Of a stretch of 64,000 bases of DNA, positions 1 through 64,000 are shown one piece after another (positions within the stretch are counted from its first letter, which is position 1; each line of letters begins with the position of its first letter). This DNA comes from Acidiphilium sp. PA (GTDB lineage Bacteria > Pseudomonadota > Alphaproteobacteria > Acetobacterales > Acetobacteraceae): positions 206,014 to 270,013 of the forward strand of contig NZ_JAIMBY010000003.1 of NCBI RefSeq assembly GCF_026191915.1, given 5' to 3'. The position numbers and the translations under genes are program-made. The notes beneath the pieces were generated by a model. That model saw nothing but the letters and a program-made list of their open reading frames with translations, was not told where the DNA came from and did not search any database.

Positions 1-2548
1 AGAGCACCAGGGCGACGGTTTCCGGCAGCGCGCCGGATTCCGCCTGGTGGCGGGCGATCAGCCGGGCGCCCTGGCGGGCGCCATCGGAGACGGCGTAGGG
101 GCTCGGCATGCGGAACGGATCGAAACCGTAGATGTTGCGCCCGGTCGGCAGGATGGCCGTGTTGCGCAGGATGTCGCCGCCCGGCGCGGGGCGGATGTAA
201 TGACCATCGAGCGCGGCGATGATGGCGGGGAGTTCGCTGTCGGCGCCGAGCAGCGCATCGAGCCGGCTGCGCTCGGCGGGGTCGGTGATGTTGGCCGCGT
301 TCAGCAGATCGGTGCGCTGTTCGGCGTTCGGCGGGCTGCCGACCACGTGCAGACCCATCGGGATGAGCGAATACTCCAGATCAAGCAGGGCGATGCCGAG
401 TTGCGCGATGGCGGGCTCGGCCGTATCGCCCCAGGCGGGTTCGGCTTGGGCGAGATCGAGCTTGGCGGCATCCGCCTGGATCAGCGCTTCGAGGTCGAGC
501 CGTTCGGATGCCGGCGCATCCGGCGGCAGGCTGCGCCATTGCAGGATGCTGGCCTTGAGATCGGCCAGGCCGCGATAGAGCCCGGCCTGGGTGACCGGCG
601 GGGTGAGGTGGCTGATCAGGGTCGCGTTGGCGCGGCGCTTGGCGAGCATGCCCTCGGACGGGTTGTTCGAGGCATAGAGATAGAAATTCGGCAGATCGCC
701 GATCAGCCGGTCCGGCCAGCATTTGCCGGTCATGCCTGCGTGTTTGCCGGGCATGAATTCGAGCGCGCCGTGGGTGCCGAAATGCAGCACGGCGTGGGCC
801 GCGAAATCCTCCCGCAGCCAGCGGTAGAAGGCGCTGAACGCATGGGTGGGGGCAAAGCCGCCTTCGAACAGCAGGCGCATCGGGTCGCCCTCGAACCCGA
901 AGGCTGGCTGGACGCCGACGAAGACGTTGCCGAATTGCGCGCCGATCACGAAGATCGATGCGCCATCGGTATTCTGCCGGCCCGGTGCGGGGCCCCACAT
1001 TGTCTCGATCTCGGCGAGATGCGGCTCGCGGCGGACGTGATCGTCGCGGGAGATTTTCACCGCGACATTGGCGGGCGCGCCGTACTGGGGCGCGTTGCCG
1101 ACGCAGATCATGGCGCGCAGGGCCTCGACATCGGACGGCAGGTCGACGGTGTAGCCGGCGTCGCGCAGGGCGGTGAGCGTGTTGAACAGCGACTGGAACA
1201 CCGAGAGATAGGCCGCGGTACCGGTGGCGCCGGCGTTGGGCGGGAAGTTGAAGATGACGAGGCCGATGCGGCGATCGGCGCGGGCCGCCTTGCGCAGGCG
1301 GATCAGCCGGCCGACGCGGTTGGCCAGCATCGCCGCGCGCTCGATATGGACCGACATGGCGCGGGCGTTCTCGCCGGTGCCGCCGACGCGGCCGCCGAAG
1401 GTCATCGGCACGATGCCGCCATCGAGTTCGGGCAGGGCGACCATCATGGTCGCCTCGATCGGCGTCAGGCCGCGCGGGTCGGCTTCCCAGGCGGAGATCG
1501 GCTGGAATTCGAGGGCGTGGGCCGAGACATAGGGCACGTCGAGGGCTGCGAGCGCTGCTTCGGCCGATTTGGAATCGTTGTAGGCGGGGCCGCCGACCAA
1601 TGAAAATCCGGTCAGTGAGATCACGGCATCGACGGTGGGGATGCCATCCTTGACGAAATATCGGTCCATCGCCGGGCGGGCGTCGAGCCCGGCGGCGAAC
1701 ACGGGCAGGACCTGATAGCCGGTCGCCTCGATCGCGGAGATCACGCCGTCGTAATGGGCGCAATCGCCCGAGATCAGCAGGCTGCGCAGCAGCACCAGCC
1801 CGACCGTGCCGCGTGCGCGGGTGCAGTGCGGCACCTCGGTACGGTCGGTGCCGATGCGGCCGTTCATGCGGGGGTGATAGACGCCGACTTCGGTGTATTC
1901 GCGCGGCGCGGGCACGGCGAGCTTGCTTTTCAGCGCGCCGCGCGGGCCGGTTGCGTAGCGGCGGATCAGCATCCGCATCAGGCTTTCGATATTCTCCGAC
2001 GAGCCGGCCAGCCAGTACGAAAGGGCGAGGAAATAGCTCCGCAGATCCTGTGCCGCACCGGGGATGAGTTTCAGCATTTTCGGCAGGCGGCGCAGGGTGC
2101 GCATCTGGGATTCGGCGGCCGAGGCATCCTTGCGCTTCGGGCGCAGGTTTTTCAGGAATTTGAGGGCGGCGCTGCCCTCCTTGCTCATGTCGAGCCGGCC
2201 GAGACGGGTCAGGTTGACCACCTCGGCGGCGGACAAGGCGCACAGCATCGCATCGCAGGAGTCGCGGCGCGCGGCGAGGGCGGGTTGGACCAGTTTGATG
2301 TGATCATCGAGGAACAGCATGGTCGCGATCACGATATCGGCGCGGGCGATCGCATCGGTGCAGGCGGAGAGCGCGGTTTTGTTGGACGCCCAGTGGTCGG
2401 CGGTGTGCAGTTCGATCGACAGGCCGGGGTATTCGCGGGTCAGGGATTTGCGGCCGGCCTCGATCACGCCATCGAGATGGCTGTCCATCGTGACGATGGC
2501 GACGCGGATCGGCGTCGCCTGGTCAGCGGGAGAAATGGGCTTTTGCAT
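1..2548 (-). CDS. bchH: Magnesium chelatase subunit H (BchH), 3'-truncated by window edge
   Basis: BchH is the large porphyrin-binding subunit of the ATP-dependent chelatase that inserts Mg2+ into protoporphyrin IX, the first committed step of bacteriochlorophyll synthesis. The minus-strand frame is open from an ATG at 2546-2548 to base 2, about 849 codons of a family that is usually about 1,200-1,250 residues, so the C-terminus lies outside the window. The product begins [10 protein letters not shown]. Recognisable family stretches include [17 protein letters not shown] and, at the left edge, LPETVALVL. The start overlaps the end of bchB by 26 bp, which implies translational coupling in a bchF-bchN-bchB-bchH transcript. 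Its partners bchI and bchD are on the opposite strand at 11404-14231. Identity is clear; the exact start is slightly uncertain. Confidence 0.93.
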
Positions 2549-4037
2549 CGTAGATTGTTTCAATCGTGATGAGGGTCACGCCATGCTCGGCGGCAAAGAT
2601 TTCGGTGTTCTTCCGCGCCTTGCCGCGCACGAAGAACGGGATTTTCTTGAGTTCGGCTTCGGCGGAAGGTTCCCAGCCGGTGAGGATGGGCGCGGTTGCG
2701 ACCGGTGCGGCGGCTTCGGCGCCGAGATGCGAGGGGGCAGCCTGGTCGTTGAATTCGAAATCGTCGCGGAACATGCCGAGTAGATGCTCTTCGAGACCCA
2801 TCATCAGCGGGTGGGTCAGCGTGTCGAACAGCACGTTGGCGCCTTCGAGGCCGGCGAAGGGCGAATGACGGGCCGGGAAATCCTGCACATGGGTGGGGGC
2901 GGAAATCACCGCGCAGGGAATGCCGAGGCGTTTGGCGATGTGGCGTTCCATTTGTGTGCCGAGCACGAGCTCGGGCTGGGCGGCGGCGATGGCGGCTTCG
3001 ACGGTCAGGTAATCGTCGCTGATCAGGGCTTCGACGTTGTAGAGCGCAGCGGCGGCTTTCACCTCGCGGGCGAACTCGCGGCTGTAGGTGCCGAGGCCTG
3101 CGATGGTGAAGCCGATTTCGGTGGCGGCGATGCGGGCGAGGGCGATGGCGTGGCTGGCGTCGCCAAAAATGAAGACGCGCTTGCCGGTGAGATAGGTGCT
3201 GTCGATCGAGCGGGCGTACCAGGACGAGCGGGCCTGGCTTTCCAGATCATCCGGGACGGCGCGGCCGGTCAGGGCCGCGATTTCGGCCGCGAAGTCGCGC
3301 GTGGCGTTCAGCCCGATCGGTACGGTGGTGATGGTTTTCTGGCCGAATTTGCGGGCAAGATAGGCCGCCGCGGTTCCGGCGATTTCCGGGTAGAGCACGA
3401 TATTGGCATCGGCCGCCGGGATGCGCGCGAGATCGGCGAAGCGGGCGCCGAGCGGGGCGATCACGTTGATCGAGACACCGAGCTTGCCCAGCAGGTCGGT
3501 CACTTCGATCAGATCGTCGCGGTGGCGAAAGCCGAGTGCGGCCGGGCCGAGGATGTTGACCGCGACCGGGCGGGCGGTGCGATCCGGTGTCGCGACGCCG
3601 TTGGTTGCGGCGCGGACCAGATGATAGAAGGTTTCGGCAGCACCCCAGTTTTCCTTGCGCTGATAGGCGGGGAGTTCGAGCGGGATGACCGGGATCGGCA
3701 GGCCGAGTGCCGCGGCGAGGCCGCCCGGATCGTCCTGGATCAGCTCGGCGGTGCAGGAGGCGCCGACGATCATTGCTTCGGGTTTGAAACGATCATAGGC
3801 GTCACGTACCGCGTTTTTGAACAGGGTTGCGGTATCGGAGCCGAGGTCGCGCGCCTGGAACGTGGTGTAGGTGACCGGTGGGCGGCGGTCCCGCCGTTCG
3901 ATCATGGTGAACAGCAGATCGGCGTAGGTGTCGCCTTGCGGTGCGTGCAGCACGTAGTGCACGCCCTGCATCGCGGTGGCGATGCGCATCGCGCCGATAT
4001 GGGGTGGGCCTTCATAGGTCCAGAGGGTCAGTTGCAT
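2523..4037 (-). CDS. bchB: Light-independent protochlorophyllide reductase subunit B
   Basis: BchB is the nitrogenase NifK-like subunit of dark-operative protochlorophyllide reductase. With BchN it forms the catalytic heterotetramer that reduces ring D using electrons from BchL. The 504-residue protein starts [18 protein letters not shown], and Asp36, the unusual aspartate ligand of the BchNB [4Fe-4S] cluster, is present (HAPQGD). The C-terminal ~55 residues are the small helical domain typical of BchB ([17 protein letters not shown]). It lies 4 bp downstream of bchN and overlaps bchH by 26 bp. No bchL lies in the window; in related clusters bchL and bchM follow bchH, which would put them beyond the left edge. 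Confidence 0.97.
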
Positions 4038-4041
4038 GGCG

Positions 4042-5885
<1,844 letters not shown>

Positions 5886-6090
5886 CGCTTGACATGTCCT
5901 GAAAGGAGGCGTTCGATCCCGCCACGAAAAAACGATCGGTTAATAAGTGTCCGGCTATTTCGCTTGCGGCACCGCACCAGATCACCGGGAGAAGGCCATG
6001 GGAATGGAACAATTCGGTAGCTTGGTTCATCAGAGTTTCCTCTGTCGCGGGTCAGCGACGAGGCGAAAGCTACCCCCCCGGAATATCAAC

Positions 6091-6108
6091 TGTCAATCTT
6101 TATTTACG
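6091..6108. promoter_or_regulatory. PpsR/CrtJ-like operator, site 1 of a tandem pair
   Basis: TGTCAATCTTTATTTACG matches TGT-N12-ACA except for the last base. It lies in the A/T-rich part of the 289-bp bchF-aerR divergent intergenic region and abuts the next site with 2 bp of overlap. It is placed to control both the leftward bchFNBH and the rightward aerR-ppsR transcripts. Confidence 0.6.
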
Positions 6109-6124
6109 TCAATCAAACTTGACA
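6107..6124. promoter_or_regulatory. PpsR/CrtJ-like operator, site 2 of a tandem pair
   Basis: CGTCAATCAAACTTGACA is a near-perfect dyad (GTCAA-N6-TTGAC) and matches TGT-N12-ACA except for the first base. Its TTGACA could also act as a -35 element for the aerR direction, 51 bp before the start codon. Together with 6091-6108 it forms a continuous 34-bp double site. Confidence 0.6.
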
Positions 6125-6174
6125 CTCGACATGGTTCGGGTGCATGTTCGATCGCGAGTTGAGGAGGGCTATCG

Positions 6175-7134
6175 ATGAGAGACGCCACACAGCACCAAGG
6201 ATCGCGGGGTCAGCCCGGCCGTTCTGAACGTGATCGTGTTGCCGTTGGCCCGACCGGCCCCACGATCGGTCCTTCACCGCGCAGAAGCCCGGGCGGGGCG
6301 GTTCCGGCCAAGCCTTATGTCTATGAGGCGATCGCGGACGAACTGCACCGCCAGACGGTGATCCGGCCATGGTCCAGCCTGCTTGAACGCACGATTGCAA
6401 CCGAGGTGTTGCCGCGCATGCTGGCCAGCCGTGTGCGGCCGGACGATGCCGCCGCCGTGGTCTGCTCAACCCGGGTCGAGGTGGAGCGATTCGTCGACCT
6501 GATCCTGGCCGAGAATTTGATCGAGGCGCATGCGACGCTCGCCCGGTTCGTGGCTGCGGGCGCCACGCGTGACAATATCCTGCAGGGATTGTTATCCCCC
6601 GCCGCGCGGCGTCTCGGTGATTTGTGGGATGAGGATCGGGCCGATTTCGCCGCGGTGACCCTCGCGATGATCCGGCTCAATCAGATCCTGCGCGATACCG
6701 CCGATCCGGTCAGCGAGGCGCCGATGCTCAGAGGCCGCGAGCGGCACTTTCTGATCGCGGCGGCGCCGGGGGAGCAGCATAGTTTCGGTATCGCGGTGCT
6801 GTCTGATCTGTTCCGCCGGGCGGGCTGGATCGTGCAGACCGAAGCGTTGCTGAGCCGGGCGTCGCTGATGTCGATCGTGCGGCGTAACTGGTTCGATGTG
6901 GTGGGGCTTTCGGTGAGCGGCGAGGGTGGCTTGAAGGGTCTTCCCGCGGTGATCCGCGCGCTGCGGCGCACGGCGCTCAATCCGGCGCTTGGCGTGATGG
7001 TCGGTGGCCGGGCTTTCGCTGACCATCCCGAGCGCGCGCAGTTCGTCGGCGCGGATGCGACGGCGCGGGATGGCCAGGCGGCATTGTTCGAGGCGGACTC
7101 GATGATTGAGCGTGCCCTCGCGGCAATTCGATAG
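6175..7134 (+). CDS. B12-binding photosynthesis antirepressor (AerR/PpaA type)
   Basis: The 319-residue protein has a short cobalamin-binding domain of the AerR/PpaA kind. In purple bacteria these proteins bind PpsR/CrtJ and relieve repression in response to cobalamin and light. After a Pro/Arg-rich, probably disordered first ~45 residues comes a helical region (LLSPAARRLGDLWDEDRADFAAVTL). Then comes the B12 fold with GEQHSFGIAV, whose His is the expected cobalt ligand, and a C-terminal MVGGRAFADHPE stretch. The start ATG has a strong GAGGAGG 8 nt upstream. It lies between the tandem PpsR-like sites and ppsR, the usual position of aerR/ppaA. I am sure of the family, but not whether it follows AerR or PpaA in mechanism. 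Confidence 0.9.
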   Translation: MRDATQHQGSRGQPGRSERDRVAVGPTGPTIGPSPRRSPGGAVPAKPYVYEAIADELHRQTVIRPWSSLLERTIATEVLPRMLASRVRPDDAAAVVCSTRVEVERFVDLILAENLIEAHATLARFVAAGATRDNILQGLLSPAARRLGDLWDEDRADFAAVTLAMIRLNQILRDTADPVSEAPMLRGRERHFLIAAAPGEQHSFGIAVLSDLFRRAGWIVQTEALLSRASLMSIVRRNWFDVVGLSVSGEGGLKGLPAVIRALRRTALNPALGVMVGGRAFADHPERAQFVGADATARDGQAALFEADSMIERALAAIR

Positions 7135-7264
7135 CGAACGGCCCGGATGGTTCGGCACATGATGGGCCAGGATGTGTCGAGCTCGGAACGAGGCGAAACA
7201 AGTTGACGGAGAGGTGACAAGGTTACATCTGCAGATACTTATATATTCGAAAGTGTGGTCGTGT

Positions 7265-8710
7265 ATGAAAGCCTTTAAATCGCCCGCTAAATGGCTTGCC
7301 GATGTCGATGCCGATGCTGCGGGCATGTTGATTGCCGCCGCTGCGGATATCGCCTTGATCGTGGACCGTAAGGGCATCGTTCGCGATGTTGCGTTTCAGA
7401 GTACCAGCTTCGCCAATGAATTCGACCAGAGTGAAACCTGGATCGGGCGACCCTGGGCGGACACCGTAACGGTCGAGAGCCGGATCAAGGTGACCGAGAT
7501 GCTGCAGGACATGGCGGGCAAGGCGGACGAGCGACCCAACCCGCTGGGGCGGCACGTGAATTACCCGGCGCGTGAGGGCAAGGATGTGCCGATCCTGTTT
7601 TCGACCATTCCGGTCGGCCACAGCGGCCGGGCGATTGCGTTCGGGCGGGACCTGCGGGCACTGGCCGCGTTGCAGCAGCGCCTGGTCGATGTGCAGCAAT
7701 CGCTGGAGCGGGATTACTCGCGGCTGCGCCATGTCGAGACGCGCTACCGGATTTTGTTCCAAATGTCGGCCGAGCCGGTATTGGTGCTCGATGGTCAGTC
7801 GCAAAAGATCGTGGAGGCCAATCCGGCGGCGCAAAGGTTGTTCGGCGATCGCGACAAACTGGCCGGATTGGCGTTTGCCGGGCTGGTCGAGCCCGAGAGC
7901 CGGGGCGCGCTGGAGCAGCTGCTCGGCAGCATCCGCGCCGCCGGGCGGATGGATGACGTGCGGATCCGGCTCGCCGATCATGACGGCGAGATGAGGATTT
8001 CGGCGTTTCTGCTGCGCCAGGGCGAGGGGCAGAATTATCTGCTGCGCCTGTCGCCGGTCAGCCCGGTCGATCCGCATAATCTGTTGTCGGACAGCAAGGC
8101 CAAACTGCTCAAATTGATCGAGAGCGCGCCGGATGGGTTCGTCGTGACCGGAAACGACGGGCGGCTGCTTGCGGCCAACGCCGCGTTTCTGGATATGACC
8201 CAGCTGGGCTCGGAGGAGCAGGCCCATGGCCAGACGCTCGATCGCTGGCTGGGGCGGCCGGGGGTCGATCTGAATGTGCTGAGTGCCAACCTGCGCCAAC
8301 ATGGTTCGGTGCGGCTCTACCCGACGTTTCTGCGCGATGAGTTCGGCACCCAGACCGAGGTCGAGATTTCGGCGGTGACGGTGATGAACGGCGGCAAGCC
8401 GTGCTTTGGCTTTGCGATCCGCAATATCGGCCGGCGGACCGCGCCCGAGTTCATTCCGCCGGCGGCCACCACGCGTGCGGTGCCGCGCTCGCTCGAACAG
8501 ATCAGTGAGCTGATCGGGCGTGTTTCGCTCAAGGAGATCGTGCGCGAGGCGACCGAGGTGATCGAGCGCCTGTCGATCGAGGCAGCGCTGAAGATCACCG
8601 GCGATAACCGGGCATCGGCGGCTGAGATGCTCGGGCTGTCGCGCCAGAGTCTTTACGTGAAACTCCGGCGTTACGGCATGATGGATGCCGAGGCGCTGGG
8701 CGTCGCATAA
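7265..8710 (+). CDS. ppsR: PpsR/CrtJ transcriptional repressor, copy 1
   Basis: PpsR represses bch, crt and puc-type genes by binding TGT-N12-ACA. The 481-residue protein shows an N-terminal PAS-like region, a Q/L-rich helix (ALQQRLVDVQQSLERDYSRL, about 130-155), two PAS domains, and a C-terminal FIS-type helix-turn-helix (ASAAEMLGLSRQSLYVKLRRYGM). I start at ATG 7265 (MKAFKSPAKW), because the ~30 upstream residues of the open frame do not look like the family; the ribosome site is weak. Only one cysteine is present (GGKPCFGF, late in the last PAS) and none is in the helix-turn-helix, unlike the redox-sensitive CrtJ/PpsR of Rhodobacter. It lies directly after the B12 antirepressor, its likely partner. 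Confidence 0.92.
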   Translation: MKAFKSPAKWLADVDADAAGMLIAAAADIALIVDRKGIVRDVAFQSTSFANEFDQSETWIGRPWADTVTVESRIKVTEMLQDMAGKADERPNPLGRHVNYPAREGKDVPILFSTIPVGHSGRAIAFGRDLRALAALQQRLVDVQQSLERDYSRLRHVETRYRILFQMSAEPVLVLDGQSQKIVEANPAAQRLFGDRDKLAGLAFAGLVEPESRGALEQLLGSIRAAGRMDDVRIRLADHDGEMRISAFLLRQGEGQNYLLRLSPVSPVDPHNLLSDSKAKLLKLIESAPDGFVVTGNDGRLLAANAAFLDMTQLGSEEQAHGQTLDRWLGRPGVDLNVLSANLRQHGSVRLYPTFLRDEFGTQTEVEISAVTVMNGGKPCFGFAIRNIGRRTAPEFIPPAATTRAVPRSLEQISELIGRVSLKEIVREATEVIERLSIEAALKITGDNRASAAEMLGLSRQSLYVKLRRYGMMDAEALGVA

Positions 8711-8728
8711 CCCAGAACCGGAGACCGG

Positions 8729-9655
8729 ATGACGCCAGCCGAAAAGTCCAGCATTACTTTCGATCGGCCTGCGACTTCGGTGCGTCTGCCCGATTTGAAG
8801 GTCTGTCTCGAACTGCTCAAGCCGGTCACCTGGTTTGCGGCGATCTGGGCTTTCATGTGCGGGGTGGTGTCCTCGGGCGCGCCGCTTGCGGCACGCTGGC
8901 CGGAGCTGGTGCTCGGCATGGTGCTGGCCGGTCCGATGGTGTGCGGCACATCGCAGGCGGTGAACGACTGGTTCGATCGGCATGTTGATGCGATCAATGA
9001 ACCCGATCGGCCGATCCCGTCGGGCCGGATGCCGGGGCGCTGGGGGTTGTATATCGCGATCATCTGGTCGGGCGCTTCGCTGCTGGTAGCACTGCCGCTC
9101 GGGCCGTGGGGGGTCGGCGCCACGGTGTTCGCGCTGGCGGCCGCCTGGGGCTACAGCGCGCCGCCGTTCCGCTTCAAGATGAACGGCTGGTGGGGCAATG
9201 CCGCCGTAGCGCTCTGCTACGAGGGCGTGCCGTGGTTCACCGGGGCGGCGGTGATGCGCAACGCGCTGCCCGCACCGCATACTCTGATCATCGCGGCTCT
9301 CTACAGTGCCGGTGCGCACGGCATCATGACGCTGAATGATTTCAAATCGATCGAGGGCGATCTGAAAATCGGCGTCCGCTCGCTGCCGGCGCAACTCGGT
9401 GTGCTGCGCGCCTCGATCGTGGCGTGCATCATCATGGCGGTGCCGCAGGTGTGCGTCATCGAATTCATGATCGGCTGGCATCATCCGCTGGCGGCCGCGC
9501 TGATCGGGGTCTCGCTGCTGGTTCAATTGTTTCTGATGCGCCGCTTGCTCGAAAAGCCGCGCGAACGCGCGCCCTGGTACAATGCCACGGGCACGACGCT
9601 TTATGTTGTGGGCATGCTGGTCAGCGCGTTCGCGCTCGCCGCGACGGGGGTTTGA
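8729..9655 (+). CDS. bchG: Bacteriochlorophyll synthase BchG
   Basis: BchG is a membrane UbiA-family prenyltransferase that esterifies bacteriochlorophyllide a with geranylgeranyl (or phytyl) diphosphate. The 308-residue protein has the prenyl-diphosphate motif NDWFDRHVDAINEPDRPIPS, a second Asp motif (LNDFKSIEGD) and about eight or nine hydrophobic segments. A GGAG ribosome site lies just upstream. It starts 18 bp after ppsR and is followed 1 bp later by bchP, which acts on the geranylgeranyl tail, so synthesis and reduction of the tail are coupled genetically. Confidence 0.96.
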   Translation: MTPAEKSSITFDRPATSVRLPDLKVCLELLKPVTWFAAIWAFMCGVVSSGAPLAARWPELVLGMVLAGPMVCGTSQAVNDWFDRHVDAINEPDRPIPSGRMPGRWGLYIAIIWSGASLLVALPLGPWGVGATVFALAAAWGYSAPPFRFKMNGWWGNAAVALCYEGVPWFTGAAVMRNALPAPHTLIIAALYSAGAHGIMTLNDFKSIEGDLKIGVRSLPAQLGVLRASIVACIIMAVPQVCVIEFMIGWHHPLAAALIGVSLLVQLFLMRRLLEKPRERAPWYNATGTTLYVVGMLVSAFALAATGV

Positions 9656-9656
9656 G

Positions 9657-10844
9657 ATGACGCAGATGACCGAATACGACGTGGTGGTGGTTGGCGGGGG
9701 CCCGGCGGGTTCGACCGCGGCGGAGACGCTGGCGCGCGCCGGGCGCACCGTGCTGCTGCTGGATCGCGACGGGCGGATCAAGCCCTGCGGCGGCGCGGTG
9801 CCGCCGCGGCTGATCCGCGATTACGCGATCCCCGAGCATCTGATCGTGGCGAAGGCGCGCGGCGCCAATATCGTGTCGCCGAAGGCCAAGAAGGTCGCGA
9901 TGCCGATCGATGACGGTGGGTATGTCGGCATGGTCGATCGTGATATGTTCGATGCGTTCCTGCGCGACCGGGCGGCGGCGGCGGGGGCCGAGCGGCGCAC
10001 GGGGCGATTCGAACGGATCGAGCGCGATGCGACGGGCCGCACCATCATTCACTACAGGACCAGGGATGGCGTGGGTGCGGTGGTGGCGCGCGCGGTGATC
10101 GGCGCCGATGGCGCGGTTTCAGCGGTGGCACGGCAGACGATTCCCGGGGCGGACAAGCACAAGCGGGTGTTCGCCTATCATGAGGTGATCAAGGCACCGC
10201 CGGCCGGCACGCCGGGGTGGAATCCGCAGCAATGCGAGATTTATTACGACGCCAAGGTATCGCCCGATTTCTATGCCTGGATTTTCCCGCATGGCGAGAC
10301 CGCGAGCATCGGGACCGGTAGTGCGGTCAAGGGGTTTTCGCTGCGCGGGGCCGTGGGTGATCTGCGCAGCACGGCGGGTTTGACCGGTGCCGAGACGATC
10401 CGCTCGGAAGGCGCGCCGCTGCCGCTCAAACCCCTGCCGCGCTGGGATGACGGGATCAACGTGCTGCTCGCGGGCGACGCCGCCGGGGTGGTGGCGCCGG
10501 CCTCGGGCGAGGGGATCTATTACGCCATGCTCGGGGGGCAACTGGCGGGCGAGGCCGTGGACGAATTCTGCCGGACCGGTGATGCCAAGGCGCTGAGGAC
10601 CGCGCGCAAGCGCTTCATGAAGACGCACGGCATGGTGTTTTTCGTGCTCGGCTTCATGCAGGATTTCTGGTATTCCAGCGACCGGCGGCGCGAATTGTTC
10701 GTGGCTATCTGCGGGGACTCCGATGTTCAGGCGATGACCTGGCAGGCCTATATGAACAAGGCGCTGGTGCGAGCGAAGCCGATCGTGCACGCGCGCATCT
10801 TTGCCAAGAACATGGTACGGCTGACCCGGCTGATGCAGGCATGA
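9657..10844 (+). CDS. bchP: Geranylgeranyl reductase BchP
   Basis: BchP reduces three double bonds of the geranylgeranyl tail to phytyl, on bacteriochlorophyll or the free diphosphate. The 395-residue flavoprotein has an N-terminal FAD dinucleotide fold (VVVVGGGPAGSTAAETLARAG), the PCGGAVPPRLI stretch, the VIGADGA motif and the second FAD motif LLAGDAAGVVAPASGEGI. I start it at ATG 9657 (MTQMTEYDVV), one base after the bchG stop; the longer open frame runs back into bchG in another phase. The enzyme looks complete. Confidence 0.95.
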   Translation: MTQMTEYDVVVVGGGPAGSTAAETLARAGRTVLLLDRDGRIKPCGGAVPPRLIRDYAIPEHLIVAKARGANIVSPKAKKVAMPIDDGGYVGMVDRDMFDAFLRDRAAAAGAERRTGRFERIERDATGRTIIHYRTRDGVGAVVARAVIGADGAVSAVARQTIPGADKHKRVFAYHEVIKAPPAGTPGWNPQQCEIYYDAKVSPDFYAWIFPHGETASIGTGSAVKGFSLRGAVGDLRSTAGLTGAETIRSEGAPLPLKPLPRWDDGINVLLAGDAAGVVAPASGEGIYYAMLGGQLAGEAVDEFCRTGDAKALRTARKRFMKTHGMVFFVLGFMQDFWYSSDRRRELFVAICGDSDVQAMTWQAYMNKALVRAKPIVHARIFAKNMVRLTRLMQA

Positions 10845-10897
10845 CGACGCTGGCGGTCGGGCAGTTTCGTGACACGCGGACAGGAGATCGCAATCAG

Positions 10898-11404
10898 ATG
10901 AGTTGGTTGGGCGGCCATTGGGGACCGGTTCTGGTCGCGGCGGTGACCGCGACGGTGGTGGCCGGCGCTGGCGGGGCCGTGACAACGATCGGGCCCTGGT
11001 ATCGCGGTTTGCGCAAACCCTCGTGGCAGCCGCCGACCTGGCTGTTCGGCCCGGTCTGGACGTTGATTTTCGCCCTGATTGCCGGGGCCGGGGTGATCGG
11101 GTGGGAAGCTGCACCGAGTGTGACGAGCGCGACGGTGCTGCTGGTGCTGTTCGGCATCAATGCGGTGTTCAATCTCGCGTGGAGTGTGCTGTTTTTTAAG
11201 ATGCGCCGGCCGGATTTGGCCTTGATCGATATCGCGCCGCTCTGGCTGACGATTCTGGCGCTGGTCGTCACCACCGCGCAATTTGCCGGCACCGCGGCGC
11301 TGCTGTTGGTGCCGTATCTGCTTTGGGTGACGTTTGCCGGTTACCTGAACCTCGTGATCGTGCGGCTGAATGCGCCGTTCACGGCCACCGCGCAGGCCGA
11401 GTGA
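10898..11404 (+). CDS. tspO: TspO/MBR family tryptophan-rich sensory protein
   Basis: TspO is a five-helix outer-membrane-associated porphyrin/cholesterol-binding protein. In Rhodobacter it (formerly CrtK) negatively modulates photosynthesis gene expression in response to oxygen. The family landmarks are WYRGLRKPSWQPPTWLFGPVWT near the start, the NAVFNLAWSVLFF helix, and a final WVTFAGYLNLVIVRLN. I prefer ATG 10898, which has AGGAG 11 nt upstream and gives 168 residues, the usual size. The ATG at 10841 overlaps the bchP stop (ATGA) and would add 19 non-conserved residues. It sits inside the bchG-P-I-D-O run and overlaps bchI by 1 base, so it is clearly part of this operon. Confidence 0.9.
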   Translation: MSWLGGHWGPVLVAAVTATVVAGAGGAVTTIGPWYRGLRKPSWQPPTWLFGPVWTLIFALIAGAGVIGWEAAPSVTSATVLLVLFGINAVFNLAWSVLFFKMRRPDLALIDIAPLWLTILALVVTTAQFAGTAALLLVPYLLWVTFAGYLNLVIVRLNAPFTATAQAE

Positions 11405-12441
11405 TGGCGCTGTATCCGTTCACCGCGATCGTCGGCCAGACCGAGATGATCCGCGCGATGTTGATTGCGACGGTGGAGCCCACGCTGGGCGGGGTGTTGG
11501 CGTTCGGCGACCGTGGCACCGGCAAATCGACCGCGGTGCGCGCGCTGGCGGCGCTGCTGCCGACCATGCGCGCAGTGGTTGGCTGCCGGTATCATTGTGA
11601 TCCCGCTTCGCGCAGCGCGCTGTGCCCCGAGTGCCGCGCCCGCCGGGCGGCGGGGCGGCTGGCATCGGAGCGGGTGAGAATTCCCGTGGTCGATCTGCCG
11701 CTCGGCGCGACCGAGGACCGGGTGGTCGGCGCGCTCGATCTGGAACGGGCGCTGGCCGATGGGGTGAAAGCGTTCGAGCCCGGCCTGCTGGCCCGCGCGC
11801 ATCGGGGCTTTTTATATATCGATGAGATCAACCTGCTCGAGGATCATCTGGTCGATCTGCTGCTCGATGTCGCGGCGTCGGGCGAGAATGTGGTCGAGCG
11901 CGAGGGGCTCAGCCTGCGCCACCCGGCACGATTCGTGCTGATCGGCAGCGGCAATCCCGAGGAGGGCGAGTTGCGGCCGCAGTTGCTCGACCGGTTCGGC
12001 CTGTGCGTCGAGGTGAAGACGCCCACCGATCTGGACCAGCGGATCGAAGTGGTCCGGCGGCGCGATGCGTTCGAACACGACCGGGCGGCGTTCATGCGGC
12101 GGTTTGCCGCCGATGAGGCGGCGTTGCGGCGGCAATTGGTGGGGGCGATGAAACTCCTGCCGCTGGTCAACGTGCCGGAGGCAATTTTACGGCTGGCGGC
12201 GAGGCTTTGTATCGAACTTGGCACCGATGGTCTGCGCGGCGAACTGACACTGCTGCGCGCGGCCCGCGCCGAAGCGGCGCTGGAGGGTGATACTGTGGTG
12301 ACCGAGAGCCATTTGCGCGCGGTCGCGCCGGCGGCGCTGCGGCATCGGTTGCGGCGCGATCCGCTCGATGAATCGCTGGCGGGCGCGCGGGTCGAGCGTG
12401 CCATGGCCGCGCTGTTCAGCCAGGCGGCGATTGCCGCATGA
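11404..12441 (+). CDS. bchI: Magnesium chelatase ATPase subunit I
   Basis: BchI is the AAA+ ATPase that assembles into a hexameric ring with BchD and drives Mg insertion by BchH. In 345 residues I see Walker A (GDRGTGKST, residues 35-43), Walker B ([16 protein letters not shown]) and the sensor-1-like [21 protein letters not shown] with its arginine finger. A four-Cys cluster ([19 protein letters not shown]) is typical of alphaproteobacterial BchI. The start overlaps the tspO stop by one base (TGATG), and the end overlaps bchD by 4 bp (ATGA). Confidence 0.96.
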
Positions 12442-14231
12442 GCCCGCTGCCGGCGCCGCGCAAACCGACCCGCGACGCTGGCCTCGCTGCCTGCCTGTTC
12501 GCGATCGATCCGGTCGGGCTGGGCGGCATGGTGATCCGCAGCCGGATCGGGCCGGCACGGGACGGTTTTTTGAGCCGGTTGCGCGGCCTGCTGCCCGGCG
12601 CCACGCCGGTGCGGCGCCTGCCAACGCATATTACCGATGATCGGCTGCTCGGCGGGCTCGATCTGGCGGGGACCCTGTCTGCCGGGTCCAGAATCGTGGC
12701 GAGCGGCCTGTTGGCCGAGGTCGATGGCGGCGTCGTGGTGATCCCGATGGCGGAACGGCTGGATCGTTCATTGGCCGGCAAGCTGGCGGCGGTGCTCGAC
12801 CGCGGCGTGGTAAGTGTGGCGCGCGATGGCGTGATGAGCGAGCGGGATGCACGGTTCGGTGTCGTCGCGCTGGATGAGGGGATCGGCGATGACGAGGCAG
12901 CCCCCGGCACGCTGTGCGACCGGCTGGCTTTCGTGCTCGACGAGGCGATGCTCGATGACGATTTCGTCTGGCCGGGCGCGCGCGCGATCGCCCGGGCGCG
13001 GCGGCGGTTGGCTGGGATCGTGCTGCGTGATGAGACCACGATTGCGCTGTGCCGCACGGCGGCGGCGCTAGGGATCGATTCGCCGCGCGCACCGATTTTG
13101 GCGTTGCGTGCCGCCCGCGCGGCCGCGGCATTGGCCGGACGGCGCAGCATCGACGATGCGGACGCCATTCTGGCGGCGCGGCTGATTCTGGCGCCGCGCG
13201 CGACGACGCTGCCGGCACCGGAACCACCCCCCGAGCCGCCACCCGAATCACAGGACGAGCCGGACGCCGCGCCGCCGCCCGAGGCGCGCGAGACGCAGGG
13301 GGATGACCAGTTGCAGGAGGAGCCGCCGGGCGATGCTTCGGAGGAACTTGCCGAGCGTGTGCTCGATGCGGCCCGCAGCGCCTTGCCGCTCGATCTGCTG
13401 GCGGCGCTGGCGATGTCGGGTGGGCCGCGCCGTGCCGCGCGTGCCGCTGGGGGCAAGACGCCGATCGCGCAGGGGGGTGTCCGGGGCCGCCCGGCGGGCG
13501 TGCGGCCCGGGCGGCCTGGCCATGGCGCGCGGCTGGCCTTGATCGACACGTTGCGCGCCGCGGCGCCCATGCAGCCGTTGCGACGGCGCGAGCGGGCCGT
13601 GCAACACCCGGGTCCGATGCCGCGGGTGCTGGTCCGCGCCGAGGACTTCCGGATCAAGCGGTTCATCGCGCCGGTGCGCACCGTGGCGATTTTCGCGGTC
13701 GATGCGTCGGGTTCGTCCGCGCTCAACCGGCTCGCCGAGGCGAAGGGGGCGATTCAGATTCTGCTGGCGGATTGCTATGTGCGGCGTGACCAGGTTGCGC
13801 TGATCGCGTTTCGGAATCGCAGCGCGGAATTGCTGCTGCCGCCGACCGGGGCGCTGGCGCGGGCGCGGCGCAGCCTGGCTGCCCTGCCAGGCGGCGGGGC
13901 GACGCCGTTGGCCTTGGGTATCGATGCCGCGTGCGCCCTGGGGATTGCCGAACGCCGGCGCGGCGCCAGCCCGTTGATCGTGTTGTTGACCGATGGCGGG
14001 GCCAATATCGGGCGGGACGGCAAACCGGGGCGCGAGGCCGCCGGGCGCGATGCCCGCGCCGCCGCCCAGGCCTGCGCCGCCGCGGGACTCGCGGGCATGG
14101 TGATCGATACCGCGCCGCGCCGCAGCGGGTTCGCGGCCGAGCTCGCGCGCCTGATGGACGGGCGCTATCTGCCGCTGCCCTACGCCGATGCCGCCGCACT
14201 CAGCAACGCCGTCCGCGCCCAGGCGGCCTAG
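12438..14231 (+). CDS. bchD: Magnesium chelatase subunit D
   Basis: BchD is the platform subunit that links the BchI ring to BchH. The 597-residue protein has a degenerate N-terminal AAA+ domain with no proper Walker A, a Pro/Glu-rich acidic linker at about residues 258-287, and a C-terminal von Willebrand A domain. The metal site DxSxS is intact (D422-A-S-G-S426), with a matching downstream threonine (GGGATPLALG) and aspartate (LLTDGGANIG). The N-terminal AAA domain is typically inactive in this family, so its degeneracy is normal. It overlaps bchI by 4 bp and ends 4 bp before bchO. Confidence 0.95.
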   Translation: MSPLPAPRKPTRDAGLAACLFAIDPVGLGGMVIRSRIGPARDGFLSRLRGLLPGATPVRRLPTHITDDRLLGGLDLAGTLSAGSRIVASGLLAEVDGGVVVIPMAERLDRSLAGKLAAVLDRGVVSVARDGVMSERDARFGVVALDEGIGDDEAAPGTLCDRLAFVLDEAMLDDDFVWPGARAIARARRRLAGIVLRDETTIALCRTAAALGIDSPRAPILALRAARAAAALAGRRSIDDADAILAARLILAPRATTLPAPEPPPEPPPESQDEPDAAPPPEARETQGDDQLQEEPPGDASEELAERVLDAARSALPLDLLAALAMSGGPRRAARAAGGKTPIAQGGVRGRPAGVRPGRPGHGARLALIDTLRAAAPMQPLRRRERAVQHPGPMPRVLVRAEDFRIKRFIAPVRTVAIFAVDASGSSALNRLAEAKGAIQILLADCYVRRDQVALIAFRNRSAELLLPPTGALARARRSLAALPGGGATPLALGIDAACALGIAERRRGASPLIVLLTDGGANIGRDGKPGREAAGRDARAAAQACAAAGLAGMVIDTAPRRSGFAAELARLMDGRYLPLPYADAAALSNAVRAQAA

Positions 14232-14235
14232 GGGA

Positions 14236-15198
14236 ATGACCAGAATGGCCATTGAGATGTCCGAGCCGGCAATGACGATCGAAGAGACCTCGCTGTGGCA
14301 GGCGTTGCTGGGCGACGGCGCCCCGAACTGGCAGCGCGACGGCACCAACTGGCCGAACCGGGCGGCCAGCCGTTTCATCGAGGCGGGCGGGCTGCGGTTT
14401 CATGTGCAGATCATGGGCAAGGGGCCGGTGGCGCTGCTGTTGCACGGCACCGGCGCGGCGACGCATTCCTGGCGCGACCTGGCACCGGCGCTGGCGGCGA
14501 ATTTCACCGTGGTGGCACCTGACCTGCCCGGCCACGGGTTCACCGAAACGCCCGTCTGGCCGCGCATGTCGCTGCCGGGCATGGCGGGCGCGGTGGCCTC
14601 GCTGCTCGGGGTGCTTGATATCGCACCGGCAATCATCATCGGCCATTCGGCGGGCGCGGCGATCGGGATCGATCTGTGCGGCGGCGGAACGGTCGCCCCG
14701 TCCGGGCTGGTCAGCCTGAACGGCGCGTTGCTGCCGTATCGCGGCAATGTGACCAGGGTATTTTCGCCGATCGCCAAAATGTTCGCGATGAACCCGCTGG
14801 TGCCGCGGCTGTTCGCCTGGCGCGCGAAGAACCCGACGATCGTGCGCCGCCTGCTGGCCAGCACGGGATCGACCATCGATGCCGCCGGGGAGGCGCATTA
14901 CGCGACGCTGGTGCGCCGCAGCGGCCATGCCGCCGCGGCGCTGACCATGATGGCGAACTGGGATCTCGACCCGATCGAGGCCAGTCTGCCGGACCTGGCG
15001 TCGAGGCTGCTGCTGGTGACCGGGGCCAACGATCGCTCGATTCCGCCGCGCGAGGCGGAACGGATCGCGCGCATCGTGCCGGGCGCGCGGCTGGTTTCGA
15101 TGCCCGGGCTCGGTCATCTGGCGCATGAGGAGGCACCGGCCGAAACCGCGGCGATCATTGCGGATTTCGCCCGCGAGATCGGGGTGATCGGGACATGA
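14236..15198 (+). CDS. bchO: Magnesium chelatase accessory protein BchO (alpha/beta hydrolase)
   Basis: BchO is an alpha/beta-hydrolase-fold protein that usually follows bchID in purple bacteria. Its exact reaction is not established. The 320-residue product has the oxyanion motif LLHGTGA, a nucleophile elbow GHSAGAA, an aspartate in TGANDRSIPP and a histidine in GLGHLAHEE, so the Ser-Asp-His triad appears intact. The start at 14236 (MTRMAIEM) has AGGGGA adjoining; the in-frame ATG at 14245 is an alternative. Its end overlaps crtI by 4 bp. Confidence 0.9.
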   Translation: MTRMAIEMSEPAMTIEETSLWQALLGDGAPNWQRDGTNWPNRAASRFIEAGGLRFHVQIMGKGPVALLLHGTGAATHSWRDLAPALAANFTVVAPDLPGHGFTETPVWPRMSLPGMAGAVASLLGVLDIAPAIIIGHSAGAAIGIDLCGGGTVAPSGLVSLNGALLPYRGNVTRVFSPIAKMFAMNPLVPRLFAWRAKNPTIVRRLLASTGSTIDAAGEAHYATLVRRSGHAAAALTMMANWDLDPIEASLPDLASRLLLVTGANDRSIPPREAERIARIVPGARLVSMPGLGHLAHEEAPAETAAIIADFAREIGVIGT

Positions 15199-16745
15199 AC
15201 GCGATGCCCGGGCGCGGCGCACTGGATGATCCGCAGCGGCCGCATGCGATCGTGATCGGGGCGGGGATCGGCGGTCTGGCGGCCGCCATCCGGCTCGGCG
15301 CGCGGGGCTGGCGTGTGAGTGTGGTGGAACGGTGCGAGCAGGCGGGCGGGCGCGCCGCGGTGTTCCGCCAGGACGGGTTCACCTTCGATGCCGGGCCGAC
15401 CATCATTACGGCACCGTTCCTGCTGGAGGAGTTGTGGACGCTGGCGGGACGGCGGTTTGCCGATGACGTGACGCTGGTGCCGATCGACCCGTTCTACCGG
15501 ATCCGGTTCGATACCGGATCGTACATCGATTGTTCGGCCGATCCGGCGTTCATGCGCGCCGAGATCCAGCGGCTCGCGCCGGGCGACCTGGCGGGGTATG
15601 AGCGGTTCATCGCGCTGACCGAGCGGATTTATAAAATCGGTTTCGAGCAACTCGGGCATGTGCCGTTCGGCCGTTGGACGGACATGGCGCGGATTCTGCC
15701 GGACCTGGTGCGGCTCTCCGGGCATCGCAGCGTGTATGCCCTGGCGGCGCGCCATGTGCGCGATGAACGCATCCGCGCGGCGCTGAGTTTTCATCCGCTG
15801 CTGGTCGGCGGCAATCCGTTCAAGGTGAGCGCGATCTATGCAATGATCCTGCATTTGGAGCGCGCGCACGGCGTGCATTTCGCCATGGGCGGCACCGGGC
15901 GGATCGTCGAGGGCATGGCACGACTGATTGCGGGGCAGGGCGGCAGCATCCGGCTGAATACCAATATCGACCGGATCACGATTGCCGATGGCGCGGCGAC
16001 CGGGGTGGCGCTCGATGACGGCACGCGGATTTCAGCGGATATCGTGGTCTCCAACGCGTGCACCGCGCATACCTATCGTCATCTGCTGCGCGATGCGCCG
16101 CGCCGGCGCTGGACCGACCGCAAGCTGAAAGCGACCCGGTATTCGATGGGCCTGTTCGTCTGGTATTTCGGCACCGACATCAAATTTCCCGAAGTGCCGC
16201 ATCACGCGATCATCATGGGGCCACGCTACCGCGGTCTGCTCGATGATATTTTCGAACACAAGACACTTGCGACCGACATGAGCATTTATCTGCACCGACC
16301 GACCGCGACCGACCCTTCGTTGGCACCGCCGGGGTGCGATGGGTTTTATGCTTTGGCGCCGGTGCCGCATCTTGGCGGTGATATCGATTGGGCAACGCAG
16401 GCCGAGTCGTATCGCCAGGCGCTGGAACGGCGGCTGGCAGAGACCATGCTGCCGGGGCTGGCGGGGCATGTGGTGACCTCGCGCATCATGACGCCGGCGG
16501 ATTTCGAGAGCCGATACGCCTCGACCCTGGGGGCCGGGTTCGGCATGGAGCCGGTGCTGACGCAGAGCGCATGGTTTCGGCCGCATAATGCAAGCGAGGA
16601 ATTGCGGAACTTGTTTCTGGTCGGCGCCGGGACGCATCCGGGTGCCGGGGTGCCGGGGGTGCTGTCGACCGCGCGGGTGCTCGATGGTCTCGTGCCGACC
16701 ATCATGTCGTCGGCGGCGCGGCGGGAGGTTGGACAGCATGTCTGA
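15195..16745 (+). CDS. crtI: Phytoene desaturase CrtI
   Basis: CrtI is an FAD-dependent desaturase that converts phytoene to lycopene or neurosporene. The 516-residue protein starts with a dinucleotide-binding fold (IVIGAGIGGLAAAIRLGARG ending in a Glu) and has the HFAMGGTGRIVEGMARL and C-terminal NLFLVGAGTHPGAGVPG stretches of the family. The start overlaps bchO (ATGA), and the end overlaps crtB by 8 bp. The number of desaturation steps cannot be read from the sequence. Other carotenoid genes (crtC, D, F) are not in the window. Confidence 0.96.
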   Translation: MNAMPGRGALDDPQRPHAIVIGAGIGGLAAAIRLGARGWRVSVVERCEQAGGRAAVFRQDGFTFDAGPTIITAPFLLEELWTLAGRRFADDVTLVPIDPFYRIRFDTGSYIDCSADPAFMRAEIQRLAPGDLAGYERFIALTERIYKIGFEQLGHVPFGRWTDMARILPDLVRLSGHRSVYALAARHVRDERIRAALSFHPLLVGGNPFKVSAIYAMILHLERAHGVHFAMGGTGRIVEGMARLIAGQGGSIRLNTNIDRITIADGAATGVALDDGTRISADIVVSNACTAHTYRHLLRDAPRRRWTDRKLKATRYSMGLFVWYFGTDIKFPEVPHHAIIMGPRYRGLLDDIFEHKTLATDMSIYLHRPTATDPSLAPPGCDGFYALAPVPHLGGDIDWATQAESYRQALERRLAETMLPGLAGHVVTSRIMTPADFESRYASTLGAGFGMEPVLTQSAWFRPHNASEELRNLFLVGAGTHPGAGVPGVLSTARVLDGLVPTIMSSAARREVGQHV

Positions 16746-17781
16746 GCGGATCGTCGATCCGGATATGGCCGCCTGTGCCGCGATGCTGCGCGGCGGTTCG
16801 CTGAGTTTTCATGCCGCCTCGCGCCTGTTGCCGGCGCGCATCCGCCATCCGGCAACCGCGCTCTACGCGTTCTGCCGCGTCGCGGATGACGCGGTGGATG
16901 ACGGTGCGGACAAGGGGGCGGCGGTGGCGCGGCTCGCGCAGCGGCTCGACCGGGCCTATCACGGCCGGCCCGAGAACAATGCGGTCGATCGCGCGTTTGC
17001 CCGGATGATCGAAACCCATGCGATTCCGCGCACGCTGCCGGATGCCCTGATCGAGGGCCTCGCCTGGGATGCCGCCGGCCGGCGGCACGAGACGATTGCC
17101 GATGCGCGGGCCTATGCCGCGCGGGTGGCCGGTTCGGTCGGCGCCATGATGACGCTGATCATGGGCAGGCGCGATGCGGAGAGCCTGGGTGCGGCCTGCG
17201 ACCTGGGGATTGCGATGCAGTTCACCAACATCGCGCGCGATGTGGGCGAGGATGCCCGCGCGGGGCGGCTGTATCTGCCGCTCGACTGGCTGGCGGCACG
17301 GGGCATCGATGCCGAGGCGTTTCTGGCCGCACCGCGATTTTCGCCGGATCTGGGGCAGGTGATTGCGCAATTGCTCGATGAGGCTGAGCGTTTCTACGAT
17401 CGGGCGCGACCGGGCATTGCGCGCCTGCCGCTCGATTGCCGGCCGGGGATCCAGGCGGCGCGCATGATCTATCGCGCGATCGGGCGGGGGCTGGCGCGCG
17501 CGGGTCATGACTCGATCACGCGGCGGGCACGGGTCTCGGCCCCGCGCAAGCTGGGTCTTGCCGCCCTGGCCGTCGCGCGCACCATGCTGCCCGCGTTGCG
17601 ACTGCCGGCCCTGACCTGTGCCGAGACGCAATTTCTGATCGAGGCCGCGGCGTTGCCGGTGCGCGAGTCGATCGGGCCGGGAACGCGGGTGATCATGCTG
17701 ATCGAGCGGCTGGAGCGGATTGATCGTGTCGCGCAGGGCGTGCGTGTTGAACTGTCTGGCGATTTCGCCTGTCCACCCTAA
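16738..17781 (+). CDS. crtB: Phytoene synthase CrtB
   Basis: CrtB condenses two geranylgeranyl diphosphates to phytoene. The 347-residue protein shows both Asp-rich substrate motifs: YAFCRVADDAVDDGAD near residue 45 and the second as NIARDVGEDARAGRLYLP, plus the preceding DLGIAMQFTN. The start at 16738 (MSERIVDPDM) overlaps the crtI stop by 8 bp, so the two carotenoid genes are coupled. The two small membrane-protein genes that follow lie on the same strand. Confidence 0.95.
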   Translation: MSERIVDPDMAACAAMLRGGSLSFHAASRLLPARIRHPATALYAFCRVADDAVDDGADKGAAVARLAQRLDRAYHGRPENNAVDRAFARMIETHAIPRTLPDALIEGLAWDAAGRRHETIADARAYAARVAGSVGAMMTLIMGRRDAESLGAACDLGIAMQFTNIARDVGEDARAGRLYLPLDWLAARGIDAEAFLAAPRFSPDLGQVIAQLLDEAERFYDRARPGIARLPLDCRPGIQAARMIYRAIGRGLARAGHDSITRRARVSAPRKLGLAALAVARTMLPALRLPALTCAETQFLIEAAALPVRESIGPGTRVIMLIERLERIDRVAQGVRVELSGDFACPP

Positions 17782-17804
17782 ATCCGTGCGAGGAGGATCG
17801 ACCT

Positions 17805-18242
17805 ATGTTGGATACCGCCATCGGACTTTCGCTCTATCTGACCGCTGCGGCCTTCGTGCTGCACGGGATTCGCGCCCGCCGGCTGAAGCGGCTGGAGGCG
17901 TATGAGCCGATCAACCCGATGATTTTCGCCGCCGGCGAGATCATGCGGCCGATCTTGCAGATCGCCGCGGCCTATGCGGCGGTGAAGACCAGTTTCATGT
18001 ACTACGCGCTTGGCGGCCCGCGCATTTTTCCGCTGGTCGATTTCGGCGGGTTGATCGCCGTGATCGCGGCCTATGGCATCTGGATTCAGCTCAAGATGCA
18101 GCCGGTCGCCGAACCCAGTCAGGGCAGCAGCGAACCGGCACCCCCGCCCGCGCCGCGCCTGCCTGCGCTGCCGCCTGAGCTGATACCCCGGCCGGCGGCC
18201 AAGCAGCACGAACCGGCTCGGACGCTTGAACCGATCGACTGA
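17805..18242 (+). CDS. Unrecognised small membrane protein after crtB
   Basis: I do not recognise this 145-residue protein. It has three likely membrane segments: about residues 3-20 (LDTAIGLSLYLTAAAFVLHG), about 40-62 (PMIFAAGEIMRPILQIAAAYA) and about 75-95 (LVDFGGLIAVIAAYGIWIQL). A Pro-rich, probably disordered tail follows. The positively charged RARRLKRLE between the first two suggests a cytoplasmic loop. A strong AGGAGG lies 8 nt before the ATG. It begins 23 bp after crtB on the same strand, so it is probably co-transcribed with the carotenoid and bacteriochlorophyll genes. A role in pigment-protein assembly is only a guess. Confidence 0.75.
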   Translation: MLDTAIGLSLYLTAAAFVLHGIRARRLKRLEAYEPINPMIFAAGEIMRPILQIAAAYAAVKTSFMYYALGGPRIFPLVDFGGLIAVIAAYGIWIQLKMQPVAEPSQGSSEPAPPPAPRLPALPPELIPRPAAKQHEPARTLEPID

Positions 18243-18247
18243 GCCGT

Positions 18248-18400
18248 ATGCTGAAGCTGTTCGGCCATTACGCGACGTTTCTGGAATTCGGTGGCCTGGA
18301 ACTCGTTGTCCTGGCCGGGGCGGTCTGGTCGCTGGTTTCGGTGCGGCGGAGCCTGAAGCGGGACCGCGCGGCGGAGGCTGCGAAAGATCAGCGGGAGTAG
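18248..18400 (+). CDS. 50-residue single-span membrane protein
   Basis: A 50-codon frame starts 5 bp after the preceding gene. The product begins MLKLFGHYATFLEFGG and has one hydrophobic span (LELVVLAGAVWSLVSV, about 17-32). It ends in a strongly charged tail (RRSLKRDRAAEAAKDQRE), so the C-terminus should be cytoplasmic. The layout recalls short assembly or accessory peptides (CcmD-like or PufX-like in size only); I see no homology I can name. Codon use resembles that of its neighbours. The ribosome site is weak, which suggests coupling to the upstream gene. Confidence 0.6.
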   Translation: MLKLFGHYATFLEFGGLELVVLAGAVWSLVSVRRSLKRDRAAEAAKDQRE

Positions 18401-18482
18401 ACCCGTGAGAGCGCGCTGTTTTCGGGGCGGGTCGATCGGCTTGGTTTGTCTGCCGCGCCCGGCTCGATCGAGGCGGTTGGGA

Positions 18483-20696
18483 TCATGCCTCGTCGCCCGG
18501 CGGATCATGGATGAACAGGTTCTGCAGCACGGCGGTCGTGCGGCGGACGGAATCGCGAACGCTTTCGAGCATTTCGGGCATACGTGACGGGTCGAGCCGG
18601 TCGGTGATTTCAAGGGCGGCGAGTTGGGCGTTTTCGAAGACCGATTTCAGCAGAGTCTGCACGACCATGTCCTCTTTTGAGGCGATCAGGCCGCTGAGCG
18701 TGCGGTTCTGTTCGATGATGCCATCCTGAAAACGTCGCCGTGCCACGCTTGCGGCCTTTTGTTCGGACATGTCGCTCATGATCAGCGCGAAACCGAGCAC
18801 GCGGTCTGCGGTGGCCAAAATCGGGTCCGCGCGGATCAGCAGGGGCAGCGCTTCGCCGCTGTCGCGCCGGATCGCAATTTCACCGCGCCAGCTGAGCCGG
18901 TGTGTCCGCAGCGCCTGCAACCGGTCGGCCACGGAGTCGGCATCGACGAACAGGGGCGGCAGGTCGCTGAGGGATTGCAGCGGATGGTTGGCGCCGGCGA
19001 CCAGGGCGGTGAAGGCGCGGTTGATCAACAGGATATCACCGTTGACGTCGGCCACGATCACCGGCTGGGTCGAGACGGCGACCTCGCGGCGGACGCGTTC
19101 GAGCTGATCCTGTGCGATCAGCATGCGCACCGAGCGTGATTGCAGCACCACGTCGCTGACCATGGCGCCGATCAGCCGGGCTGCGGCGATATCGGCCTCG
19201 GTCCATGGTTCGCTTTGCAGCCGCATCACCTGATGCCATTGCGCGAAGGAGCGGCGCGGCGACAGGTCGGCCGGTGTGTCCCCGATCGTGACGGGCTTGG
19301 TCGGGTCGCCGCCCCAGGTGACGGTGCGCACCTGTTCGGGCCGCACCCAGATCAGATAGGTGCCGGGTTCGCTGGACAGCGATACCGCGAGCACCCCGCT
19401 CGCCGCCGCCTTAATCGCCTCGAATTGCTGGGCCTCACCGGCGAGCGACGCGGTTATGATCATGGCCTGATCAAGCTTGGTCGGTTCCGCGCCAGACTGT
19501 GGCGCCCGGCTGTCGAGCCAGGCGCCGATGGCGCGGATGTCCTGCGTGCCCGGCACATCGCCGGTTACCGTGACCTCGTTGTCGAACAGCAGGGCGGCAC
19601 CGGTGGCGCGCACCGGGTGCAGCAGCGATGGCGGATTGTCGAACAGCGCGCTTTTCCAGTTGCCCTCGCGCGACAACGCTTCGGCCATGCGCTGTTCCAG
19701 CCGCCGGGCCGCTAGCTCGGCCTGCGCCAGCACGAAACTCTCGAACGCGGCAATGCGGGTTGCGACGGCTTCGGCCAGGAACTCACAGGCGGCGCGAATG
19801 TCCGGAGCGACGAAGAACGGCGCGTAATGGTGGCAGGCGATCAGACCCCAGAGCTGCCCGCCCACCATGAGGGACACCACCAGCGTTGCACGTACCCCCA
19901 TGTTCTGCAGATATTGCACATGGATCGGCGATGAGCTGCGCAAGGCGCACAGCGACATATCGAGCGGTGCGCCGCTGATCGGCGAGAGCGCCGGATGCAG
20001 CCTGACCGGCTTGAACGCGACATCCACCAGCATGCGTACCCTGTGGCGCTCGTAAAGCCGGCGGGCGATCTGCGGAATGTCGCTTGCGGGATAGCGGTTC
20101 GCGAGATACGGCTCGAGCCCCGGTTCGCGCTGTTCGGCGAACACATGGCCGTGACCTTCATCGTCGAATTTGTAGACCATGACCCGATCATAGCCGGTCA
20201 GCGCCTTGAAGATCCGCGCCGTCTCGTCGCACAGGCTCGCCAGCGAGACCGAGCCGAGAATGGTCTGCAACGCCGCTTCGATCGGCCCGACGACATCGAT
20301 GACCGGCCCCGCCGGTTCGAGTTCGATCAACACGCCACCGCCCGCGGGCCGGTGGATCATGGCATTGATGGCGCGCGGGGGCGTCCCGATGGTACAGCGC
20401 AGCCTGAGTGGTTGGGTGCGCAACGGGGCGCGCAGTTGCGGGCGGATGCGGCTGGCCAGAGTCCCGGGCAGCTCGTCGAGCGCCATGCCGATCGGGGTGG
20501 GATGTTCGCCCGCAGGAACAAGGCCGAGGAATTCGGATGCGTTTTCGCTCGCCAGCACGATCTTCAGGGCCGGTTCGCTGCATAGCAAAAGCGCACCATG
20601 CGGCTGGATCGATCCGGCAAGATGGATCTGCTCGCGTTCGCAGTTCGAAAGATCGGCCTCGCCGAAAGCCGGTGCGGGCACGAATTTTTGGATCAT
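18483..20696 (-). CDS. Bacteriophytochrome with PAS/helical output (no kinase)
   Basis: This 737-residue biliverdin photoreceptor has PAS-GAF-PHY architecture. The chromophore cysteine is Cys19 (LSNCEREQIHLAGSIQPHG), the GAF motif is YPASDIPQIARRLY, and the PHY tongue has the PRxSF motif (LSPRRSFAQWHQ). After about residue 520 come a further PAS domain and a helical segment (VFENAQLAALEITD). I see no histidine-kinase H/N/G boxes. This output matches the BphP1/BrBphP class, which acts by binding PpsR2 and relieving repression under far-red or near-infrared light. It lies 50 bp downstream of the second ppsR on the same strand, and a divergent heme oxygenase that can supply biliverdin is next to that. 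Confidence 0.93.
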   Translation of the reverse strand: MIQKFVPAPAFGEADLSNCEREQIHLAGSIQPHGALLLCSEPALKIVLASENASEFLGLVPAGEHPTPIGMALDELPGTLASRIRPQLRAPLRTQPLRLRCTIGTPPRAINAMIHRPAGGGVLIELEPAGPVIDVVGPIEAALQTILGSVSLASLCDETARIFKALTGYDRVMVYKFDDEGHGHVFAEQREPGLEPYLANRYPASDIPQIARRLYERHRVRMLVDVAFKPVRLHPALSPISGAPLDMSLCALRSSSPIHVQYLQNMGVRATLVVSLMVGGQLWGLIACHHYAPFFVAPDIRAACEFLAEAVATRIAAFESFVLAQAELAARRLEQRMAEALSREGNWKSALFDNPPSLLHPVRATGAALLFDNEVTVTGDVPGTQDIRAIGAWLDSRAPQSGAEPTKLDQAMIITASLAGEAQQFEAIKAAASGVLAVSLSSEPGTYLIWVRPEQVRTVTWGGDPTKPVTIGDTPADLSPRRSFAQWHQVMRLQSEPWTEADIAAARLIGAMVSDVVLQSRSVRMLIAQDQLERVRREVAVSTQPVIVADVNGDILLINRAFTALVAGANHPLQSLSDLPPLFVDADSVADRLQALRTHRLSWRGEIAIRRDSGEALPLLIRADPILATADRVLGFALIMSDMSEQKAASVARRRFQDGIIEQNRTLSGLIASKEDMVVQTLLKSVFENAQLAALEITDRLDPSRMPEMLESVRDSVRRTTAVLQNLFIHDPPGDEA

Positions 20697-20746
20697 GGCG
20701 TGCCTCCCCGTGCTGCTGCCGCGCGTTACATTGCGGTCGGTTGGCG

Positions 20747-22060
20747 CTATTCCAAGTCGTAGCGGTTCATTTTCAGATAGAGGCTCTGGCGGCTGAGACC
20801 GATCAACGCCGCCGCCGCCTTACGGTTGCCCGCGGTCTGCGTGAGGGCGGTGCGGATGAAATGTTGCTCGACGGCCGCCACGGTCTGGTCCACGGCGTGG
20901 TGGATGGTGGTCGATCCAACCGATAGCGACAGCGCGGCCAGCGCCGCCTGTAACGGATTGACGCCACCCGACCGGGGCGGTGTTGCGTGACGCGCGGTGT
21001 CGCGGATCAGCAACCCGATCAGGCCATCGTCGGTTCCCGCCGAGATCTCGACTTCGACGACCGCCCCGTATTCGCCGTGGACCACCGATGGCATGCTCAT
21101 CAGCTTGCCGTGGCTGCGGATCAGCTCGAGCGCCATGGCCAGATCATTACCGGTCCGGTCGAGCCAGCGATCGAGCCGCGCCCCGAGCACGGCCGCTTCG
21201 CTCGCCGCCTCGATCAGGTCGATGAAGGCGGCATTGGCCTGGCGTACCGTCCCATCGCGATCGATAATTACGAACGCCTCGGGCAGGCGCGCGATCAGGG
21301 CCGGGCAGGCATTGCGGTCCGGCAACGCGATGCCACGCGGAGCGGCCGCGAGCGGGGTAAGATGCAGCAGATACGACGGCGCCACTCCGCCATCGGCCAA
21401 CGATGCGCGCACGATCCAGGATTCCCGCGGGCTGCCGAGTTGCACGACCACGCCGGGCGCCTGCCCATCGGTACGGGCGCGTTGGATCATAGCGTGAAAG
21501 GTGGGCTGCGACGATTTCGCGATCTGATCGATGAAGCTCCAATCATGGCCGACCCCGAGCAGGCGGCCCGCCGCCGGGTTGACCTCGGTGATGCGCAGCG
21601 TTGCCGCGTCGAGCAGCAGCAAGGGATCGTTCGCGCCATTGAACATCAGATTATAGCGGCGCTCGACATCGCGCAGCCGCCAGTGGTCGCGCTCCATCGC
21701 CTGCTGCGCCGCCATCAGGCGGCTTTGCAGATCGGCAACCACATGAAACCGCCGGCCGATCGCGAGCAACCCGGCGTCGCCGCCGAGCCTGACCGTAGTG
21801 TATTCCAACGGCAGTTCCGCCCCGCTCGGAAACAGCTGATTGACCGGCGCAAAGGCGGAAACGCCAGTGTGCCAGGCGTCCTTGACCATGCGTTCGATCG
21901 TCGCGAAACCCGATGCGGTCACCGTTTCGCTCCACGGTCGGCCATGCCAGGGCTGCAATCCGCCGGTTTCGATGCGGTCCGACAATGTGGTGTCGCGAAT
22001 GACGCCGTTTCGATCCAGCTGCAACGTAAGATCAGGCTGGGTCAGGTTGACAGTGGTCAT
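20747..22060 (-). CDS. PpsR/CrtJ transcriptional regulator, copy 2 (PpsR2-like)
   Basis: The 437-residue protein has the PpsR layout: an N-terminal PAS-like region, a Q-linker (LQSRLMAAQQAMERDHWRL), two PAS domains and a C-terminal FIS-type helix-turn-helix (NRKAAAALIGLSRQSLYLKMNRYDL). I start at the ATG at 22058-22060 (MTTVNLTQPDL); the 40 residues upstream in frame run across the divergent gene and look non-coding. One cysteine lies in the linker before the last PAS (RNACPALIARL) and none in the DNA-binding domain. Operon partner: the bacteriophytochrome. It is clearly divergent from copy 1 at 7265, so the two probably have different inputs or targets, as known for PpsR1/PpsR2 of Bradyrhizobium and Rhodopseudomonas. 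Confidence 0.9.
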   Translation of the reverse strand: MTTVNLTQPDLTLQLDRNGVIRDTTLSDRIETGGLQPWHGRPWSETVTASGFATIERMVKDAWHTGVSAFAPVNQLFPSGAELPLEYTTVRLGGDAGLLAIGRRFHVVADLQSRLMAAQQAMERDHWRLRDVERRYNLMFNGANDPLLLLDAATLRITEVNPAAGRLLGVGHDWSFIDQIAKSSQPTFHAMIQRARTDGQAPGVVVQLGSPRESWIVRASLADGGVAPSYLLHLTPLAAAPRGIALPDRNACPALIARLPEAFVIIDRDGTVRQANAAFIDLIEAASEAAVLGARLDRWLDRTGNDLAMALELIRSHGKLMSMPSVVHGEYGAVVEVEISAGTDDGLIGLLIRDTARHATPPRSGGVNPLQAALAALSLSVGSTTIHHAVDQTVAAVEQHFIRTALTQTAGNRKAAAALIGLSRQSLYLKMNRYDLE

Positions 22061-22081
22061 AACCGGTTCAATCAATGTTTT

Positions 22082-22756
22082 ATGGATGATAGCCTGGTTT
22101 TCCCGGTCGACCAAGCAAGATCGACCGACGTCTCCCCGGCGCTCACCACCGCCTTGCGGCATGCGACACACGATCTTCACCGGGAAGCGGAACGTTCAGG
22201 CATTGTCGCGCACATGCTGCGCGGCACGATTACACGTGGGCAGTATGCCGGTTTGCTGCGCAATCTGCTGCCCGCCTATCAGCGGATCGAACAGGGGTTG
22301 GAACGGCATTGCGATCACCCCTGCCTGCGGGCGTTGGCGCGGCCGGCGGTATATCGCGCCGCGGCGCTGCAAAGCGATCTGGCAATGCTCGCCGGTCCCG
22401 ACTGGGCAGGCACGCTGCCGCTGATGGATGCCGGACGGGCTTACGCCGAGCGGATCACCCACGCGACAGAGGACGCCCCTGCACTGCTGGTTGCCCATGC
22501 GTATGTCCGCTACCTCGGCGATCTGAACGGCGGCCAGGTGTTCCAGCGCCGTCTGGCCGCCACGCTCGGTCTCGATGATACTGCACTCGCCTTCTACCGC
22601 TTCGAGGCAATTGCCGATCTGGCCGCGTTCCGGCGCGCCTATCGGGAGGCGATCGACGCCGTCTGCCTTGATGCCGATGCCACCGCTGCCGTGTTGGCCG
22701 AAGCACAGGCGGCATTTCGGGCCAATATCGCGCTGTCGGTGGCGCTCGAGGCCTGA
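22082..22756 (+). CDS. hmuO: Biliverdin-producing heme oxygenase
   Basis: Heme oxygenase opens heme to biliverdin, CO and iron. The 224-residue protein has the proximal-His region LRHATHDLHREAE and a distal-helix motif YLGDLNGGQVFQRRL, a variant of the family GDLSGGQ. I start at ATG 22082 (MDDSLVFPVDQ); the conserved part begins about 15 residues later. The gap to the divergent ppsR copy 2 is only 21 bp. Location beside a bacteriophytochrome suggests its main job is chromophore supply rather than iron scavenging. Confidence 0.92.
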   Translation: MDDSLVFPVDQARSTDVSPALTTALRHATHDLHREAERSGIVAHMLRGTITRGQYAGLLRNLLPAYQRIEQGLERHCDHPCLRALARPAVYRAAALQSDLAMLAGPDWAGTLPLMDAGRAYAERITHATEDAPALLVAHAYVRYLGDLNGGQVFQRRLAATLGLDDTALAFYRFEAIADLAAFRRAYREAIDAVCLDADATAAVLAEAQAAFRANIALSVALEA

Positions 22757-22767
22757 CCCTGCGCCGA

Positions 22768-22953
22768 TCAGCTGCGGGTCGGCGTCGGGTCGATTACATT
22801 GGCGCAGGCATCGGTCGGTGCGGCGGCGACCGGGCCGACCAGCGGCACGATTTTCAGGCCCGCGGACGTCACCCGGCACGGCGCGGCGAACAACCCGCAG
22901 CCGGATAGCGCCAGGGCGGTAAGGCAGAGCAGCAAGACGGCGCGCAGTTTCAT
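22768..22953 (-). CDS. Small Cys-rich lipoprotein, 61 residues
   Basis: A short protein with a clear lipoprotein signal: MKLRAVLLLCLTALALSGCG gives lipobox LSGC. A conserved-looking mature part follows (FAAPCRVTSAGLKIVPLVGP, then APTDACANVID). The two mature cysteines could pair. I have a weak recollection of similar small alphaproteobacterial lipoproteins of unknown function (a DUF family), but cannot confirm it. The start at 22953 has GGGGA nearby; the ATG at 22965 is an alternative adding four residues. It converges with hmuO, whose stop is 11 bp away. Confidence 0.7.
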   Translation of the reverse strand: MKLRAVLLLCLTALALSGCGLFAAPCRVTSAGLKIVPLVGPVAAAPTDACANVIDPTPTRS

Positions 22954-23083
22954 GATGATCCCCATTGATATCCGTGGCTGGATATAAGGATGGGCGATCG
23001 CCGATGCATCGGTGCCGGTCCGGTTGGCGAGTCGGGACCAAAGTATTATGTGCAGCGCACAACTGATGATCGGAGCCATGCCC

Positions 23084-23731
23084 ATGTCATTGCAACTCGG
23101 CGATACCGCCCCTGATTTCGAGCAGGACAGCTCGGAGGGCCGGATCAAATTCCATGAGTACCTCGGTAATTCCTGGGGCATCCTGTTCAGCCACCCGGCC
23201 GATTACACGCCGGTCTGCACGACTGAGCTTGGTGTGGTCGCGCGGCTCAAGCCCGAGTGGGACAAGCGCAATGTCAAGCCGGTGGGCCTGTCGGTCGATA
23301 CCGGGGAGAACCATGTCGGCTGGGCGAAGGATATTCAGGAGACTCAGGGCCAGTCGGTGAATTTCCCGATCCTTGCCGATCATGACCACAAAGTGAGTCG
23401 GTTGTACGAAATGATCCATCCGAATGCCAGCACGACGGCGACGGTGCGCTCGGTGTTCATTATCGACCCGGCCAAGAAGATCCGGCTGATCCTGACCTAT
23501 CCGATGGCGACCGGGCGCAATTTCGATGAGATCCTGCGGGTGATCGACTCGTTACAACTGACGGATTCCGACAAACTCGCGACGCCCGCGAACTGGAAGG
23601 ATGGCGATGACGTCATCATCATCACCTCGGTGTCCGATGAAGAGGCACACAAACGCTACCCGGCTGGTTTCAAGACGTTGAAGCCGTATCTGCGGCTGGT
23701 CAAGCAGCCAAAGCTGCCGAGCGCGGGCTGA
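23084..23731 (+). CDS. 1-Cys peroxiredoxin (Prx6 family)
   Basis: Reduces peroxides through a single peroxidatic cysteine. The 215-residue protein shows the active site HPADYTPVCTTELG (Thr and Cys of PxxxT/SxxC) and the family arginine region in TTATVRSVFIID. The long C-terminal extension is typical of Prx6-type enzymes (WKDGDDVIIITSVSDEEA). No resolving cysteine is seen. I start at 23084 (MSLQLGDTAPDF), where GGAG lies 8 nt upstream. It is monocistronic, and the Pho-regulated region starts right after its stop. Confidence 0.93.
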   Translation: MSLQLGDTAPDFEQDSSEGRIKFHEYLGNSWGILFSHPADYTPVCTTELGVVARLKPEWDKRNVKPVGLSVDTGENHVGWAKDIQETQGQSVNFPILADHDHKVSRLYEMIHPNASTTATVRSVFIIDPAKKIRLILTYPMATGRNFDEILRVIDSLQLTDSDKLATPANWKDGDDVIIITSVSDEEAHKRYPAGFKTLKPYLRLVKQPKLPSAG

Positions 23732-23741
23732 GGGAGCCTAT

Positions 23742-23781
23742 CTGTCACAAAAGCTTCATCGAACTGTCACAACTGTGGCAT
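23742..23781 (+). promoter_or_regulatory. Pho box array upstream of pstB
   Basis: Four heptamers follow at an exact 11-bp period: CTGTCAC (23742), GCTTCAT (23753), CTGTCAC (23764) and GTGGCAT (23775), each followed by a 4-nt spacer. This matches the PhoB-binding Pho box (CTGTCAT repeats every 11 bp), with the first and third units strongest. It lies about 80 bp before pstB and predicts phosphate-starvation induction of pstB-phoU-phoB, including autoregulation by PhoB. Confidence 0.85.
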
Positions 23782-23792
23782 GATAGGGGCTT

Positions 23793-23826
23793 AAGGAGCG
23801 GTGTCATGACCATGACATCGCTCCTT
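23793..23826. promoter_or_regulatory. 34-bp near-perfect palindrome in the pstB leader
   Basis: Two 17-nt arms meet at 23809/23810. The left arm starts AAGGAGCGGTGTCATG and the right arm ends CATGACATCGCTCCTT; 15 of 17 positions are complementary, and one mismatch would be a G.U pair in RNA. No T-run follows, so it is not a normal terminator. It sits between the Pho boxes and the start codon, so it could be an operator or a 5' leader hairpin. Confidence 0.6.
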
Positions 23827-23858
23827 CCGACGCTGTCGCATCAAGACGGAGCCTGCTG

Positions 23859-24662
23859 ATGCCCGAAGCCGCCGCCCGCATCGTACCGATGGCGCAGTCC
23901 CTGTCTCAGGAACCGCGCATCGCGATCCGCAATCTCGATTTCTATTACGGCGCCACCAAGGCGCTGAAATCGGTCTCGATCGATTTTCTCGACCGCCAGA
24001 CCACCGCGATGATCGGCCCATCCGGCTGCGGTAAATCGACGCTGCTGCGCGTGCTCAATCGCATGTACGATCTCTACCCCGGTCAGCGCGCCGAGGGCGA
24101 GGTGATGCTCGATGGTGAAAACATCATCGCGCCCGGCATGGATATCAATCGCCTGCGCCGGCGCGTCGGCATGGTGTTCCAGAAACCGACGCCGTTTCCG
24201 AAGTCGATTTATGAGAACGTCGCCTTCGGGGTGCGGCTGCATGAGCGGCTCTCGCGCAGCGCAATGGACGAACGGGTGGAATCATCGCTGGTGCGCGCCG
24301 CCCTGTGGGGCGAGGTGAAGGACAAGTTGAACAATTCGGCGCTTGCCCTGTCCGGCGGGCAGCAGCAGCGCCTGTGCATTGCCCGCACCATCGCGGTCAG
24401 GCCGCAGGTCATTCTGCTCGATGAGCCGACCAGTGCGCTCGACCCGATTTCGACGCTGAAAATCGAGCAGTTGATCGAGGAGCTGAAACGCGATTTCACG
24501 ATCGTCATCGTCACTCACAATATGCAGCAGGCCGGCCGCTGCGCGGATCGGGTGGCGTTTTTCTATCTCGGCGAAGTGGTCGAAGTGGCCGACGCGACGC
24601 AGATGTTCACCGCCCCGCGCGAACGCCGCACCCAGGAATACATCACCGGCCGGTTCGGTTGA
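23859..24662 (+). CDS. pstB: Phosphate ABC transporter ATP-binding protein PstB
   Basis: PstB energises high-affinity phosphate uptake and takes part in PhoR/PhoU signalling. The 267-residue protein has Walker A (GPSGCGKST), Q-loop (VFQKPTPFP, a PstB-type signature), ABC signature (LSGGQQQRL), Walker B ([11 protein letters not shown]) and H-loop (VTHNMQQA). It is followed by phoU and phoB, but pstS, pstC and pstA do not precede it as they do in most alphaproteobacteria. The Pho boxes immediately upstream make this the head of the transcript, so the permease must be encoded elsewhere. Confidence 0.97.
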
Positions 24663-24673
24663 GGAGCATCGCC

Positions 24674-25393
24674 ATGCCTGACGAATCCCGCCATATTCTA
24701 ACGAGCTTCGAAGCCGATCTCGGCCGTCTGCGCGACATGATCGCGGCGATGGGCGGGCTGATTGAGACCGAATTGGCCGACGCGACCGCCGCCCTGCTCT
24801 CGCGCGACGCGGTGATGGCCGCCCGCGTCGTCGAGTTCGATGCACGCGTCGATGCAGAGGAGCGCGCGATTGAGCAATTCGCGATCCGCGTTCTCGCGCT
24901 GCGTCAGCCGGTCGCGGATGATCTGCGTCAGGTCGTGGCAGCGCTGAAAGTCACCACCGACCTCGAGCGCATCGGCGATTATGCCGCCAATGTCGCGAAG
25001 CGCACGATCATTCTGAACCAGGCGGCGCCAGCCTATCCGCTCGCAAGCCTCGCGCAGATGTCGCGCCTGGTGCAGGAAAACCTGAAATCGACGATCGATG
25101 CGATCGGCGAGGCCGATCCGCAGAAAGCCATGGCGGTCTGGCGGGCGGATCAGATGATCGATGATCTCTATACCACGATCTTTCGTGAGCTGATCACCTA
25201 CATGATGGAAGACCCGCGCAACATCAGCGCGTGCACTCATCTGCTGTTCATCGCGAAAAACCTCGAGCGGATCGGCGATCATGCAACCAACGTGGCCGAG
25301 CTGACCTACTACGCGGCGACCGGTCAAACCCTGCCGGACAACCGGCCCAAGGGCGATCTCTCCGCGACGTACATGCCGCGTACCGACACGTGA
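24674..25393 (+). CDS. phoU: Phosphate signalling protein PhoU
   Basis: PhoU links the Pst transporter to the PhoR kinase and keeps the Pho regulon off when phosphate is plentiful. The 239-residue all-helical protein shows the two family repeats, with metal-binding E/DxxxD signatures VTTDLERIGDYAANVAK and FIAKNLERIGDHATNVAE. The start at 24674 (MPDESRHILTSF) has GAGGAG just upstream, 11 bp after pstB. Confidence 0.97.
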   Translation: MPDESRHILTSFEADLGRLRDMIAAMGGLIETELADATAALLSRDAVMAARVVEFDARVDAEERAIEQFAIRVLALRQPVADDLRQVVAALKVTTDLERIGDYAANVAKRTIILNQAAPAYPLASLAQMSRLVQENLKSTIDAIGEADPQKAMAVWRADQMIDDLYTTIFRELITYMMEDPRNISACTHLLFIAKNLERIGDHATNVAELTYYAATGQTLPDNRPKGDLSATYMPRTDT

Positions 25394-25418
25394 GTGCACT
25401 TTACCGATGGAGTCTGTC

Positions 25419-26129
25419 GTGAGTGAATCCAACCGCCCGCTGGTGCTCGTGGTCGAAGACGAAGCGCCGCTGGTCACGCTGCTGCGCTATAATCTCGAAA
25501 AGAGCGGCTTCCGGGTCGATGAAGCCGGCGACGGCAACGAAGCGTTGACCAAAATCACCGAAACTCCGCCCGACCTCGTGCTGCTCGACTGGATGCTGCC
25601 GACCCTGTCCGGCATCGAGCTCTGCCGCCAACTCCGGCGCCGCCCGGCCACGCGCAGCCTGCCGGTGATCATGCTCACCGCCCGCGCGGAAGACCAGGAC
25701 GCGGTGCGCGGCCTTGAAACCGGCGCCGATGATTACATCACCAAGCCGTTTTCGCCGGAAGCGCTGGTTGCGCGCATCCGCGCGCTGCTCCGCCGTACCG
25801 GTGCCGCCCCCGCCAAAGCGCCATTGCAGTTCGCCGATATGGAACTCGACCCGACCACCCATAAGGTGACGCGGGCCGGCAAGGTGCTGCACCTCGGGCC
25901 AACCGAATTCCGGTTGCTTGAATTCTTCATGCGCCACCCGCGCCGGGTGTTCTCGCGCGAGGATGTGCTGAATGCGGTGTGGGGCCGGGACATCCATGTC
26001 GAACCCCGCACGGTCGATGTGCACATCCGCCGCCTGCGCAAGGCGATCAACGGTGAAAACGAACTCGACCTGGTCCGCACCGTGCGCGCCGCCGGCTATG
26101 CGCTCGATACCGAAATGGTTGCGGCCTAG
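25419..26129 (+). CDS. phoB: Phosphate regulon response regulator PhoB
   Basis: PhoB is an OmpR-family regulator that activates Pho-box promoters when phosphorylated by PhoR. The receiver domain has the acidic pocket (VVEDEAP), phospho-acceptor Asp (LVLLDWMLPTLSG), and Thr/Lys positions (MLTARAE, YITKPFSP). A winged helix follows (PTEFRLLEFFMRHPRRVFSR, then RTVDVHIRRLRKAI). GTG 25419 has GGAG 6 nt upstream and gives 236 residues; ATG 25407 adds four residues without a ribosome site. phoR is not next to it. Confidence 0.95.
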   Translation: MSESNRPLVLVVEDEAPLVTLLRYNLEKSGFRVDEAGDGNEALTKITETPPDLVLLDWMLPTLSGIELCRQLRRRPATRSLPVIMLTARAEDQDAVRGLETGADDYITKPFSPEALVARIRALLRRTGAAPAKAPLQFADMELDPTTHKVTRAGKVLHLGPTEFRLLEFFMRHPRRVFSREDVLNAVWGRDIHVEPRTVDVHIRRLRKAINGENELDLVRTVRAAGYALDTEMVAA

Positions 26130-26147
26130 CCCGAACCGGGCTTCCCG

Positions 26148-26594
26148 CTAATTGCCGGGCGCCCAGCCAGCGGGTGCCATTTCGAAACCAGCGAATTCGA
26201 ATGCGGGTGCGACGACGCAACTGACGAGGGTCCAGCGCCCCAGGCTGCTTGCATCCTGCCAGGCACTGACCGGGACCGTGTGCTGCAGCGTCTCGCCCTG
26301 CGCGAGATCGGGACCGAGCCGGACCCGATACGGCACGCCGTCCGCCGCGCAGACGCCCAGTGCCAGGGGCGCGCCCGCCTGCCACAGCCACAACTCCGCC
26401 GCATCGACCTTGTGCCAGCGGGAGCGTTCAGCGGAGTCCAGCAGAAACAGAATGCTGGTTGCAGCACCGCGCCCGCCGGATGCGGGCCGATCGCGCCAGA
26501 CCTCCCGGTAATGGCCCCCTTCAGGGTGGGGTGCGAGATCGAGTGCGCGGCGCACCGCCGCGGCATCGCACGACGGATCGCGCAGATCGATCAT
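26148..26594 (-). CDS. Cupin-fold protein, DUF985 type
   Basis: The 148-residue protein matches the DUF985/YML079-like cupin family: LAPHPEGGHYREVWRD, ILFLLDSAERSRWHKVDAAELWLW and FEFAGFEMAPAGW are its usual stretches. Sugar-ester or metabolite binding is known only loosely for the family, so I assign no reaction. It converges on phoB with 18 bp between stop codons. Its start lies 42 bp from the end of ispE on the same strand. Confidence 0.85.
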   Translation of the reverse strand: MIDLRDPSCDAAAVRRALDLAPHPEGGHYREVWRDRPASGGRGAATSILFLLDSAERSRWHKVDAAELWLWQAGAPLALGVCAADGVPYRVRLGPDLAQGETLQHTVPVSAWQDASSLGRWTLVSCVVAPAFEFAGFEMAPAGWAPGN

Positions 26595-26636
26595 AAGCGC
26601 TCCTGCATACGAAGCGGATGGCGTATGAAACTGCGG

Positions 26637-27482
26637 CTAGCCGAGCGCATTGCCGCCCCAGGTCCACCATCCCGGCCGGGCGACGCGTTCGGCCGCCCGT
26701 GCCGCCACCGCGCCATCGGCGTAGAGCCCGAAGCAGGTTGCGCCCGATCCGCTCATCCGTGCGAGCAGGCAGGCGGGATCGGTGCGCAGCGCGTCCAGCA
26801 CGGTGCCGATGGCGGGTGCGATCGCCATTGCCGGTGTTTCCAGATCGTTCGACAAACGCGCGAGATCCTGCGCCATCGTTGCCGCGTCGTCCCACCCGCC
26901 GGGCAGTGATGCGACCGGTGAGAACCCGCCGCTGCGCGCCTTGAAAATCGCCGGGGTCGCCACGGCCGCCCCGGGGTTCACCAGCACCATGCCGAATGGG
27001 GGCAGGTTTGGTGCCGGGGTCAGCACTTCGCCGATCCCGCCCATCCGCGCGGGTTCGCTGGCGATGCACACCGGCACATCCGCCCCCAGCGGTTCGGCGA
27101 GGAAATCGGGCAGCGGGCAATTCCAGTGCCGCGCGATCAACCGGCACGCTGCCGCGGCATCGGCCGAGCCACCGCCGATGCCCGATGCCACCGGGAGGTT
27201 CTTGGTCAGGCGGAACGCAAAATTCGCCGGTCGGCCCATGGATGCGCCGAACCCGCGCGCCGCGCGGAGCACCAGGTTGTTCGGCTCCGCGGCCAGCCCG
27301 TCGCTGAACGGGCCGGTCACCGCGAGGCTCAGCGCCGAGGCCGGGGTCATGCTCAAGCGGTCGCCCACGCCGGGAAACACCGCCAGGCTGTCGAGCAGAT
27401 GAAACCCATCTGCCCGCCGTCCGACCACGTGGAGGAACAGATTAACCTTGGCGCGTGCGCGTTCGGTCAGGATTGTGCTCAT
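26637..27482 (-). CDS. ispE: 4-diphosphocytidyl-2-C-methyl-D-erythritol kinase
   Basis: IspE phosphorylates CDP-methylerythritol in the MEP pathway, which supplies isoprenoids, including the carotenoid and bacteriochlorophyll tails made by genes in this window. The 281-residue GHMP kinase has the substrate motif ARAKVNLFLHVVGRRADGFH, the glycine-rich ATP loop LPVASGIGGGSADAAA and the C-terminal ARMSGSGATCFGLY. I start at the ATG at 27480-27482 (MSTILTERA), 4 bp after the stop of the TPR gene, which implies coupling. Confidence 0.95.
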   Translation of the reverse strand: MSTILTERARAKVNLFLHVVGRRADGFHLLDSLAVFPGVGDRLSMTPASALSLAVTGPFSDGLAAEPNNLVLRAARGFGASMGRPANFAFRLTKNLPVASGIGGGSADAAAACRLIARHWNCPLPDFLAEPLGADVPVCIASEPARMGGIGEVLTPAPNLPPFGMVLVNPGAAVATPAIFKARSGGFSPVASLPGGWDDAATMAQDLARLSNDLETPAMAIAPAIGTVLDALRTDPACLLARMSGSGATCFGLYADGAVAARAAERVARPGWWTWGGNALG

Positions 27483-27486
27483 CGGT

Positions 27487-29163
27487 TCACGACCCTGCAG
27501 CTTCATGTTTCAGATGCGTTTCGATCTTCGCAGCCTCCGCCTTGTCCGGGTGGAGCGCCAGTGCGCGCGCCCATTGGTTGCGGGCCGCGAGCCGATCGCC
27601 GGCGGCGGCGAAAATATCGGCCAGATGTGCATTGACCTCGGCATCGTCCGGTGCGGCCTGCACCGCGCGGATCTGTACCTTCATCGCCTCGGCGATCTTG
27701 CCGCGCCGCAGCAGCACATAGCCCAGGCTGTCGATGATCGCGCCCTCGTTCGGATCGACCTGCAACGCCTGCTCGATCATGCTCTGTGCCTGCGCCAGAT
27801 GCACCCCGTGCAGGGCATCGGAATAACCCAGATAGTTCAGCACGAAGGGCTGGCCCGGTTGCAGGGCGAGCGCGCGGTGCAGATCGGCCTCGGCGGCAGG
27901 CCAGTCCTTCAGCTTATCCTCCGCGATCGCCCGGCCGTAATACAGCGCCCAGGCATTGCCCGGCGGGTTCGGCGCCAGCCGTGCCAGCGCGCGGGAATAT
28001 AGAATGCGCGCGGCGTGAAAATGGCCGACGTCGCGCTCGATATCGGCGGCCAGGGCCAGCGGTGCCGTATTGTGGGGATGCGCCTTTGCCAGTGCGGTCA
28101 GGGCTGGCAGCAGTGGTGTGCCCTGGCCCAGCCCATCGAGGATCTGGCCGCGCTGCATCACCGCTGGACCGTAGAGCGGATCATTCGGGCCGATTTTTGC
28201 CAGATCGGCGGCGGCTTTTTCAGGTTGCTTCAGCGCAACGTCGAGGTCGGCCCGTACCAGCCGCGCGGCCGTCAGATCAGGCCGCAGGATGAGTGCGAAT
28301 CCGAGCAGAATCTGGCGCAGCAGCACCTGTTGGGGTTGATTGATTGATCCTGCCAGCGTCAGATAGGCTTCAGCCACCCCGTCCTTGGCTGATCTGATCA
28401 TCGGCGTCGCCGCATCTTGCTCGAGCGCACGCAGCGCCAGTGAAAGATCGGGATGGCTGGCAACCATGCGCACGAGCAGGGCATCGGCACGGCCGCGGTG
28501 GCCCTGGCGTGCCTGAAAACTCGCAATCGCCTCGGCAAGGCGAAGATTGGGCGCCTCGAACGCCTGCTCCGCCTTTGCATAGAACGGTGCAGCCTGCACT
28601 TCCCGCCCGGCCAGATCGGCGATCAGTCCGGCGTTCAGCGCGTAGACCGGCCCGAACGGCGGCGTGGTGTCCAGCCCCTGCAGAAGTTCGATCGCGCGAT
28701 CCGTCTCGCCAGCGCCGGCTTCGGCCCAGGCGACCAGCAGGGGGCGGATCAGGCCGGTCACGCCATCCGGCGTCATCGTCGCAAATATGGCCGCCGCCTT
28801 GGCATCGTCCCCGGCCTGCATCATCGCGTTACCGCGCACCATGATCGCGAGTGGATCGGTGCCGAGTTTCGCGGCGAGCGCCGGCGCATCGGGGCTGCCG
28901 GCGAGCAGGGCGGTTACGAACCCTTGGCGCAACAGGGCCTGATTGTGGGGATCAAGCGCGATTGCCCGGGCGAACAGGCTTGCCGCCGCCGCTTCGTGCC
29001 CGGTGCCGGCGGCGTAGCTGCCGGCCATGAAGGCGCCGTAGAGGGACATTGTCCCTGACCCGGCGGGGGCGGATGCGGATCCGGCGACGCCGCCGGCGCA
29101 TGACGACAGGAACAGAACCAACGAACAGGCCGCGCGCCGCAGCGCTTTCGATGCTGGGATCAT
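27487..29163 (-). CDS. TPR-repeat lipoprotein
   Basis: A 558-residue protein built of tetratricopeptide-like helical pairs, best seen near the C-terminus (YYGRAIAEDKLKDWPAAEAD, LGYVLLRRGKIAEAMKVQIR, LADIFAAAGDRLAARNQWAR). The N-terminus is a lipoprotein signal with Cys22 (LVLFLSSCAGG), so it should be anchored in the outer or inner membrane and face the periplasm. It is the familiar TPR neighbour of ispE in many alphaproteobacteria; its partner is unknown. It starts 177 bp from the divergent apaG. Confidence 0.88.
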   Translation of the reverse strand: MIPASKALRRAACSLVLFLSSCAGGVAGSASAPAGSGTMSLYGAFMAGSYAAGTGHEAAAASLFARAIALDPHNQALLRQGFVTALLAGSPDAPALAAKLGTDPLAIMVRGNAMMQAGDDAKAAAIFATMTPDGVTGLIRPLLVAWAEAGAGETDRAIELLQGLDTTPPFGPVYALNAGLIADLAGREVQAAPFYAKAEQAFEAPNLRLAEAIASFQARQGHRGRADALLVRMVASHPDLSLALRALEQDAATPMIRSAKDGVAEAYLTLAGSINQPQQVLLRQILLGFALILRPDLTAARLVRADLDVALKQPEKAAADLAKIGPNDPLYGPAVMQRGQILDGLGQGTPLLPALTALAKAHPHNTAPLALAADIERDVGHFHAARILYSRALARLAPNPPGNAWALYYGRAIAEDKLKDWPAAEADLHRALALQPGQPFVLNYLGYSDALHGVHLAQAQSMIEQALQVDPNEGAIIDSLGYVLLRRGKIAEAMKVQIRAVQAAPDDAEVNAHLADIFAAAGDRLAARNQWARALALHPDKAEAAKIETHLKHEAAGS

Positions 29164-29339
29164 CGTGGTTTCCTAACCCGGATCACCGTGCCGGTCACGC
29201 CCCCTCAGGCACGCAACCAACAGCAAGCGGCTTGTTTCCAACGCGCTGCGGGATTACAGCAAGTGACCCCGCACCGATCGCCATCGGATGCGGTACCCCT
29301 CCGGAGCTTGCGCTTTCGAGGACTATGAGGATAACGACG

Positions 29340-29768
29340 ATGGCACCGATCCGTCCGCAAACCGCTAATAACCTCTACCAACGTGAAACATCGGGCATTC
29401 GCGTGTCGGTGCGGGTGATTTTCCTTGAAGATCAATCCCGGCCGGAGGAGCGGCATTTCGTTTGGGCCTATCAGGTCAAGATCGAGAACATTGGCATCGT
29501 CACCATGAAATTGCTGCGCCGGACCTGGATGATCACCGATGCCAATGGTCATATCCAGCAGGTTCACGGCCCGGGCGTCGTGGGTGAGCAACCCGTACTC
29601 GATCCGGGCGAGACGTTCGAATACACCTCGGGCACACCGCTCGAGACGCCCAGCGGGTTCATGACCGGGCTGTTCCATATGGTCGCGGTGGATAGCGGTG
29701 AACCATTCGACATCGCGATCCCGGCGTTCAGCCTCGACAGTCCGCACGCCGACCAGCGGCTGCACTGA
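29340..29768 (+). CDS. apaG: Co2+/Mg2+ efflux protein ApaG
   Basis: ApaG is a small fibronectin-III-like beta-sandwich protein linked to metal and pyrophosphate phenotypes; its molecular role is unclear. The 142-residue product shows the family core: IRVSVRVIFLEDQS, FVWAYQVKIENIG, LLRRTWMITDANG, VHGPGVVGEQPVLDPGE and the final GLFHMVAVDSGEPFDIAIP. I start at ATG 29340 (MAPIRPQTANN), with GAGG about 10 nt upstream; the longer open frame is antisense to the TPR gene. Confidence 0.93.
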   Translation: MAPIRPQTANNLYQRETSGIRVSVRVIFLEDQSRPEERHFVWAYQVKIENIGIVTMKLLRRTWMITDANGHIQQVHGPGVVGEQPVLDPGETFEYTSGTPLETPSGFMTGLFHMVAVDSGEPFDIAIPAFSLDSPHADQRLH

Positions 29769-29885
29769 TGATCGGCCCACAAATCATGGCAACCTCATCG
29801 GGTTGCGGGGTCGCAAGTGCCGACCATATGCCGTGTGGAGCGGGCTGTTGAATACATCTCGCATGTCAATGATGGGAGACTGCCT

Positions 29886-30524
29886 GTGGATATTCATACC
29901 CCGCTCGATCACTTGGATAACGCGGGACACCCCGATCGTCCGAGTCGCGCCGAAGCCGAGGCCGCGATCCGTACGCTGATCCAATGGGCCGGTGACGACC
30001 CGGCGCGCGAGGGGCTGCTCGACACGCCGGCGCGGGTTGCCCGGTCCTATGAGGATTTCTTTCGTGGCTATGCCGAGGACCCCGAAGCAATCCTGACCCG
30101 TACCTTCGAGGAAATCGAAGGCTATGACGAGATGGTGATTTTGCGCGACATTCGCCTGGAATCCCATTGCGAGCATCACATGGTGCCGATCATCGGCGTT
30201 GCGCATGTCGCCTACCTGCCGAACCGCCGGGTGGTCGGCATCAGCAAGCTCGCCCGCGTGGTCGATGCCTATGCCAAGCGCCTGCAGATCCAGGAAAAAC
30301 TCACTGCCCAGATCGCCAACACGATCAACGAGGTCCTGCAACCCCGCGGCGTCGCCGTAGTGATCGAGGCTGGCCACGAATGCATGTCCACCCGCGGCGT
30401 CCATAAAACCGGTGTCGCCATGGTCACCAGCCGCATGCTCGGCGCGTTCCGCGATGATCCCTCGACGCGGCGGGAGTTTTTGTCGATGATTCAGGGGCGG
30501 CGGTGTACGGGGTTTGAGAGTTAA
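29886..30524 (+). CDS. folE: GTP cyclohydrolase I FolE
   Basis: FolE converts GTP to dihydroneopterin triphosphate, the first step of folate synthesis. Zinc ligands are visible as Cys/His in [10 protein letters not shown] and Cys in [23 protein letters not shown] and [13 protein letters not shown] are family signatures. I choose GTG 29886 ([11 protein letters not shown]), with GGGAG 7 nt upstream, giving 212 residues. The open frame begins at GTG 29817, but those residues are not family-like. A palindromic repeat element follows 7 bp after the stop and faces the convergent pyruvate carboxylase. Confidence 0.94.
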
Positions 30525-30531
30525 GCGAGTA

Positions 30532-30647
30532 CTTCTTTTTTTCAAAAAAAAGAAGCAAAAAAACTTCTATTCCCTGGGTCCCCGGCGTTTACGCGCCGAC
30601 GACCCAAATTAAGAAAAGTTTTTTGCTACTTTTTTTCAAAAAAGTAG
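30532..30647. repeat. Palindromic intergenic repeat, copy 1 (full)
   Basis: Full copy of the CTTC repeat family, 116 bp, between convergent folE and pyc. Outer hairpins are CTTCT...AGAAG (30532-30555) and CTACT...AGTAG (30626-30647). The second carries a compensated T-to-A/A-to-T pair relative to other copies. The centre is a clean nested stem (GGGTC-CGGCG-loop-CGCCG-GACCC) bounded by an A-run on the left and a T-run on the right, the form of a bidirectional intrinsic terminator. Orientation matches copy 4. Confidence 0.85.
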
Positions 30648-30664
30648 CGCTTCCTTCCCTTCCC

Positions 30665-33600
30665 TTACGCCATTTCCACCAACAAATCCTTAGCCTCCAC
30701 CGCCTCACCCGGCTTCACATGCAGCGCCCTGACGCTGCCATCGCGCGGTGCGGCGATGCGGGTCTGCATTTTCATTGCCTCGATCGCGACCAGTGCGTCG
30801 CCCTGGCTGACGGACTGCCCCTCGCGCACCATGATGCTGGCGACGGTGCCCGGCATCGGCGCGCCGATCTCGCCGTCCTTACCGTCATCGGCCTTGCGCC
30901 TTGCAGCGCGGGTCGGCTTCACCGCGCGGTTCGGCACCACAACGACACGCGGCTGGCCGTTGAGTTCGAAAAACACCCGGACATTGCCGTCCTCATCGGT
31001 CTCACTCATCGTCTGCAGGCGCAGGATCAGCGTCTTGCCCGCCTCCATCTCGATGGCGATTTCATCGCCGGGCTGCATGCCGTAAAAATATACCGGCGTT
31101 GGCAGCACGCCGACCGGTCCATAGGTCCGCCGCGCCGCGCAATAGCCCGTGTAGACCTGTGGATACATCACATAGGCCGCCAGACCATCGTCATCGACCG
31201 GCCCGGCGCATTGTTCGGTCGCAGTGGCGCGCAATGCCTCGAGATCGGCCATCGGCAGCAGCGACCCTGGCCGCACGATGTAGGGTTCCTCGTCACGCAG
31301 TGCCTTGGCCTGCAACAGCCCGGGCCACCCGCCCGGCGGCTGGCCCAGATCGCCGCGCAGCATCTCGACTGCGGAGGCCGGAAACGCGATCTCCTTGGCG
31401 GGGTCGAGCACATCGCCGACTGTCAACCCCTGGCTGACCATCATCAGCGCCATGTCGCCCACCACTTTCGACGAGGGCGTGACTTTCACGATATCGCCGA
31501 ACATCATGTTCACGTCGCGATAGGTGCGCGAGATTTCGTGCCAGCGCTCGGCCAGGCCCAGCGAGCCGGCCTGCTCGCGCAGATTGGTGAACTGCCCGCC
31601 CGGCATTTCATGCAGATACACTTCGGACGCACCCGATTGCAGGTCGCTCTCGAACGCTGCGTACTGCGCCCGCACGGCCTCCCAATAAAAACTCAGATCG
31701 CGGATGACATCGGGATCGAGCCCTGTATCGCGATAGGTATGCCGCCATGCCTCGACCAGCGAACCCAGACAGGGCTGTGAGGTCAGGCCGGACATCGGGT
31801 CCATTGCCGCATCCACCGCATCCACCCCAGCCTCGACCGCGGCGAGCACGGTGGCGCCCGAAATGCCGGATGTATCATGCGTATGCAGGTGGATCGGCAG
31901 CCCGACCGCGTCCTTCAATGCCCGCACAAGCACGCCCGCGGCCGAGGGTTTCAGCACGCCGGCCATGTCCTTGATCGCGAGGATATGGCAGCCGGCCGCC
32001 TCAAGCTGTTTTGCCAGATCGACGTAATAGTTCAGCGAATATTTCGAGCGCGTCGGGTCGAGGATATCGCCGGTGTAACAAATTGCCCCCTCGGCGAGCT
32101 TGCCGGTTTCGAGTACCGCATCAATCGCGACGCGCATGTTCTCGACCCAGTTGAGACAGTCGAAAATCCGGAACAGATCGATCCCGTTCGCCGCGGCGCG
32201 CTGGACGAAGAACCGCACGATATTGTCGGGGTAATTGGTGTACCCGACGCCATTGGCACCGCGCAGCAGCATCTGCAGCAATATGTTGGGCGCGGCTGCG
32301 CGGATCGCGGCCAGCCGCTCCCACGGGCTTTCGGTCAGGAACCGCATCGCGACATCGAACGTTGCCCCACCCCAGCATTCCAGCGAGAACAGCCCGGGCA
32401 GCCCGACCGCGTAGGCGGGGGCCGCGGCAATGATGTCGTAACTGCGCATCCGGGTCGCCAGCAGTGATTGATGGGCGTCGCGCATCGTCGTGTCGGTGAT
32501 CAGCACGCGCGATTGCTGGCGCATCCAGGCGGCAAACCCCACCGGTCCCAGCTGATCGAGCAATTGTTTCGTGCCATCCGCCGGTTTGCCGGCGATGCGC
32601 GGCGCATCGGGCGTGCGGGCCGAGGCCAGCGGCTTGCGCTTGCCTTTGACATCGGGATGGCCGTTCACCGTCACATCCGCGACATAACGCAGCAGTCGCG
32701 TCGCCCGGTCGCGGCGCTTCGGCAAAGTGAACAGCTCCGGCGTGGTATCGATGAACCGTGTGGTGTAATCGCCCGCCTGGAACGCTGGATGCGTCAGCAG
32801 GGCCTCGAGGAACGGCAGGTTGGTGGTGACGCCACGGATGCGGTATTCGCGGAGCGCGCGCAGCATCCGCGCCGTCGCCTCGCCCGGCGAGGGGGCCCAG
32901 GCGGTCACTTTTTCCAGCAGCGCATCGTAGAACCGCGTTACCACTGCGCCCGAATAGGCGGTGCCGCCATCGAGGCGGATGCCGAAGCCGAACGCGCCAC
33001 GATAGGCCGAAATCCTGCCGTAATCGGGGATGAAATTATTCTCGGGATTCTCGGTGGTGATCCGGCATTGCAGGGCGTGGCCATCGAGCACGATGTCGGC
33101 CTGCGGCGGCACGCCGGTTTCGCCGACATCGCCGATATGGCCACCTTCGGCCACCTTGATCTGGGCTTTGACGATGTCGATGCCGGTGACCATTTCGGTG
33201 ACCGTGTGCTCGACCTGAATCCGGGGGTTGACCTCGATGAAGTAGAATTTGTTGGTATCGCGATCGAGCAGGAACTCGACCGTTCCGGCATTGCGATAAT
33301 CGGTCGCCCGGCCGATCGCGAGCGCAGCCTCGCACAGCGCAGCCCGCGTCGCAGCATCAAGATACGGCGCCGGCGCGCGTTCCACAACTTTTTGATGGCG
33401 CCGCTGGATGGTGCAGTCACGCTCGAACAGATGCACCAGATTGCCATGCGCATCGCCGAGCAACTGCACCTCGACATGCCGCGCGCGCTGGACGAGTTTC
33501 TCGATATAGACTTCATCATTGCCGAACGCCGCGTTCGCCTCGCGCCGCGCGGTGTTCAGCTCATCGATCAGCGTGGCCGCCGCCGCAATCGGCCGCATGC

Positions 33601-34108
33601 CGCGCCCGCCGCCGCCCCAGGAGGCTTTGAGCATGACCGGGTAACCGATCTCGGCCGCGATCGCATGGGTCGCCGTATCGTCATCGCTCAACGGCGGACT
33701 CGCGGGCATCACCGGCACGCCGACCGAAACGGCCAGGTTGCGCGCAGCGACCTTGTTGCCCAGCGTCCGCATGGTCGCGGGCAGCGGGCCGATGAAGACG
33801 ATGCCCGCATCCGCACAGGCCTCCGCGAAGTCGGGATTTTCCGACAGGAACCCATAACCCGGATGGATCGCATCCACCCGCGCCTCGACCGCAACGCGCA
33901 AAACTTCCTCGATCGATAAATATGCCTCGATCGGGCCCATCCCTTTGCCGATCAGATAAGCCTCGTCGGCCTTGAAGCGATGAAGTGACAGTTTATCCTG
34001 CTCGGCGTAGACGCCGATTGTCCGAATCCCCAATTCGGCTGCCGCCCGGAATACGCGAATGGCGATTTCGGACCGATTCGCCACCAACAGCCGACTGAAT
34101 TTTTTCAA
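30665..34108 (-). CDS. pyc: Pyruvate carboxylase
   Basis: Pyruvate carboxylase makes oxaloacetate from pyruvate and bicarbonate with ATP, the main anaplerotic route. The 1,147-residue protein has the full single-chain order. First is the biotin carboxylase domain (VANRSEIAIRVFRAA; ATP loop KASWGGGGRGMR; FIEVNPRIQVEH). Next is the carboxyltransferase barrel (TTMRDAHQSLLATRMR; LHTHDTSGISGA). Last is the C-terminal biotinyl domain (VAIEAMKMQTRI; modified Lys in AMKM). It ends facing folE across repeat copy 1. All domains look intact. Confidence 0.97.
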   Translation of the reverse strand: MKKFSRLLVANRSEIAIRVFRAAAELGIRTIGVYAEQDKLSLHRFKADEAYLIGKGMGPIEAYLSIEEVLRVAVEARVDAIHPGYGFLSENPDFAEACADAGIVFIGPLPATMRTLGNKVAARNLAVSVGVPVMPASPPLSDDDTATHAIAAEIGYPVMLKASWGGGGRGMRPIAAAATLIDELNTARREANAAFGNDEVYIEKLVQRARHVEVQLLGDAHGNLVHLFERDCTIQRRHQKVVERAPAPYLDAATRAALCEAALAIGRATDYRNAGTVEFLLDRDTNKFYFIEVNPRIQVEHTVTEMVTGIDIVKAQIKVAEGGHIGDVGETGVPPQADIVLDGHALQCRITTENPENNFIPDYGRISAYRGAFGFGIRLDGGTAYSGAVVTRFYDALLEKVTAWAPSPGEATARMLRALREYRIRGVTTNLPFLEALLTHPAFQAGDYTTRFIDTTPELFTLPKRRDRATRLLRYVADVTVNGHPDVKGKRKPLASARTPDAPRIAGKPADGTKQLLDQLGPVGFAAWMRQQSRVLITDTTMRDAHQSLLATRMRSYDIIAAAPAYAVGLPGLFSLECWGGATFDVAMRFLTESPWERLAAIRAAAPNILLQMLLRGANGVGYTNYPDNIVRFFVQRAAANGIDLFRIFDCLNWVENMRVAIDAVLETGKLAEGAICYTGDILDPTRSKYSLNYYVDLAKQLEAAGCHILAIKDMAGVLKPSAAGVLVRALKDAVGLPIHLHTHDTSGISGATVLAAVEAGVDAVDAAMDPMSGLTSQPCLGSLVEAWRHTYRDTGLDPDVIRDLSFYWEAVRAQYAAFESDLQSGASEVYLHEMPGGQFTNLREQAGSLGLAERWHEISRTYRDVNMMFGDIVKVTPSSKVVGDMALMMVSQGLTVGDVLDPAKEIAFPASAVEMLRGDLGQPPGGWPGLLQAKALRDEEPYIVRPGSLLPMADLEALRATATEQCAGPVDDDGLAAYVMYPQVYTGYCAARRTYGPVGVLPTPVYFYGMQPGDEIAIEMEAGKTLILRLQTMSETDEDGNVRVFFELNGQPRVVVVPNRAVKPTRAARRKADDGKDGEIGAPMPGTVASIMVREGQSVSQGDALVAIEAMKMQTRIAAPRDGSVRALHVKPGEAVEAKDLLVEMA

Positions 34109-34528
34109 GTTTCGCTCCGATCCGTTTTGGCTACGCGCCGAGCCGCTGGGGCAAGCTATGGTGACATAAACTTGCTGGCAAGCGAATTGTGCGGCGCGAC
34201 AAAACGCGGCCTATTGGATGCGCGGCATGGCTCCCTGGCCACCACCAAAGGCGGTGCGCGCGATCGGTACGGTTGGTGGCGTGGGCCTCGCCCTGCCATC
34301 GATCATCAGGGCGAGGGGCAGCGCGAGCGGCTTGGTGCTGCCGGGTGGTTACAGCGTATCCACGCTCCGACCTTGATGCGCGCCGGAGGATCGTGAGCCC
34401 GTGGCGTCTTCGGTGCGCATGCAAATGAGATCGGTCAGCGCGACGAACACGCTGCCGATGGCATGGTGGTTGGTCGCGCTATTGAAGCAGCGGAGGCCAG
34501 TCTTTTCAGTAGACGATAGACGTCGTTT
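34109..34528. other. 420-bp intergenic stretch without a supported gene
   Basis: This lies between pyc (start 34108) and the end of accC (34529), both leftward. Short open frames exist on both strands, but none has a ribosome site, a domain or a family-like sequence. On the minus strand at about 34378-34510 the frame containing FNSATNHHAIGSVFVALTD reads more like a protein than the rest and could be a decayed gene fragment; I cannot name it. The part next to pyc should hold the pyc promoter. Confidence 0.4.
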
Positions 34529-35875
34529 TTATGCCTTGTTCGCCGCGACGAACTGTTCCAGCCAGTGGATGCTATAGTCCCCACTCTGAAACTCCGCGTT
34601 CGCCAGAATCCGCAAATGCAACGGAATCGTAGTCTTGATTCCCGCGATTGCGAATTCTTCCAGTGCGCGGCGCATACGGGCGATCGCTTCGGGGCGGCTG
34701 CGGCCGTGAACGATCAGTTTGGCAACCAGGCTGTCGTAGTGCGAGGGCACGCGATAGCCGGCGTAGAGCGCCGAATCGAGCCTTACGCCAAGGCCGCCGG
34801 GCGCGTGGAACATGGTGACGGTGCCGGGCGACGGCGCGAAGGTTTCGGGATCTTCGGCGGTGATCCGGCATTCGATCGCGTGACCGGACACTGTCACGCC
34901 GGACTGGTCGTAGCCGAGCGGTTCGCCAAACGCGATGCGGATTTGTTCGCGCACCAGATCGACGCCGGTGACCATTTCCGTCACCGGATGCTCAACCTGC
35001 AGGCGGGTATTCATTTCGATGAAGGCGAACTGGCCGTCCTGATACAGGAATTCGAGCGTGCCGGCGTTGCGGTAGCCGAATTTTTCGAGCGCCTGGGTGG
35101 CAATGGCGCCGAGCGCGGTGCGCTCGGCGGCGGTGATGCCGGGTGAGCCGGCTTCTTCGAGCAATTTTTGATGGCGGCGCTGCAGCGAACAGTCACGCTC
35201 GCCGAAATGCAGGACCTTGCCATAATTATCGCCCAGCACCTGCAATTCGATATGGCGCGGCCGGTCGAGGTATTTTTCGATATACACCGAGTTGTTGCCA
35301 AACGCGGCGGCGGCCTCGGCGCGCGCGGTCGAAAACGCCTCGGCCACTTCATCGAGCGTATGCGCCACTTTCATACCGCGCCCACCGCCGCCGGCCGCCG
35401 CCTTGACCAGCACGGGGCAGCCGATCCGGCGGGCAACCTCGATCGCCGCCTCGACATCCGGCACTTCGCCGTCCGACCCGGGCACCAGCGGTACGCCAAG
35501 CTCGGCCATCGTGGTCTTGGCGGTTATCTTATCACCCATCATGCGGATGTGGGTGGGACTGGGTCCGATGAAGGTGAGACCGTGGGCTTCCACCATTTCG
35601 GCAAAATCGGCGTTTTCTGAAAGGAAGCCATACCCAGGGTGGATCGCCTCGGCGCCGGTGATCAGCGCGGCGGAGAGCAGGGCCGGCATATTGAGATAAG
35701 AATCGCGCGCGAGCGGCGGGCCGATGCACAGGCTTTCGTCGGCGAGGCGTACATGCATCGCATCGGCATCGGCGGTCGAGTGCACGGCCACTGTAGCGAT
35801 GCCCATTTCGCGGCAGGCACGCTGGACGCGGAGCGCGATTTCGCCGCGGTTGGCAATCAGGATTTTGCTGAACAT
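34529..35875 (-). CDS. accC: Acetyl-CoA carboxylase biotin carboxylase subunit AccC
   Basis: AccC carboxylates the biotin on AccB with ATP and bicarbonate, in the first step of fatty acid synthesis. The 448-residue protein starts [21 protein letters not shown], has the ATP-grasp loop [12 protein letters not shown] and catalytic stretches [20 protein letters not shown] and [16 protein letters not shown] start it at the ATG at 35873-35875; the longer frame is antisense or out of phase over accB. The start overlaps the accB stop by one base (TAATG). Confidence 0.97.
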
Positions 35876-36330
35876 TACTCGATGATCACCAGCGGTTCGT
35901 CGTATTCGACCGGCTGGCCGCCGGTGACCAGAATTTGCTTCACGGTGCCGGCACGCGGCGCCTTGATCTGGTTGAAGGTTTTCATCGCCTCGATCAGCAG
36001 CAGCGTCTGACCGGCCTCGACACTGGCGCCAACCGTGATGAACGGGGCGGCACTCGGCTCGGGGGCAAGGTAAGCGACGCCGACCATCGGCGATTTCACC
36101 GCACCAGGGTGCACGCCCATATCCTGCGCCGCCGCGACCTGCGGTGCGGGTGCGGGGACAGGGGTCGTCGGCGCCGTCATCATCGGTTGCATCATCGCTG
36201 ATGGTTGGGCCACCGCGCGGGCGAGGCGCAGCCGCCGGTCGCCCTCTTCCAGTTCGATCTCGCCGAGACCGCTCTCGTTCAACAAGGCTGCCAACTGGCG
36301 CAGCGCTTCGGGGTCGAAGGATAAACTCAT
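35875..36330 (-). CDS. accB: Biotin carboxyl carrier protein AccB
   Basis: AccB carries the biotin between AccC and the carboxyltransferase AccAD. The 151-residue protein has a helical N-terminus, a Pro/Ala/Met-rich linker (about 43-70) and a C-terminal biotinyl domain. The modified lysine sits in [16 protein letters not shown], and the domain shows the thumb typical of acetyl-CoA carboxylase BCCP. Its start overlaps the aroQ end by 4 bp, and its end overlaps accC by 1 bp, giving an aroQ-accB-accC operon. Confidence 0.96.
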
Positions 36331-36776
36331 GCTTCCTGCTCCACAATGTCGGCAATCGCCTGCAAGGCCAGCCGGTAGCCAGTGAACCCAAGCCCGCAGA
36401 TCACGCCGCGCGCTGCCATCGATATATAGGAATGGTGGCGAAATGCCTCGCGCGTGAAAATATTAGACAGATGAACCTCGATTATCGGCAGATCGACCGC
36501 GTGGAGCGCGTCCATCAGCGCGACCGAAGTATGCGAATAGCCCGCGGGATTGATAATGATGCCGGCGGCCCGGCCGCGGCATTCCTGGACCCAGGTAATC
36601 AACTCGCCCTCGCCGTTGGTCTGGCGGAAATCGATGGCAAGGCCCAACGGCTCGGCCGCCTCGGCACACACCGCCTCCAGATCGTCGAGCGTCTGGATGC
36701 CGTAGATTTCCGGCTCGCGTAGGCCGAGCAGATTGAGGTTAGGGCCGTTGAGCACGGCAATCAGGGGTTCCGCCAT
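36327..36776 (-). CDS. aroQ: Type II 3-dehydroquinate dehydratase AroQ
   Basis: AroQ dehydrates 3-dehydroquinate to 3-dehydroshikimate in aromatic amino acid synthesis. The 149-residue protein has the family start [19 protein letters not shown] with the catalytic tyrosine, [13 protein letters not shown], the [13 protein letters not shown] loop, [19 protein letters not shown], and the ending [15 protein letters not shown]. It heads aroQ-accB-accC, a common alphaproteobacterial arrangement. Confidence 0.96.
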
Positions 36777-36862
36777 CCGCCGCGCCTAGCACAAGGCGAT
36801 GGGTCGGCCAACTGTGCCGGGCTGGCGGACGAACAGGCAGGGGACAGCAGAGGAGGTCTCTT

Positions 36863-36978
36863 CTTCTTTGTGAACAAAAAAGAAGCAAAAAAACTTTCTT
36901 AATTCTGGCCCGTGCCCGCGACAACACCCGTACCCCAGATCAAATAAAGTTTTTTGCTTCTTTTTTTCAAAAAAGAAG
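36863..36978. repeat. Palindromic intergenic repeat, copy 2 (full)
   Basis: Full 116-bp member of the CTTC repeat family, between aroQ (start 36776) and epmB (end 36999), both leftward. The left hairpin (36863-36885) has a CTTCTTT/AAAGAAG stem, and the right one is CTTCT...AGAAG (36957-36978). The inner arms contain GGCCCGTGCC and CCCGTACCCCAGA, with the A-run and T-run on either side. Orientation matches copy 7. The tail GCGCTTCCTTCC after the right hairpin is shared with copy 1. Confidence 0.85.
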
Positions 36979-36998
36979 CGCTTCCTTCCTTACACCCC

Positions 36999-37946
36999 TC
37001 AGCCCAACACGGTCTTCCCGCCCGCCGCATCGAGGATGTAATGCGGCAGAGCGGTGCCCGAAACCGTGCCGCGCAGCGCGGCGAGCAGGGCGCGGCCTTC
37101 GGCGATCGGCACGTGAAACCGGGCGGTGCCGGGTGCGGGGTCGAGCTGGTGGAGGTAGTAGGGTTTCACCCGGCAGGACAGCATGGTTTCGAACAGATCG
37201 CGTAGCGCGGCCTCGGAATCATTGACGCCGCGCAGCAGCACGGATTGGCCGAGGACCGGTATGCCGCCGTAGCGCAGGCGGGCCAGTGCGTCCCGCGCGG
37301 CAGCGGTGAATTCGCTGGCGTGGTTGGCGTGCAGCACGATGAACAGCGGCGTCTCGGTATCGAGGGTCTCGACCAGGGCGCCGGTAATGCGTTCCGGCGC
37401 GGCCACCGGCACGCGGGTGTGAATGCGCAGGCGCTTGACATGCCTGATAGCGGAGAGGCGGGTAAGGATGTCATCGAGCCGTCGTTGCGACAGGATCAGC
37501 GGATCGCCGCCGGTCAGGATGATCTCGGCGATGGCCGGATGACCCGCGATCCAGCCGATCGCGGCATCGAGTTCGGTGTCGTTCAGGACACCGCCGTCCG
37601 GCCCGACATGCTCGCGCCGAAAGCAGAAGCGGCAATAGACCGGGCACGCCAGGGTTGGTTTCAACAGCGCGCGGTCGGGGTAGCGGTGGACGATGCCCTT
37701 GATCGGCGAGAGCGCATCATCGCCGATCGGATCAGCGCTTTCATGGGCGGCCCGCGTCAGTTCTGCCGGATCGGGGATGAATTGCAGGCCGATCGGGTCG
37801 GTGCGAGCGGTGATCAGCGCGGCCATGCCGGGTGGGATTGCCGTGGCGTAACGCGCGGCGACGGCGGTGAGCGCTGCCCGCGCGGCCGGCGGGACGAGGC
37901 CGGCCGCGATCAGGTCTTCGGGGGTGCGGAGTGTGCGCAAACTCAT
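36999..37946 (-). CDS. epmB: EF-P lysine 2,3-aminomutase EpmB
   Basis: EpmB is a radical-SAM/PLP enzyme that makes (R)-beta-lysine for modification of elongation factor P. The 315-residue protein has the radical-SAM cluster motif CPVYCRFCFRRE, the ILTGGDPLILSQRRL stretch, and the PLP region LFIVLHANHASEFT. At 315 residues it has the short EpmB size rather than that of catabolic KamA (about 400+). It is divergent from epmA with only 23 bp between start codons, which strongly supports the EF-P role. Confidence 0.92.
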   Translation of the reverse strand: MSLRTLRTPEDLIAAGLVPPAARAALTAVAARYATAIPPGMAALITARTDPIGLQFIPDPAELTRAAHESADPIGDDALSPIKGIVHRYPDRALLKPTLACPVYCRFCFRREHVGPDGGVLNDTELDAAIGWIAGHPAIAEIILTGGDPLILSQRRLDDILTRLSAIRHVKRLRIHTRVPVAAPERITGALVETLDTETPLFIVLHANHASEFTAAARDALARLRYGGIPVLGQSVLLRGVNDSEAALRDLFETMLSCRVKPYYLHQLDPAPGTARFHVPIAEGRALLAALRGTVSGTALPHYILDAAGGKTVLG

Positions 37947-37969
37947 GCTGCGGTGCTATCCGCTGATGC

Positions 37970-38974
37970 ATGACCGCACAAGACACGCCTTCACGCCCCT
38001 GGCATCCCGAACGATTGGCCGCCCGCCTGCCCTATTTGCGCCGGCGCGCGGGGCTAACCCAGGCAACGCGGGCTTTTTTCGCCGCGCGCGGCTATCTGGA
38101 GGTCGAAACGCCTTACGCGGTGCCAGCACCGGGCGAAGAGGTGCATCTCGCCGCGTTCGCGACCGCACGCAGCGCGCCGGATGGGTCGGTCGAGCCATTA
38201 TGGCTGCACACCAGCCCGGAATTTGCGATGAAGAAGCTGCTGGCCGGCGGGGCGGGGCGGATTTTCCAACTGGCGCGAGTCTGGCGCAATGGTGAGGGTT
38301 CGGCAACCCACGCGCCGGAATTCACCATGCTGGAATGGTATCGGCCCGACGCTTCGATGTCTGAGCTGATCGCCGAGACGATTGCGTTTCTGCGCGCGGT
38401 GCTGCCGCCGGTGGTGACCTGCCGGGGCGTGACGACGCTGCTCGATCGGGTCGAGGTGATCAGCGTCGCTGCGGCGTTCGAGCGTCACCTCGGCATCGAC
38501 GTGCTGGCGAGTGTGAGCGATGCGGATCGTCTGGCGGCGGACGCGCGCACGCCGCGCCGGCCTGGCGAGACCTGGGAGGATCTGTTCTTTCGGCTGATGC
38601 TTGCCCATATCGAGCCGAAACTCGGGCGCGATATGCCGAGCGTGTTGACCGGCTGGCCGGCGCCGCTGGCGGCCCTGGCGCGACGCGACCCCGCCGATGC
38701 CCGGGTGGCCGAACGGTTCGAGCTTTATGTGTGCGGCATCGAACTCGCCAATGCCTTCGTCGAGTTGACCGATGCGGATGAGCAGCGGGCCCGGTTCGAG
38801 CATGACCGTGCGCGGCGTCATGCCATCAACGCCACGGTGGACTGGCCGCTTGACGAAGAGGTGCTGGACGCCGTGGCAATGCTGCCACCCTGTGCCGGCA
38901 TTGCGCTCGGCTTCGATCGGCTGGCGATGATCGCGACCGGCGCTGCGCGGATCACGGAGGTGTTATGGTTGTGA
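37970..38974 (+). CDS. epmA: EF-P--(R)-beta-lysine ligase EpmA
   Basis: EpmA (PoxA/GenX) is a lysyl-tRNA-synthetase-like enzyme without an anticodon domain that attaches (R)-beta-lysine to a lysine of EF-P, helping ribosomes through polyproline stretches. The 334-residue class II core shows motif 2 (FQLARVWRNGEGSATHAPEFTMLEW), VCGIELANAFVELTD, and motif 3 (GIALGFDRLAMIATG). The divergent partner is epmB. efp itself is not in the window. Confidence 0.93.
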   Translation: MTAQDTPSRPWHPERLAARLPYLRRRAGLTQATRAFFAARGYLEVETPYAVPAPGEEVHLAAFATARSAPDGSVEPLWLHTSPEFAMKKLLAGGAGRIFQLARVWRNGEGSATHAPEFTMLEWYRPDASMSELIAETIAFLRAVLPPVVTCRGVTTLLDRVEVISVAAAFERHLGIDVLASVSDADRLAADARTPRRPGETWEDLFFRLMLAHIEPKLGRDMPSVLTGWPAPLAALARRDPADARVAERFELYVCGIELANAFVELTDADEQRARFEHDRARRHAINATVDWPLDEEVLDAVAMLPPCAGIALGFDRLAMIATGAARITEVLWL

Positions 38975-39051
38975 AATTCTTCCGAAACACTGGGGTTACA
39001 CCAGATCAATACCATATCACATAAATAGAATTCATCCTGATGGAGCGCACG

Positions 39052-39423
39052 ATGCGTAAGCTGATCCTGGCTGCCCCGCTCGCGGCTATTTCATTGGCCG
39101 GCTGCGCGGTTGGCCCGAGCCTTGCCGAACAGATGTCTGGCTATGTTGGTCGCCCGGAGTCGGTGCTGGTTGCCCAGCTTGGCGTGCCGGATCGACGAAT
39201 TCATGTCGGAGGTGTCACGTACTTCGCTTACGTCCACAAATCCTTCCATTACGAGTCAGGCTCATTCGGCTATGGCGGCTTTGGTGGATTTTACGGACCG
39301 TTTTATGGGCCATTCTACGGCGGCAGCTTTCCGGCTGAGGCCTACACGAGCGAATGTACCACGACTTTTGCGTTAAAAAATAAAATTGTCCAATCGTTCG
39401 CCCTGCGGGGCAACGATTGCTGA
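39052..39423 (+). CDS. Gly/Tyr-rich small lipoprotein
   Basis: The 123-residue product starts with a lipoprotein signal (MRKLILAAPLAAISLAGCAV, lipobox LAGC). A short conserved-looking part resembling SmpA/OmlA-type or outer-membrane assembly lipoproteins follows (GRPESVLVAQLGVPDR). Then come a low-complexity G/F/Y stretch (about residues 77-95) and two late cysteines. The start at 39052 has GGAG 7 nt upstream; ATG 39040 would add four residues. A strong hairpin follows the stop. Function unknown; cell-envelope location is inferred from the signal. Confidence 0.75.
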   Translation: MRKLILAAPLAAISLAGCAVGPSLAEQMSGYVGRPESVLVAQLGVPDRRIHVGGVTYFAYVHKSFHYESGSFGYGGFGGFYGPFYGPFYGGSFPAEAYTSECTTTFALKNKIVQSFALRGNDC

Positions 39424-39430
39424 AAATGCG

Positions 39431-39458
39431 CGCGCCGGGTGTTTCGGCACCCGGCGCG
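39431..39458 (+). terminator. Strong stem-loop after the small lipoprotein gene
   Basis: CGCGCCGGGTG-TTTCGG-CACCCGGCGCG forms a perfect 11-bp GC stem 8 bp after the stop. There is no T-run, so it may act as an mRNA-stabilising or Rho-assisted end rather than a classic intrinsic terminator. Confidence 0.6.
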
Positions 39459-39502
39459 TGATTGCGTTCGTCACTTCACTGTGCGAACCAGCGGTCCGTG
39501 AT

Positions 39503-39577
39503 TCAAATAACCCCCAGCAGCCATAAAATAAGCAGAACAATAATAACTGTACCTAAGCCGCCACCCCAATAGAACAT
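39503..39577 (-). CDS. Possible 24-residue hydrophobic membrane peptide
   Basis: A 25-codon frame on the minus strand starts ATG at 39575-39577 with a clear AGGAG 8 nt upstream (AAAAGGAGACGTGCGG then ATG). The product begins MFYWGGGLGTVII and ends in LLILWLLGVI, so it is essentially one membrane span. The local A+T content is higher than in the surrounding genes. It resembles the hydrophobic mini-proteins of alphaproteobacteria (DUF3309-like in look only). It lies in the 279-bp gap between two real genes. Coding status is inferred from the ribosome site and composition. Confidence 0.45.
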   Translation of the reverse strand: MFYWGGGLGTVIIVLLILWLLGVI

Positions 39578-39702
39578 CCGCACGTCTCCTTTTGTTTTGT
39601 TGCGATCGAATTCAACTATTTAAAATTCGACGCCGCAGTTTCCAGATGCGGTACATTGCTTTACCGTCATCATGGTTTGGGGTGCTGGGTATGCCCGGCC
39701 GG

Positions 39703-42048
39703 TCAGGCGGCGGTTTCGCCCATCAGGACCTGCTTCCGACCTGTCAACCAAGCGTGGAGCGCGGCGTCGCGCAGGGGCGGCGAAAACAGGCTGCCTTGGC
39801 CGTGATCGAACCCGAGTTCGACGAGCGCCGCTTTCATCTGGTCGTTCTCCACGCCCTCGCCAGTGACATGCATGCCGAGGTCACGCGCCAGGTGCGTGAT
39901 ATTCCGAAGGATGCTTCCACGTCGACGATCACCCATGGCGTCGTGGATCAGTGAACGGTCTATTTTCAGCCAGTCGAACGGGATGTAGTAAAGAGTCGCG
40001 ATCGACGAAAAACCGGAGCCGAAGTCATCGAGGCTCAGTCGGCACCCCTGCGCCTTGATACGATCGAGGGTCGCGACTGTTTCGGGCGTGATGTTTAGAA
40101 TCGCGGTTTCGGTCAGTTCGAACACGATGCGATTGGCGGCGAGAGCGTTGCGCGCAAGACTGCTCGCTATTGTGTCAACCAGTTCGGCATCATGGACCTG
40201 TACGGCGGAGAGGTTGATTGCAACGGACACGTCATCCGGTAAGGTCGCTGCAAAGGCGCAGGCGATCGCGATGATGTGGCGGCCGATTGGTATGATGGCG
40301 CCACTGTGTTCGGCTTCCGGGATGAAAAAATCAGGACGCAAAACGCCATAGGTCGGATGATCCCACCGCACCAGTGCTTCAACAGCGGTCAGGCGCCCGT
40401 CCGCGAGAGCCACGATCGGCTGGTACTCCAGATAGAAGGCGCGAAGGTCGAGGTCATTGTTCAGGGCGAATTTCAAATCGCGAGCCCGCTCAGCTTCGCT
40501 TTTCGATTCGGCGGCAAAGGCGCGATGCGTGCCGCGTCCTTCGGATTTCGCGCGATAGAGCGCCAGGTCGGCAGCGTGGTAGACGTCCACGGGATTCTGA
40601 TCCGCGGTCGTAACCATGGCAATACCGACGCAGGCGCCGATCGTTAGATTAACCTCATCAATCCGGAACGGTTGAGCGAGGCGTTCGACGATCCGGGCGG
40701 CGATGCCGTCGGCCACAGTTTGGTCGGTGTTTGGCAGGATGATCCCGAATTCGTCGCCACCGAGGCGGAACGGCCGGTCATGTTCGCGTACGCACCCCAG
40801 AATGCGCTGCACCACCGCCACTAGCAGGGCATCGCCGGTCTGATGGCCGAACCGGTCGTTAACCGACTTGAAATGATCAAGGTCGATGCAGAGCAGTGCC
40901 GCCCCGGTGGCCGGGTTCGCGCACAGGCTGGCGAGGGCGGCATCGAAGCTCATCCGGTTGGCAAGGCCGGTCAGCTTGTCGTGGCGGGCGATGTGGTCGA
41001 TCTGACGCTCTGCTTCGCGGATTGCGGTCACGTCGGACCCGACGCCGCGATAGCCGATGAATTGACCGTCCGCGCCGATGATCGGTTTGCCAGTGATCGA
41101 CCAGCAACGATTTTCAGTGCCAAAACTCAGTTCGACCCTTTGCTCATGGAAAGGTTGGCGGCGGCCGACGTGGTCGATCAAGGTCGCGACAACGCCATCG
41201 TTGGTCTGGTTGGCGCAGCGGGCACGATGGTCCGTAAGGAAGCGGATCACCGATGTGCCGGCGAGTTCGGTCTCGGTCGTGAAGGCGGCTTGGGCAAACC
41301 GCGCCGAGGGGCGCACGAGGTCGAGATTGGCGTCGGCTTCCCAGAGGAAGTCGCTCGTGCCTTCCTGGAAATCGCGCAGTAGCAGACCGATCAATGCATT
41401 CTGGCGCTCAGCCTCGATGCGCTTGAGTTCGCGATCGATGGTGCTGGCGTTCACGGACAAAATCGAAGTGAAGGTCAGGAAGGCGTAGCTGAGCAGCCCG
41501 ACCAGGCTGGGGATGGGCGGAGTCGCCGCATCGATCATGATCGCCAGGAACGCGCCGATTGTGATGGGGGTCCACAGTGCGAATGCGTAGAGGGCGGGTC
41601 CGGAAAATGCGGGCGCTGACATCAACGCGACTGCAAGGGCGTACAACGTGCTCGTCTGAACCAGGTTAGCGTCCTGCAACCCGAATATGATGACAACCGA
41701 CCAAAAGATACCGATCAGACCCGCTGTTACACAAAACAGGAACTGATAGCGTTTCAGGCGTTCGTGGCGGCGATGATCGCGCCACCAGGATGCCGAGACG
41801 GCGAACAAGCCGATGTAGGTGGCGAAGACGCCGATTAGACCGCCGCGGAGGGCGAACGCATCGTAGTGATCCCAAAAACTCCATGAAAGGGCCGCTGCGA
41901 CAACAAAGCCGGTTAGGCCCATCCGTGGCGCCAGTGTTGCTCGCACCCCAAGTTGTGAGAGCTCGATCTGACGTCGAACGTCCTCCGAGATACCGTCGAT
42001 ATTTTTAGATGAACGGTGAGATTTTGCAATTAAATTCAGAATCTGCAT
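39703..42048 (-). CDS. Membrane GGDEF-EAL cyclic di-GMP protein with PAS domain
   Basis: The 781-residue protein has about six N-terminal membrane segments (roughly residues 40-200), a PAS domain ending in YRGVGSDVTAIREAERQIDHI, a GGDEF domain and an EAL domain. The diguanylate cyclase motif is intact (RLGGDEFGI). The EAL domain has EALVRWDHP, DDFGSGFSS and a final QGSLFSPPL, where QGYLFSRP is usual, so phosphodiesterase activity is likely but not certain. It is divergent from the FeeM-like gene across 124 bp of A+T-rich DNA, so the two may share control. Confidence 0.93.
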   Translation of the reverse strand: MQILNLIAKSHRSSKNIDGISEDVRRQIELSQLGVRATLAPRMGLTGFVVAAALSWSFWDHYDAFALRGGLIGVFATYIGLFAVSASWWRDHRRHERLKRYQFLFCVTAGLIGIFWSVVIIFGLQDANLVQTSTLYALAVALMSAPAFSGPALYAFALWTPITIGAFLAIMIDAATPPIPSLVGLLSYAFLTFTSILSVNASTIDRELKRIEAERQNALIGLLLRDFQEGTSDFLWEADANLDLVRPSARFAQAAFTTETELAGTSVIRFLTDHRARCANQTNDGVVATLIDHVGRRQPFHEQRVELSFGTENRCWSITGKPIIGADGQFIGYRGVGSDVTAIREAERQIDHIARHDKLTGLANRMSFDAALASLCANPATGAALLCIDLDHFKSVNDRFGHQTGDALLVAVVQRILGCVREHDRPFRLGGDEFGIILPNTDQTVADGIAARIVERLAQPFRIDEVNLTIGACVGIAMVTTADQNPVDVYHAADLALYRAKSEGRGTHRAFAAESKSEAERARDLKFALNNDLDLRAFYLEYQPIVALADGRLTAVEALVRWDHPTYGVLRPDFFIPEAEHSGAIIPIGRHIIAIACAFAATLPDDVSVAINLSAVQVHDAELVDTIASSLARNALAANRIVFELTETAILNITPETVATLDRIKAQGCRLSLDDFGSGFSSIATLYYIPFDWLKIDRSLIHDAMGDRRRGSILRNITHLARDLGMHVTGEGVENDQMKAALVELGFDHGQGSLFSPPLRDAALHAWLTGRKQVLMGETAA

Positions 42049-42172
42049 CGACTATTGTATCTAGTGCCCCTCATGTTAGACAGATTGTAAGTTAAGATAC
42101 GCTTAATTTATTCCAAACAATCCGGTTCCGGCTATCATTGCCCGCTCATACAATTAGCAGTGGTAAGCAAAG

Positions 42173-42994
42173 ATGGATTGTTTCTATTTCGTGCCTGAGA
42201 CGGTTAAGCCTCCCACCTCCAGGTTACGTCCGCATCACAATGAACAACTCGAGGCTCAACTTGCTTTAAGTTGCCAGTCAAAGGAAGCGGCGTATCGCAT
42301 TAGATATGAGGCTTACAACTCCTATGGTTTTGTAGCGCAGAGGGAGAACGGAATATTTTCTGACGCGTATGATGAGCGATCAAACTGTCAGACAACTCTG
42401 GTATTCAAACACGGTGTTGCGGTCGCGACAATCAGAATTGCGTCCTACGAGCCTGAGCGGAGCGACACAGACTACCACTGCGTGCAGGCGATGGAAATCT
42501 TTGAGCCCGAAATCAATTCGGCGCTCAATCGCATACGCTTCGACGGTCGCAGCCCCCGTGCCGTCGAGATCGGCAAACTCGCGCGGCTTCCCGGATATAC
42601 CAGAGACTTGGACGTTCTTTTCGCGTTGTTTCGCACTGTGGGCTACTTGATCCTCGATCGGGATGTGGATGTCGTATTCAATGCGGTCCGGGCCCACCAT
42701 ATGCCGATGTACCGTCGCTTTGGCTTTCAGCAACTGGAGGCACCGCGACAATATCCGGGGTTGACCTTCCAAACGGGGCTCATGGCGTGTTTTCGTACGA
42801 GCTACGATCAGGCCCGCAACGACCTGCCGTTCCTCCGCGGCATCAACACCAACGATGCCGCGTATCATGGCCTGATCGCCGGTGAGCGCGTGTCGATCTT
42901 CGGGGCTGCCCCAGCTGCCGTTAGCGCGGCGCCCCAACCTGAATCATCGGATCGGCCATCGCAAATGCCGGATGCGCTTCGCAATTGCGCATGA
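42173..42994 (+). CDS. FeeM-like N-acyl amino acid synthase family protein
   Basis: The 273-residue protein has a GNAT/autoinducer-synthase-like core: AYRIRYEAYNSYGFV, TLVFKHGVAVATIRIASYEPE, RAVEIGKLARLPGYTRDLDV and HHMPMYRRFGFQQLE. This resembles FeeM-type N-acyl amino acid synthases and LuxI relatives, which join an acyl-ACP to an amino acid. The substrate is unknown. The first ~60 codons and the promoter are clearly more A+T-rich than the neighbours, a possible sign of transfer. It is divergent from a c-di-GMP protein, and its last 74 bp overlap the convergent maiA. Confidence 0.75.
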   Translation: MDCFYFVPETVKPPTSRLRPHHNEQLEAQLALSCQSKEAAYRIRYEAYNSYGFVAQRENGIFSDAYDERSNCQTTLVFKHGVAVATIRIASYEPERSDTDYHCVQAMEIFEPEINSALNRIRFDGRSPRAVEIGKLARLPGYTRDLDVLFALFRTVGYLILDRDVDVVFNAVRAHHMPMYRRFGFQQLEAPRQYPGLTFQTGLMACFRTSYDQARNDLPFLRGINTNDAAYHGLIAGERVSIFGAAPAAVSAAPQPESSDRPSQMPDALRNCA

Positions 42995-43595
42995 TCCGTT
43001 CGATGGTCGGAATATCGGAGACGTCGATGCGGAAAATCCGCATGACCGCGATGATGCTGGCAAGGCAGATATCAGCCATCGTCACCGCATCGCCGTGGCA
43101 GAAATTGCCGGTTGCCGCCTCGGTCGCCAGCCGGTGCTCCACCGCCTGCAAGCCGGTGGTGAACCAGTGAATCTGCCACGCGCGCCACGCCGTATCATCA
43201 AAACTGCCGGTGCCAATGAGGTATTTTTTGACGCGCGGCGTGATCAGCGGATGGGTGTCCGCCGCCAACATTGCGGCGATGGCGCGCACGCGCGCACGCC
43301 CGTGTGGATCAGGCGGCAGTAGTGCGGGTTCGGGGTATTCCTCGTCGAGGAACTCAAGGATCGCAAGTGACTGCGTGAGCGGCGCGCGGGATTGCCCGGC
43401 GCCGCGATCGATCAGCGCCGGGATGGCGCCGAGTGGATTGATCGCCAGAAACGCCGCACTGCGCTGCTCGTTTGCATCGATGTCGACGATCCGCTCCTCC
43501 GCTGTAATGCCCTTGAGATTCAGCGCGACCCTTACGCGATACGTTGCGGAGGTACGCCAGAACGCGAACAGCTCGAACCGTGGTGCTTCACTCAT
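42921..43595 (-). CDS. maiA: Maleylacetoacetate isomerase (zeta-class GST)
   Basis: MaiA isomerises maleylacetoacetate to fumarylacetoacetate in tyrosine/homogentisate breakdown using glutathione. The 224-residue protein has the zeta-class active site (FWRTSATYRVRVALNLKGI, matching SSxxWRVRIAL), NPLGAIPALID and TQSLAILEFLDEEYPEP. I start it at the ATG at 43593-43595 (MSEAPRFELF). Its 3' end overlaps the convergent FeeM-like gene by 74 bp, an unusual arrangement. No other homogentisate genes are in the window. Confidence 0.88.
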   Translation of the reverse strand: MSEAPRFELFAFWRTSATYRVRVALNLKGITAEERIVDIDANEQRSAAFLAINPLGAIPALIDRGAGQSRAPLTQSLAILEFLDEEYPEPALLPPDPHGRARVRAIAAMLAADTHPLITPRVKKYLIGTGSFDDTAWRAWQIHWFTTGLQAVEHRLATEAATGNFCHGDAVTMADICLASIIAVMRIFRIDVSDIPTIERIMRNCEAHPAFAMADPMIQVGAPR

Positions 43596-43700
43596 GGCGG
43601 GTTTCCATCCTTGAAACTTATTTCGAAAGGGCCTTAGTGGATGCCAGCATAGAACCAATCGCCGCGCAACCAGAGTGCCGGCCACAAGGAGGCAGACCCG

Positions 43701-44390
43701 ATGGCTACGGACGTCGTTTTTATCCCCGCCCTGCTGTGTGACGAAGCCCTTTATCGCGACGTGATCACGGCCGCCGGCGACGCAATCAACGCCCATGTGA
43801 TGATCTCGCCCCGCGCCGATCTCGCTGAAAGCGTCGCGGATATCCTGAGCCAGGCACCGGCGCGCTTCGCGCTGGTTGGCACCTCCTATGGCGGCAATCT
43901 GGCACTCGAGGTGGCGCTCGCGGCCCCCGAACGGGTCAGCGCTCTGTGGTTGATGGGCTGCGATCCGGCCGCGCCGCAAACCGGCGGTCCCGATCTTGCG
44001 GGCGGTCTGACCGCGCAGCCCGATGCCGTGATCGATATGCTGGCGGGGCTGGTGGTGCGTCAGGATGCGACTGCTTGTGCCGATGTCTTCAAAACCATGG
44101 CCCATCACATCGGTGGCAAGGCCGGTGCCGCACAGGCGACCGCGCTTGCCACACGCCGGGAAGCGACGTCACGCCTCGGTGCGCTGCACATGCCGGCGAT
44201 GGTGCTTTGGGGCAAGGATGACGCGATTGTGCCAGTCGAGATCGGCCGCGGCCTGGCCGATGATCTGCCGCACGCCCATTTCCACGTCCTGAAAGACTGC
44301 GGTCATCTGCCAACGCTCGAGAAACCGGCCGAATCGGCGGCCCTGTTCCTCGAGTTCCTCGCCGACGAGCCGCATCGCCACCACCACTAG
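43701..44390 (+). CDS. Alpha/beta hydrolase
   Basis: The 229-residue protein is a compact alpha/beta hydrolase: start VVFIPALLCDEALY, nucleophile elbow VGTSYGGNLAL, acidic residue in LWGKDDAIVP and histidine in LKDCGHLPTLEKP, so the Ser-Asp-His triad is complete. The tail HRHHH is incidental. The substrate cannot be told. It is divergent from maiA (105 bp between starts) and convergent with the PadR gene. Confidence 0.85.
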   Translation: MATDVVFIPALLCDEALYRDVITAAGDAINAHVMISPRADLAESVADILSQAPARFALVGTSYGGNLALEVALAAPERVSALWLMGCDPAAPQTGGPDLAGGLTAQPDAVIDMLAGLVVRQDATACADVFKTMAHHIGGKAGAAQATALATRREATSRLGALHMPAMVLWGKDDAIVPVEIGRGLADDLPHAHFHVLKDCGHLPTLEKPAESAALFLEFLADEPHRHHH

Positions 44391-44430
44391 GGCTCCGCGG
44401 ACAGGGCGGCGTTCCGCTCCGGCCCGCCGC

Positions 44431-45081
44431 TTACAACTCCTCGATGTTGCGCGCCGCCTGATCGATCAGCGCGGCGATCTCGCGGACTACCGCCGGGGAC
44501 ATCGCACCGCTGCCGCGTTTCAGGCGGAGGGCTGTCTTCAGGTTTTCCATCGCGCGGATCACCGGCAGTGCTGGTTCGTGCGTCTGCTCATGGCCGACCC
44601 GCGCGAGGATCGTATCGACCGCCTTGCGGTTGGCGGTTAACGCTTCGGTGCCCTCGGCCGTGATGGTGAAACTCTTGCGGCTGCCTTCGGCGGTGCCGGT
44701 CACGTGGCCCAGATCCTCCAGCATCGCCAGCGTCGGGTAGACCACGCCGGGGCTCGGCGCATAGGTACCCCCCGCCAGATCCTCGATCGCTTTGATGATT
44801 TCATAGCCATGGCGAGGCTTTTCGGCGATCAGGTGCAGTACCAGCAGGCGCAGATCGCCGTGCTCCAGCAAGCGTCGCAACCGGCCACCCCGGAGCCTGC
44901 CGTGCCCCGGACCGCCGTGGCCCGATCCGCCATGCCCCGACCCGCCATGATCATGATGCGCGCCGTCAGGTCCATGCCGGCCACCGAACGCGAAGCGGCG
45001 CTGCATCCTCGCCTCGGCATAGTGTCTCCCCGCGTGATGGTCGCCCCACATTGTTTCGATTCGTCTGAACAGTCTCATCAA
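44431..45081 (-). CDS. PadR-family regulator with His/Gly-rich N-terminus (YqjI-like)
   Basis: The 216-residue protein has an N-terminal ~60 residues rich in His and Gly (HHAGRHYAEAR, then HHDHGGSGHGGSGHGGPGHG). A PadR winged helix follows (LLVLHLIAEKPRHGYEIIKA, SPGVVYPTLAMLEDLGHV, YTIT-like FTITAEG). This is the layout of E. coli YqjI, whose His-rich arm binds Ni/Fe and controls an iron-reductase gene. Metal-responsive repression is therefore likely but inferred. A 14-bp perfect palindrome lies 26-39 bp upstream of its start. Confidence 0.85.
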   Translation of the reverse strand: MMRLFRRIETMWGDHHAGRHYAEARMQRRFAFGGRHGPDGAHHDHGGSGHGGSGHGGPGHGRLRGGRLRRLLEHGDLRLLVLHLIAEKPRHGYEIIKAIEDLAGGTYAPSPGVVYPTLAMLEDLGHVTGTAEGSRKSFTITAEGTEALTANRKAVDTILARVGHEQTHEPALPVIRAMENLKTALRLKRGSGAMSPAVVREIAALIDQAARNIEEL

Positions 45082-45106
45082 TGGGTCTCCTCTATATCGA
45101 TCCGTA

Positions 45107-45120
45107 TTAGATATATCTAA
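45107..45120. promoter_or_regulatory. Palindromic operator candidate upstream of the PadR gene
   Basis: TTAGATATATCTAA is a perfect 14-bp palindrome in the 126-bp region between the PadR gene and the divergent cytochrome gene. Overlapping and beyond it is a direct repeat, AAAATAGGTCG at 45119-45129 and again at 45141-45151 (period 22 bp). Autoregulation by the PadR protein and control of the cytochrome gene is a reasonable guess. Confidence 0.5.
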
Positions 45121-45207
45121 AATAGGTCGAATTCAAGGGAAAAATAGGTCGCGTATCCTGCGGCTTCTGCTATGCTGATCCGGTTTCCAACCACGAACAG
45201 AAATCCA

Positions 45208-45687
45208 ATGCCCGATCACACATGGCGCCTGACCCTGCTGGCAGCGGCATCGCTTGCTCTCACCATGGCCCATGCCGCTTCAACGACCGCGATGACCGCC
45301 GCCGAAGGCCCGATGGCCGCAGCAGTCGCGCGCGGTGGACAATTATTCGATCACGCGCGGTTCGGCAGCACCCTGACCTGGGTGCCCGACATGGCATTTC
45401 ACGCCAAGCCGATGACCTGCGGCGCTTGCCACACCAACGGCGGCAAAACCATCGGCACCATGCCGAATGGCAAACAAATCCCCAGCCTGATCGGTGCCGC
45501 GGCCGATTTTCCACGCTACAACGCGAAGAAACATGCGGTGTTCACGCTGCAACGCCAGTTGGCGCATTGCATTCGCGCCGGCATCGGCGGCAAGGCGCCC
45601 GCTTATGAGAGCCCGGCGATGATCGACCTCGAAGTCTATCTGATCTCGCTGTCGAAAACCGCGCCGATCGGCCGCAACGTGCCGTAG
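45208..45687 (+). CDS. Periplasmic cytochrome c family protein
   Basis: The 159-residue product starts with a signal peptide (MPDHTWRLTLLAAASLALTM, cleavage after AHA). It has one heme motif CGACH (MTCGACHTNGG) and a likely axial methionine later (SPAMIDLEVYL). The region ARGGQLFDHARFG and FTLQRQLAHCIRAGIGGKAP resemble SoxA/TsdA-type c cytochromes, but only one CxxCH is present, so a thiosulfate role is unproven. I prefer ATG 45208 because the signal peptide starts there; ATG 45172 would add 12 residues. Confidence 0.75.
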   Translation: MPDHTWRLTLLAAASLALTMAHAASTTAMTAAEGPMAAAVARGGQLFDHARFGSTLTWVPDMAFHAKPMTCGACHTNGGKTIGTMPNGKQIPSLIGAAADFPRYNAKKHAVFTLQRQLAHCIRAGIGGKAPAYESPAMIDLEVYLISLSKTAPIGRNVP

Positions 45688-45693
45688 CGCCGG

Positions 45694-46164
45694 TCAGATT
45701 TTGCGGGCGATCGGTGCGATGAATTGCGGCTCGGTGTCCCACGGAAACAGGATCCACGTGTCCTGCGAAACCTCGGTGATGAAGGTATCCACCAGGGCTT
45801 TACCGGCCGGCTTGGCGTAGACCGTTGCAAAGTGAGCGCGCGGCAGCAGGGCGCGGACCTGCCGGGCCGTCGTGCCGGTATCGACCAGATCGTCGATGAT
45901 CAGAAATCCTGTGCCGTCTCCGGCAGCGGTCGGTGGCTTGGTGATGCGCGGTTCGCCGCGCTCTTCCTCGTCATAGGTCACGATCGACACGGTTTCGATC
46001 AGCCGGCACTCCAGTTCGCGCGCCACGATTGCCGCCGGGATCAACCCGCCGCGGGTGATGGCGACGATGCCGTTGAAAGGGCTCATGGCATTCAGCCGCC
46101 AGGCCAGCGCCTTGGAATCGCGGTGCAACTGGTCCCACGAAACGACGTAATAATGCTGCGCCAT
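45694..46164 (-). CDS. gpt: Xanthine(-guanine) phosphoribosyltransferase
   Basis: Salvages xanthine and guanine with PRPP. The 156-residue enzyme has the PRPP loop [13 protein letters not shown], the substrate stretch [17 protein letters not shown], and the C-terminal [12 protein letters not shown] typical of XGPRT. Its start overlaps the stop of csaA in TGATG, so the two are co-translated. It converges on the cytochrome gene. Confidence 0.93.
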
Positions 46165-46508
46165 CAGAACAATCGGCCTCCCACCGGCACTTCGAAGTCA
46201 GGACGGACCAGCACGACCGCCCCTTCGGCGTCCGGCATACCGAGGGTCAGGACTTCCGATACGAACGGACCGATCTGGCGGGGCGGAAAGTTCACCACGG
46301 CACACACCTGACGCCCGAGTAACCGGTCCGGCTTGTAATGGACGGTGATCTGCGCCGAGGATCGCTTGATGCCGATGTCGCCACCGAAATCGATCCACAG
46401 CTTGATGGCGGGTTTCCGTGCCTCGGGAAACGGCTTGGCATCGATGATAATGCCGACCCTGATGTCGACCTGTTCGAAATCGGCGTAGGTGATGGTGGCA
46501 TTGTCCAT
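46164..46508 (-). CDS. csaA: tRNA-binding protein CsaA
   Basis: CsaA is a small OB-fold protein related to the C-terminal domain of methionyl- and phenylalanyl-tRNA synthetases, with reported chaperone activity. The 114-residue protein shows [40 protein letters not shown] and [15 protein letters not shown]. It is the first gene of a csaA-gpt pair and is divergent from ggt. Confidence 0.92.
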
Positions 46509-46645
46509 GGCCCGGCATTGGCCAGCGGCGCGTCCTTGTCAACCGTGGCATGCGTTATACGGCGAATTGCTCTCGGCGGCCGGGTCTGCATTGTCATTGT
46601 GCCAGCAGCAGTGCAATTTGATACGAAAGCCAATCAGGAGGTCCG

Positions 46646-48244
46646 ATGCGCGATTTTCATCAACCCGGCCGCAGCGCCGTCTATGCCGGGCGGGCCATGG
46701 CCGCGACCTCGATGCCGGTTGCGACCCTTGCCGCGCTCGATGCCCTGCGCGCCGGCGGCAATGCGCTCGATGCCGCCGTCACCGCCGCCGCCTTGCTCGG
46801 CGTCGTGGAACCGCAATCCACCGGCATCGGCGGCGATTGCTTCTGCCTCTACAAAAAGGCGGGCAGCGCCGAGGTGATCGCGCTCAACGGTTCCGGCCGT
46901 GCACCAGCGGCCGCCACGATCGATCATTACGAGGCGCATGGCATCACCAGCCTCGATTCGACATCGCCACATGGTGTGACCGTGCCAGGCGCGGTCGGTG
47001 CGTGGGAGACGCTGCTGCAGGCGCATGGCAAGCGCGGTCTGGCGGCGGCTTTGGCGCCGGCAATCCATTACGCCGAGGCCGGATTCGCGGTGTCACCGCG
47101 CGTTGCCGCGGATTGGGCACACACAGCCGACAAGCTACGCAAGACGGGAGCTCATGCTCTGTTGCCCAACGGCGCGGCACCTGGCGTCGGTGCCATCATT
47201 CAGCAGCCGGAACTGGCGGCAACGCTGCGCGCGATCGCCGCGCATGGCGCGCGGGCATTCTATGAGGGACCGATTGCCGCCGGCATGGTGGCGGAGCTGC
47301 GTAGCCGTGGCGGCCTGCATACGGAGGCGGATTTTGCCGAGGGCCGCACGGCGGCGAAATTCGTCACGCCGATCCAACGCGATTTCGACGGTCTCACAAT
47401 CTGGGAATGTCCTCCGAATGGTTCGGGCATACTGGCGTTGATGCTGCTCGGGATTCTCGAAGGCTTCGGCCCGGCGCCGGATGGGCCGCTCGGCCCGATC
47501 CGCGTCCATCGGCATATCGAGGCGGCGCGGCTGGTCTATCGCGACCGCGATGCTTTGCTGGCCGACCCCGAGAACGCGCCGGTTCCGGTCGAGCATCTTC
47601 TGAGCGATGCGTACCTCACGTCGCTGCGCAATCTCATCAGAGACGATCAGAGCATCAAGGACATGCCGCGCGCCGGCGAGGCTTTGCTGCCGGCCCACCG
47701 CGACACCGTCTATCTCTGCGTCGTCGATGAGGAGGGGAATGCCTGCTCGTTCATCAACTCCACCTTCGAGAATTTCGGCTCGGGCATTCTGGCCGGGAAC
47801 ACCGGTGTGATCCTGCACAATCGCGGCCTCGGCTTCCGGCTCGAACGGGGGCACCCCAACTGCATCGCGCCCCGCAAGCGGCCGATGCACACGATCATCC
47901 CCGGCATGGCGACACGCAATGGTCAGGCGATCATGCCGTTCGGCGTTATGGGCGGCCACTATCAGCCAATGGGGCAGTCATGGTTCCTCACCAACCTGCG
48001 GCACTATAACCTCGATGTCCAGCAATCGCTCGACCTGCCGCGTGCATTTCCCTACGCCGGCGTCGTCGAACTCGAACCGACATTTCCGCAGGCGACCATC
48101 GATGGCCTGATCCGGCGCGGTCATACCGTCGCACCCACCGCCCGACCACACGGCGGCGGCCAGGCTATCCTGATCGAGCCGGCCAGCGGTGTACTCGCGG
48201 GCGGGTCGGACCCTCGGAAGGATGGGTGCGCGCTTGGGTACTGA
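46646..48244 (+). CDS. ggt: Gamma-glutamyltransferase family protein
   Basis: The 532-residue protein is an Ntn-hydrolase of the gamma-glutamyltransferase family. Features: MAATSMPVATLAALDALRAG, a glycine loop VVEPQSTGIGGDCF, and the predicted self-cleavage/nucleophile Thr354 in HRDTVYLCVVDEEGNACSFI. Classic GGT has T-T-H at this point, here T-V-Y, so substrate range may differ. No signal peptide is seen, so it is probably cytoplasmic, unlike E. coli GGT. AGGAGG lies just before the start. It is a single gene, followed by 760 bp without an intact gene. Confidence 0.85.
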   Translation: MRDFHQPGRSAVYAGRAMAATSMPVATLAALDALRAGGNALDAAVTAAALLGVVEPQSTGIGGDCFCLYKKAGSAEVIALNGSGRAPAAATIDHYEAHGITSLDSTSPHGVTVPGAVGAWETLLQAHGKRGLAAALAPAIHYAEAGFAVSPRVAADWAHTADKLRKTGAHALLPNGAAPGVGAIIQQPELAATLRAIAAHGARAFYEGPIAAGMVAELRSRGGLHTEADFAEGRTAAKFVTPIQRDFDGLTIWECPPNGSGILALMLLGILEGFGPAPDGPLGPIRVHRHIEAARLVYRDRDALLADPENAPVPVEHLLSDAYLTSLRNLIRDDQSIKDMPRAGEALLPAHRDTVYLCVVDEEGNACSFINSTFENFGSGILAGNTGVILHNRGLGFRLERGHPNCIAPRKRPMHTIIPGMATRNGQAIMPFGVMGGHYQPMGQSWFLTNLRHYNLDVQQSLDLPRAFPYAGVVELEPTFPQATIDGLIRRGHTVAPTARPHGGGQAILIEPASGVLAGGSDPRKDGCALGY

Positions 48245-48380
48245 AGTAACCCGGGGGGCTGTGCCCCTCGACCGCCACCAAGAGTCCATCGAAAACGTAC
48301 GTTGGTCCGTCAAAGCCTTCTGGCATCAGCCGAACTGATGCCCAGCGAAGGAACGCGATGGTATTTGGGGTGAGGCAACG
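48245..48380. other. Non-coding stretch after ggt
   Basis: No gene is seen. Just after ggt there is a GC-rich inverted pattern (CCGGGGGGCTGTGCCCCTCG) that could end transcription. The rest leads into the decayed transposase at 48381 and may be part of the same dead insertion sequence. Confidence 0.4.
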
Positions 48381-48740
48381 TTAGTCATTGCGCAGGTGGC
48401 TGCAGCGCTTTAACCCAGCGATTGGATGTGCGACGATCCAGCGCTTGGGCAACGCGGGGAATTGTCCTGTGTCGCACCGGCTTACGATTTCGACGTTACC
48501 TTGCGGCAGACCCGGCAAGGTTACTTCGGGATTTGAGGTCCTGCCGGCCTGCGTCAGTGTAGAGTTTCAGAAGGACGGGATACACTCCGACCAGGGTTGC
48601 CAACAGCAGCACGCCACCATTGCGGTCCTGGATGTCGGACGCATGTACGACCGCATCCATCAGCAAAACCTGCGTATCAAAAGTACCGCTTCCTGCCTTT
48701 GATTGTCCGGCCGCTCCGGCCTACCGCTGCGCCGGACCGA
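48381..48740 (-). pseudogene. Decayed IS5-family transposase, C-terminal part
   Basis: Reading leftward, pieces of an IS5-type DDE transposase appear in changing frames. They are TIKGRKRYF (ends about 48690), then DTQVLLMDAVVHASDIQDRN with GGVLLLATLVGVYPVLLKLY, then, after a further shift, VEIVSRCDTGQFPALPKRWI and VAHPIAGLKRCSHLRND up to a stop at 48381-48383. The order matches KGRKRH...VVHAADIQDRDG...LPKRWVVERTFAWL of intact relatives. At least two frameshifts and a missing N-terminus make it dead. The outer limits are approximate. Confidence 0.7.
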
Positions 48741-48933
48741 AACACGCTCCGCCCCTCGTCATCTGCTGGCTCAGCCGCCACTGCGGGCTTTAAAACTCGC
48801 CACATAGGCGATCTCGCCAATCGGGCGTTGCGCGCGCGGCTCGGTCCCGAAACCTAACGGGACAGACCACCGAAACAGGCCTGTTCAACACAAAAATCGG
48901 TCACCGCTCCGCCCCCCCGCAAAACGACCCCGA

Positions 48934-48979
48934 CCCCCAGCTTAAAAAAGTTTTTTGCTTCTTTTTTCCAAAAAAGCAG
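48934..48979. repeat. Palindromic intergenic repeat, copy 3 (right half only)
   Basis: This matches only the right half of the family as oriented in copy 7: CCCCAG, an A-run, GTTTTTTG, then a CTTCT...AGCAG hairpin with one mismatch. It ends 25 bp before the stop of the MoaD-like gene and probably terminates it. The 190 bp to its left (48741-48933) hold nothing I can identify beyond possible insertion-sequence debris. Confidence 0.75.
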
Positions 48980-49004
48980 GCCCTCGCTGCCCGATGCCGC
49001 CCCA

Positions 49005-49307
49005 TCACCCCCCGGCGATCGCCCCCACAATCAACAGCACCTCCTCTCCGCGCGCCACTACGTCCGGCAGCGCCTCATCCACCGCATGATGCGAAAAATC
49101 CCGCTGGCAGGCGAAAAACCGAATGAACTTCCGCCGCTGCCCTGTCACCGCATCGCGGATCATCCCTCGCAAAACCGGATGGGCCGCTTCCAGCGCATCG
49201 AGCACCGCCGCCAGCGTCACCACCCCTTCCACCCGCACCAATACATCGCGCGGGAGTCTTGCAACCGTCGAAAGGCCCGAAGGCAGTTCCACCCGGACCG
49301 CGCTCAC
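49005..49307 (-). CDS. MoaD/ThiS-like ubiquitin-fold protein
   Basis: The 100-residue protein has the beta-grasp fold pattern ([35 protein letters not shown]; a late [13 protein letters not shown]) and ends exactly in Gly-Gly, the feature that MoaD/ThiS proteins use for adenylation and thiocarboxylation. Nearby residues [17 protein letters not shown] are more basic than in typical MoaD. There are no molybdopterin or thiamin genes nearby. The start overlaps the beta-propeller gene by 4 bp (ATGA), so they function as a pair. A sulfur-carrier role is inferred from the Gly-Gly end only. Confidence 0.8.
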
Positions 49308-50419
49308 GGTAGCGTCTGCACCTCAACCGAAAGCACCGCGGGCAAATTCCGCACAATTGCGTGCCAGGTCTCCCCCGCATCGGGTGAAACATAAACCTGC
49401 CCGCCCGTCGTGCCGAAATAGATCCCGCAGGCATCCAGCGTATCCACCGCCATCGCATCGCGCAGCACGTTGACATAGCAATCCCGCTCCGGCAGCCCCT
49501 GGCTCAGCCTCTCCCAATCGCCGCCGCCGCTCCGGCTCCGATACACACTCAATTTTCCATCGATCGGAAAATGCTCCTGGTCACTCTTGATCGGCACCAC
49601 ATAAACCGTCTCCGGCTCATGCGCGTGCACATCGATCACAAACCCGAAATCCGTCGGCAGATCACCGCTGATCTCGTACCAATGCGCGCCCGCATCGTCC
49701 GAGCGCATCACATCCCAATGCTTCTGCATGAACAACCGGTCCGGGTTCGAGGGATGCAACGCAATATGATGCACGCAATGTCCCACCTCGGCGATCGGAT
49801 CGGGAATATAGGCCGATCGCAAACCCTGGTTGATCGGCTGCCAGGAAGCCCCGCCATCATCACTCCGAAACGCCCCCGCCGCCGAAATCGCCGTGTACAA
49901 CCGCTCCGGGTTGCCAGGGTCCAGCAAGATCGAATGCAGGCACATCCCCCCCGCCCCAGGCTGCCAGGTCGCCCCCGTCGTGTGCCGCCGCAATCCGGAC
50001 AACTCCTGCCAGGACGCCCCGCCATCGCGCGACTTGAACAGTGCCGCATCTTCCACCCCGGCAAACACCGTGTCCGGGTCCGTCAGCGAAGGCTCGAAAT
50101 GCCAAACACGGTTGAATTCCCAGGGATGCGCCGTGCCGTCATACCATTGATGCGTCCCGGCCAGCCCGTCATATACAAAGTCCTTGCCCACCGCGCGCCA
50201 ACTCACCCCGCCATCGTCCGAGCGCTGCACCATCTGCCCGAACCACGCTGAAGATTGCGACGCATAAATCCGCTCCGGGTCCGCCGGCGACCCCTTCAAA
50301 TGGTAAACCTCCCATCCCGGAAAATGCGGTCCTGAAACCGCCCAGTCCCGCCGCATACCATCTGCGGTCAGAATGAAGGCACCCTTACGCGTACCGACAA
50401 GAACACGAACCCGGCTCAT
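49304..50419 (-). CDS. BNR/sialidase-like beta-propeller protein
   Basis: The 371-residue protein has repeated Asp-box motifs (SxDxGxxW): [48 protein letters not shown] and [11 protein letters not shown]. This indicates a six- or seven-bladed propeller of the exo-sialidase/photosystem-II-stability type. No signal peptide is seen, and the catalytic sialidase residues are not recognisable, so it is probably a scaffold or a non-sialidase enzyme. It is translationally coupled to the MoaD-like gene; that pair recurs in other bacteria as far as I recall, with no known role. Confidence 0.82.
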
Positions 50420-50584
50420 ATGGTTTCTCCCCGCCGCGGGGGTAAAATGTCGTATTCGGCGGAGTCAACAGAAATCGCGCGTCCAAGCGGAAGATTAAGG
50501 CAGGAGAGCCGATGCGTTCTTCTCTCGGCCGATCAAGCACGGCGCTATACCGTCGTGCCGCCGGGCCAAATTGGTCGGCTGCTG

Positions 50585-51277
50585 CTAGAACTCGAGATCG
50601 AGTTCCGTAATCGTATCGGCTTCGGTTTCCGCTTCCGCGATCCATTCGACCATATCGGGCCAGGCGAAGATGGTTCTGACATAGCTTGTGCAAACGGGGT
50701 CGAGCGGAACGTCATAGGTTTGGAAACGGCTGGCGACCGGGGCGAACATGGCATCGGCGATGCAGGGGCGCGGTCCGAACAGGTAGGGGCCGGGGGATGC
50801 GGTGAAACAATCGCGCCAAATCGTGGTGATGCGGTCGATATCGGCCTGGGCACCGGACCACACGGTGAAGCTTGGGCGGTTCGCGCGGATGTTCATGGGC
50901 AGCGACGCGCGCAAGGCGGCAAAGCCGGAGTGCATTTCACCGCTGATGGAGCGGCAGCGGGCACGCGATATGGGATCATCGGGCAGCATGGCGGCTTTGG
51001 GGTAGGTTTCGTTAAGATATTCCGCGATGGCGAGGGTGTCCCATACGGTGACGTCGCCATCGATCAGGCAGGGCAGCAGGATGGATGAGGTCCGCATCAG
51101 CAATTCGGCACGGGCTTGCGGATCATTGGCGGCGGCGGGCTCGACGACGAAATCGATGCCGGAGAGGCGCGCGAGCAGAAAGCCGCGCAGGCACCAGGAC
51201 GAGTAGTTGCGGCTGGAAATGGCCAGCCGTGCCGGGGATTTCTGGCGGTTTGGGGTGGTGCCATGCTGGGGTGCCAT
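50585..51277 (-). CDS. Glutathione S-transferase family protein
   Basis: The 230-residue protein has a thioredoxin-like N-terminal domain (LAISSRNYSSWCLRGFLLARLSG, Ser/Cys active-site region), ILLPCLIDGDVTVWDTLAIAEYLNETYP and an all-helical C-terminal domain. I start at the ATG at 51275-51277 (MAPQHGTTPNRQ); the 13 codons upstream in frame are less likely. The substrate is not predictable. It is a single gene, with about 165 bp of unremarkable sequence before the propeller gene. Confidence 0.85.
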   Translation of the reverse strand: MAPQHGTTPNRQKSPARLAISSRNYSSWCLRGFLLARLSGIDFVVEPAAANDPQARAELLMRTSSILLPCLIDGDVTVWDTLAIAEYLNETYPKAAMLPDDPISRARCRSISGEMHSGFAALRASLPMNIRANRPSFTVWSGAQADIDRITTIWRDCFTASPGPYLFGPRPCIADAMFAPVASRFQTYDVPLDPVCTSYVRTIFAWPDMVEWIAEAETEADTITELDLEF

Positions 51278-51500
51278 GCCGCGCTTTCCTTTTCGTAGGG
51301 TTTCCGTCATGCTCAAAAATAAACGCGAGATATCTCATTGTTTGACGAAACGACCGGCTCAGTATGATAAAAGCGGAAAACCGGCGGCGATGCAAAGCAC
51401 AAATGTCGCGGCGGCGGTGGATATGACCGGTGCGGGACCCACTTTACGTTAACGGGAAATTCAGGTTTCCTGCCTAGTATTTTCGATCGAGAGGTACCCG

Positions 51501-52724
51501 ATGTCCATGTTGTACGACGTCTACCAGTCCCAGGAAGACATGATGGGGCCGTTTCGGTTTGCCGCGCGGAGCCTGGCGCCGGTGGTCGATCTGCTCAGCC
51601 CGCCCCGCGCATTTGGCATGATGGCGCGTGAGATGCGTGCGGCACTCGAGATTTTCGGCAATAGCGGCATCACGCACAAGCGGCCGGATTTTGGCATCAA
51701 ATCGGTCCGGATGGGCAATCGGGATGTTCCGATTATCGAAGAGGTTGCGCACGCAACGCCGTTCGGCAATTTGCTGCATTTTCGCAAGGACAGCGATCAG
51801 ACGCAGCCGCGGGTGCTGATTGCGGCGCCGTTATCGGGACATTTCGCGACTTTGCTGCGCAACACGGTCGAGGTGCTGCTGCAGGATCACGATGTCTATA
51901 TCACGGACTGGAACAACGCGCGTGACATCCCCCTGAGTGCCGGCCGATTCGGGTTTGATGATTACGTCGACCACATCATGCGTTTCATGCGTGAGATCGG
52001 GCCGGGCGGGCATGTGGTGGCCGTGTGCCAGCCGGCCGTGGCGGTTTTGGCGGCGACGGCGCTAATGGCCGAGGCTGATGATGCGGCGACGCCGCGCACC
52101 ATGACACTGATGGGCGGCCCGATCGATACCCGGCGCAATCCATCGAAGGTGAATGCGCTGGCCAAGACGCGTGATATTGCATGGTTCCGCAAAAATCTGA
52201 TCGCCACCGTGCCGGCGCGTTATGCGGGGGCGGGGCGTGCGGTCTATCCGGGCTTCATGCAATTGGCCTCGTTCGTGTCGATGAATCTGGACCGGCACAT
52301 CGGGGCGCATCTGCGTCAGTTCCGCTCGATCGTGACCGAGGATGGCGTGAGCGAGACGGCGCATCGGAAGTTTTATGACGAGTATCAGTCGGTCATGGAT
52401 CTGACCGCCGAGTTCTATCTGGAAACCGTCGAGCGGGTGTTCCAGCGGCATGACCTGCCGACCGGCAGCCTGATCTGGCGCGGCCAGACGGTAAAGCCGG
52501 AAGCAATCCGCAAGACGTTTTTGTTCACGGTCGAAGGTGAGCGCGATGATATCTGCCCACCCGGCCAGTCGGTCGCGGCGCTCGATCTGTGTTCAGGCCT
52601 GAAGACGGCGCGCAAGCGTAATCATTTGCAGTTGGGCGTGGGTCATTACGGCGTGTTCAGCGGCTCGCGCTGGGCAAACGACATTTACCCGCAGTTGCGC
52701 GAGATCATCGCTTTGAACAACTGA
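51501..52724 (+). CDS. phaZ: Intracellular polyhydroxyalkanoate depolymerase PhaZ
   Basis: PhaZ mobilises poly-3-hydroxybutyrate granules. The 407-residue protein starts MSMLYDVYQSQEDMMGPFR and has VLIAAPLSGHFATLLRNTVE, the cysteine nucleophile in AVCQPAVAVLAA (the Cys lipase-box variant of intracellular depolymerases), ITDWNNARDIPLSAGRFGFD and the terminal histidine region QLGVGHYGVFSGSRW. It is a single gene, and repeat copy 4 follows 18 bp after its stop. Confidence 0.94.
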   Translation: MSMLYDVYQSQEDMMGPFRFAARSLAPVVDLLSPPRAFGMMAREMRAALEIFGNSGITHKRPDFGIKSVRMGNRDVPIIEEVAHATPFGNLLHFRKDSDQTQPRVLIAAPLSGHFATLLRNTVEVLLQDHDVYITDWNNARDIPLSAGRFGFDDYVDHIMRFMREIGPGGHVVAVCQPAVAVLAATALMAEADDAATPRTMTLMGGPIDTRRNPSKVNALAKTRDIAWFRKNLIATVPARYAGAGRAVYPGFMQLASFVSMNLDRHIGAHLRQFRSIVTEDGVSETAHRKFYDEYQSVMDLTAEFYLETVERVFQRHDLPTGSLIWRGQTVKPEAIRKTFLFTVEGERDDICPPGQSVAALDLCSGLKTARKRNHLQLGVGHYGVFSGSRWANDIYPQLREIIALNN

Positions 52725-52742
52725 AATTGACGAGAAGGTAGA

Positions 52743-52861
52743 CTTCTTTTTTGTAAAAAAGAAGCAAAAAACTTTCTGACCCTGGGGCACGGGCGTGTGA
52801 AGCGGCACGAGCCCAAATTAACGAAGTTTTTTTTGCTTCTTTTTTGTTCACAAAAAAGAAG
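52743..52861. repeat. Palindromic intergenic repeat, copy 4 (full)
   Basis: Full 119-bp copy between phaZ and the rhodanese gene, both rightward. Hairpins are at 52743-52764 and 52836-52861. The inner left arm (CTGGGGCACGGGCG) is the reverse complement of the inner right arm of copy 7, so this copy is inverted relative to copies 2 and 7 and has the same orientation as copy 1. Confidence 0.85.
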
Positions 52862-52908
52862 ACCTTTTCTTTTAACTCACCTGAACCACCAGCATGGACT
52901 GATTGATC

Positions 52909-53277
52909 ATGACTGACTCCGGCCCGCATCCATTGGCAGCGCCACGCATGGTTTCACCGGCGGAGGCGGTGCCGTTGATCGGGCAACCGGGGGTTTTGTT
53001 CATCGATGTGCGTGAGGCCGGCGAGTTGGCGCAGACCGGGACGATCCTGGGGGCGTTGCATGTGCCGCGCGGATCGATCGGGCAGCGTGCCGATCCGCAG
53101 AATCCGGATCGTGATGAGGCGCTGGTGGCGGCGCGGCATCTGGTGGTGTTTTGTGCGGTCGGGATGCGTGCGACGCTGGCGGCTCAGACGCTGATGGCGC
53201 TGGGGTATCGCACTATCACCTGCGTAATCGAGGGTGGATTTGCGGCGATGCAGCAGGCAGGCGCGCCGACCGCGTGA
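52909..53277 (+). CDS. Rhodanese-domain protein
   Basis: A 122-residue single rhodanese domain: the start of the fold is VLFIDVREAGELAQTG, then GALHVPRGSI, and the active-site loop is VVFCAVGMRATLAAQTLMAL with the persulfide-forming cysteine. Sulfurtransfer from an unknown donor is inferred from the family. I start at ATG 52909; the TTG 6 bases earlier is less likely. Repeat copies lie on both sides (4 upstream, 5 downstream). Confidence 0.88.
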   Translation: MTDSGPHPLAAPRMVSPAEAVPLIGQPGVLFIDVREAGELAQTGTILGALHVPRGSIGQRADPQNPDRDEALVAARHLVVFCAVGMRATLAAQTLMALGYRTITCVIEGGFAAMQQAGAPTA

Positions 53278-53300
53278 ATCGCGCGGGCGAAACCGCCCAA

Positions 53301-53348
53301 GCCCCAGATTCAAAAAAGTTTTTTGCTTCTTTTTTTCCAAAAAAGAAG
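53301..53348. repeat. Palindromic intergenic repeat, copy 5 (right half only)
   Basis: GCCCCAGATTC, an A-run and a GTTTTTTG, followed by the hairpin CTTCT...AGAAG, match the right half of copy 7. It starts 24 bp after the rhodanese stop. The small GC stem GGGCGAAACCGCCC at 53286-53299 precedes it, so it is a plausible terminator for that gene. Confidence 0.75.
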
Positions 53349-53663
53349 TGCTGTCTTTCCCTGCGCCCGACATTCGCAGTTCAGTCACATTGTGTGGTGT
53401 CGCTGCGGCCGCTTGACAGCATGGCGTAGAGCCCGAGGCGGGGTGGGATGTTGCAACGACGCCAGCGGTCAAGACCGATTTACTGTCTGTCCTGGCGCGC
53501 CCCGGGGCCCGATAAGGCAATTCTCGACTCCCCAAGTTCTGTCCTGTGAAACTGCTGTCCAGGAATTGCCATGGCGCTGACGACGCGGTATGGACGAAAT
53601 CGTTAAAAGACGTCCAAGCTACATAACCGCCCAGGCCAAGACCGACTTCACAAAGGGGGAACC
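53349..53663 (+). promoter_or_regulatory. Upstream region of the sugar operon
   Basis: This 315-bp stretch has no gene. It contains an 8-bp inverted repeat (GGCAATTC at 53516-53523, GAATTGCC at 53563-53570) with CTGTCC direct repeats between the arms, and AAGACCGATT and AAGACCGACTT at about 53470 and 53638. These may be operator halves for a sugar-responsive regulator; no regulator gene lies beside the operon. Promoter elements could not be fixed. Confidence 0.35.
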
Positions 53664-54755
53664 ATGACCGATCAAATCGACGAACAGGCCGCCGCACGCG
53701 CCGCGCGCCACTTGCCACGCCGCGCCGTGATGAACGGCGTTTCGATCGCCGGTGCGGCCGCGCTGATCGCAGCCGGTACGCGCGGTGCCCAGGCGGCAAC
53801 GGCGGCACCGTTCCCGGCGCACCCGCGCTGGAAATTCGTCTTTGTCAACCACGTCACGACCAATCCGTTTTTCGTGCCGACGCAATATGGCATTCATGAT
53901 GCCTGTGCGCTGCTCGGCTGCGAATATCAGTGGACCGGCTCGCAGACCTCGAACGTATCGCACATGGTGAATGCGATGAATGTCGCGATTGCCAGCAAGG
54001 CGGATGCGATTGCAGTGCCGATCGTCGACCCGACGGCATTCAACGCGCCGACCAACAAGGCCCTGGCAGCAGGCATTCCGGTGTTTGCCTACAATGCCGA
54101 TGCGCCGGCGACATCCGGCAACAAGCGCCTCGCCTATATCGGCCAGGATCTGTTCAAATCCGGCTATCAGATGGGCGAAAAAATCGTCAAGCTGGTCGGA
54201 TCGGGCGATGTCGCGCTGTTCATAGCAACGCCGGGGCAGTTGAACATCCAGCCGCGCATCGACGGTGCGGCCGCCGCGATCAAGAAGCTCGGCAAGGGCA
54301 TCACCTACCAGGAAATCACCACCGGGCCGACGGTCAACGAGGAATTGACCAAGATCAAGGCGTATTACCTGGGGCATCAATCCGTCAAAGGCATGTTCGC
54401 GGTCGATGCGGGCAGTACCCAGGGCGTGGGTGAAGTGATGCAGCAGTTCGGTCTGGCCAAGAAGGGCGTGCATGGCGGCGGGTTCGATCTGCTGCCCAAA
54501 ACGCTCGATCTGATCAACGAGGGCCATCTCGATTTCACGATCGATCAGCAGCCCTACCTTCAGGGTTTTTATACCGTGATGGAAATGTTCATGTATAAGG
54601 CGTCGGGCGGGCTGGTCGGGCCGGCCGATGTGAATACCGGGCTTAAGTTCATCGATAAGAGCTCGGTCAAGCCGTATCTCGATACCAAAACACGCTACGA
54701 GGGTAATTCGTCGAAACCCGCAATCGTGCCGCGAAGCGGCGCGATTGCCGGCTGA
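53664..54755 (+). CDS. Sugar ABC transporter substrate-binding protein
   Basis: The 363-residue protein is a periplasmic type-I (LacI-like) sugar-binding protein. It has an N-terminal twin-arginine-like signal (PRRAVMNGVSIAGAAALIAA, then AQAA). A core follows with FVFVNHVTTNPFFVPTQYG, SKADAIAVPIVDPTAFNAP and GGFDLLPKTLDLINEGHLDF. The next five genes on the same strand (permease, ATPase, dehydrogenase, dgoK, dgoA) point to galactose or a related sugar. GGGGGA precedes the ATG. Confidence 0.9.
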   Translation: MTDQIDEQAAARAARHLPRRAVMNGVSIAGAAALIAAGTRGAQAATAAPFPAHPRWKFVFVNHVTTNPFFVPTQYGIHDACALLGCEYQWTGSQTSNVSHMVNAMNVAIASKADAIAVPIVDPTAFNAPTNKALAAGIPVFAYNADAPATSGNKRLAYIGQDLFKSGYQMGEKIVKLVGSGDVALFIATPGQLNIQPRIDGAAAAIKKLGKGITYQEITTGPTVNEELTKIKAYYLGHQSVKGMFAVDAGSTQGVGEVMQQFGLAKKGVHGGGFDLLPKTLDLINEGHLDFTIDQQPYLQGFYTVMEMFMYKASGGLVGPADVNTGLKFIDKSSVKPYLDTKTRYEGNSSKPAIVPRSGAIAG

Positions 54756-54763
54756 GGAAGGAA

Positions 54764-54888
54764 GGCGAGGGGCTCTCTCCCTCGCCGGTTCCGCTGATCT
54801 GGCCCGGGTCGCCCTTCCCTTGCCTGAAACGAATGGACTTTAAAGGCTCCGCCTTTCACGGGGGGCCAGAGGGCAGAGCCCTCTGGCC
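54764..54888 (+). repeat. Three hairpins between binding-protein and permease genes
   Basis: The 175-bp gap holds GGCGAGGG-loop-CCCTCGCC (54764-54786), AAAGGC-TCC-GCCTTT (54842-54856) and GGCCAGAGGG-CAGAG-CCCTCTGGCC (54864-54888). The last is followed by TTCTTCCC. Hairpins in this place commonly shield the binding-protein mRNA and lower read-through, so that the binding protein is made in excess over the membrane parts. Confidence 0.65.
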
Positions 54889-54930
54889 TTCTTCCCACAC
54901 CGCCTAACCCCGCATCGGTCAGGAGTTGTC

Positions 54931-55908
54931 ATGAGTGCGACTACACTAACGTTCCGGCAACGCGGCACCAAGCTGCTGGCTTTGCGTGAGGCCAGCATCA
55001 TCGTGGTCGCGCTGGTGCTGGTTATCTACTTCTCGGTCGTCAACGCCAATTTCCTGACCGGGCCGAACCTGCAGACCTTGTCGCAGTTCATTGCGCCGTC
55101 GGCGATCATTGCGTGTGGCGAGATCATGCTGTTGATCTGCGGCGAAATCGATCTTTCGGTCGGGCAGATTTTCGCGCTGGCGCCGTTCATCATGGCATTC
55201 ACCGATCATGCAGGTCTAGGCATGTTCGTGGGCTTCGTGTTCGCGATGATCGTCTCGGCTTTGGTGGGTCTGATCAACGGCGCGATTACGGTGCTGCTGA
55301 AAGTGCCAAGTTTCGTCACGACACTCGGCACGCTGTTTCTGATCAACGGGTTTACCCTGACGGTCTCGAAAGGATATCCGATCAACACGCCGGGCGGCCA
55401 AACCATGGCCAATATTTTTGGTGCTGCAGGATATAACGAATTTCTCTGGGCAGTTCTGATCGTGGTCATCATGCACGTGGTGCTGCGCCATCGCCGGTGG
55501 GGCCTGCATACGATTGCGGTGGGCGGCAATCTGACCGGGGCGACCGAGGCCGGGATCAATGCTGCGCGAATCAAGATCGGCAATTTCATGTTGACCAGCA
55601 TGCTCGGCGGCATCACGGGTATTCTCGAAGCCTTCCGGATCGGCTCGACCGATCCGCTGGCCGGCGGCACCAACATCATGTTCCTTGCGGTGGCTTCGGG
55701 CGTGATCGGCGGAACGTCGCTTGCGGGCGGATCGGGCACCATCATCGGCGGGTTGATCGGCGCTACGGTGCTGGGGGTGTTGCAGGATGGGTTCACCTTG
55801 CAGGGCATCAATGCTTTCACATTCGACATGATTATCGGCGCCGCCATCCTGATCGCGATGATTGCGAACATTCACGTCGGGCGGCTGAACCGCGGGGGAA
55901 GGTCATGA
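54931..55908 (+). CDS. Sugar ABC transporter permease (RbsC/FrcC-like)
   Basis: The 325-residue permease has eight to ten membrane segments. It carries the family stretches IACGEIMLLICGEIDLSVGQ, VPSFVTTLGTLFLINGFTL, GGNLTGATEAGINAARIKIG and VASGVIGGTSLAGGSGTIIG. The pair of Gly-rich late motifs is typical of the ribose/fructose/galactose branch. Its stop overlaps the ATPase start (ATGA). Confidence 0.93.
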   Translation: MSATTLTFRQRGTKLLALREASIIVVALVLVIYFSVVNANFLTGPNLQTLSQFIAPSAIIACGEIMLLICGEIDLSVGQIFALAPFIMAFTDHAGLGMFVGFVFAMIVSALVGLINGAITVLLKVPSFVTTLGTLFLINGFTLTVSKGYPINTPGGQTMANIFGAAGYNEFLWAVLIVVIMHVVLRHRRWGLHTIAVGGNLTGATEAGINAARIKIGNFMLTSMLGGITGILEAFRIGSTDPLAGGTNIMFLAVASGVIGGTSLAGGSGTIIGGLIGATVLGVLQDGFTLQGINAFTFDMIIGAAILIAMIANIHVGRLNRGGRS

Positions 55909-56663
55909 GCACGGAGTCGCTGCGGGCGACCGATATCACCAAGAGCTTCGGCAACATATCAGCATTGTCTGGAATCTCGCTCCACGTGAACAAGGGTGAG
56001 GTGCTCGGCATTCTGGGTGACAACGGCGCCGGCAAATCGACGCTGATGAAGATCATCACCGGATATCACAAGCCGACTTCGGGGCAGATGTTCATCAACG
56101 GCGAGGCGGTCACGCTGACGTCGGTGGATCATGCGCGCAGCCTGGGGATCGAGTGCGTCTACCAGGACCTGGCGCTGGTCAATACGCTGCCGATCTATCA
56201 CAACATGTTTTTGAACCGTGAACTGCGCAACCGGTTCGGCATGCTCGATCATGGGGCGATGCGCAAACGCGCGGCGGCGGCGCTCGATGATATCGGGGTG
56301 CAGGTGCCATCGGTCGATGACGAGGTGGCGATGCTGTCGGGCGGACAGCGCCAGGCAATCGCGATTGCGCGGGCGGTGTACTCCAACGCGAAAATACTCC
56401 TGCTCGACGAGCCGTTAGCGGCGATGGGCGCACGCGAAGCAGGCTTGATCATCGACCTGATCCAGCGCCAGCAGGCGCGCGGCGATATTTCGATCATCAT
56501 GATCATGCACAATTATGCTCAGACCTTGGAAATCGCGGATCGTATCATGATGATGCAGCGCGGTACCGTGACCTTCGAGGGAAATGCCAGGGACACCTCG
56601 GTCGAGGCCTTGCTCGACATCGTCCGGCGGGAATATCGCGCGATGCGCGCGGCAGCACAGTGA
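55905..56663 (+). CDS. Sugar ABC transporter ATP-binding protein (single domain, FrcA-like)
   Basis: The 252-residue ATPase has Walker A (GDNGAGKST), Q-loop (VYQDLALVNTL), signature LSGGQRQAIAIAR, Walker B (ILLLDEPLAAMG) and an H-loop His (IMHNYAQTLEIAD). It has one nucleotide-binding domain, as in FrcA, rather than the doubled form of RbsA/MglA, so two copies must act per transporter. I start it at 55905 (MSTESLRATDIT), overlapping the permease stop. Confidence 0.93.
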   Translation: MSTESLRATDITKSFGNISALSGISLHVNKGEVLGILGDNGAGKSTLMKIITGYHKPTSGQMFINGEAVTLTSVDHARSLGIECVYQDLALVNTLPIYHNMFLNRELRNRFGMLDHGAMRKRAAAALDDIGVQVPSVDDEVAMLSGGQRQAIAIARAVYSNAKILLLDEPLAAMGAREAGLIIDLIQRQQARGDISIIMIMHNYAQTLEIADRIMMMQRGTVTFEGNARDTSVEALLDIVRREYRAMRAAAQ

Positions 56664-56670
56664 GAGTGAC

Positions 56671-57441
56671 ATGACGGAAATTCAGAACGCGATTTATCCC
56701 AGCCTGCGCGGCCGCGCCGTGTTCATCACCGGCGGCGGCGGCGGTATCGGCGCTTCTCTGGTCCGGCATTTCGTCGAGCAGCACTGCAAAGTCGTATTCG
56801 TCGATATCGATCAGTCGGGCGGCGAGGCGGTGGTACGGGATGTCGCGGGCGATCACCCGGCGCCCATGTTCATTCAATGCGATCTGCGCGACATTGCCGC
56901 CCTCAAGGCGGCGATCGCCAAAGGTCGCGATGCGGTCGGCGATTTCACCGTGTTAGTGAATAATGCCGCGCATGACGAACGCCACGATACGATGGACGTG
57001 ACGCCGGAATACTGGGACGAACGGCTGGCGGTTAATCTGCGGCACCAGTTTTTCGCCGCCCAGGCGATCATTCCGATGATGCAGGCCGCGGGTGGCGGCG
57101 CGATCGTGAATTTCGGGTCGACCAGCTGGCATCTGAGCCAGGGCGGCATGCCGGCCTATGTGACGGCGAAAGCGGGCATCGAGGCGCTCACCCGCAGCCT
57201 CGCACGCGACTACGGACCCGACGGCATTCGCGCGAATTGCATCTTACCAGGCTGGATCATGACAAAACGCCAGATCGAGAAATGGCTGACGCCGGAGGGT
57301 GAAGCCGATCTGCTTAAGCGCCAATGTCTGAAGGAGAAGCTGGCACCGGCCGATTGCGCCCGGATGGCGCTGTGGCTCGCCGCGGACGACAGCCGGTTGA
57401 TCACGGCGCATAATTTCTACGTCGATGCCGGAGCGGTCTGA
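56671..57441 (+). CDS. SDR-family sugar dehydrogenase
   Basis: The 256-residue protein is a classical short-chain dehydrogenase with cofactor loop ITGGGGGIGASL, an acidic residue after VVFVDID that favours NAD, LVNNAAH, the catalytic serine region VNFGSTSW and the pair YVTAK. Lying between a sugar transporter and dgoK/dgoA, it is a candidate D-galactose 1-dehydrogenase making galactonolactone; substrate identity is inferred from context only. I start at ATG 56671 (MTEIQNAIYP), 7 bp after the ATPase gene. Confidence 0.82.
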   Translation: MTEIQNAIYPSLRGRAVFITGGGGGIGASLVRHFVEQHCKVVFVDIDQSGGEAVVRDVAGDHPAPMFIQCDLRDIAALKAAIAKGRDAVGDFTVLVNNAAHDERHDTMDVTPEYWDERLAVNLRHQFFAAQAIIPMMQAAGGGAIVNFGSTSWHLSQGGMPAYVTAKAGIEALTRSLARDYGPDGIRANCILPGWIMTKRQIEKWLTPEGEADLLKRQCLKEKLAPADCARMALWLAADDSRLITAHNFYVDAGAV

Positions 57442-57459
57442 GCCGGCCGGCACGGCGCA

Positions 57460-58341
57460 ATGATCGGCGTCGATTGGGGCACCACATCGCTGCGCGCATG
57501 GCGGCTGGACCAGGAGGGTTCGGTGCTCGACCGGCGCGCGTCGCCGCAGGGTATCATGACGATAACAGACCGTCAGTTCGAGCCGGTGCTGCGCGACATT
57601 GTGGGAGACTGGCTGGCGGACGGCGAACGCCATATCCTGTTATGCGGCATGATCGGCAGCCGGCAAGGCTGGCACGAAGTCGCCTATCTGTCCTGCCCGG
57701 CCGGGATCGATGAGATCGCGGCGCGACTGACCCCGGTTGCCTTCGCGGGCGCGGCGGTTCGGATCGTTCCCGGTCTCGCCACGATCGATGAAAACGGCAT
57801 CGCCGACATCATGCGCGGCGAGGAGACCCAGATTCTCGGTGCCGCCGCAAGCGACGGGGCGACGCGCAGGATCTGCCTGCCCGGTACCCATTCGAAATGG
57901 GCCGCGGTGTCGGCCGGGCGGATCGAGCGGTTCAGCACCTATATGACCGGTGAAATGTTCGCGGCCCTGGCGCAGCATACGATCCTGGCGCGCACCACCG
58001 TGGCCGGGCCGATCGACCCGGCAGCATTCACCGCCGGCGTGGCGCGCGCTGCGGATACGGGCGGGTTGCTGCACCATGCGTTCGGCGTGCGTACCCAGGT
58101 GCTGCGCCAGGGCATGACCGAGGCGGCGGCTTATGCCTATCTGTCCGGGTTGATGATCGGTCATGAGTTGAACGCGGCGCTCGATAGCGTCGCCACGCCG
58201 GTGGCCGTGGTCGGTGCGAGCGCGCTGGCGGCGCTGTATGTAACGGCGATCGCTTCACGCGGCGGTGTGGCGATTGCAGTGGATGAGGCGGCCGGTGCCA
58301 CCGGGCTGGCACGATTGGGAGCACGCGCAACATGGACCTGA
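57460..58341 (+). CDS. dgoK: 2-dehydro-3-deoxygalactonokinase
   Basis: DgoK phosphorylates 2-keto-3-deoxygalactonate in the DeLey-Doudoroff pathway. The 293-residue protein starts MIGVDWGTTSLRAWRLDQEG, the phosphate-1 motif of the family. It has HILLCGMIGSRQGWHEVAY, LPGTHSKWAAVSAGRIERF and AVVGASALAALYVTAI. Its end overlaps dgoA by 10 bp. No galactonate dehydratase or lactonase gene lies in this operon. Confidence 0.92.
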   Translation: MIGVDWGTTSLRAWRLDQEGSVLDRRASPQGIMTITDRQFEPVLRDIVGDWLADGERHILLCGMIGSRQGWHEVAYLSCPAGIDEIAARLTPVAFAGAAVRIVPGLATIDENGIADIMRGEETQILGAAASDGATRRICLPGTHSKWAAVSAGRIERFSTYMTGEMFAALAQHTILARTTVAGPIDPAAFTAGVARAADTGGLLHHAFGVRTQVLRQGMTEAAAYAYLSGLMIGHELNAALDSVATPVAVVGASALAALYVTAIASRGGVAIAVDEAAGATGLARLGARATWT

Positions 58342-58955
58342 AATCATGCCTCGCTGCATCGCCCTTGATCGCCATTTTGCGTGGCGTGACGCCGGACGAG
58401 GTCGAGGCGATCGGCGATGTGCTGGTCGCCGCGGGGGTACGGGTGATCGAGGTCCCGCTGAACTCGCCCGATCCGTTGGAAAGTATCTCCCGCCTCGCAC
58501 GGCGGTTCGGCGCGACGACACTGATCGGCGCGGGGACGGTGATGACGCCAGCAGATGTCACCGCGGTGGCCGATGCAGGTGGGCGGATTATCATCACGCC
58601 GCACGCCGATCCAGCGATCGTGGCGGCGGCAAAGGCACAGGATCTTCAGGCCGCACCAGGGTTTTTCACACCGGCCGAAGCGTTTGCGCTGCTGGCGGCG
58701 GGGGCGGATGCGCTGAAGCTGTTTCCCGCCGAGGCTGGCAGCCCGGCGATGCTGCGGGCGATCCGCGCGGTGCTGCCTGCGGGCACGATGGTGCTGCCGG
58801 TGGGCGGGATCGCACCGGATAACATGGCGCCCTGGCGCGCGGCCGGTGCGGCCGGGTTCGGCATCGGCGGGTCGTTGTATCAGCGTGGCGACACGCCAAC
58901 CCAGGTTGCGGCAAAGGCCGCGCGGTTTTCGGCAGTGCTGGCCGCGCAAAACTGA
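58332..58955 (+). CDS. dgoA: 2-dehydro-3-deoxy-6-phosphogalactonate aldolase
   Basis: DgoA cleaves 2-keto-3-deoxy-6-phosphogalactonate to pyruvate and glyceraldehyde-3-phosphate. The 207-residue class I aldolase has LIAILRGVTPDEVEAIGDVL with its catalytic Glu, LIGAGTVMTPADV, APGFFTPAEAFALLAAGADA, the Schiff-base lysine in ALKLFPAEAG and VLPVGGIAPDNM. It is coupled to dgoK by a 10-bp overlap and ends the operon, 25 bp from the convergent arsH. Confidence 0.94.
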   Translation: MDLKSCLAASPLIAILRGVTPDEVEAIGDVLVAAGVRVIEVPLNSPDPLESISRLARRFGATTLIGAGTVMTPADVTAVADAGGRIIITPHADPAIVAAAKAQDLQAAPGFFTPAEAFALLAAGADALKLFPAEAGSPAMLRAIRAVLPAGTMVLPVGGIAPDNMAPWRAAGAAGFGIGGSLYQRGDTPTQVAAKAARFSAVLAAQN

Positions 58956-58980
58956 TCCTCTCTCAACCGCCGGCGGCGGA

Positions 58981-59673
58981 TCAGAGGCGGGAAGTATCGT
59001 GGCTCGCTTGTCTGCGTTCGCTGTAGCGATCCACCAGATAGGGGGCGCGGTCGCGCAGCAGCAGGGTAAAGCGGATCAGTTCTTCCATCACGTCGACCAA
59101 CCGGTCGTAATAGGGCGAGGCGAGCATACGGCCGGCGTCGTCGAATTGTTCGTAGGCCTTGGCGACGCTCGATTGGTTGGGAATGGTGACCATGCGCATC
59201 CACCGCCCGAGCAGGCGCAGAGTATTGACCGCATTGAAACTCTGAGAGCCACCGGAAACCTGCATGACCGCAAGCACCCGGCCCTGGGTCGGGCGGACGG
59301 CGCCGAGTTCGAGCGGAATCCAATCGATCTGGTTTTTAATGACACCGGTAATCGCACCGTGCAATTCCGGGCTGCACCAGACCTGCGCCTCCGACCAGAT
59401 CGACAGATCGCGCAATTCCGCGACCTTCGGATGATCCGCCGTGGTAGTGTTGGTGATCGGCAGATCGCGCGGGTCGAAGATGCGGGTTTCCGCCCCCATC
59501 AGATCGAGCAGCCGGGCCGCTTCCTCCGTCAGCAGACGCGAATAGGAGCGGGTCCGCAGCGAACCGTAAAGCAGCAGAACGCGCGGTTTATGGGTCGCGC
59601 GTGTGGTGGGTTCCAGGCGAACAAGGTCTGGCGGAGCAAGCAGGTCAGGCTGCAAAGCGGGCATGTCATCCAT
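58981..59673 (-). CDS. arsH: NADPH-dependent FMN reductase ArsH
   Basis: ArsH is a flavodoxin-like NADPH:FMN reductase that oxidises organoarsenicals in many ars operons. The 230-residue protein has the FMN loop [35 protein letters not shown] (family EYHGxITG-like), and [18 protein letters not shown] start at the ATG at 59671-59673 ([12 protein letters not shown]), giving an 8-bp overlap with the arsB end. It is the last gene of the leftward ars operon. Confidence 0.93.
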
Positions 59674-60985
59674 GGGCGGTCGATCCCACGATCGGCAGCC
59701 ACACGGCAAGGGCTGCAAGGGTCGCAATCAGGACCGGCGGGGTGATCAGCAGGCCGATTTTCATGTATTGGCCCCAGCTGATCGTCGTGCCCTTTTGCGC
59801 CAGCACGTGGAGCCAGAGCAGCGTGGCGAGGCTGCCGATCGGGGTGAATTTCGGCCCCAGGTCGCAGCCGATGATATTCGCGTAGACCATGGCATCATGG
59901 ATCGGCGGCGCAACGTTCGGCAGATGTTCGATGGCGAGGGCGCCAACCAGAACGCTCGGCATATTGTTCATGATCGATGACAGAACTGCGGCGAGAATGC
60001 CGGTGCCGAGCGCGGCGGTCCAGATGCCGTGGGCGGCGAACAATTGGAGGGCGGCGGCAATGTGGTCGGTCAGACCGGCGTTGCGCAGCCCGTAGACCAC
60101 CAGATACATCCCGAGGCTGAAAATGACGACTTGCCAGGGCGCGCCTTGCAGAATGCGACGAATGTCAATGATCGGCCGGCCGGGGGTGAACAGGCGCGCC
60201 GCGATGGCAAGCAGCAGCAGGGCGGCGATGATGGTAACGAAGGAGACCGGAATACCGAGCGGTGCGGTAATGAAATAGGCCGCCAGCAGTATCAGCAGAA
60301 TCGGCCAGGCGGCACGGAACACCAACGCGTCGCGGATCGCCGTCTTGGGCATGTCCAGCGCCGCAACCGCGTAGTCTCGATCGACGGTGCGGCGGTAGAG
60401 CAGGCCGAGCACCGCGAGCGTGGCGAGCAGCGCGATTATGTCGACCGGGATCATCACCAAGGCGTACCGGTCGAACCCGATGTGAAACACATTGGCGCTG
60501 ACGATGTTGACCAGATTGGAAATCACCAGCGGCAGGCTGGTCGTATCGGCAACAAAGCCGGTCGCGATGATAAAGGCGAGGGCGGCGGCCGGCGGAAACG
60601 CAAGACTCAGCAGAATCGCCATCACGATCGGGGTAAGCAACAATGCGGCACCGTCGTTGGCGAAGATCGCGGCGATACCGGCGCCCAGCAGCACGATCAA
60701 CGGCAGCAGAATATGCCCCCGCCCGCGGCCCCAGCGTGCCACATGCAGCGCAGCCCAACGGAACAGCCCGGCTTCATCGAGCAGAAGCGAAATGATGATC
60801 AGGGCAATGAAGGTGAACGTCGCATTCCAGACGATATGCCAGACCGTAGGAATGTTGCGCCAGTGAATGATGCCGAACGCCAGATCGACCACGGCGCCGG
60901 CCATCGCACTCCAGCCGATGCCGAGGCCACGGGGTTGCCAGATGACCAGGGTCAGTGTGGCGATAAAGATCGCGAGAGCAATCAT
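59666..60985 (-). CDS. arsB: Arsenite efflux transporter ArsB
   Basis: ArsB extrudes arsenite (and antimonite) across the inner membrane. The 439-residue protein has about 12 hydrophobic segments. Family stretches are [55 protein letters not shown] and [21 protein letters not shown]. It follows arsC at a distance of 62 bp that holds a half copy of the CTTC repeat. Confidence 0.94.
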
Positions 60986-61007
60986 GGGGAACGTGAAGTA
61001 AAGAAGG

Positions 61008-61045
61008 CTTCTTTCTTGTAAGAAAGAAGCAAAGAACTTCTATTG
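61008..61045. repeat. Palindromic intergenic repeat, copy 6 (left half only)
   Basis: A perfect 22-bp hairpin (CTTCTTTCTT-GT-AAGAAAGAAG) followed by CAAAGAACTTCTATT matches the left half of copy 1. Compared with other copies it has a paired T-to-C/A-to-G change that keeps the stem. It sits inside the ars operon between arsC and arsB. Confidence 0.75.
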
Positions 61046-61047
61046 GT

Positions 61048-61398
61048 TTAGGTTAGGAGGGTTTTTACTGTTTCGGAGGGGCGGCAGAGTCTTACGGCTT
61101 CGGCGGTAACCACGATGGGCCGGTTGATCAGAATGGGATGTGCCATCATGGCATCCAACAACACATCATCGGACAGGTTTTCATCATCCAGGCCAAGCTC
61201 GGCGTAAGGCGTGCCCTTTTCACGTAGCAAGGCCCGGACCGGAATGCCCATGCGGGCTATCAGGCCGGTCAGTTCCGCGCGGCTGGGCGGCGTTTTCAGA
61301 TATTCGATGACGGTCGGTTCGATCCCCGCCGCGCGGATCAAATCGAGCACGTTGCGCGAGGTACCACAGGCCGGATTGTGATAGATGGTGACGTTCAT
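61048..61398 (-). CDS. arsC: Arsenate reductase ArsC (glutaredoxin type)
   Basis: Reduces arsenate to arsenite. The 116-residue protein starts MNVTIYHNPACGTSRNVLDL, with the catalytic cysteine in the NPxCGTSRN loop. It also has EYLKTPPSRAELTGLIA and HPILINRPIVVTAEAVRLCRP, the arginine-bearing stretch of the ArsC family. I start at the ATG at 61396-61398, which overlaps the arsR stop by 4 bp. Confidence 0.95.
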   Translation of the reverse strand: MNVTIYHNPACGTSRNVLDLIRAAGIEPTVIEYLKTPPSRAELTGLIARMGIPVRALLREKGTPYAELGLDDENLSDDVLLDAMMAHPILINRPIVVTAEAVRLCRPSETVKTLLT

Positions 61399-61760
61399 GC
61401 CGTTTGCGCCTGATTGAAATCGGTTTGGACTGGCGCACACGGAGCGCATGCCACCACGCCCTGGCCGCAGCAGTTTTGCATCAGAAAGCCGATGAAGCCG
61501 TTCATTGCAGCAAAATCGGCTGCATAAATCACATGGCGGCTCGCACGGCGCTGGGTAACCAACCCCGCGCGAAGCAAAGCCTGGATATGAAAAGTGAGCG
61601 ACGAAGGCACAAGCCCGAGCCGCGCGGCAATCTCCCCCGCAGCCACGCCGGGCGGACCGGCTTCGACCAGCAGGCGATAGGCGGCGAGACGGTGCTCATG
61701 CGCCAGAGCGGCAAGGGCGGTGACCATCCAATGGGGGTCGGGTTGGTTTGACGTTTCCAT
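61395..61760 (-). CDS. arsR: ArsR-family transcriptional repressor
   Basis: ArsR represses the ars operon until it binds arsenite. The 121-residue winged-helix protein shows LAALAHEHRLAAYRLLVEAG, the recognition helix LGLVPSSLTFHIQALLRAGL and VTQRRASRHVIYAAD. A cysteine group near the C-terminus (NCCGQGVVACAPCAP) fits an As(III) site of the kind known from Acidithiobacillus and Corynebacterium ArsR, rather than the classic CxCxxC in the helix. It heads arsR-arsC-arsB-arsH. Confidence 0.93.
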   Translation of the reverse strand: METSNQPDPHWMVTALAALAHEHRLAAYRLLVEAGPPGVAAGEIAARLGLVPSSLTFHIQALLRAGLVTQRRASRHVIYAADFAAMNGFIGFLMQNCCGQGVVACAPCAPVQTDFNQAQTA

Positions 61761-61828
61761 GATTATCGAAATGAGGAAATATCGGGGTGGGGCGGAGCTG
61801 TCAAGGCAAGGTTTGACGGGGAGGGAGT

Positions 61829-61947
61829 CTTCTTTTTTGTGAACAAAAAAGAAGCAAAAAAAACTTTGTTAATTTGGGCCCGAGCCGATGAAAACGCCCG
61901 TGCCCCAGAGTCAAAAAGTTTTTTGCTTCTTTTTTACAAAAAAGAAG
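61829..61947. repeat. Palindromic intergenic repeat, copy 7 (full)
   Basis: Full 119-bp copy upstream of arsR. Hairpins at 61829-61854 and 61926-61947 flank a stem with arms TTTGGGCCCGAGCC and CGCCCGTGCCCCAGA, bounded by an A-run and a T-run. It is the reference orientation used here; copy 2 matches it, and copies 1 and 4 are inverted. Being upstream of arsR it cannot end that operon; it may insulate it from transcripts coming from the right. Confidence 0.85.
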
Positions 61948-62238
61948 TCCTTCTTATACTTGCCTCTCCGCGTGGATATTTCATGAATACCGCCGATACC
62001 CAGCCGCTCCGCTCATGATGCAGGCCGTGTTCCAGCTATCATTCTTGGTCGCAAGGGGACGAGTGGTGGTCCCATTCAGCGAAGACGCAGGGTTGCGGAT
62101 GGGAAGACTGATTTGACCATGAGGGAGGGGGGGCGGCCAAGCCGGCTGCAATCCTTGAGCGATCCTCCAGATTGCAGCCCGTCTATCGCGCGACTCACAG
62201 ACCCGATCGGGTCAGCCTTGGCCTGATCGTTAGCGTCG
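61948..62238. other. Intergenic stretch between repeat copy 7 and the Hint gene
   Basis: No supported gene. It contains a 10-bp inverted repeat, GGCTGCAATC (62144-62153) and GATTGCAGCC (62170-62179), with a 16-nt loop. This lies downstream of the leftward Hint-domain gene and may mark the end of its transcript; no T-run is present on either side. Confidence 0.4.
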
Positions 62239-63753
62239 TCAGGCTTGTCGCAGCTCACGCTCCATTTCGTCGCCACGTTCCAGTGGATAGGTCAGCGTTG
62301 AGGCGACTGCGAGAGAGACCGAACGCGAACCTTTCAGGATTGAGGCCGGGATAATGGCTCGGCCGTTGGTCCATCGTCCGTCCGACTCCTGGGTGTGCCA
62401 CCCGTTGGTGAGATCTGGGTGATCAAGCGGAACGGTGGCATCGTCGATCGTGATTTCCCTGATTTTGACGCCGAGGAGGCGACGGTCGCGCGGGTCTGGT
62501 GCAATGTGACCAGGGATTGTGCTGCGTGACTCGACGACAGCATCGCCATCTTTGAATTTGATGCGGAGTTCGGGGTCCTCGGTGGTCCGCAGCGACAGTC
62601 TGGCAAGGATTTCGGCGCGAACGGCTTCTACGATGGTGCCGAATTCGGCGAAGGGCGCGCAGCCTTGTGTTTCGCGCTTCCGTTGCGCGAAATCGGGGTG
62701 GAGGATGAGCGTGGTTTCGCCATTCACAAAGGCACCACGATTGCCGGTTTCCAGATAGGATTCAGCCGGACAGCCTTCCGCGAGCAGGACGGCGTGATGC
62801 GCAAGTTCAACGTGATAATAGGTCACGCTGCGATGGGCGAGTTGGCGGATCGAATGACCGTTGAGCAGGATTTTTGCTGGGATCAGATGCCCGTTGAGAA
62901 AAATGGCGTGGTCGGGGGAGACGAGCAGGTTGCGGTGGGGTATCCCGTCGGCGAGTGCGCCGGCTTCGATAAGAATCGGCTGGACGGTCTCGGGCTTGTT
63001 GTGCCTCGCAAGATCGATGGAGCGGTGGCCAATCCACGTGATTGGTGCGGTCGTCTGATCGTGGAGAATGGCGACATCACCGTGGCGCAATGATTCGACC
63101 GCGATTTCACCGCGCGTGGTGAGGATGCGGGTTCCCGCGACGAAGCAGGGTGGGGTGTTCGCGAGAGCGATTGTCGTGTTGCTGGCGGAGTCGGTGACGG
63201 TGAATGAAGCCGTCGTGAAGGTGCCGGTCAGGTCGAGGCTGATCGTGCTTGAGCCGCTGGTAAGTTCGAGGCCGGTACCGGTGACGAAGCTGTCGGTCGC
63301 GGAAAGGAAGTTATCGAGAACGATGGAGTCGTTGGGGGTGAAGCCGGAAATGGTCTGACTGCCGGCCAGGCCGGCGGTGCTGCCTTCGATTGTCCAGGAT
63401 GCGCCTGGGTCGAAAATGATGTCGCCAAAGCCGGTGAATTGAGTTCCGATGCCGGATAGAGTCCCGGGTTCAATGCCGGTTGCCAATTCAATTGTCTGAT
63501 GTTTCGGCTGCCCGGTTGCATACACTCCACCGGAGAAGCGCGCGCCGGGGTCGACAATCAGCATTGATGGGCCGACCCCGAATAGCACCGCTCCATTAAG
63601 GCCGATAGGTGGGGTGATATATCCAGCATTTGTGAACGTACCACCCGAGGGTAATGAGACCCGGGCGATCGTTCCATCATTCGTTAGAGAACCGCCTCGA
63701 ATTGTAACGCCTTCGATAGTGCCAATATTGATTAGTGTCCCACTAACCTGCAT
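62239..63753 (-). CDS. Hint-domain surface-type protein, probably 5'-truncated
   Basis: The 504-residue frame begins inside what looks like a beta-helix repeat region (GTLINIGTIEGVTIRGGSLT, NDGTIARVSLPSGGTF). It continues with Gly/Ser/Thr-rich sequence to about residue 200, then has a Hedgehog/intein (Hint) domain starting PCFVAGTRILTTRGEIAVE with HGD and, later, NLLVSPDHAIFLNGHLIPA. Such Hint proteins are common in Acetobacteraceae; autoprocessing at the Cys is a family possibility. There is no signal peptide, and the frame is cut off by a stop only 80 bp upstream, right beside an IS1380 element, so the real N-terminus may have been lost. Confidence 0.75.
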   Translation of the reverse strand: MQVSGTLINIGTIEGVTIRGGSLTNDGTIARVSLPSGGTFTNAGYITPPIGLNGAVLFGVGPSMLIVDPGARFSGGVYATGQPKHQTIELATGIEPGTLSGIGTQFTGFGDIIFDPGASWTIEGSTAGLAGSQTISGFTPNDSIVLDNFLSATDSFVTGTGLELTSGSSTISLDLTGTFTTASFTVTDSASNTTIALANTPPCFVAGTRILTTRGEIAVESLRHGDVAILHDQTTAPITWIGHRSIDLARHNKPETVQPILIEAGALADGIPHRNLLVSPDHAIFLNGHLIPAKILLNGHSIRQLAHRSVTYYHVELAHHAVLLAEGCPAESYLETGNRGAFVNGETTLILHPDFAQRKRETQGCAPFAEFGTIVEAVRAEILARLSLRTTEDPELRIKFKDGDAVVESRSTIPGHIAPDPRDRRLLGVKIREITIDDATVPLDHPDLTNGWHTQESDGRWTNGRAIIPASILKGSRSVSLAVASTLTYPLERGDEMERELRQA

Positions 63754-63843
63754 TATGCATGAGGGTTGGCGGACATAGTGTAAACCGTTGATTCGATGTA
63801 AGAATTGGGTGTCGACGCCAAATCTTCATCAGCACGGAACGCG

Positions 63844-64000
63844 ATGCCCGCCACGGTTGAAATTACCCCATGCCTCCCCGGTCTGTCACCTGTCGCCGGC
63901 AAGCCGGTGGTGGCCCGCTTCGACGGCGAGTTGCTGTCCTCGGACGGCGGTCTGCTGACATTGCGCGAGGTCGAGAAGCGGCTGGGGATCGCCGAGCTTC
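63844..64000 (+). mobile_element. IS1380-family transposase, N-terminus (runs off window)
   Basis: From ATG 63844 the frame is open to the window end. The residues VARFDGELLSSDGGLLTLRE and VEKRLGIAEL match the conserved start of IS1380-family transposases (ARFDGGxLSSDGGxxLLRE). Only 52 codons are visible. The left inverted repeat should lie a little upstream, probably within 63755-63843, but I could not recognise it. Confidence 0.85.

Follow-up and report, generated by a model that had tools for sequence, protein, structure and literature searches.

Introduction

Intrastrand-triplex motifs consist of consecutive Y, R and R' blocks, or their complement, where the third block is able to pair with the first two by Hoogsteen bonds. 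In E. coli such motifs are known as BoxC, PIT or TM_ECO, and in the sections of PMC4666352 on which we rely they are described as multicopy and always intergenic. The ITxF criteria, given in the same sections, ask for stems of 6-15 nt and loops of 1-6 nt (PMC4666352). Bacterial triplex motifs have hitherto been known as sequence patterns, with doubtful function and doubtful formation in the cell. A second group of related systems is the REP, BIME and REPIN sequences. According to the parts of the literature consulted, these are hairpin units, often in inverted pairs, found in extragenic convergent and tandem gaps downstream of coding regions (PMC3733652, PMC2817692, PMC8266576), and the element described here shares all of these properties.

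Here we describe a repeat from Acidiphilium sp. PA. Each of its halves looks like an A/T-rich member of the motif class described for BoxC/PIT/TM_ECO, as judged from the sequence and from those sections of PMC4666352. In the literature searched we found no description of this repeat. A text match to four of its core strings returned one string, once, in work on Leptospira adhesins.

Results

Copies in the window

The window is the whole stretch of 64,000 nucleotides that was analysed. The original prediction had listed seven copies of the repeat in it, four full and three half, and all seven are present at those coordinates. Each half consists of a hairpin (a 4-bp foot and an N-bp core), one linker base and a purine run of N bases. 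A full copy is an inverted pair of halves, in most cases one with a long and one with a short core, and is assigned to no strand.

The first full copy (30532..30647) lies between convergent genes. Its long-core half (30532..30563, + strand) has a hairpin at 30532-30555 with an 11-bp stem, i.e. the 4-bp foot plus N=7, followed by the linker C at 30556 and the mirror run A7 at 30557-30563. The short-core half (30619..30647, - strand) has a hairpin at 30626-30647 with N=6 and a run at 30619-30624 (A6 on the - strand); its foot is CTAC/GTAG, an altered pair that is locally compensated. The second full copy (36860..36978) lies in a tandem gene pair and adjoins the upstream stop. It was originally placed at 36863-36978 but may start at 36860, counting a 12-bp stem with one mismatch. 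With this start its long-core half (36860..36893, + strand; hairpin 36860-36885, run A7 36887-36893) is the only half in the window that departs from the length rule below, as stem minus run is 5. Its short-core half (36950..36978, - strand) has a hairpin at 36957-36978 with N=6 and a six-base run at 36950-36955.

The third full copy (52743..52861) begins 18 bp after a stop codon, and the same site is occupied in the congener G005. The short-core half comes first here (52743..52771, + strand; hairpin 52743-52764, N=6, run A6 52766-52771), followed by the long-core half (52827..52861, - strand) with a 12-bp stem and N=8 in the hairpin 52836-52861 and a run at 52827-52834 (A8 on the - strand). 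The fourth (61829..61947), in a tandem gene pair, is made of a long-core half (61829..61863, + strand; hairpin 61829-61854, 12-bp stem, N=8, run A8 61856-61863) and a short-core half (61919..61947, - strand; hairpin 61926-61947, N=6, six-base run 61919-61924). Over a length of 123 nt this copy is 93% complementary to copy 52743.

Two of the half copies are on the - strand. At 48934-48979 the half itself covers 48951..48979, with a 10-bp stem containing one mismatch in the hairpin 48958-48979 and a six-base run at 48951-48956; at 53301-53348 it covers 53319..53348, with the hairpin at 53326-53348 (N=6) and a six-base run at 53319-53324. The third, at 61008-61045, is of the G-bearing type and is also found in G005. 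Its half (61008..61036, + strand) has the hairpin CTTCTTTCTT/AAGAAAGAAG at 61008-61029, and the run AAAGAA at 61031-61036 is the mirror of its own stem.

All four full copies have a better predicted fold than any of 200 shuffled versions of themselves, with z from -5.3 to -6.8. Rfam gave no match in the window. With genes called by our own gene finder all seven copies are intergenic, as had been claimed, and six have a stop codon at most a few tens of bases away, the exception being 61829, about 290 bp from the upstream stop. The claim that the photosynthesis cluster (1-22756) is free of copies is also borne out by the scan, since no copy was found before 30532. The proposed anatomy, in which A-run and T-run arms flank a GC-centred stem between two outer hairpins, was correct as a sketch but incomplete. 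The two arms are not mainly each other's partners, because their lengths are equal in only 2 of 63 full copies; instead, each arm matches its own hairpin.

Distribution

A 20-nt half pattern with at most two mismatches found 121+146 = 267 half-sites in the 4.54-Mb genome, against 1+0 for the reversed pattern. This excludes chance, and with at least 113 separate places in the genome matched by the model the family is clearly not confined to the window, so that the prediction is not refuted by its own test of absence from the rest of the genome. Within the bacterial family, Acetobacteraceae, no fewer than 65 of 200 genomes carry the element. Loci were also found in Clostridia and Nitrospirae; being picked by an N=6 pattern, their halves are mostly 6/6, and the only one with a G in the stem core (L428) has it mirrored in the run.

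The purine run mirrors its own hairpin

The purine run is nearly always the mirror of the purine strand of the hairpin core, a rule that was overlooked in the original prediction. In the discovery set the run is as long as the core in 154 of 168 halves, compared with a mean of 44% and a maximum of 54% in shuffles. The same detector was then applied to a test set of 60 stretches from 15 previously unused genomes in 11 genera, two of which (g5 and g21) have another member in the discovery set. Here the length rule held in 116 of 118 halves (at most 70% in within-genus shuffles), and the informative G patterns were mirrored in 19 out of 19 cases and directly copied in none of the 19. Pooling all sets, stem minus run equals 4 in 701 of 750 halves, with 49 exceptions. 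The G pattern is mirrored in 108 of 112 and broken in the other four, and a C in the purine arm corresponds to an A in the run in 87/87 cases. Among the detector controls, a block shuffle gave a single match, with equal lengths, and reversal gave 13 matches, none of them equal.

Core N is mostly 6-8 (range 5-8) and the loop mostly 2 nt, while the 4-nt foot and the linker form a second loop of 5 nt. The element thus falls within the ITxF sizes, apart from the N=5 cores, which are below the limit. Its halves also have the consecutive Y, R and Hoogsteen-capable third block of an intrastrand-triplex motif. Direct copying of the arm, or in-register Watson-Crick pairing, was rejected as an origin of the run, as neither yields a mirror and direct copies number 0/112. 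Since Watson-Crick templating gives no mirror and Hoogsteen triple-strand pairing does, the halves look like an A/T-rich intrastrand-triplex motif. The rule points to a triple-stranded fold: with a run that matches its own stem in both length and mirror order, a half would likely fold in this way.

As the two halves of a copy drift apart in sequence, the hairpin of each stays paired within itself. Among 23 full copies from other genera, mismatches are found in 3 of 460 local pairs versus 79 of 460 cross-half pairs. Minimum-energy folding, with a tool that is ignorant of triplexes, favours one long hairpin over the whole copy. This long-range fold is contradicted by the sequence changes, as the cells changed on both sides number none for the extended structure and five for the local hairpins, and it was rejected. 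In the imperfect stems, 19 wobbles favour the Y strand and 11 the R strand, which is not significant (p 0.20).

Placement relative to genes

Where examined, the element is intergenic and nearly always next to a gene end. The 33 elements assigned in 464 kb are divided into 12 convergent, 20 tandem and 1 divergent; divergent gaps make up about one third of the free intergenic bases in this set. For full copies the corresponding numbers are 18/42/3 in this genome (63 copies) and 64/94/1 elsewhere (159 copies, with surrounding genes called by a model trained on this genome), so that only 4 of 222 overall lie between divergent genes. This placement may merely reflect the harm of insertions elsewhere.

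If an RNA acted in one sense, full copies in tandem pairs would be expected to be oriented. The long half is distal in 27 of 38 tandem pairs in this genome (p 0.014), in 19/28 outside the stretches first inspected (p 0.087) and in 40/74 in the other sets. The last figure indicates that there is no general orientation bias, and a bias with transcription, weak in this genome and absent in the others, was dropped. Certain single halves point the wrong way for their own gene.

Discussion

A predicted cap at transcript ends

We propose that the halves fold as triple-stranded hairpins that would cap the 3' ends of the transcripts of flanking genes, a prediction to which we give an even chance. The structure is supported by covariation in the sequences; we infer that the triplex forms in the cell, that RNA is what acts and that the function is capping. 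From centre to edge, a half reads Y'(N)-G-CTTC-Y(N)-loop-R(N)-GAAG. Y(N) and R(N) form the hairpin by Watson-Crick pairing, as the compensatory changes support, and Y'(N), running parallel to R(N), would sit in the major groove via Hoogsteen pairing. The covariation suggests a third-strand code of T on A-T, C+ on G-C and, opposite a purine-strand C, again T. The constant 4-bp foot and 1-nt linker would enable the third strand to span the deep groove. As the halves point towards one another, transcripts arriving from left or right would each end with one half read from centre to edge, and the element would serve both neighbours. Clamped onto the A-U hairpin, the third strand would resist 3'-5' nucleases and help to stop or seal the message.

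According to PMC4666352, RNA is able to form pyrimidine-type triplexes but not purine-type ones. As counterpoints, the same paper reports E. coli PIT elements to be without promoter or terminator activity, and their footprinting gave little sign of an in-cell triplex (PMC4666352). The wider idea that U.A-U triple helices encoded in the genome seal bacterial messages, and that they have travelled as paired cassettes across Acetobacterales and also occur in certain gut Clostridia, is more tentative.

Alternative explanations

The alternative that survives best is a mobile single-stranded DNA element. Hairpin and mirror run would be the folded end recognised by an HUH-type transposase, whether RAYT or not, the long and short halves the two ends, and gene ends the least harmful insertion sites; taken together we find this unlikely. 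Half-site counts do range from 0 to 314 across congeners, and one intergenic copy in G002, between genes that resemble pth and ychF, is missing in G003 and G004. This is the single filled/empty comparison made, too diverged to show a target duplication. In size (about 120-140 bp), inverted ends, dispersal and the absence of visible coding capacity the element resembles a MITE. Unlike for a MITE, no target-site duplication and no autonomous partner or parent transposase was noticed in the stretches read. Long/short pairs are polar, CTTC8|CTTC6 in 27/38 cases in this genome and CTTC7|GTTC6 in 7/7 in G091, but equal-core copies exist (6|6 in 6/7 of G212).

A PF01797 search of this genome gave no match, but it is blind to RAYT, whose score of 20.5 bits falls short of the cut-off of 23; RAYTs were found when searching with a RAYT protein and NF047646. 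RAYT matches occur in the five congeners richest in the element and in none of the eight poorest, three of which have other Y1 transposases. Among the 200 family genomes the element is found in 22/41 with RAYT and in 43/159 of the others (Fisher p 0.002, relatedness ignored), so that 43 of the 65 carriers are without a RAYT match and 22 have one. Of the 30 RAYT loci scanned, 13 have a half no more than about 250 bp away. However, halves near RAYTs have no fixed orientation, and in the four loci viewed GTAG-headed repeats are nearer to the RAYT than the halves, which at one of these loci are about 0.9 kb off. As this association is only moderate, a RAYT-driven REP is kept as a rival. The suggestion that the element is REP-like holds for the arrangement of paired inverted hairpin units in extragenic positions downstream of genes, but not for membership of the tagged REPs. 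Against membership stands the near absence of the tags beside the hairpin (GTAG in 8 and CGTC in 1 of 762 halves), and no RAYT dedicated to the element came to light among the matches in the 22 carriers. Compared with REP, BIME and REPIN as far as the consulted parts describe them, the element also differs in its A/T-rich, mostly perfect stems, its mirror run and its RAYT-less carriers.

An ordinary family of bidirectional intrinsic terminators, the other function originally suggested, is unlikely. In that case the terminator would consist of the A-run and T-run arms on either side of the GC centre, with U-runs supplied by the outer hairpins and the mirror rule as a by-product. The location of copies behind stop codons and in convergent gaps fits this, as do the near-symmetry and the correct order of A-run, GC stem and T-run in full copies. 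Most copies nevertheless fail a simple consensus scan and their stems are A/T-rich. The hairpins that pass are isolated ones of 52743 and 61008 and one abutting the 48934 half, while 30532, 36863, 53301 and 61829 fail. In addition, the inner arms are of unequal length in 61 of 63 full copies, single halves are common to G005 at the same sites, and the mirror pattern is left unexplained. The extra hairpins also set the element apart from such terminators.

Least probable is a structure acting in the DNA itself, a triplex or cruciform at which replication would stall or which would mark the borders of genes, and which would make the genome unstable, as proposed for TM_ECO. The motif class is the same, TM_ECO loci vary more among strains according to the text consulted (PMC4666352), and G000 and G005 differ in gene content at two or more of the element sites; yet 8 of 9 sites in one aligned 79-kb stretch are common to this genome and G005 at about 92% identity (hand tally), so most loci there are stable, and the near absence from divergent gaps is unexpected for a purely structural DNA mark.

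Comparison with known triplex motifs

The element and TM_ECO both have Y, R and a third pairable block on one strand with short loops, and by the classes in the consulted text of PMC4666352 the present motif would be class II on one strand and class IV on the other. Five of the TM_ECO pairs are inverted, always of type A with type B, where the present element mostly pairs a long with a short core. TM_ECO has a G/C-rich sequence and stems of 9 nt, and its copies are more often found upstream of genes (PMC4666352). The BoxC/TM_ECO consensus CCCTCNCCC..GGGNGAGGG..GGGNGAGGG is not matched by the present element, which by direct reading is A/T-rich, with N=5-8, a constant 4-bp duplex foot and a 1-nt linker. 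Its position is downstream of genes, its halves are frequently paired, and the third strand changes along with the length of the stem and the place of the G. Neither "compensatory" nor "covariation" appears in the main text of PMC4666352.

Hundreds of copies of the present element provide natural variation in the length of the stem and the place of the G, and nearly always the third strand changes to match. Such tracking amounts to evolutionary evidence for a joint reading of three strands, and the variants are a ready set of matched and mismatched molecules for a direct triplex test. Triple-helix caps are known from certain eukaryotic and viral RNAs. Should the element act as RNA, the predicted cap would be a 3'-end structure of a new type for bacterial genes and, if true, a bacterial counterpart of these caps, with the hairpin of each transcript clamped by its own third strand.

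Occurrence of the element

The original prediction of seven copies, all lying between genes, was borne out. The four full copies (30532-30647, 36863-36978, 52743-52861 and 61829-61947), each an inverted pair of halves, and the three single halves (48934-48979, 53301-53348 and 61008-61045) are all present, and our own gene calls place them in intergenic DNA. The family is not a product of chance: the half pattern, allowing at most two mismatches, has 267 sites in the 4.54-Mb genome (G000) against one for the reversed pattern. The proposed covariance-model scan, with a model built on 17 full copies, gave at least 150 matches, counted on both strands, at no fewer than 113 separate places. An Rfam search of the window matched no family.

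Four of the model matches are 198 bp long (G000:C1:129-326, C56:145837-146034, C56:182628-182825 and C45:108963-109160), and the first contains a tandem duplication of its centre. A palindrome like GTTACGATATCGTAAC, perhaps an operator, adjoins some copies (upstream of G000:C1:254837; beside stretch L117 in genome G030). The neighbouring window regions 33042-33553 and 34845-35329 share DNA stretches of 71-80% identity and are probably paralogous genes.

Structure of a half

From outer to inner, a half consists of a purine-rich tract, a hairpin (a 4-bp foot and a core of N pairs), one C, a purine run and CTT. Over 17 full copies one foot pair is U-A in 13, G-C in three and A-U in one, with local pairing kept, while the alternative long fold is disrupted at this varying pair. 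Mismatches affect 3/460 local pairs vs 79/460 cross-half pairs in 23 full copies of other genera, and 15/960 vs 30/960 in 48 copies of G000, although the hairpin finder leans somewhat towards local pairing. On these counts, each hairpin of the element maintains its own pairing.

With the foot excluded, the core has N pairs and the purine run after it exactly N bases. This length rule is obeyed by 154 of 168 halves in the discovery set, where shuffled partners give a mean of 44% and a maximum of 54%. The same detector found it in 116 of 118 halves of new genomes (60 stretches from 15 previously unused genomes and 11 genera, two of these genera, g5 and g21, having another member in the discovery set). 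It holds for 141/157 halves within G000 and 10/11 within the window. Stem minus run equals 4 in 701 of 750 pooled halves, a figure inflated by 264 and 105 halves from contigs selected by the N=6 pattern; in genome contigs not so selected the rule holds in 100/119. All mirror-rule counts take only stems with at least nine perfect pairs, and they are not independent events, as copies are related by descent. The rule holds within a half: only 2/63 full copies have runs of equal length.

The bases follow the same mirror. An asymmetric G in the purine strand of the core is matched by a run G at the mirror position in 19/19 cases in the new genomes and 108/112 pooled, and at the direct-copy position in none of the 112 pooled informative halves. 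Five distinct G patterns are mirrored, one of them from a Clostridia genome.

A probable triplex-capable element

Watson-Crick templating yields identity or the reverse complement, not a mirror, and dimeric proteins usually recognise inverted rather than mirror repeats. A third strand bound by Hoogsteen rules demands exactly this mirror order. The 5' block of the pyrimidine strand would lie parallel to the purine strand of the stem, T binding A-T pairs and C binding G-C pairs. The invariant 4-bp foot with its one-base linker would, by the geometry we infer, suit 5'-side entry of a third strand into the major groove. The published pyrimidine code pairs T with CG (T.CG), and all 87 cells (87/87) with a purine-strand C have a third-strand T opposite, a weak agreement since the run is A by default. 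From sequence, the half is very probably a triplex-capable structure.

Pairing, placement and function

In the majority of full copies one half has a long core (N=7-8) and the other a short core (N=6): CTTC8|CTTC6 in 27/38 of G000, CTTC8|GTTC6 in 6/8 of genome G069 and CTTC7|GTTC6 in 7/7 of genome G091. Exceptions with equal cores are found in genomes G212 (6/7 copies) and G163 (3/3).

Among 33 assigned elements in 464 kb (two more were not assignable), 12 are convergent, 20 tandem and one divergent, where the free intergenic bases number 6391, 20974 and 13622, respectively. The 63 full copies of G000 with flanks divide into 18, 42 and 3; 34 of the 42 tandem copies have the upstream stop no more than about 34 bp away. 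In the other sets, where genes were called with a G000-trained model, 159 full copies divide into 64, 94 and 1.

Placement and symmetry point to a role at transcript ends. According to PMC4666352, the triplex possible in RNA is of the pyrimidine type. A transcript from either side of a full copy would carry one such half at its far end. Against this role, PIT elements are reported there to lack terminator activity, and no general orientation bias relative to transcription was found among the sets examined. Wobble pairs fail to distinguish the two strands, which also counts against this role. RNA capping by the element is a tentative proposal, somewhat short of an even chance; for the combined statement, a triplex-capable structure with RNA capping, we put the chances at even.

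Distribution and dispersal

Counts of the half pattern in 13 congeneric genomes are 267 in G000, 147 in G001, 234 in G002, 314 in G005 and 35 in G012, with 0 to 14 sites in the remaining eight. Scanning other Acetobacteraceae, as had been suggested, located the element in 65 of 200 family genomes and 37 of 102 genera, using filters that miss weak matches. It was found in none of 24 genomes from other families of the class.

The exact 33-base half is found on at least 118 contig stretches, chiefly of Acetobacteraceae and Rhodospirillales, including Gluconacetobacter and Roseomonas, and in a few gut Clostridia, one Nitrospirae bin and one 'Acidobacteria' bin. The element is present on a contig named Acidiphilium. 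Ten genomes with exact-half matches hold 9 to 1,389 half-sites each vs 0-2 for controls. The highest count seen, 1,389 in 4.3 Mb, belongs to the bin labelled Acidobacteria (G239, stretch L257), whose contigs, those read, have 63-65% GC; it may be a mislabelled member of Acetobacterales. The exact half also lies on 63 viral-contig stretches (L351-L413), where phage DNA and host flank are both possible.

A G002 copy between pth-like and ychF-like genes is missing in G003 and G004, where the aligned flanks are 32 and 23 bp apart; the spread of the element is therefore real. In our reading, the upstream gene takes its stop codon from the outer tract of this copy. Between G000 and its congener G005, 8/9 element sites are, by our tally, shared in one aligned 79-kb stretch, and the window copies at 52743 and 61008 match base by base. 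The majority of the compared sites predate the split of the two genomes.

As a candidate driver, the REP-associated transposase RAYT has matches in the five richest congeners (5/5) and in none of the eight poorest (0/8), three of which carry other Y1 transposases. Family-wide, the element is present in 22/41 RAYT genomes vs 43/159 others. At four inspected RAYT loci, GTAG-headed repeats are closer to the gene than halves are.

The PF01797 cut-off misses this RAYT group and alone would wrongly give no RAYT in G000. That genome has an open-frame RAYT at C67:106542-107033 (L148), with GTAG-headed repeats on both sides and a half-element just outside, and five additional matches, all partial. In G005, two half-elements and several GTAG-headed REPs enclose a RAYT gene (L065:13600-14300, contig C44), in a block absent from the aligned place in G000. 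At G000:C1:302657-305241 (L046), a chloride-channel (Voltage_CLC) gene has a half-element on each side, the two facing one another; this gene is missing at the aligned place in G005.

Comparison with known elements

The two large REP groups carry GTAG or CGTC tags, according to PMC3733652. The predicted REP-like nature fails for tagged REPs, as such a tag occurs in just 9 of 762 halves. A search of the literature, with subscription papers mostly outside its coverage, found no description of this repeat. The nearest known class is the intrastrand triplex motif of E. coli, BoxC/PIT/TM_ECO (PMC4666352). Every inverted pair of TM_ECO combines a type A with a type B member, which resembles the long and short halves mostly joined here. 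Our element differs from that class in its composition, its duplex foot, its position after genes and its covariation.
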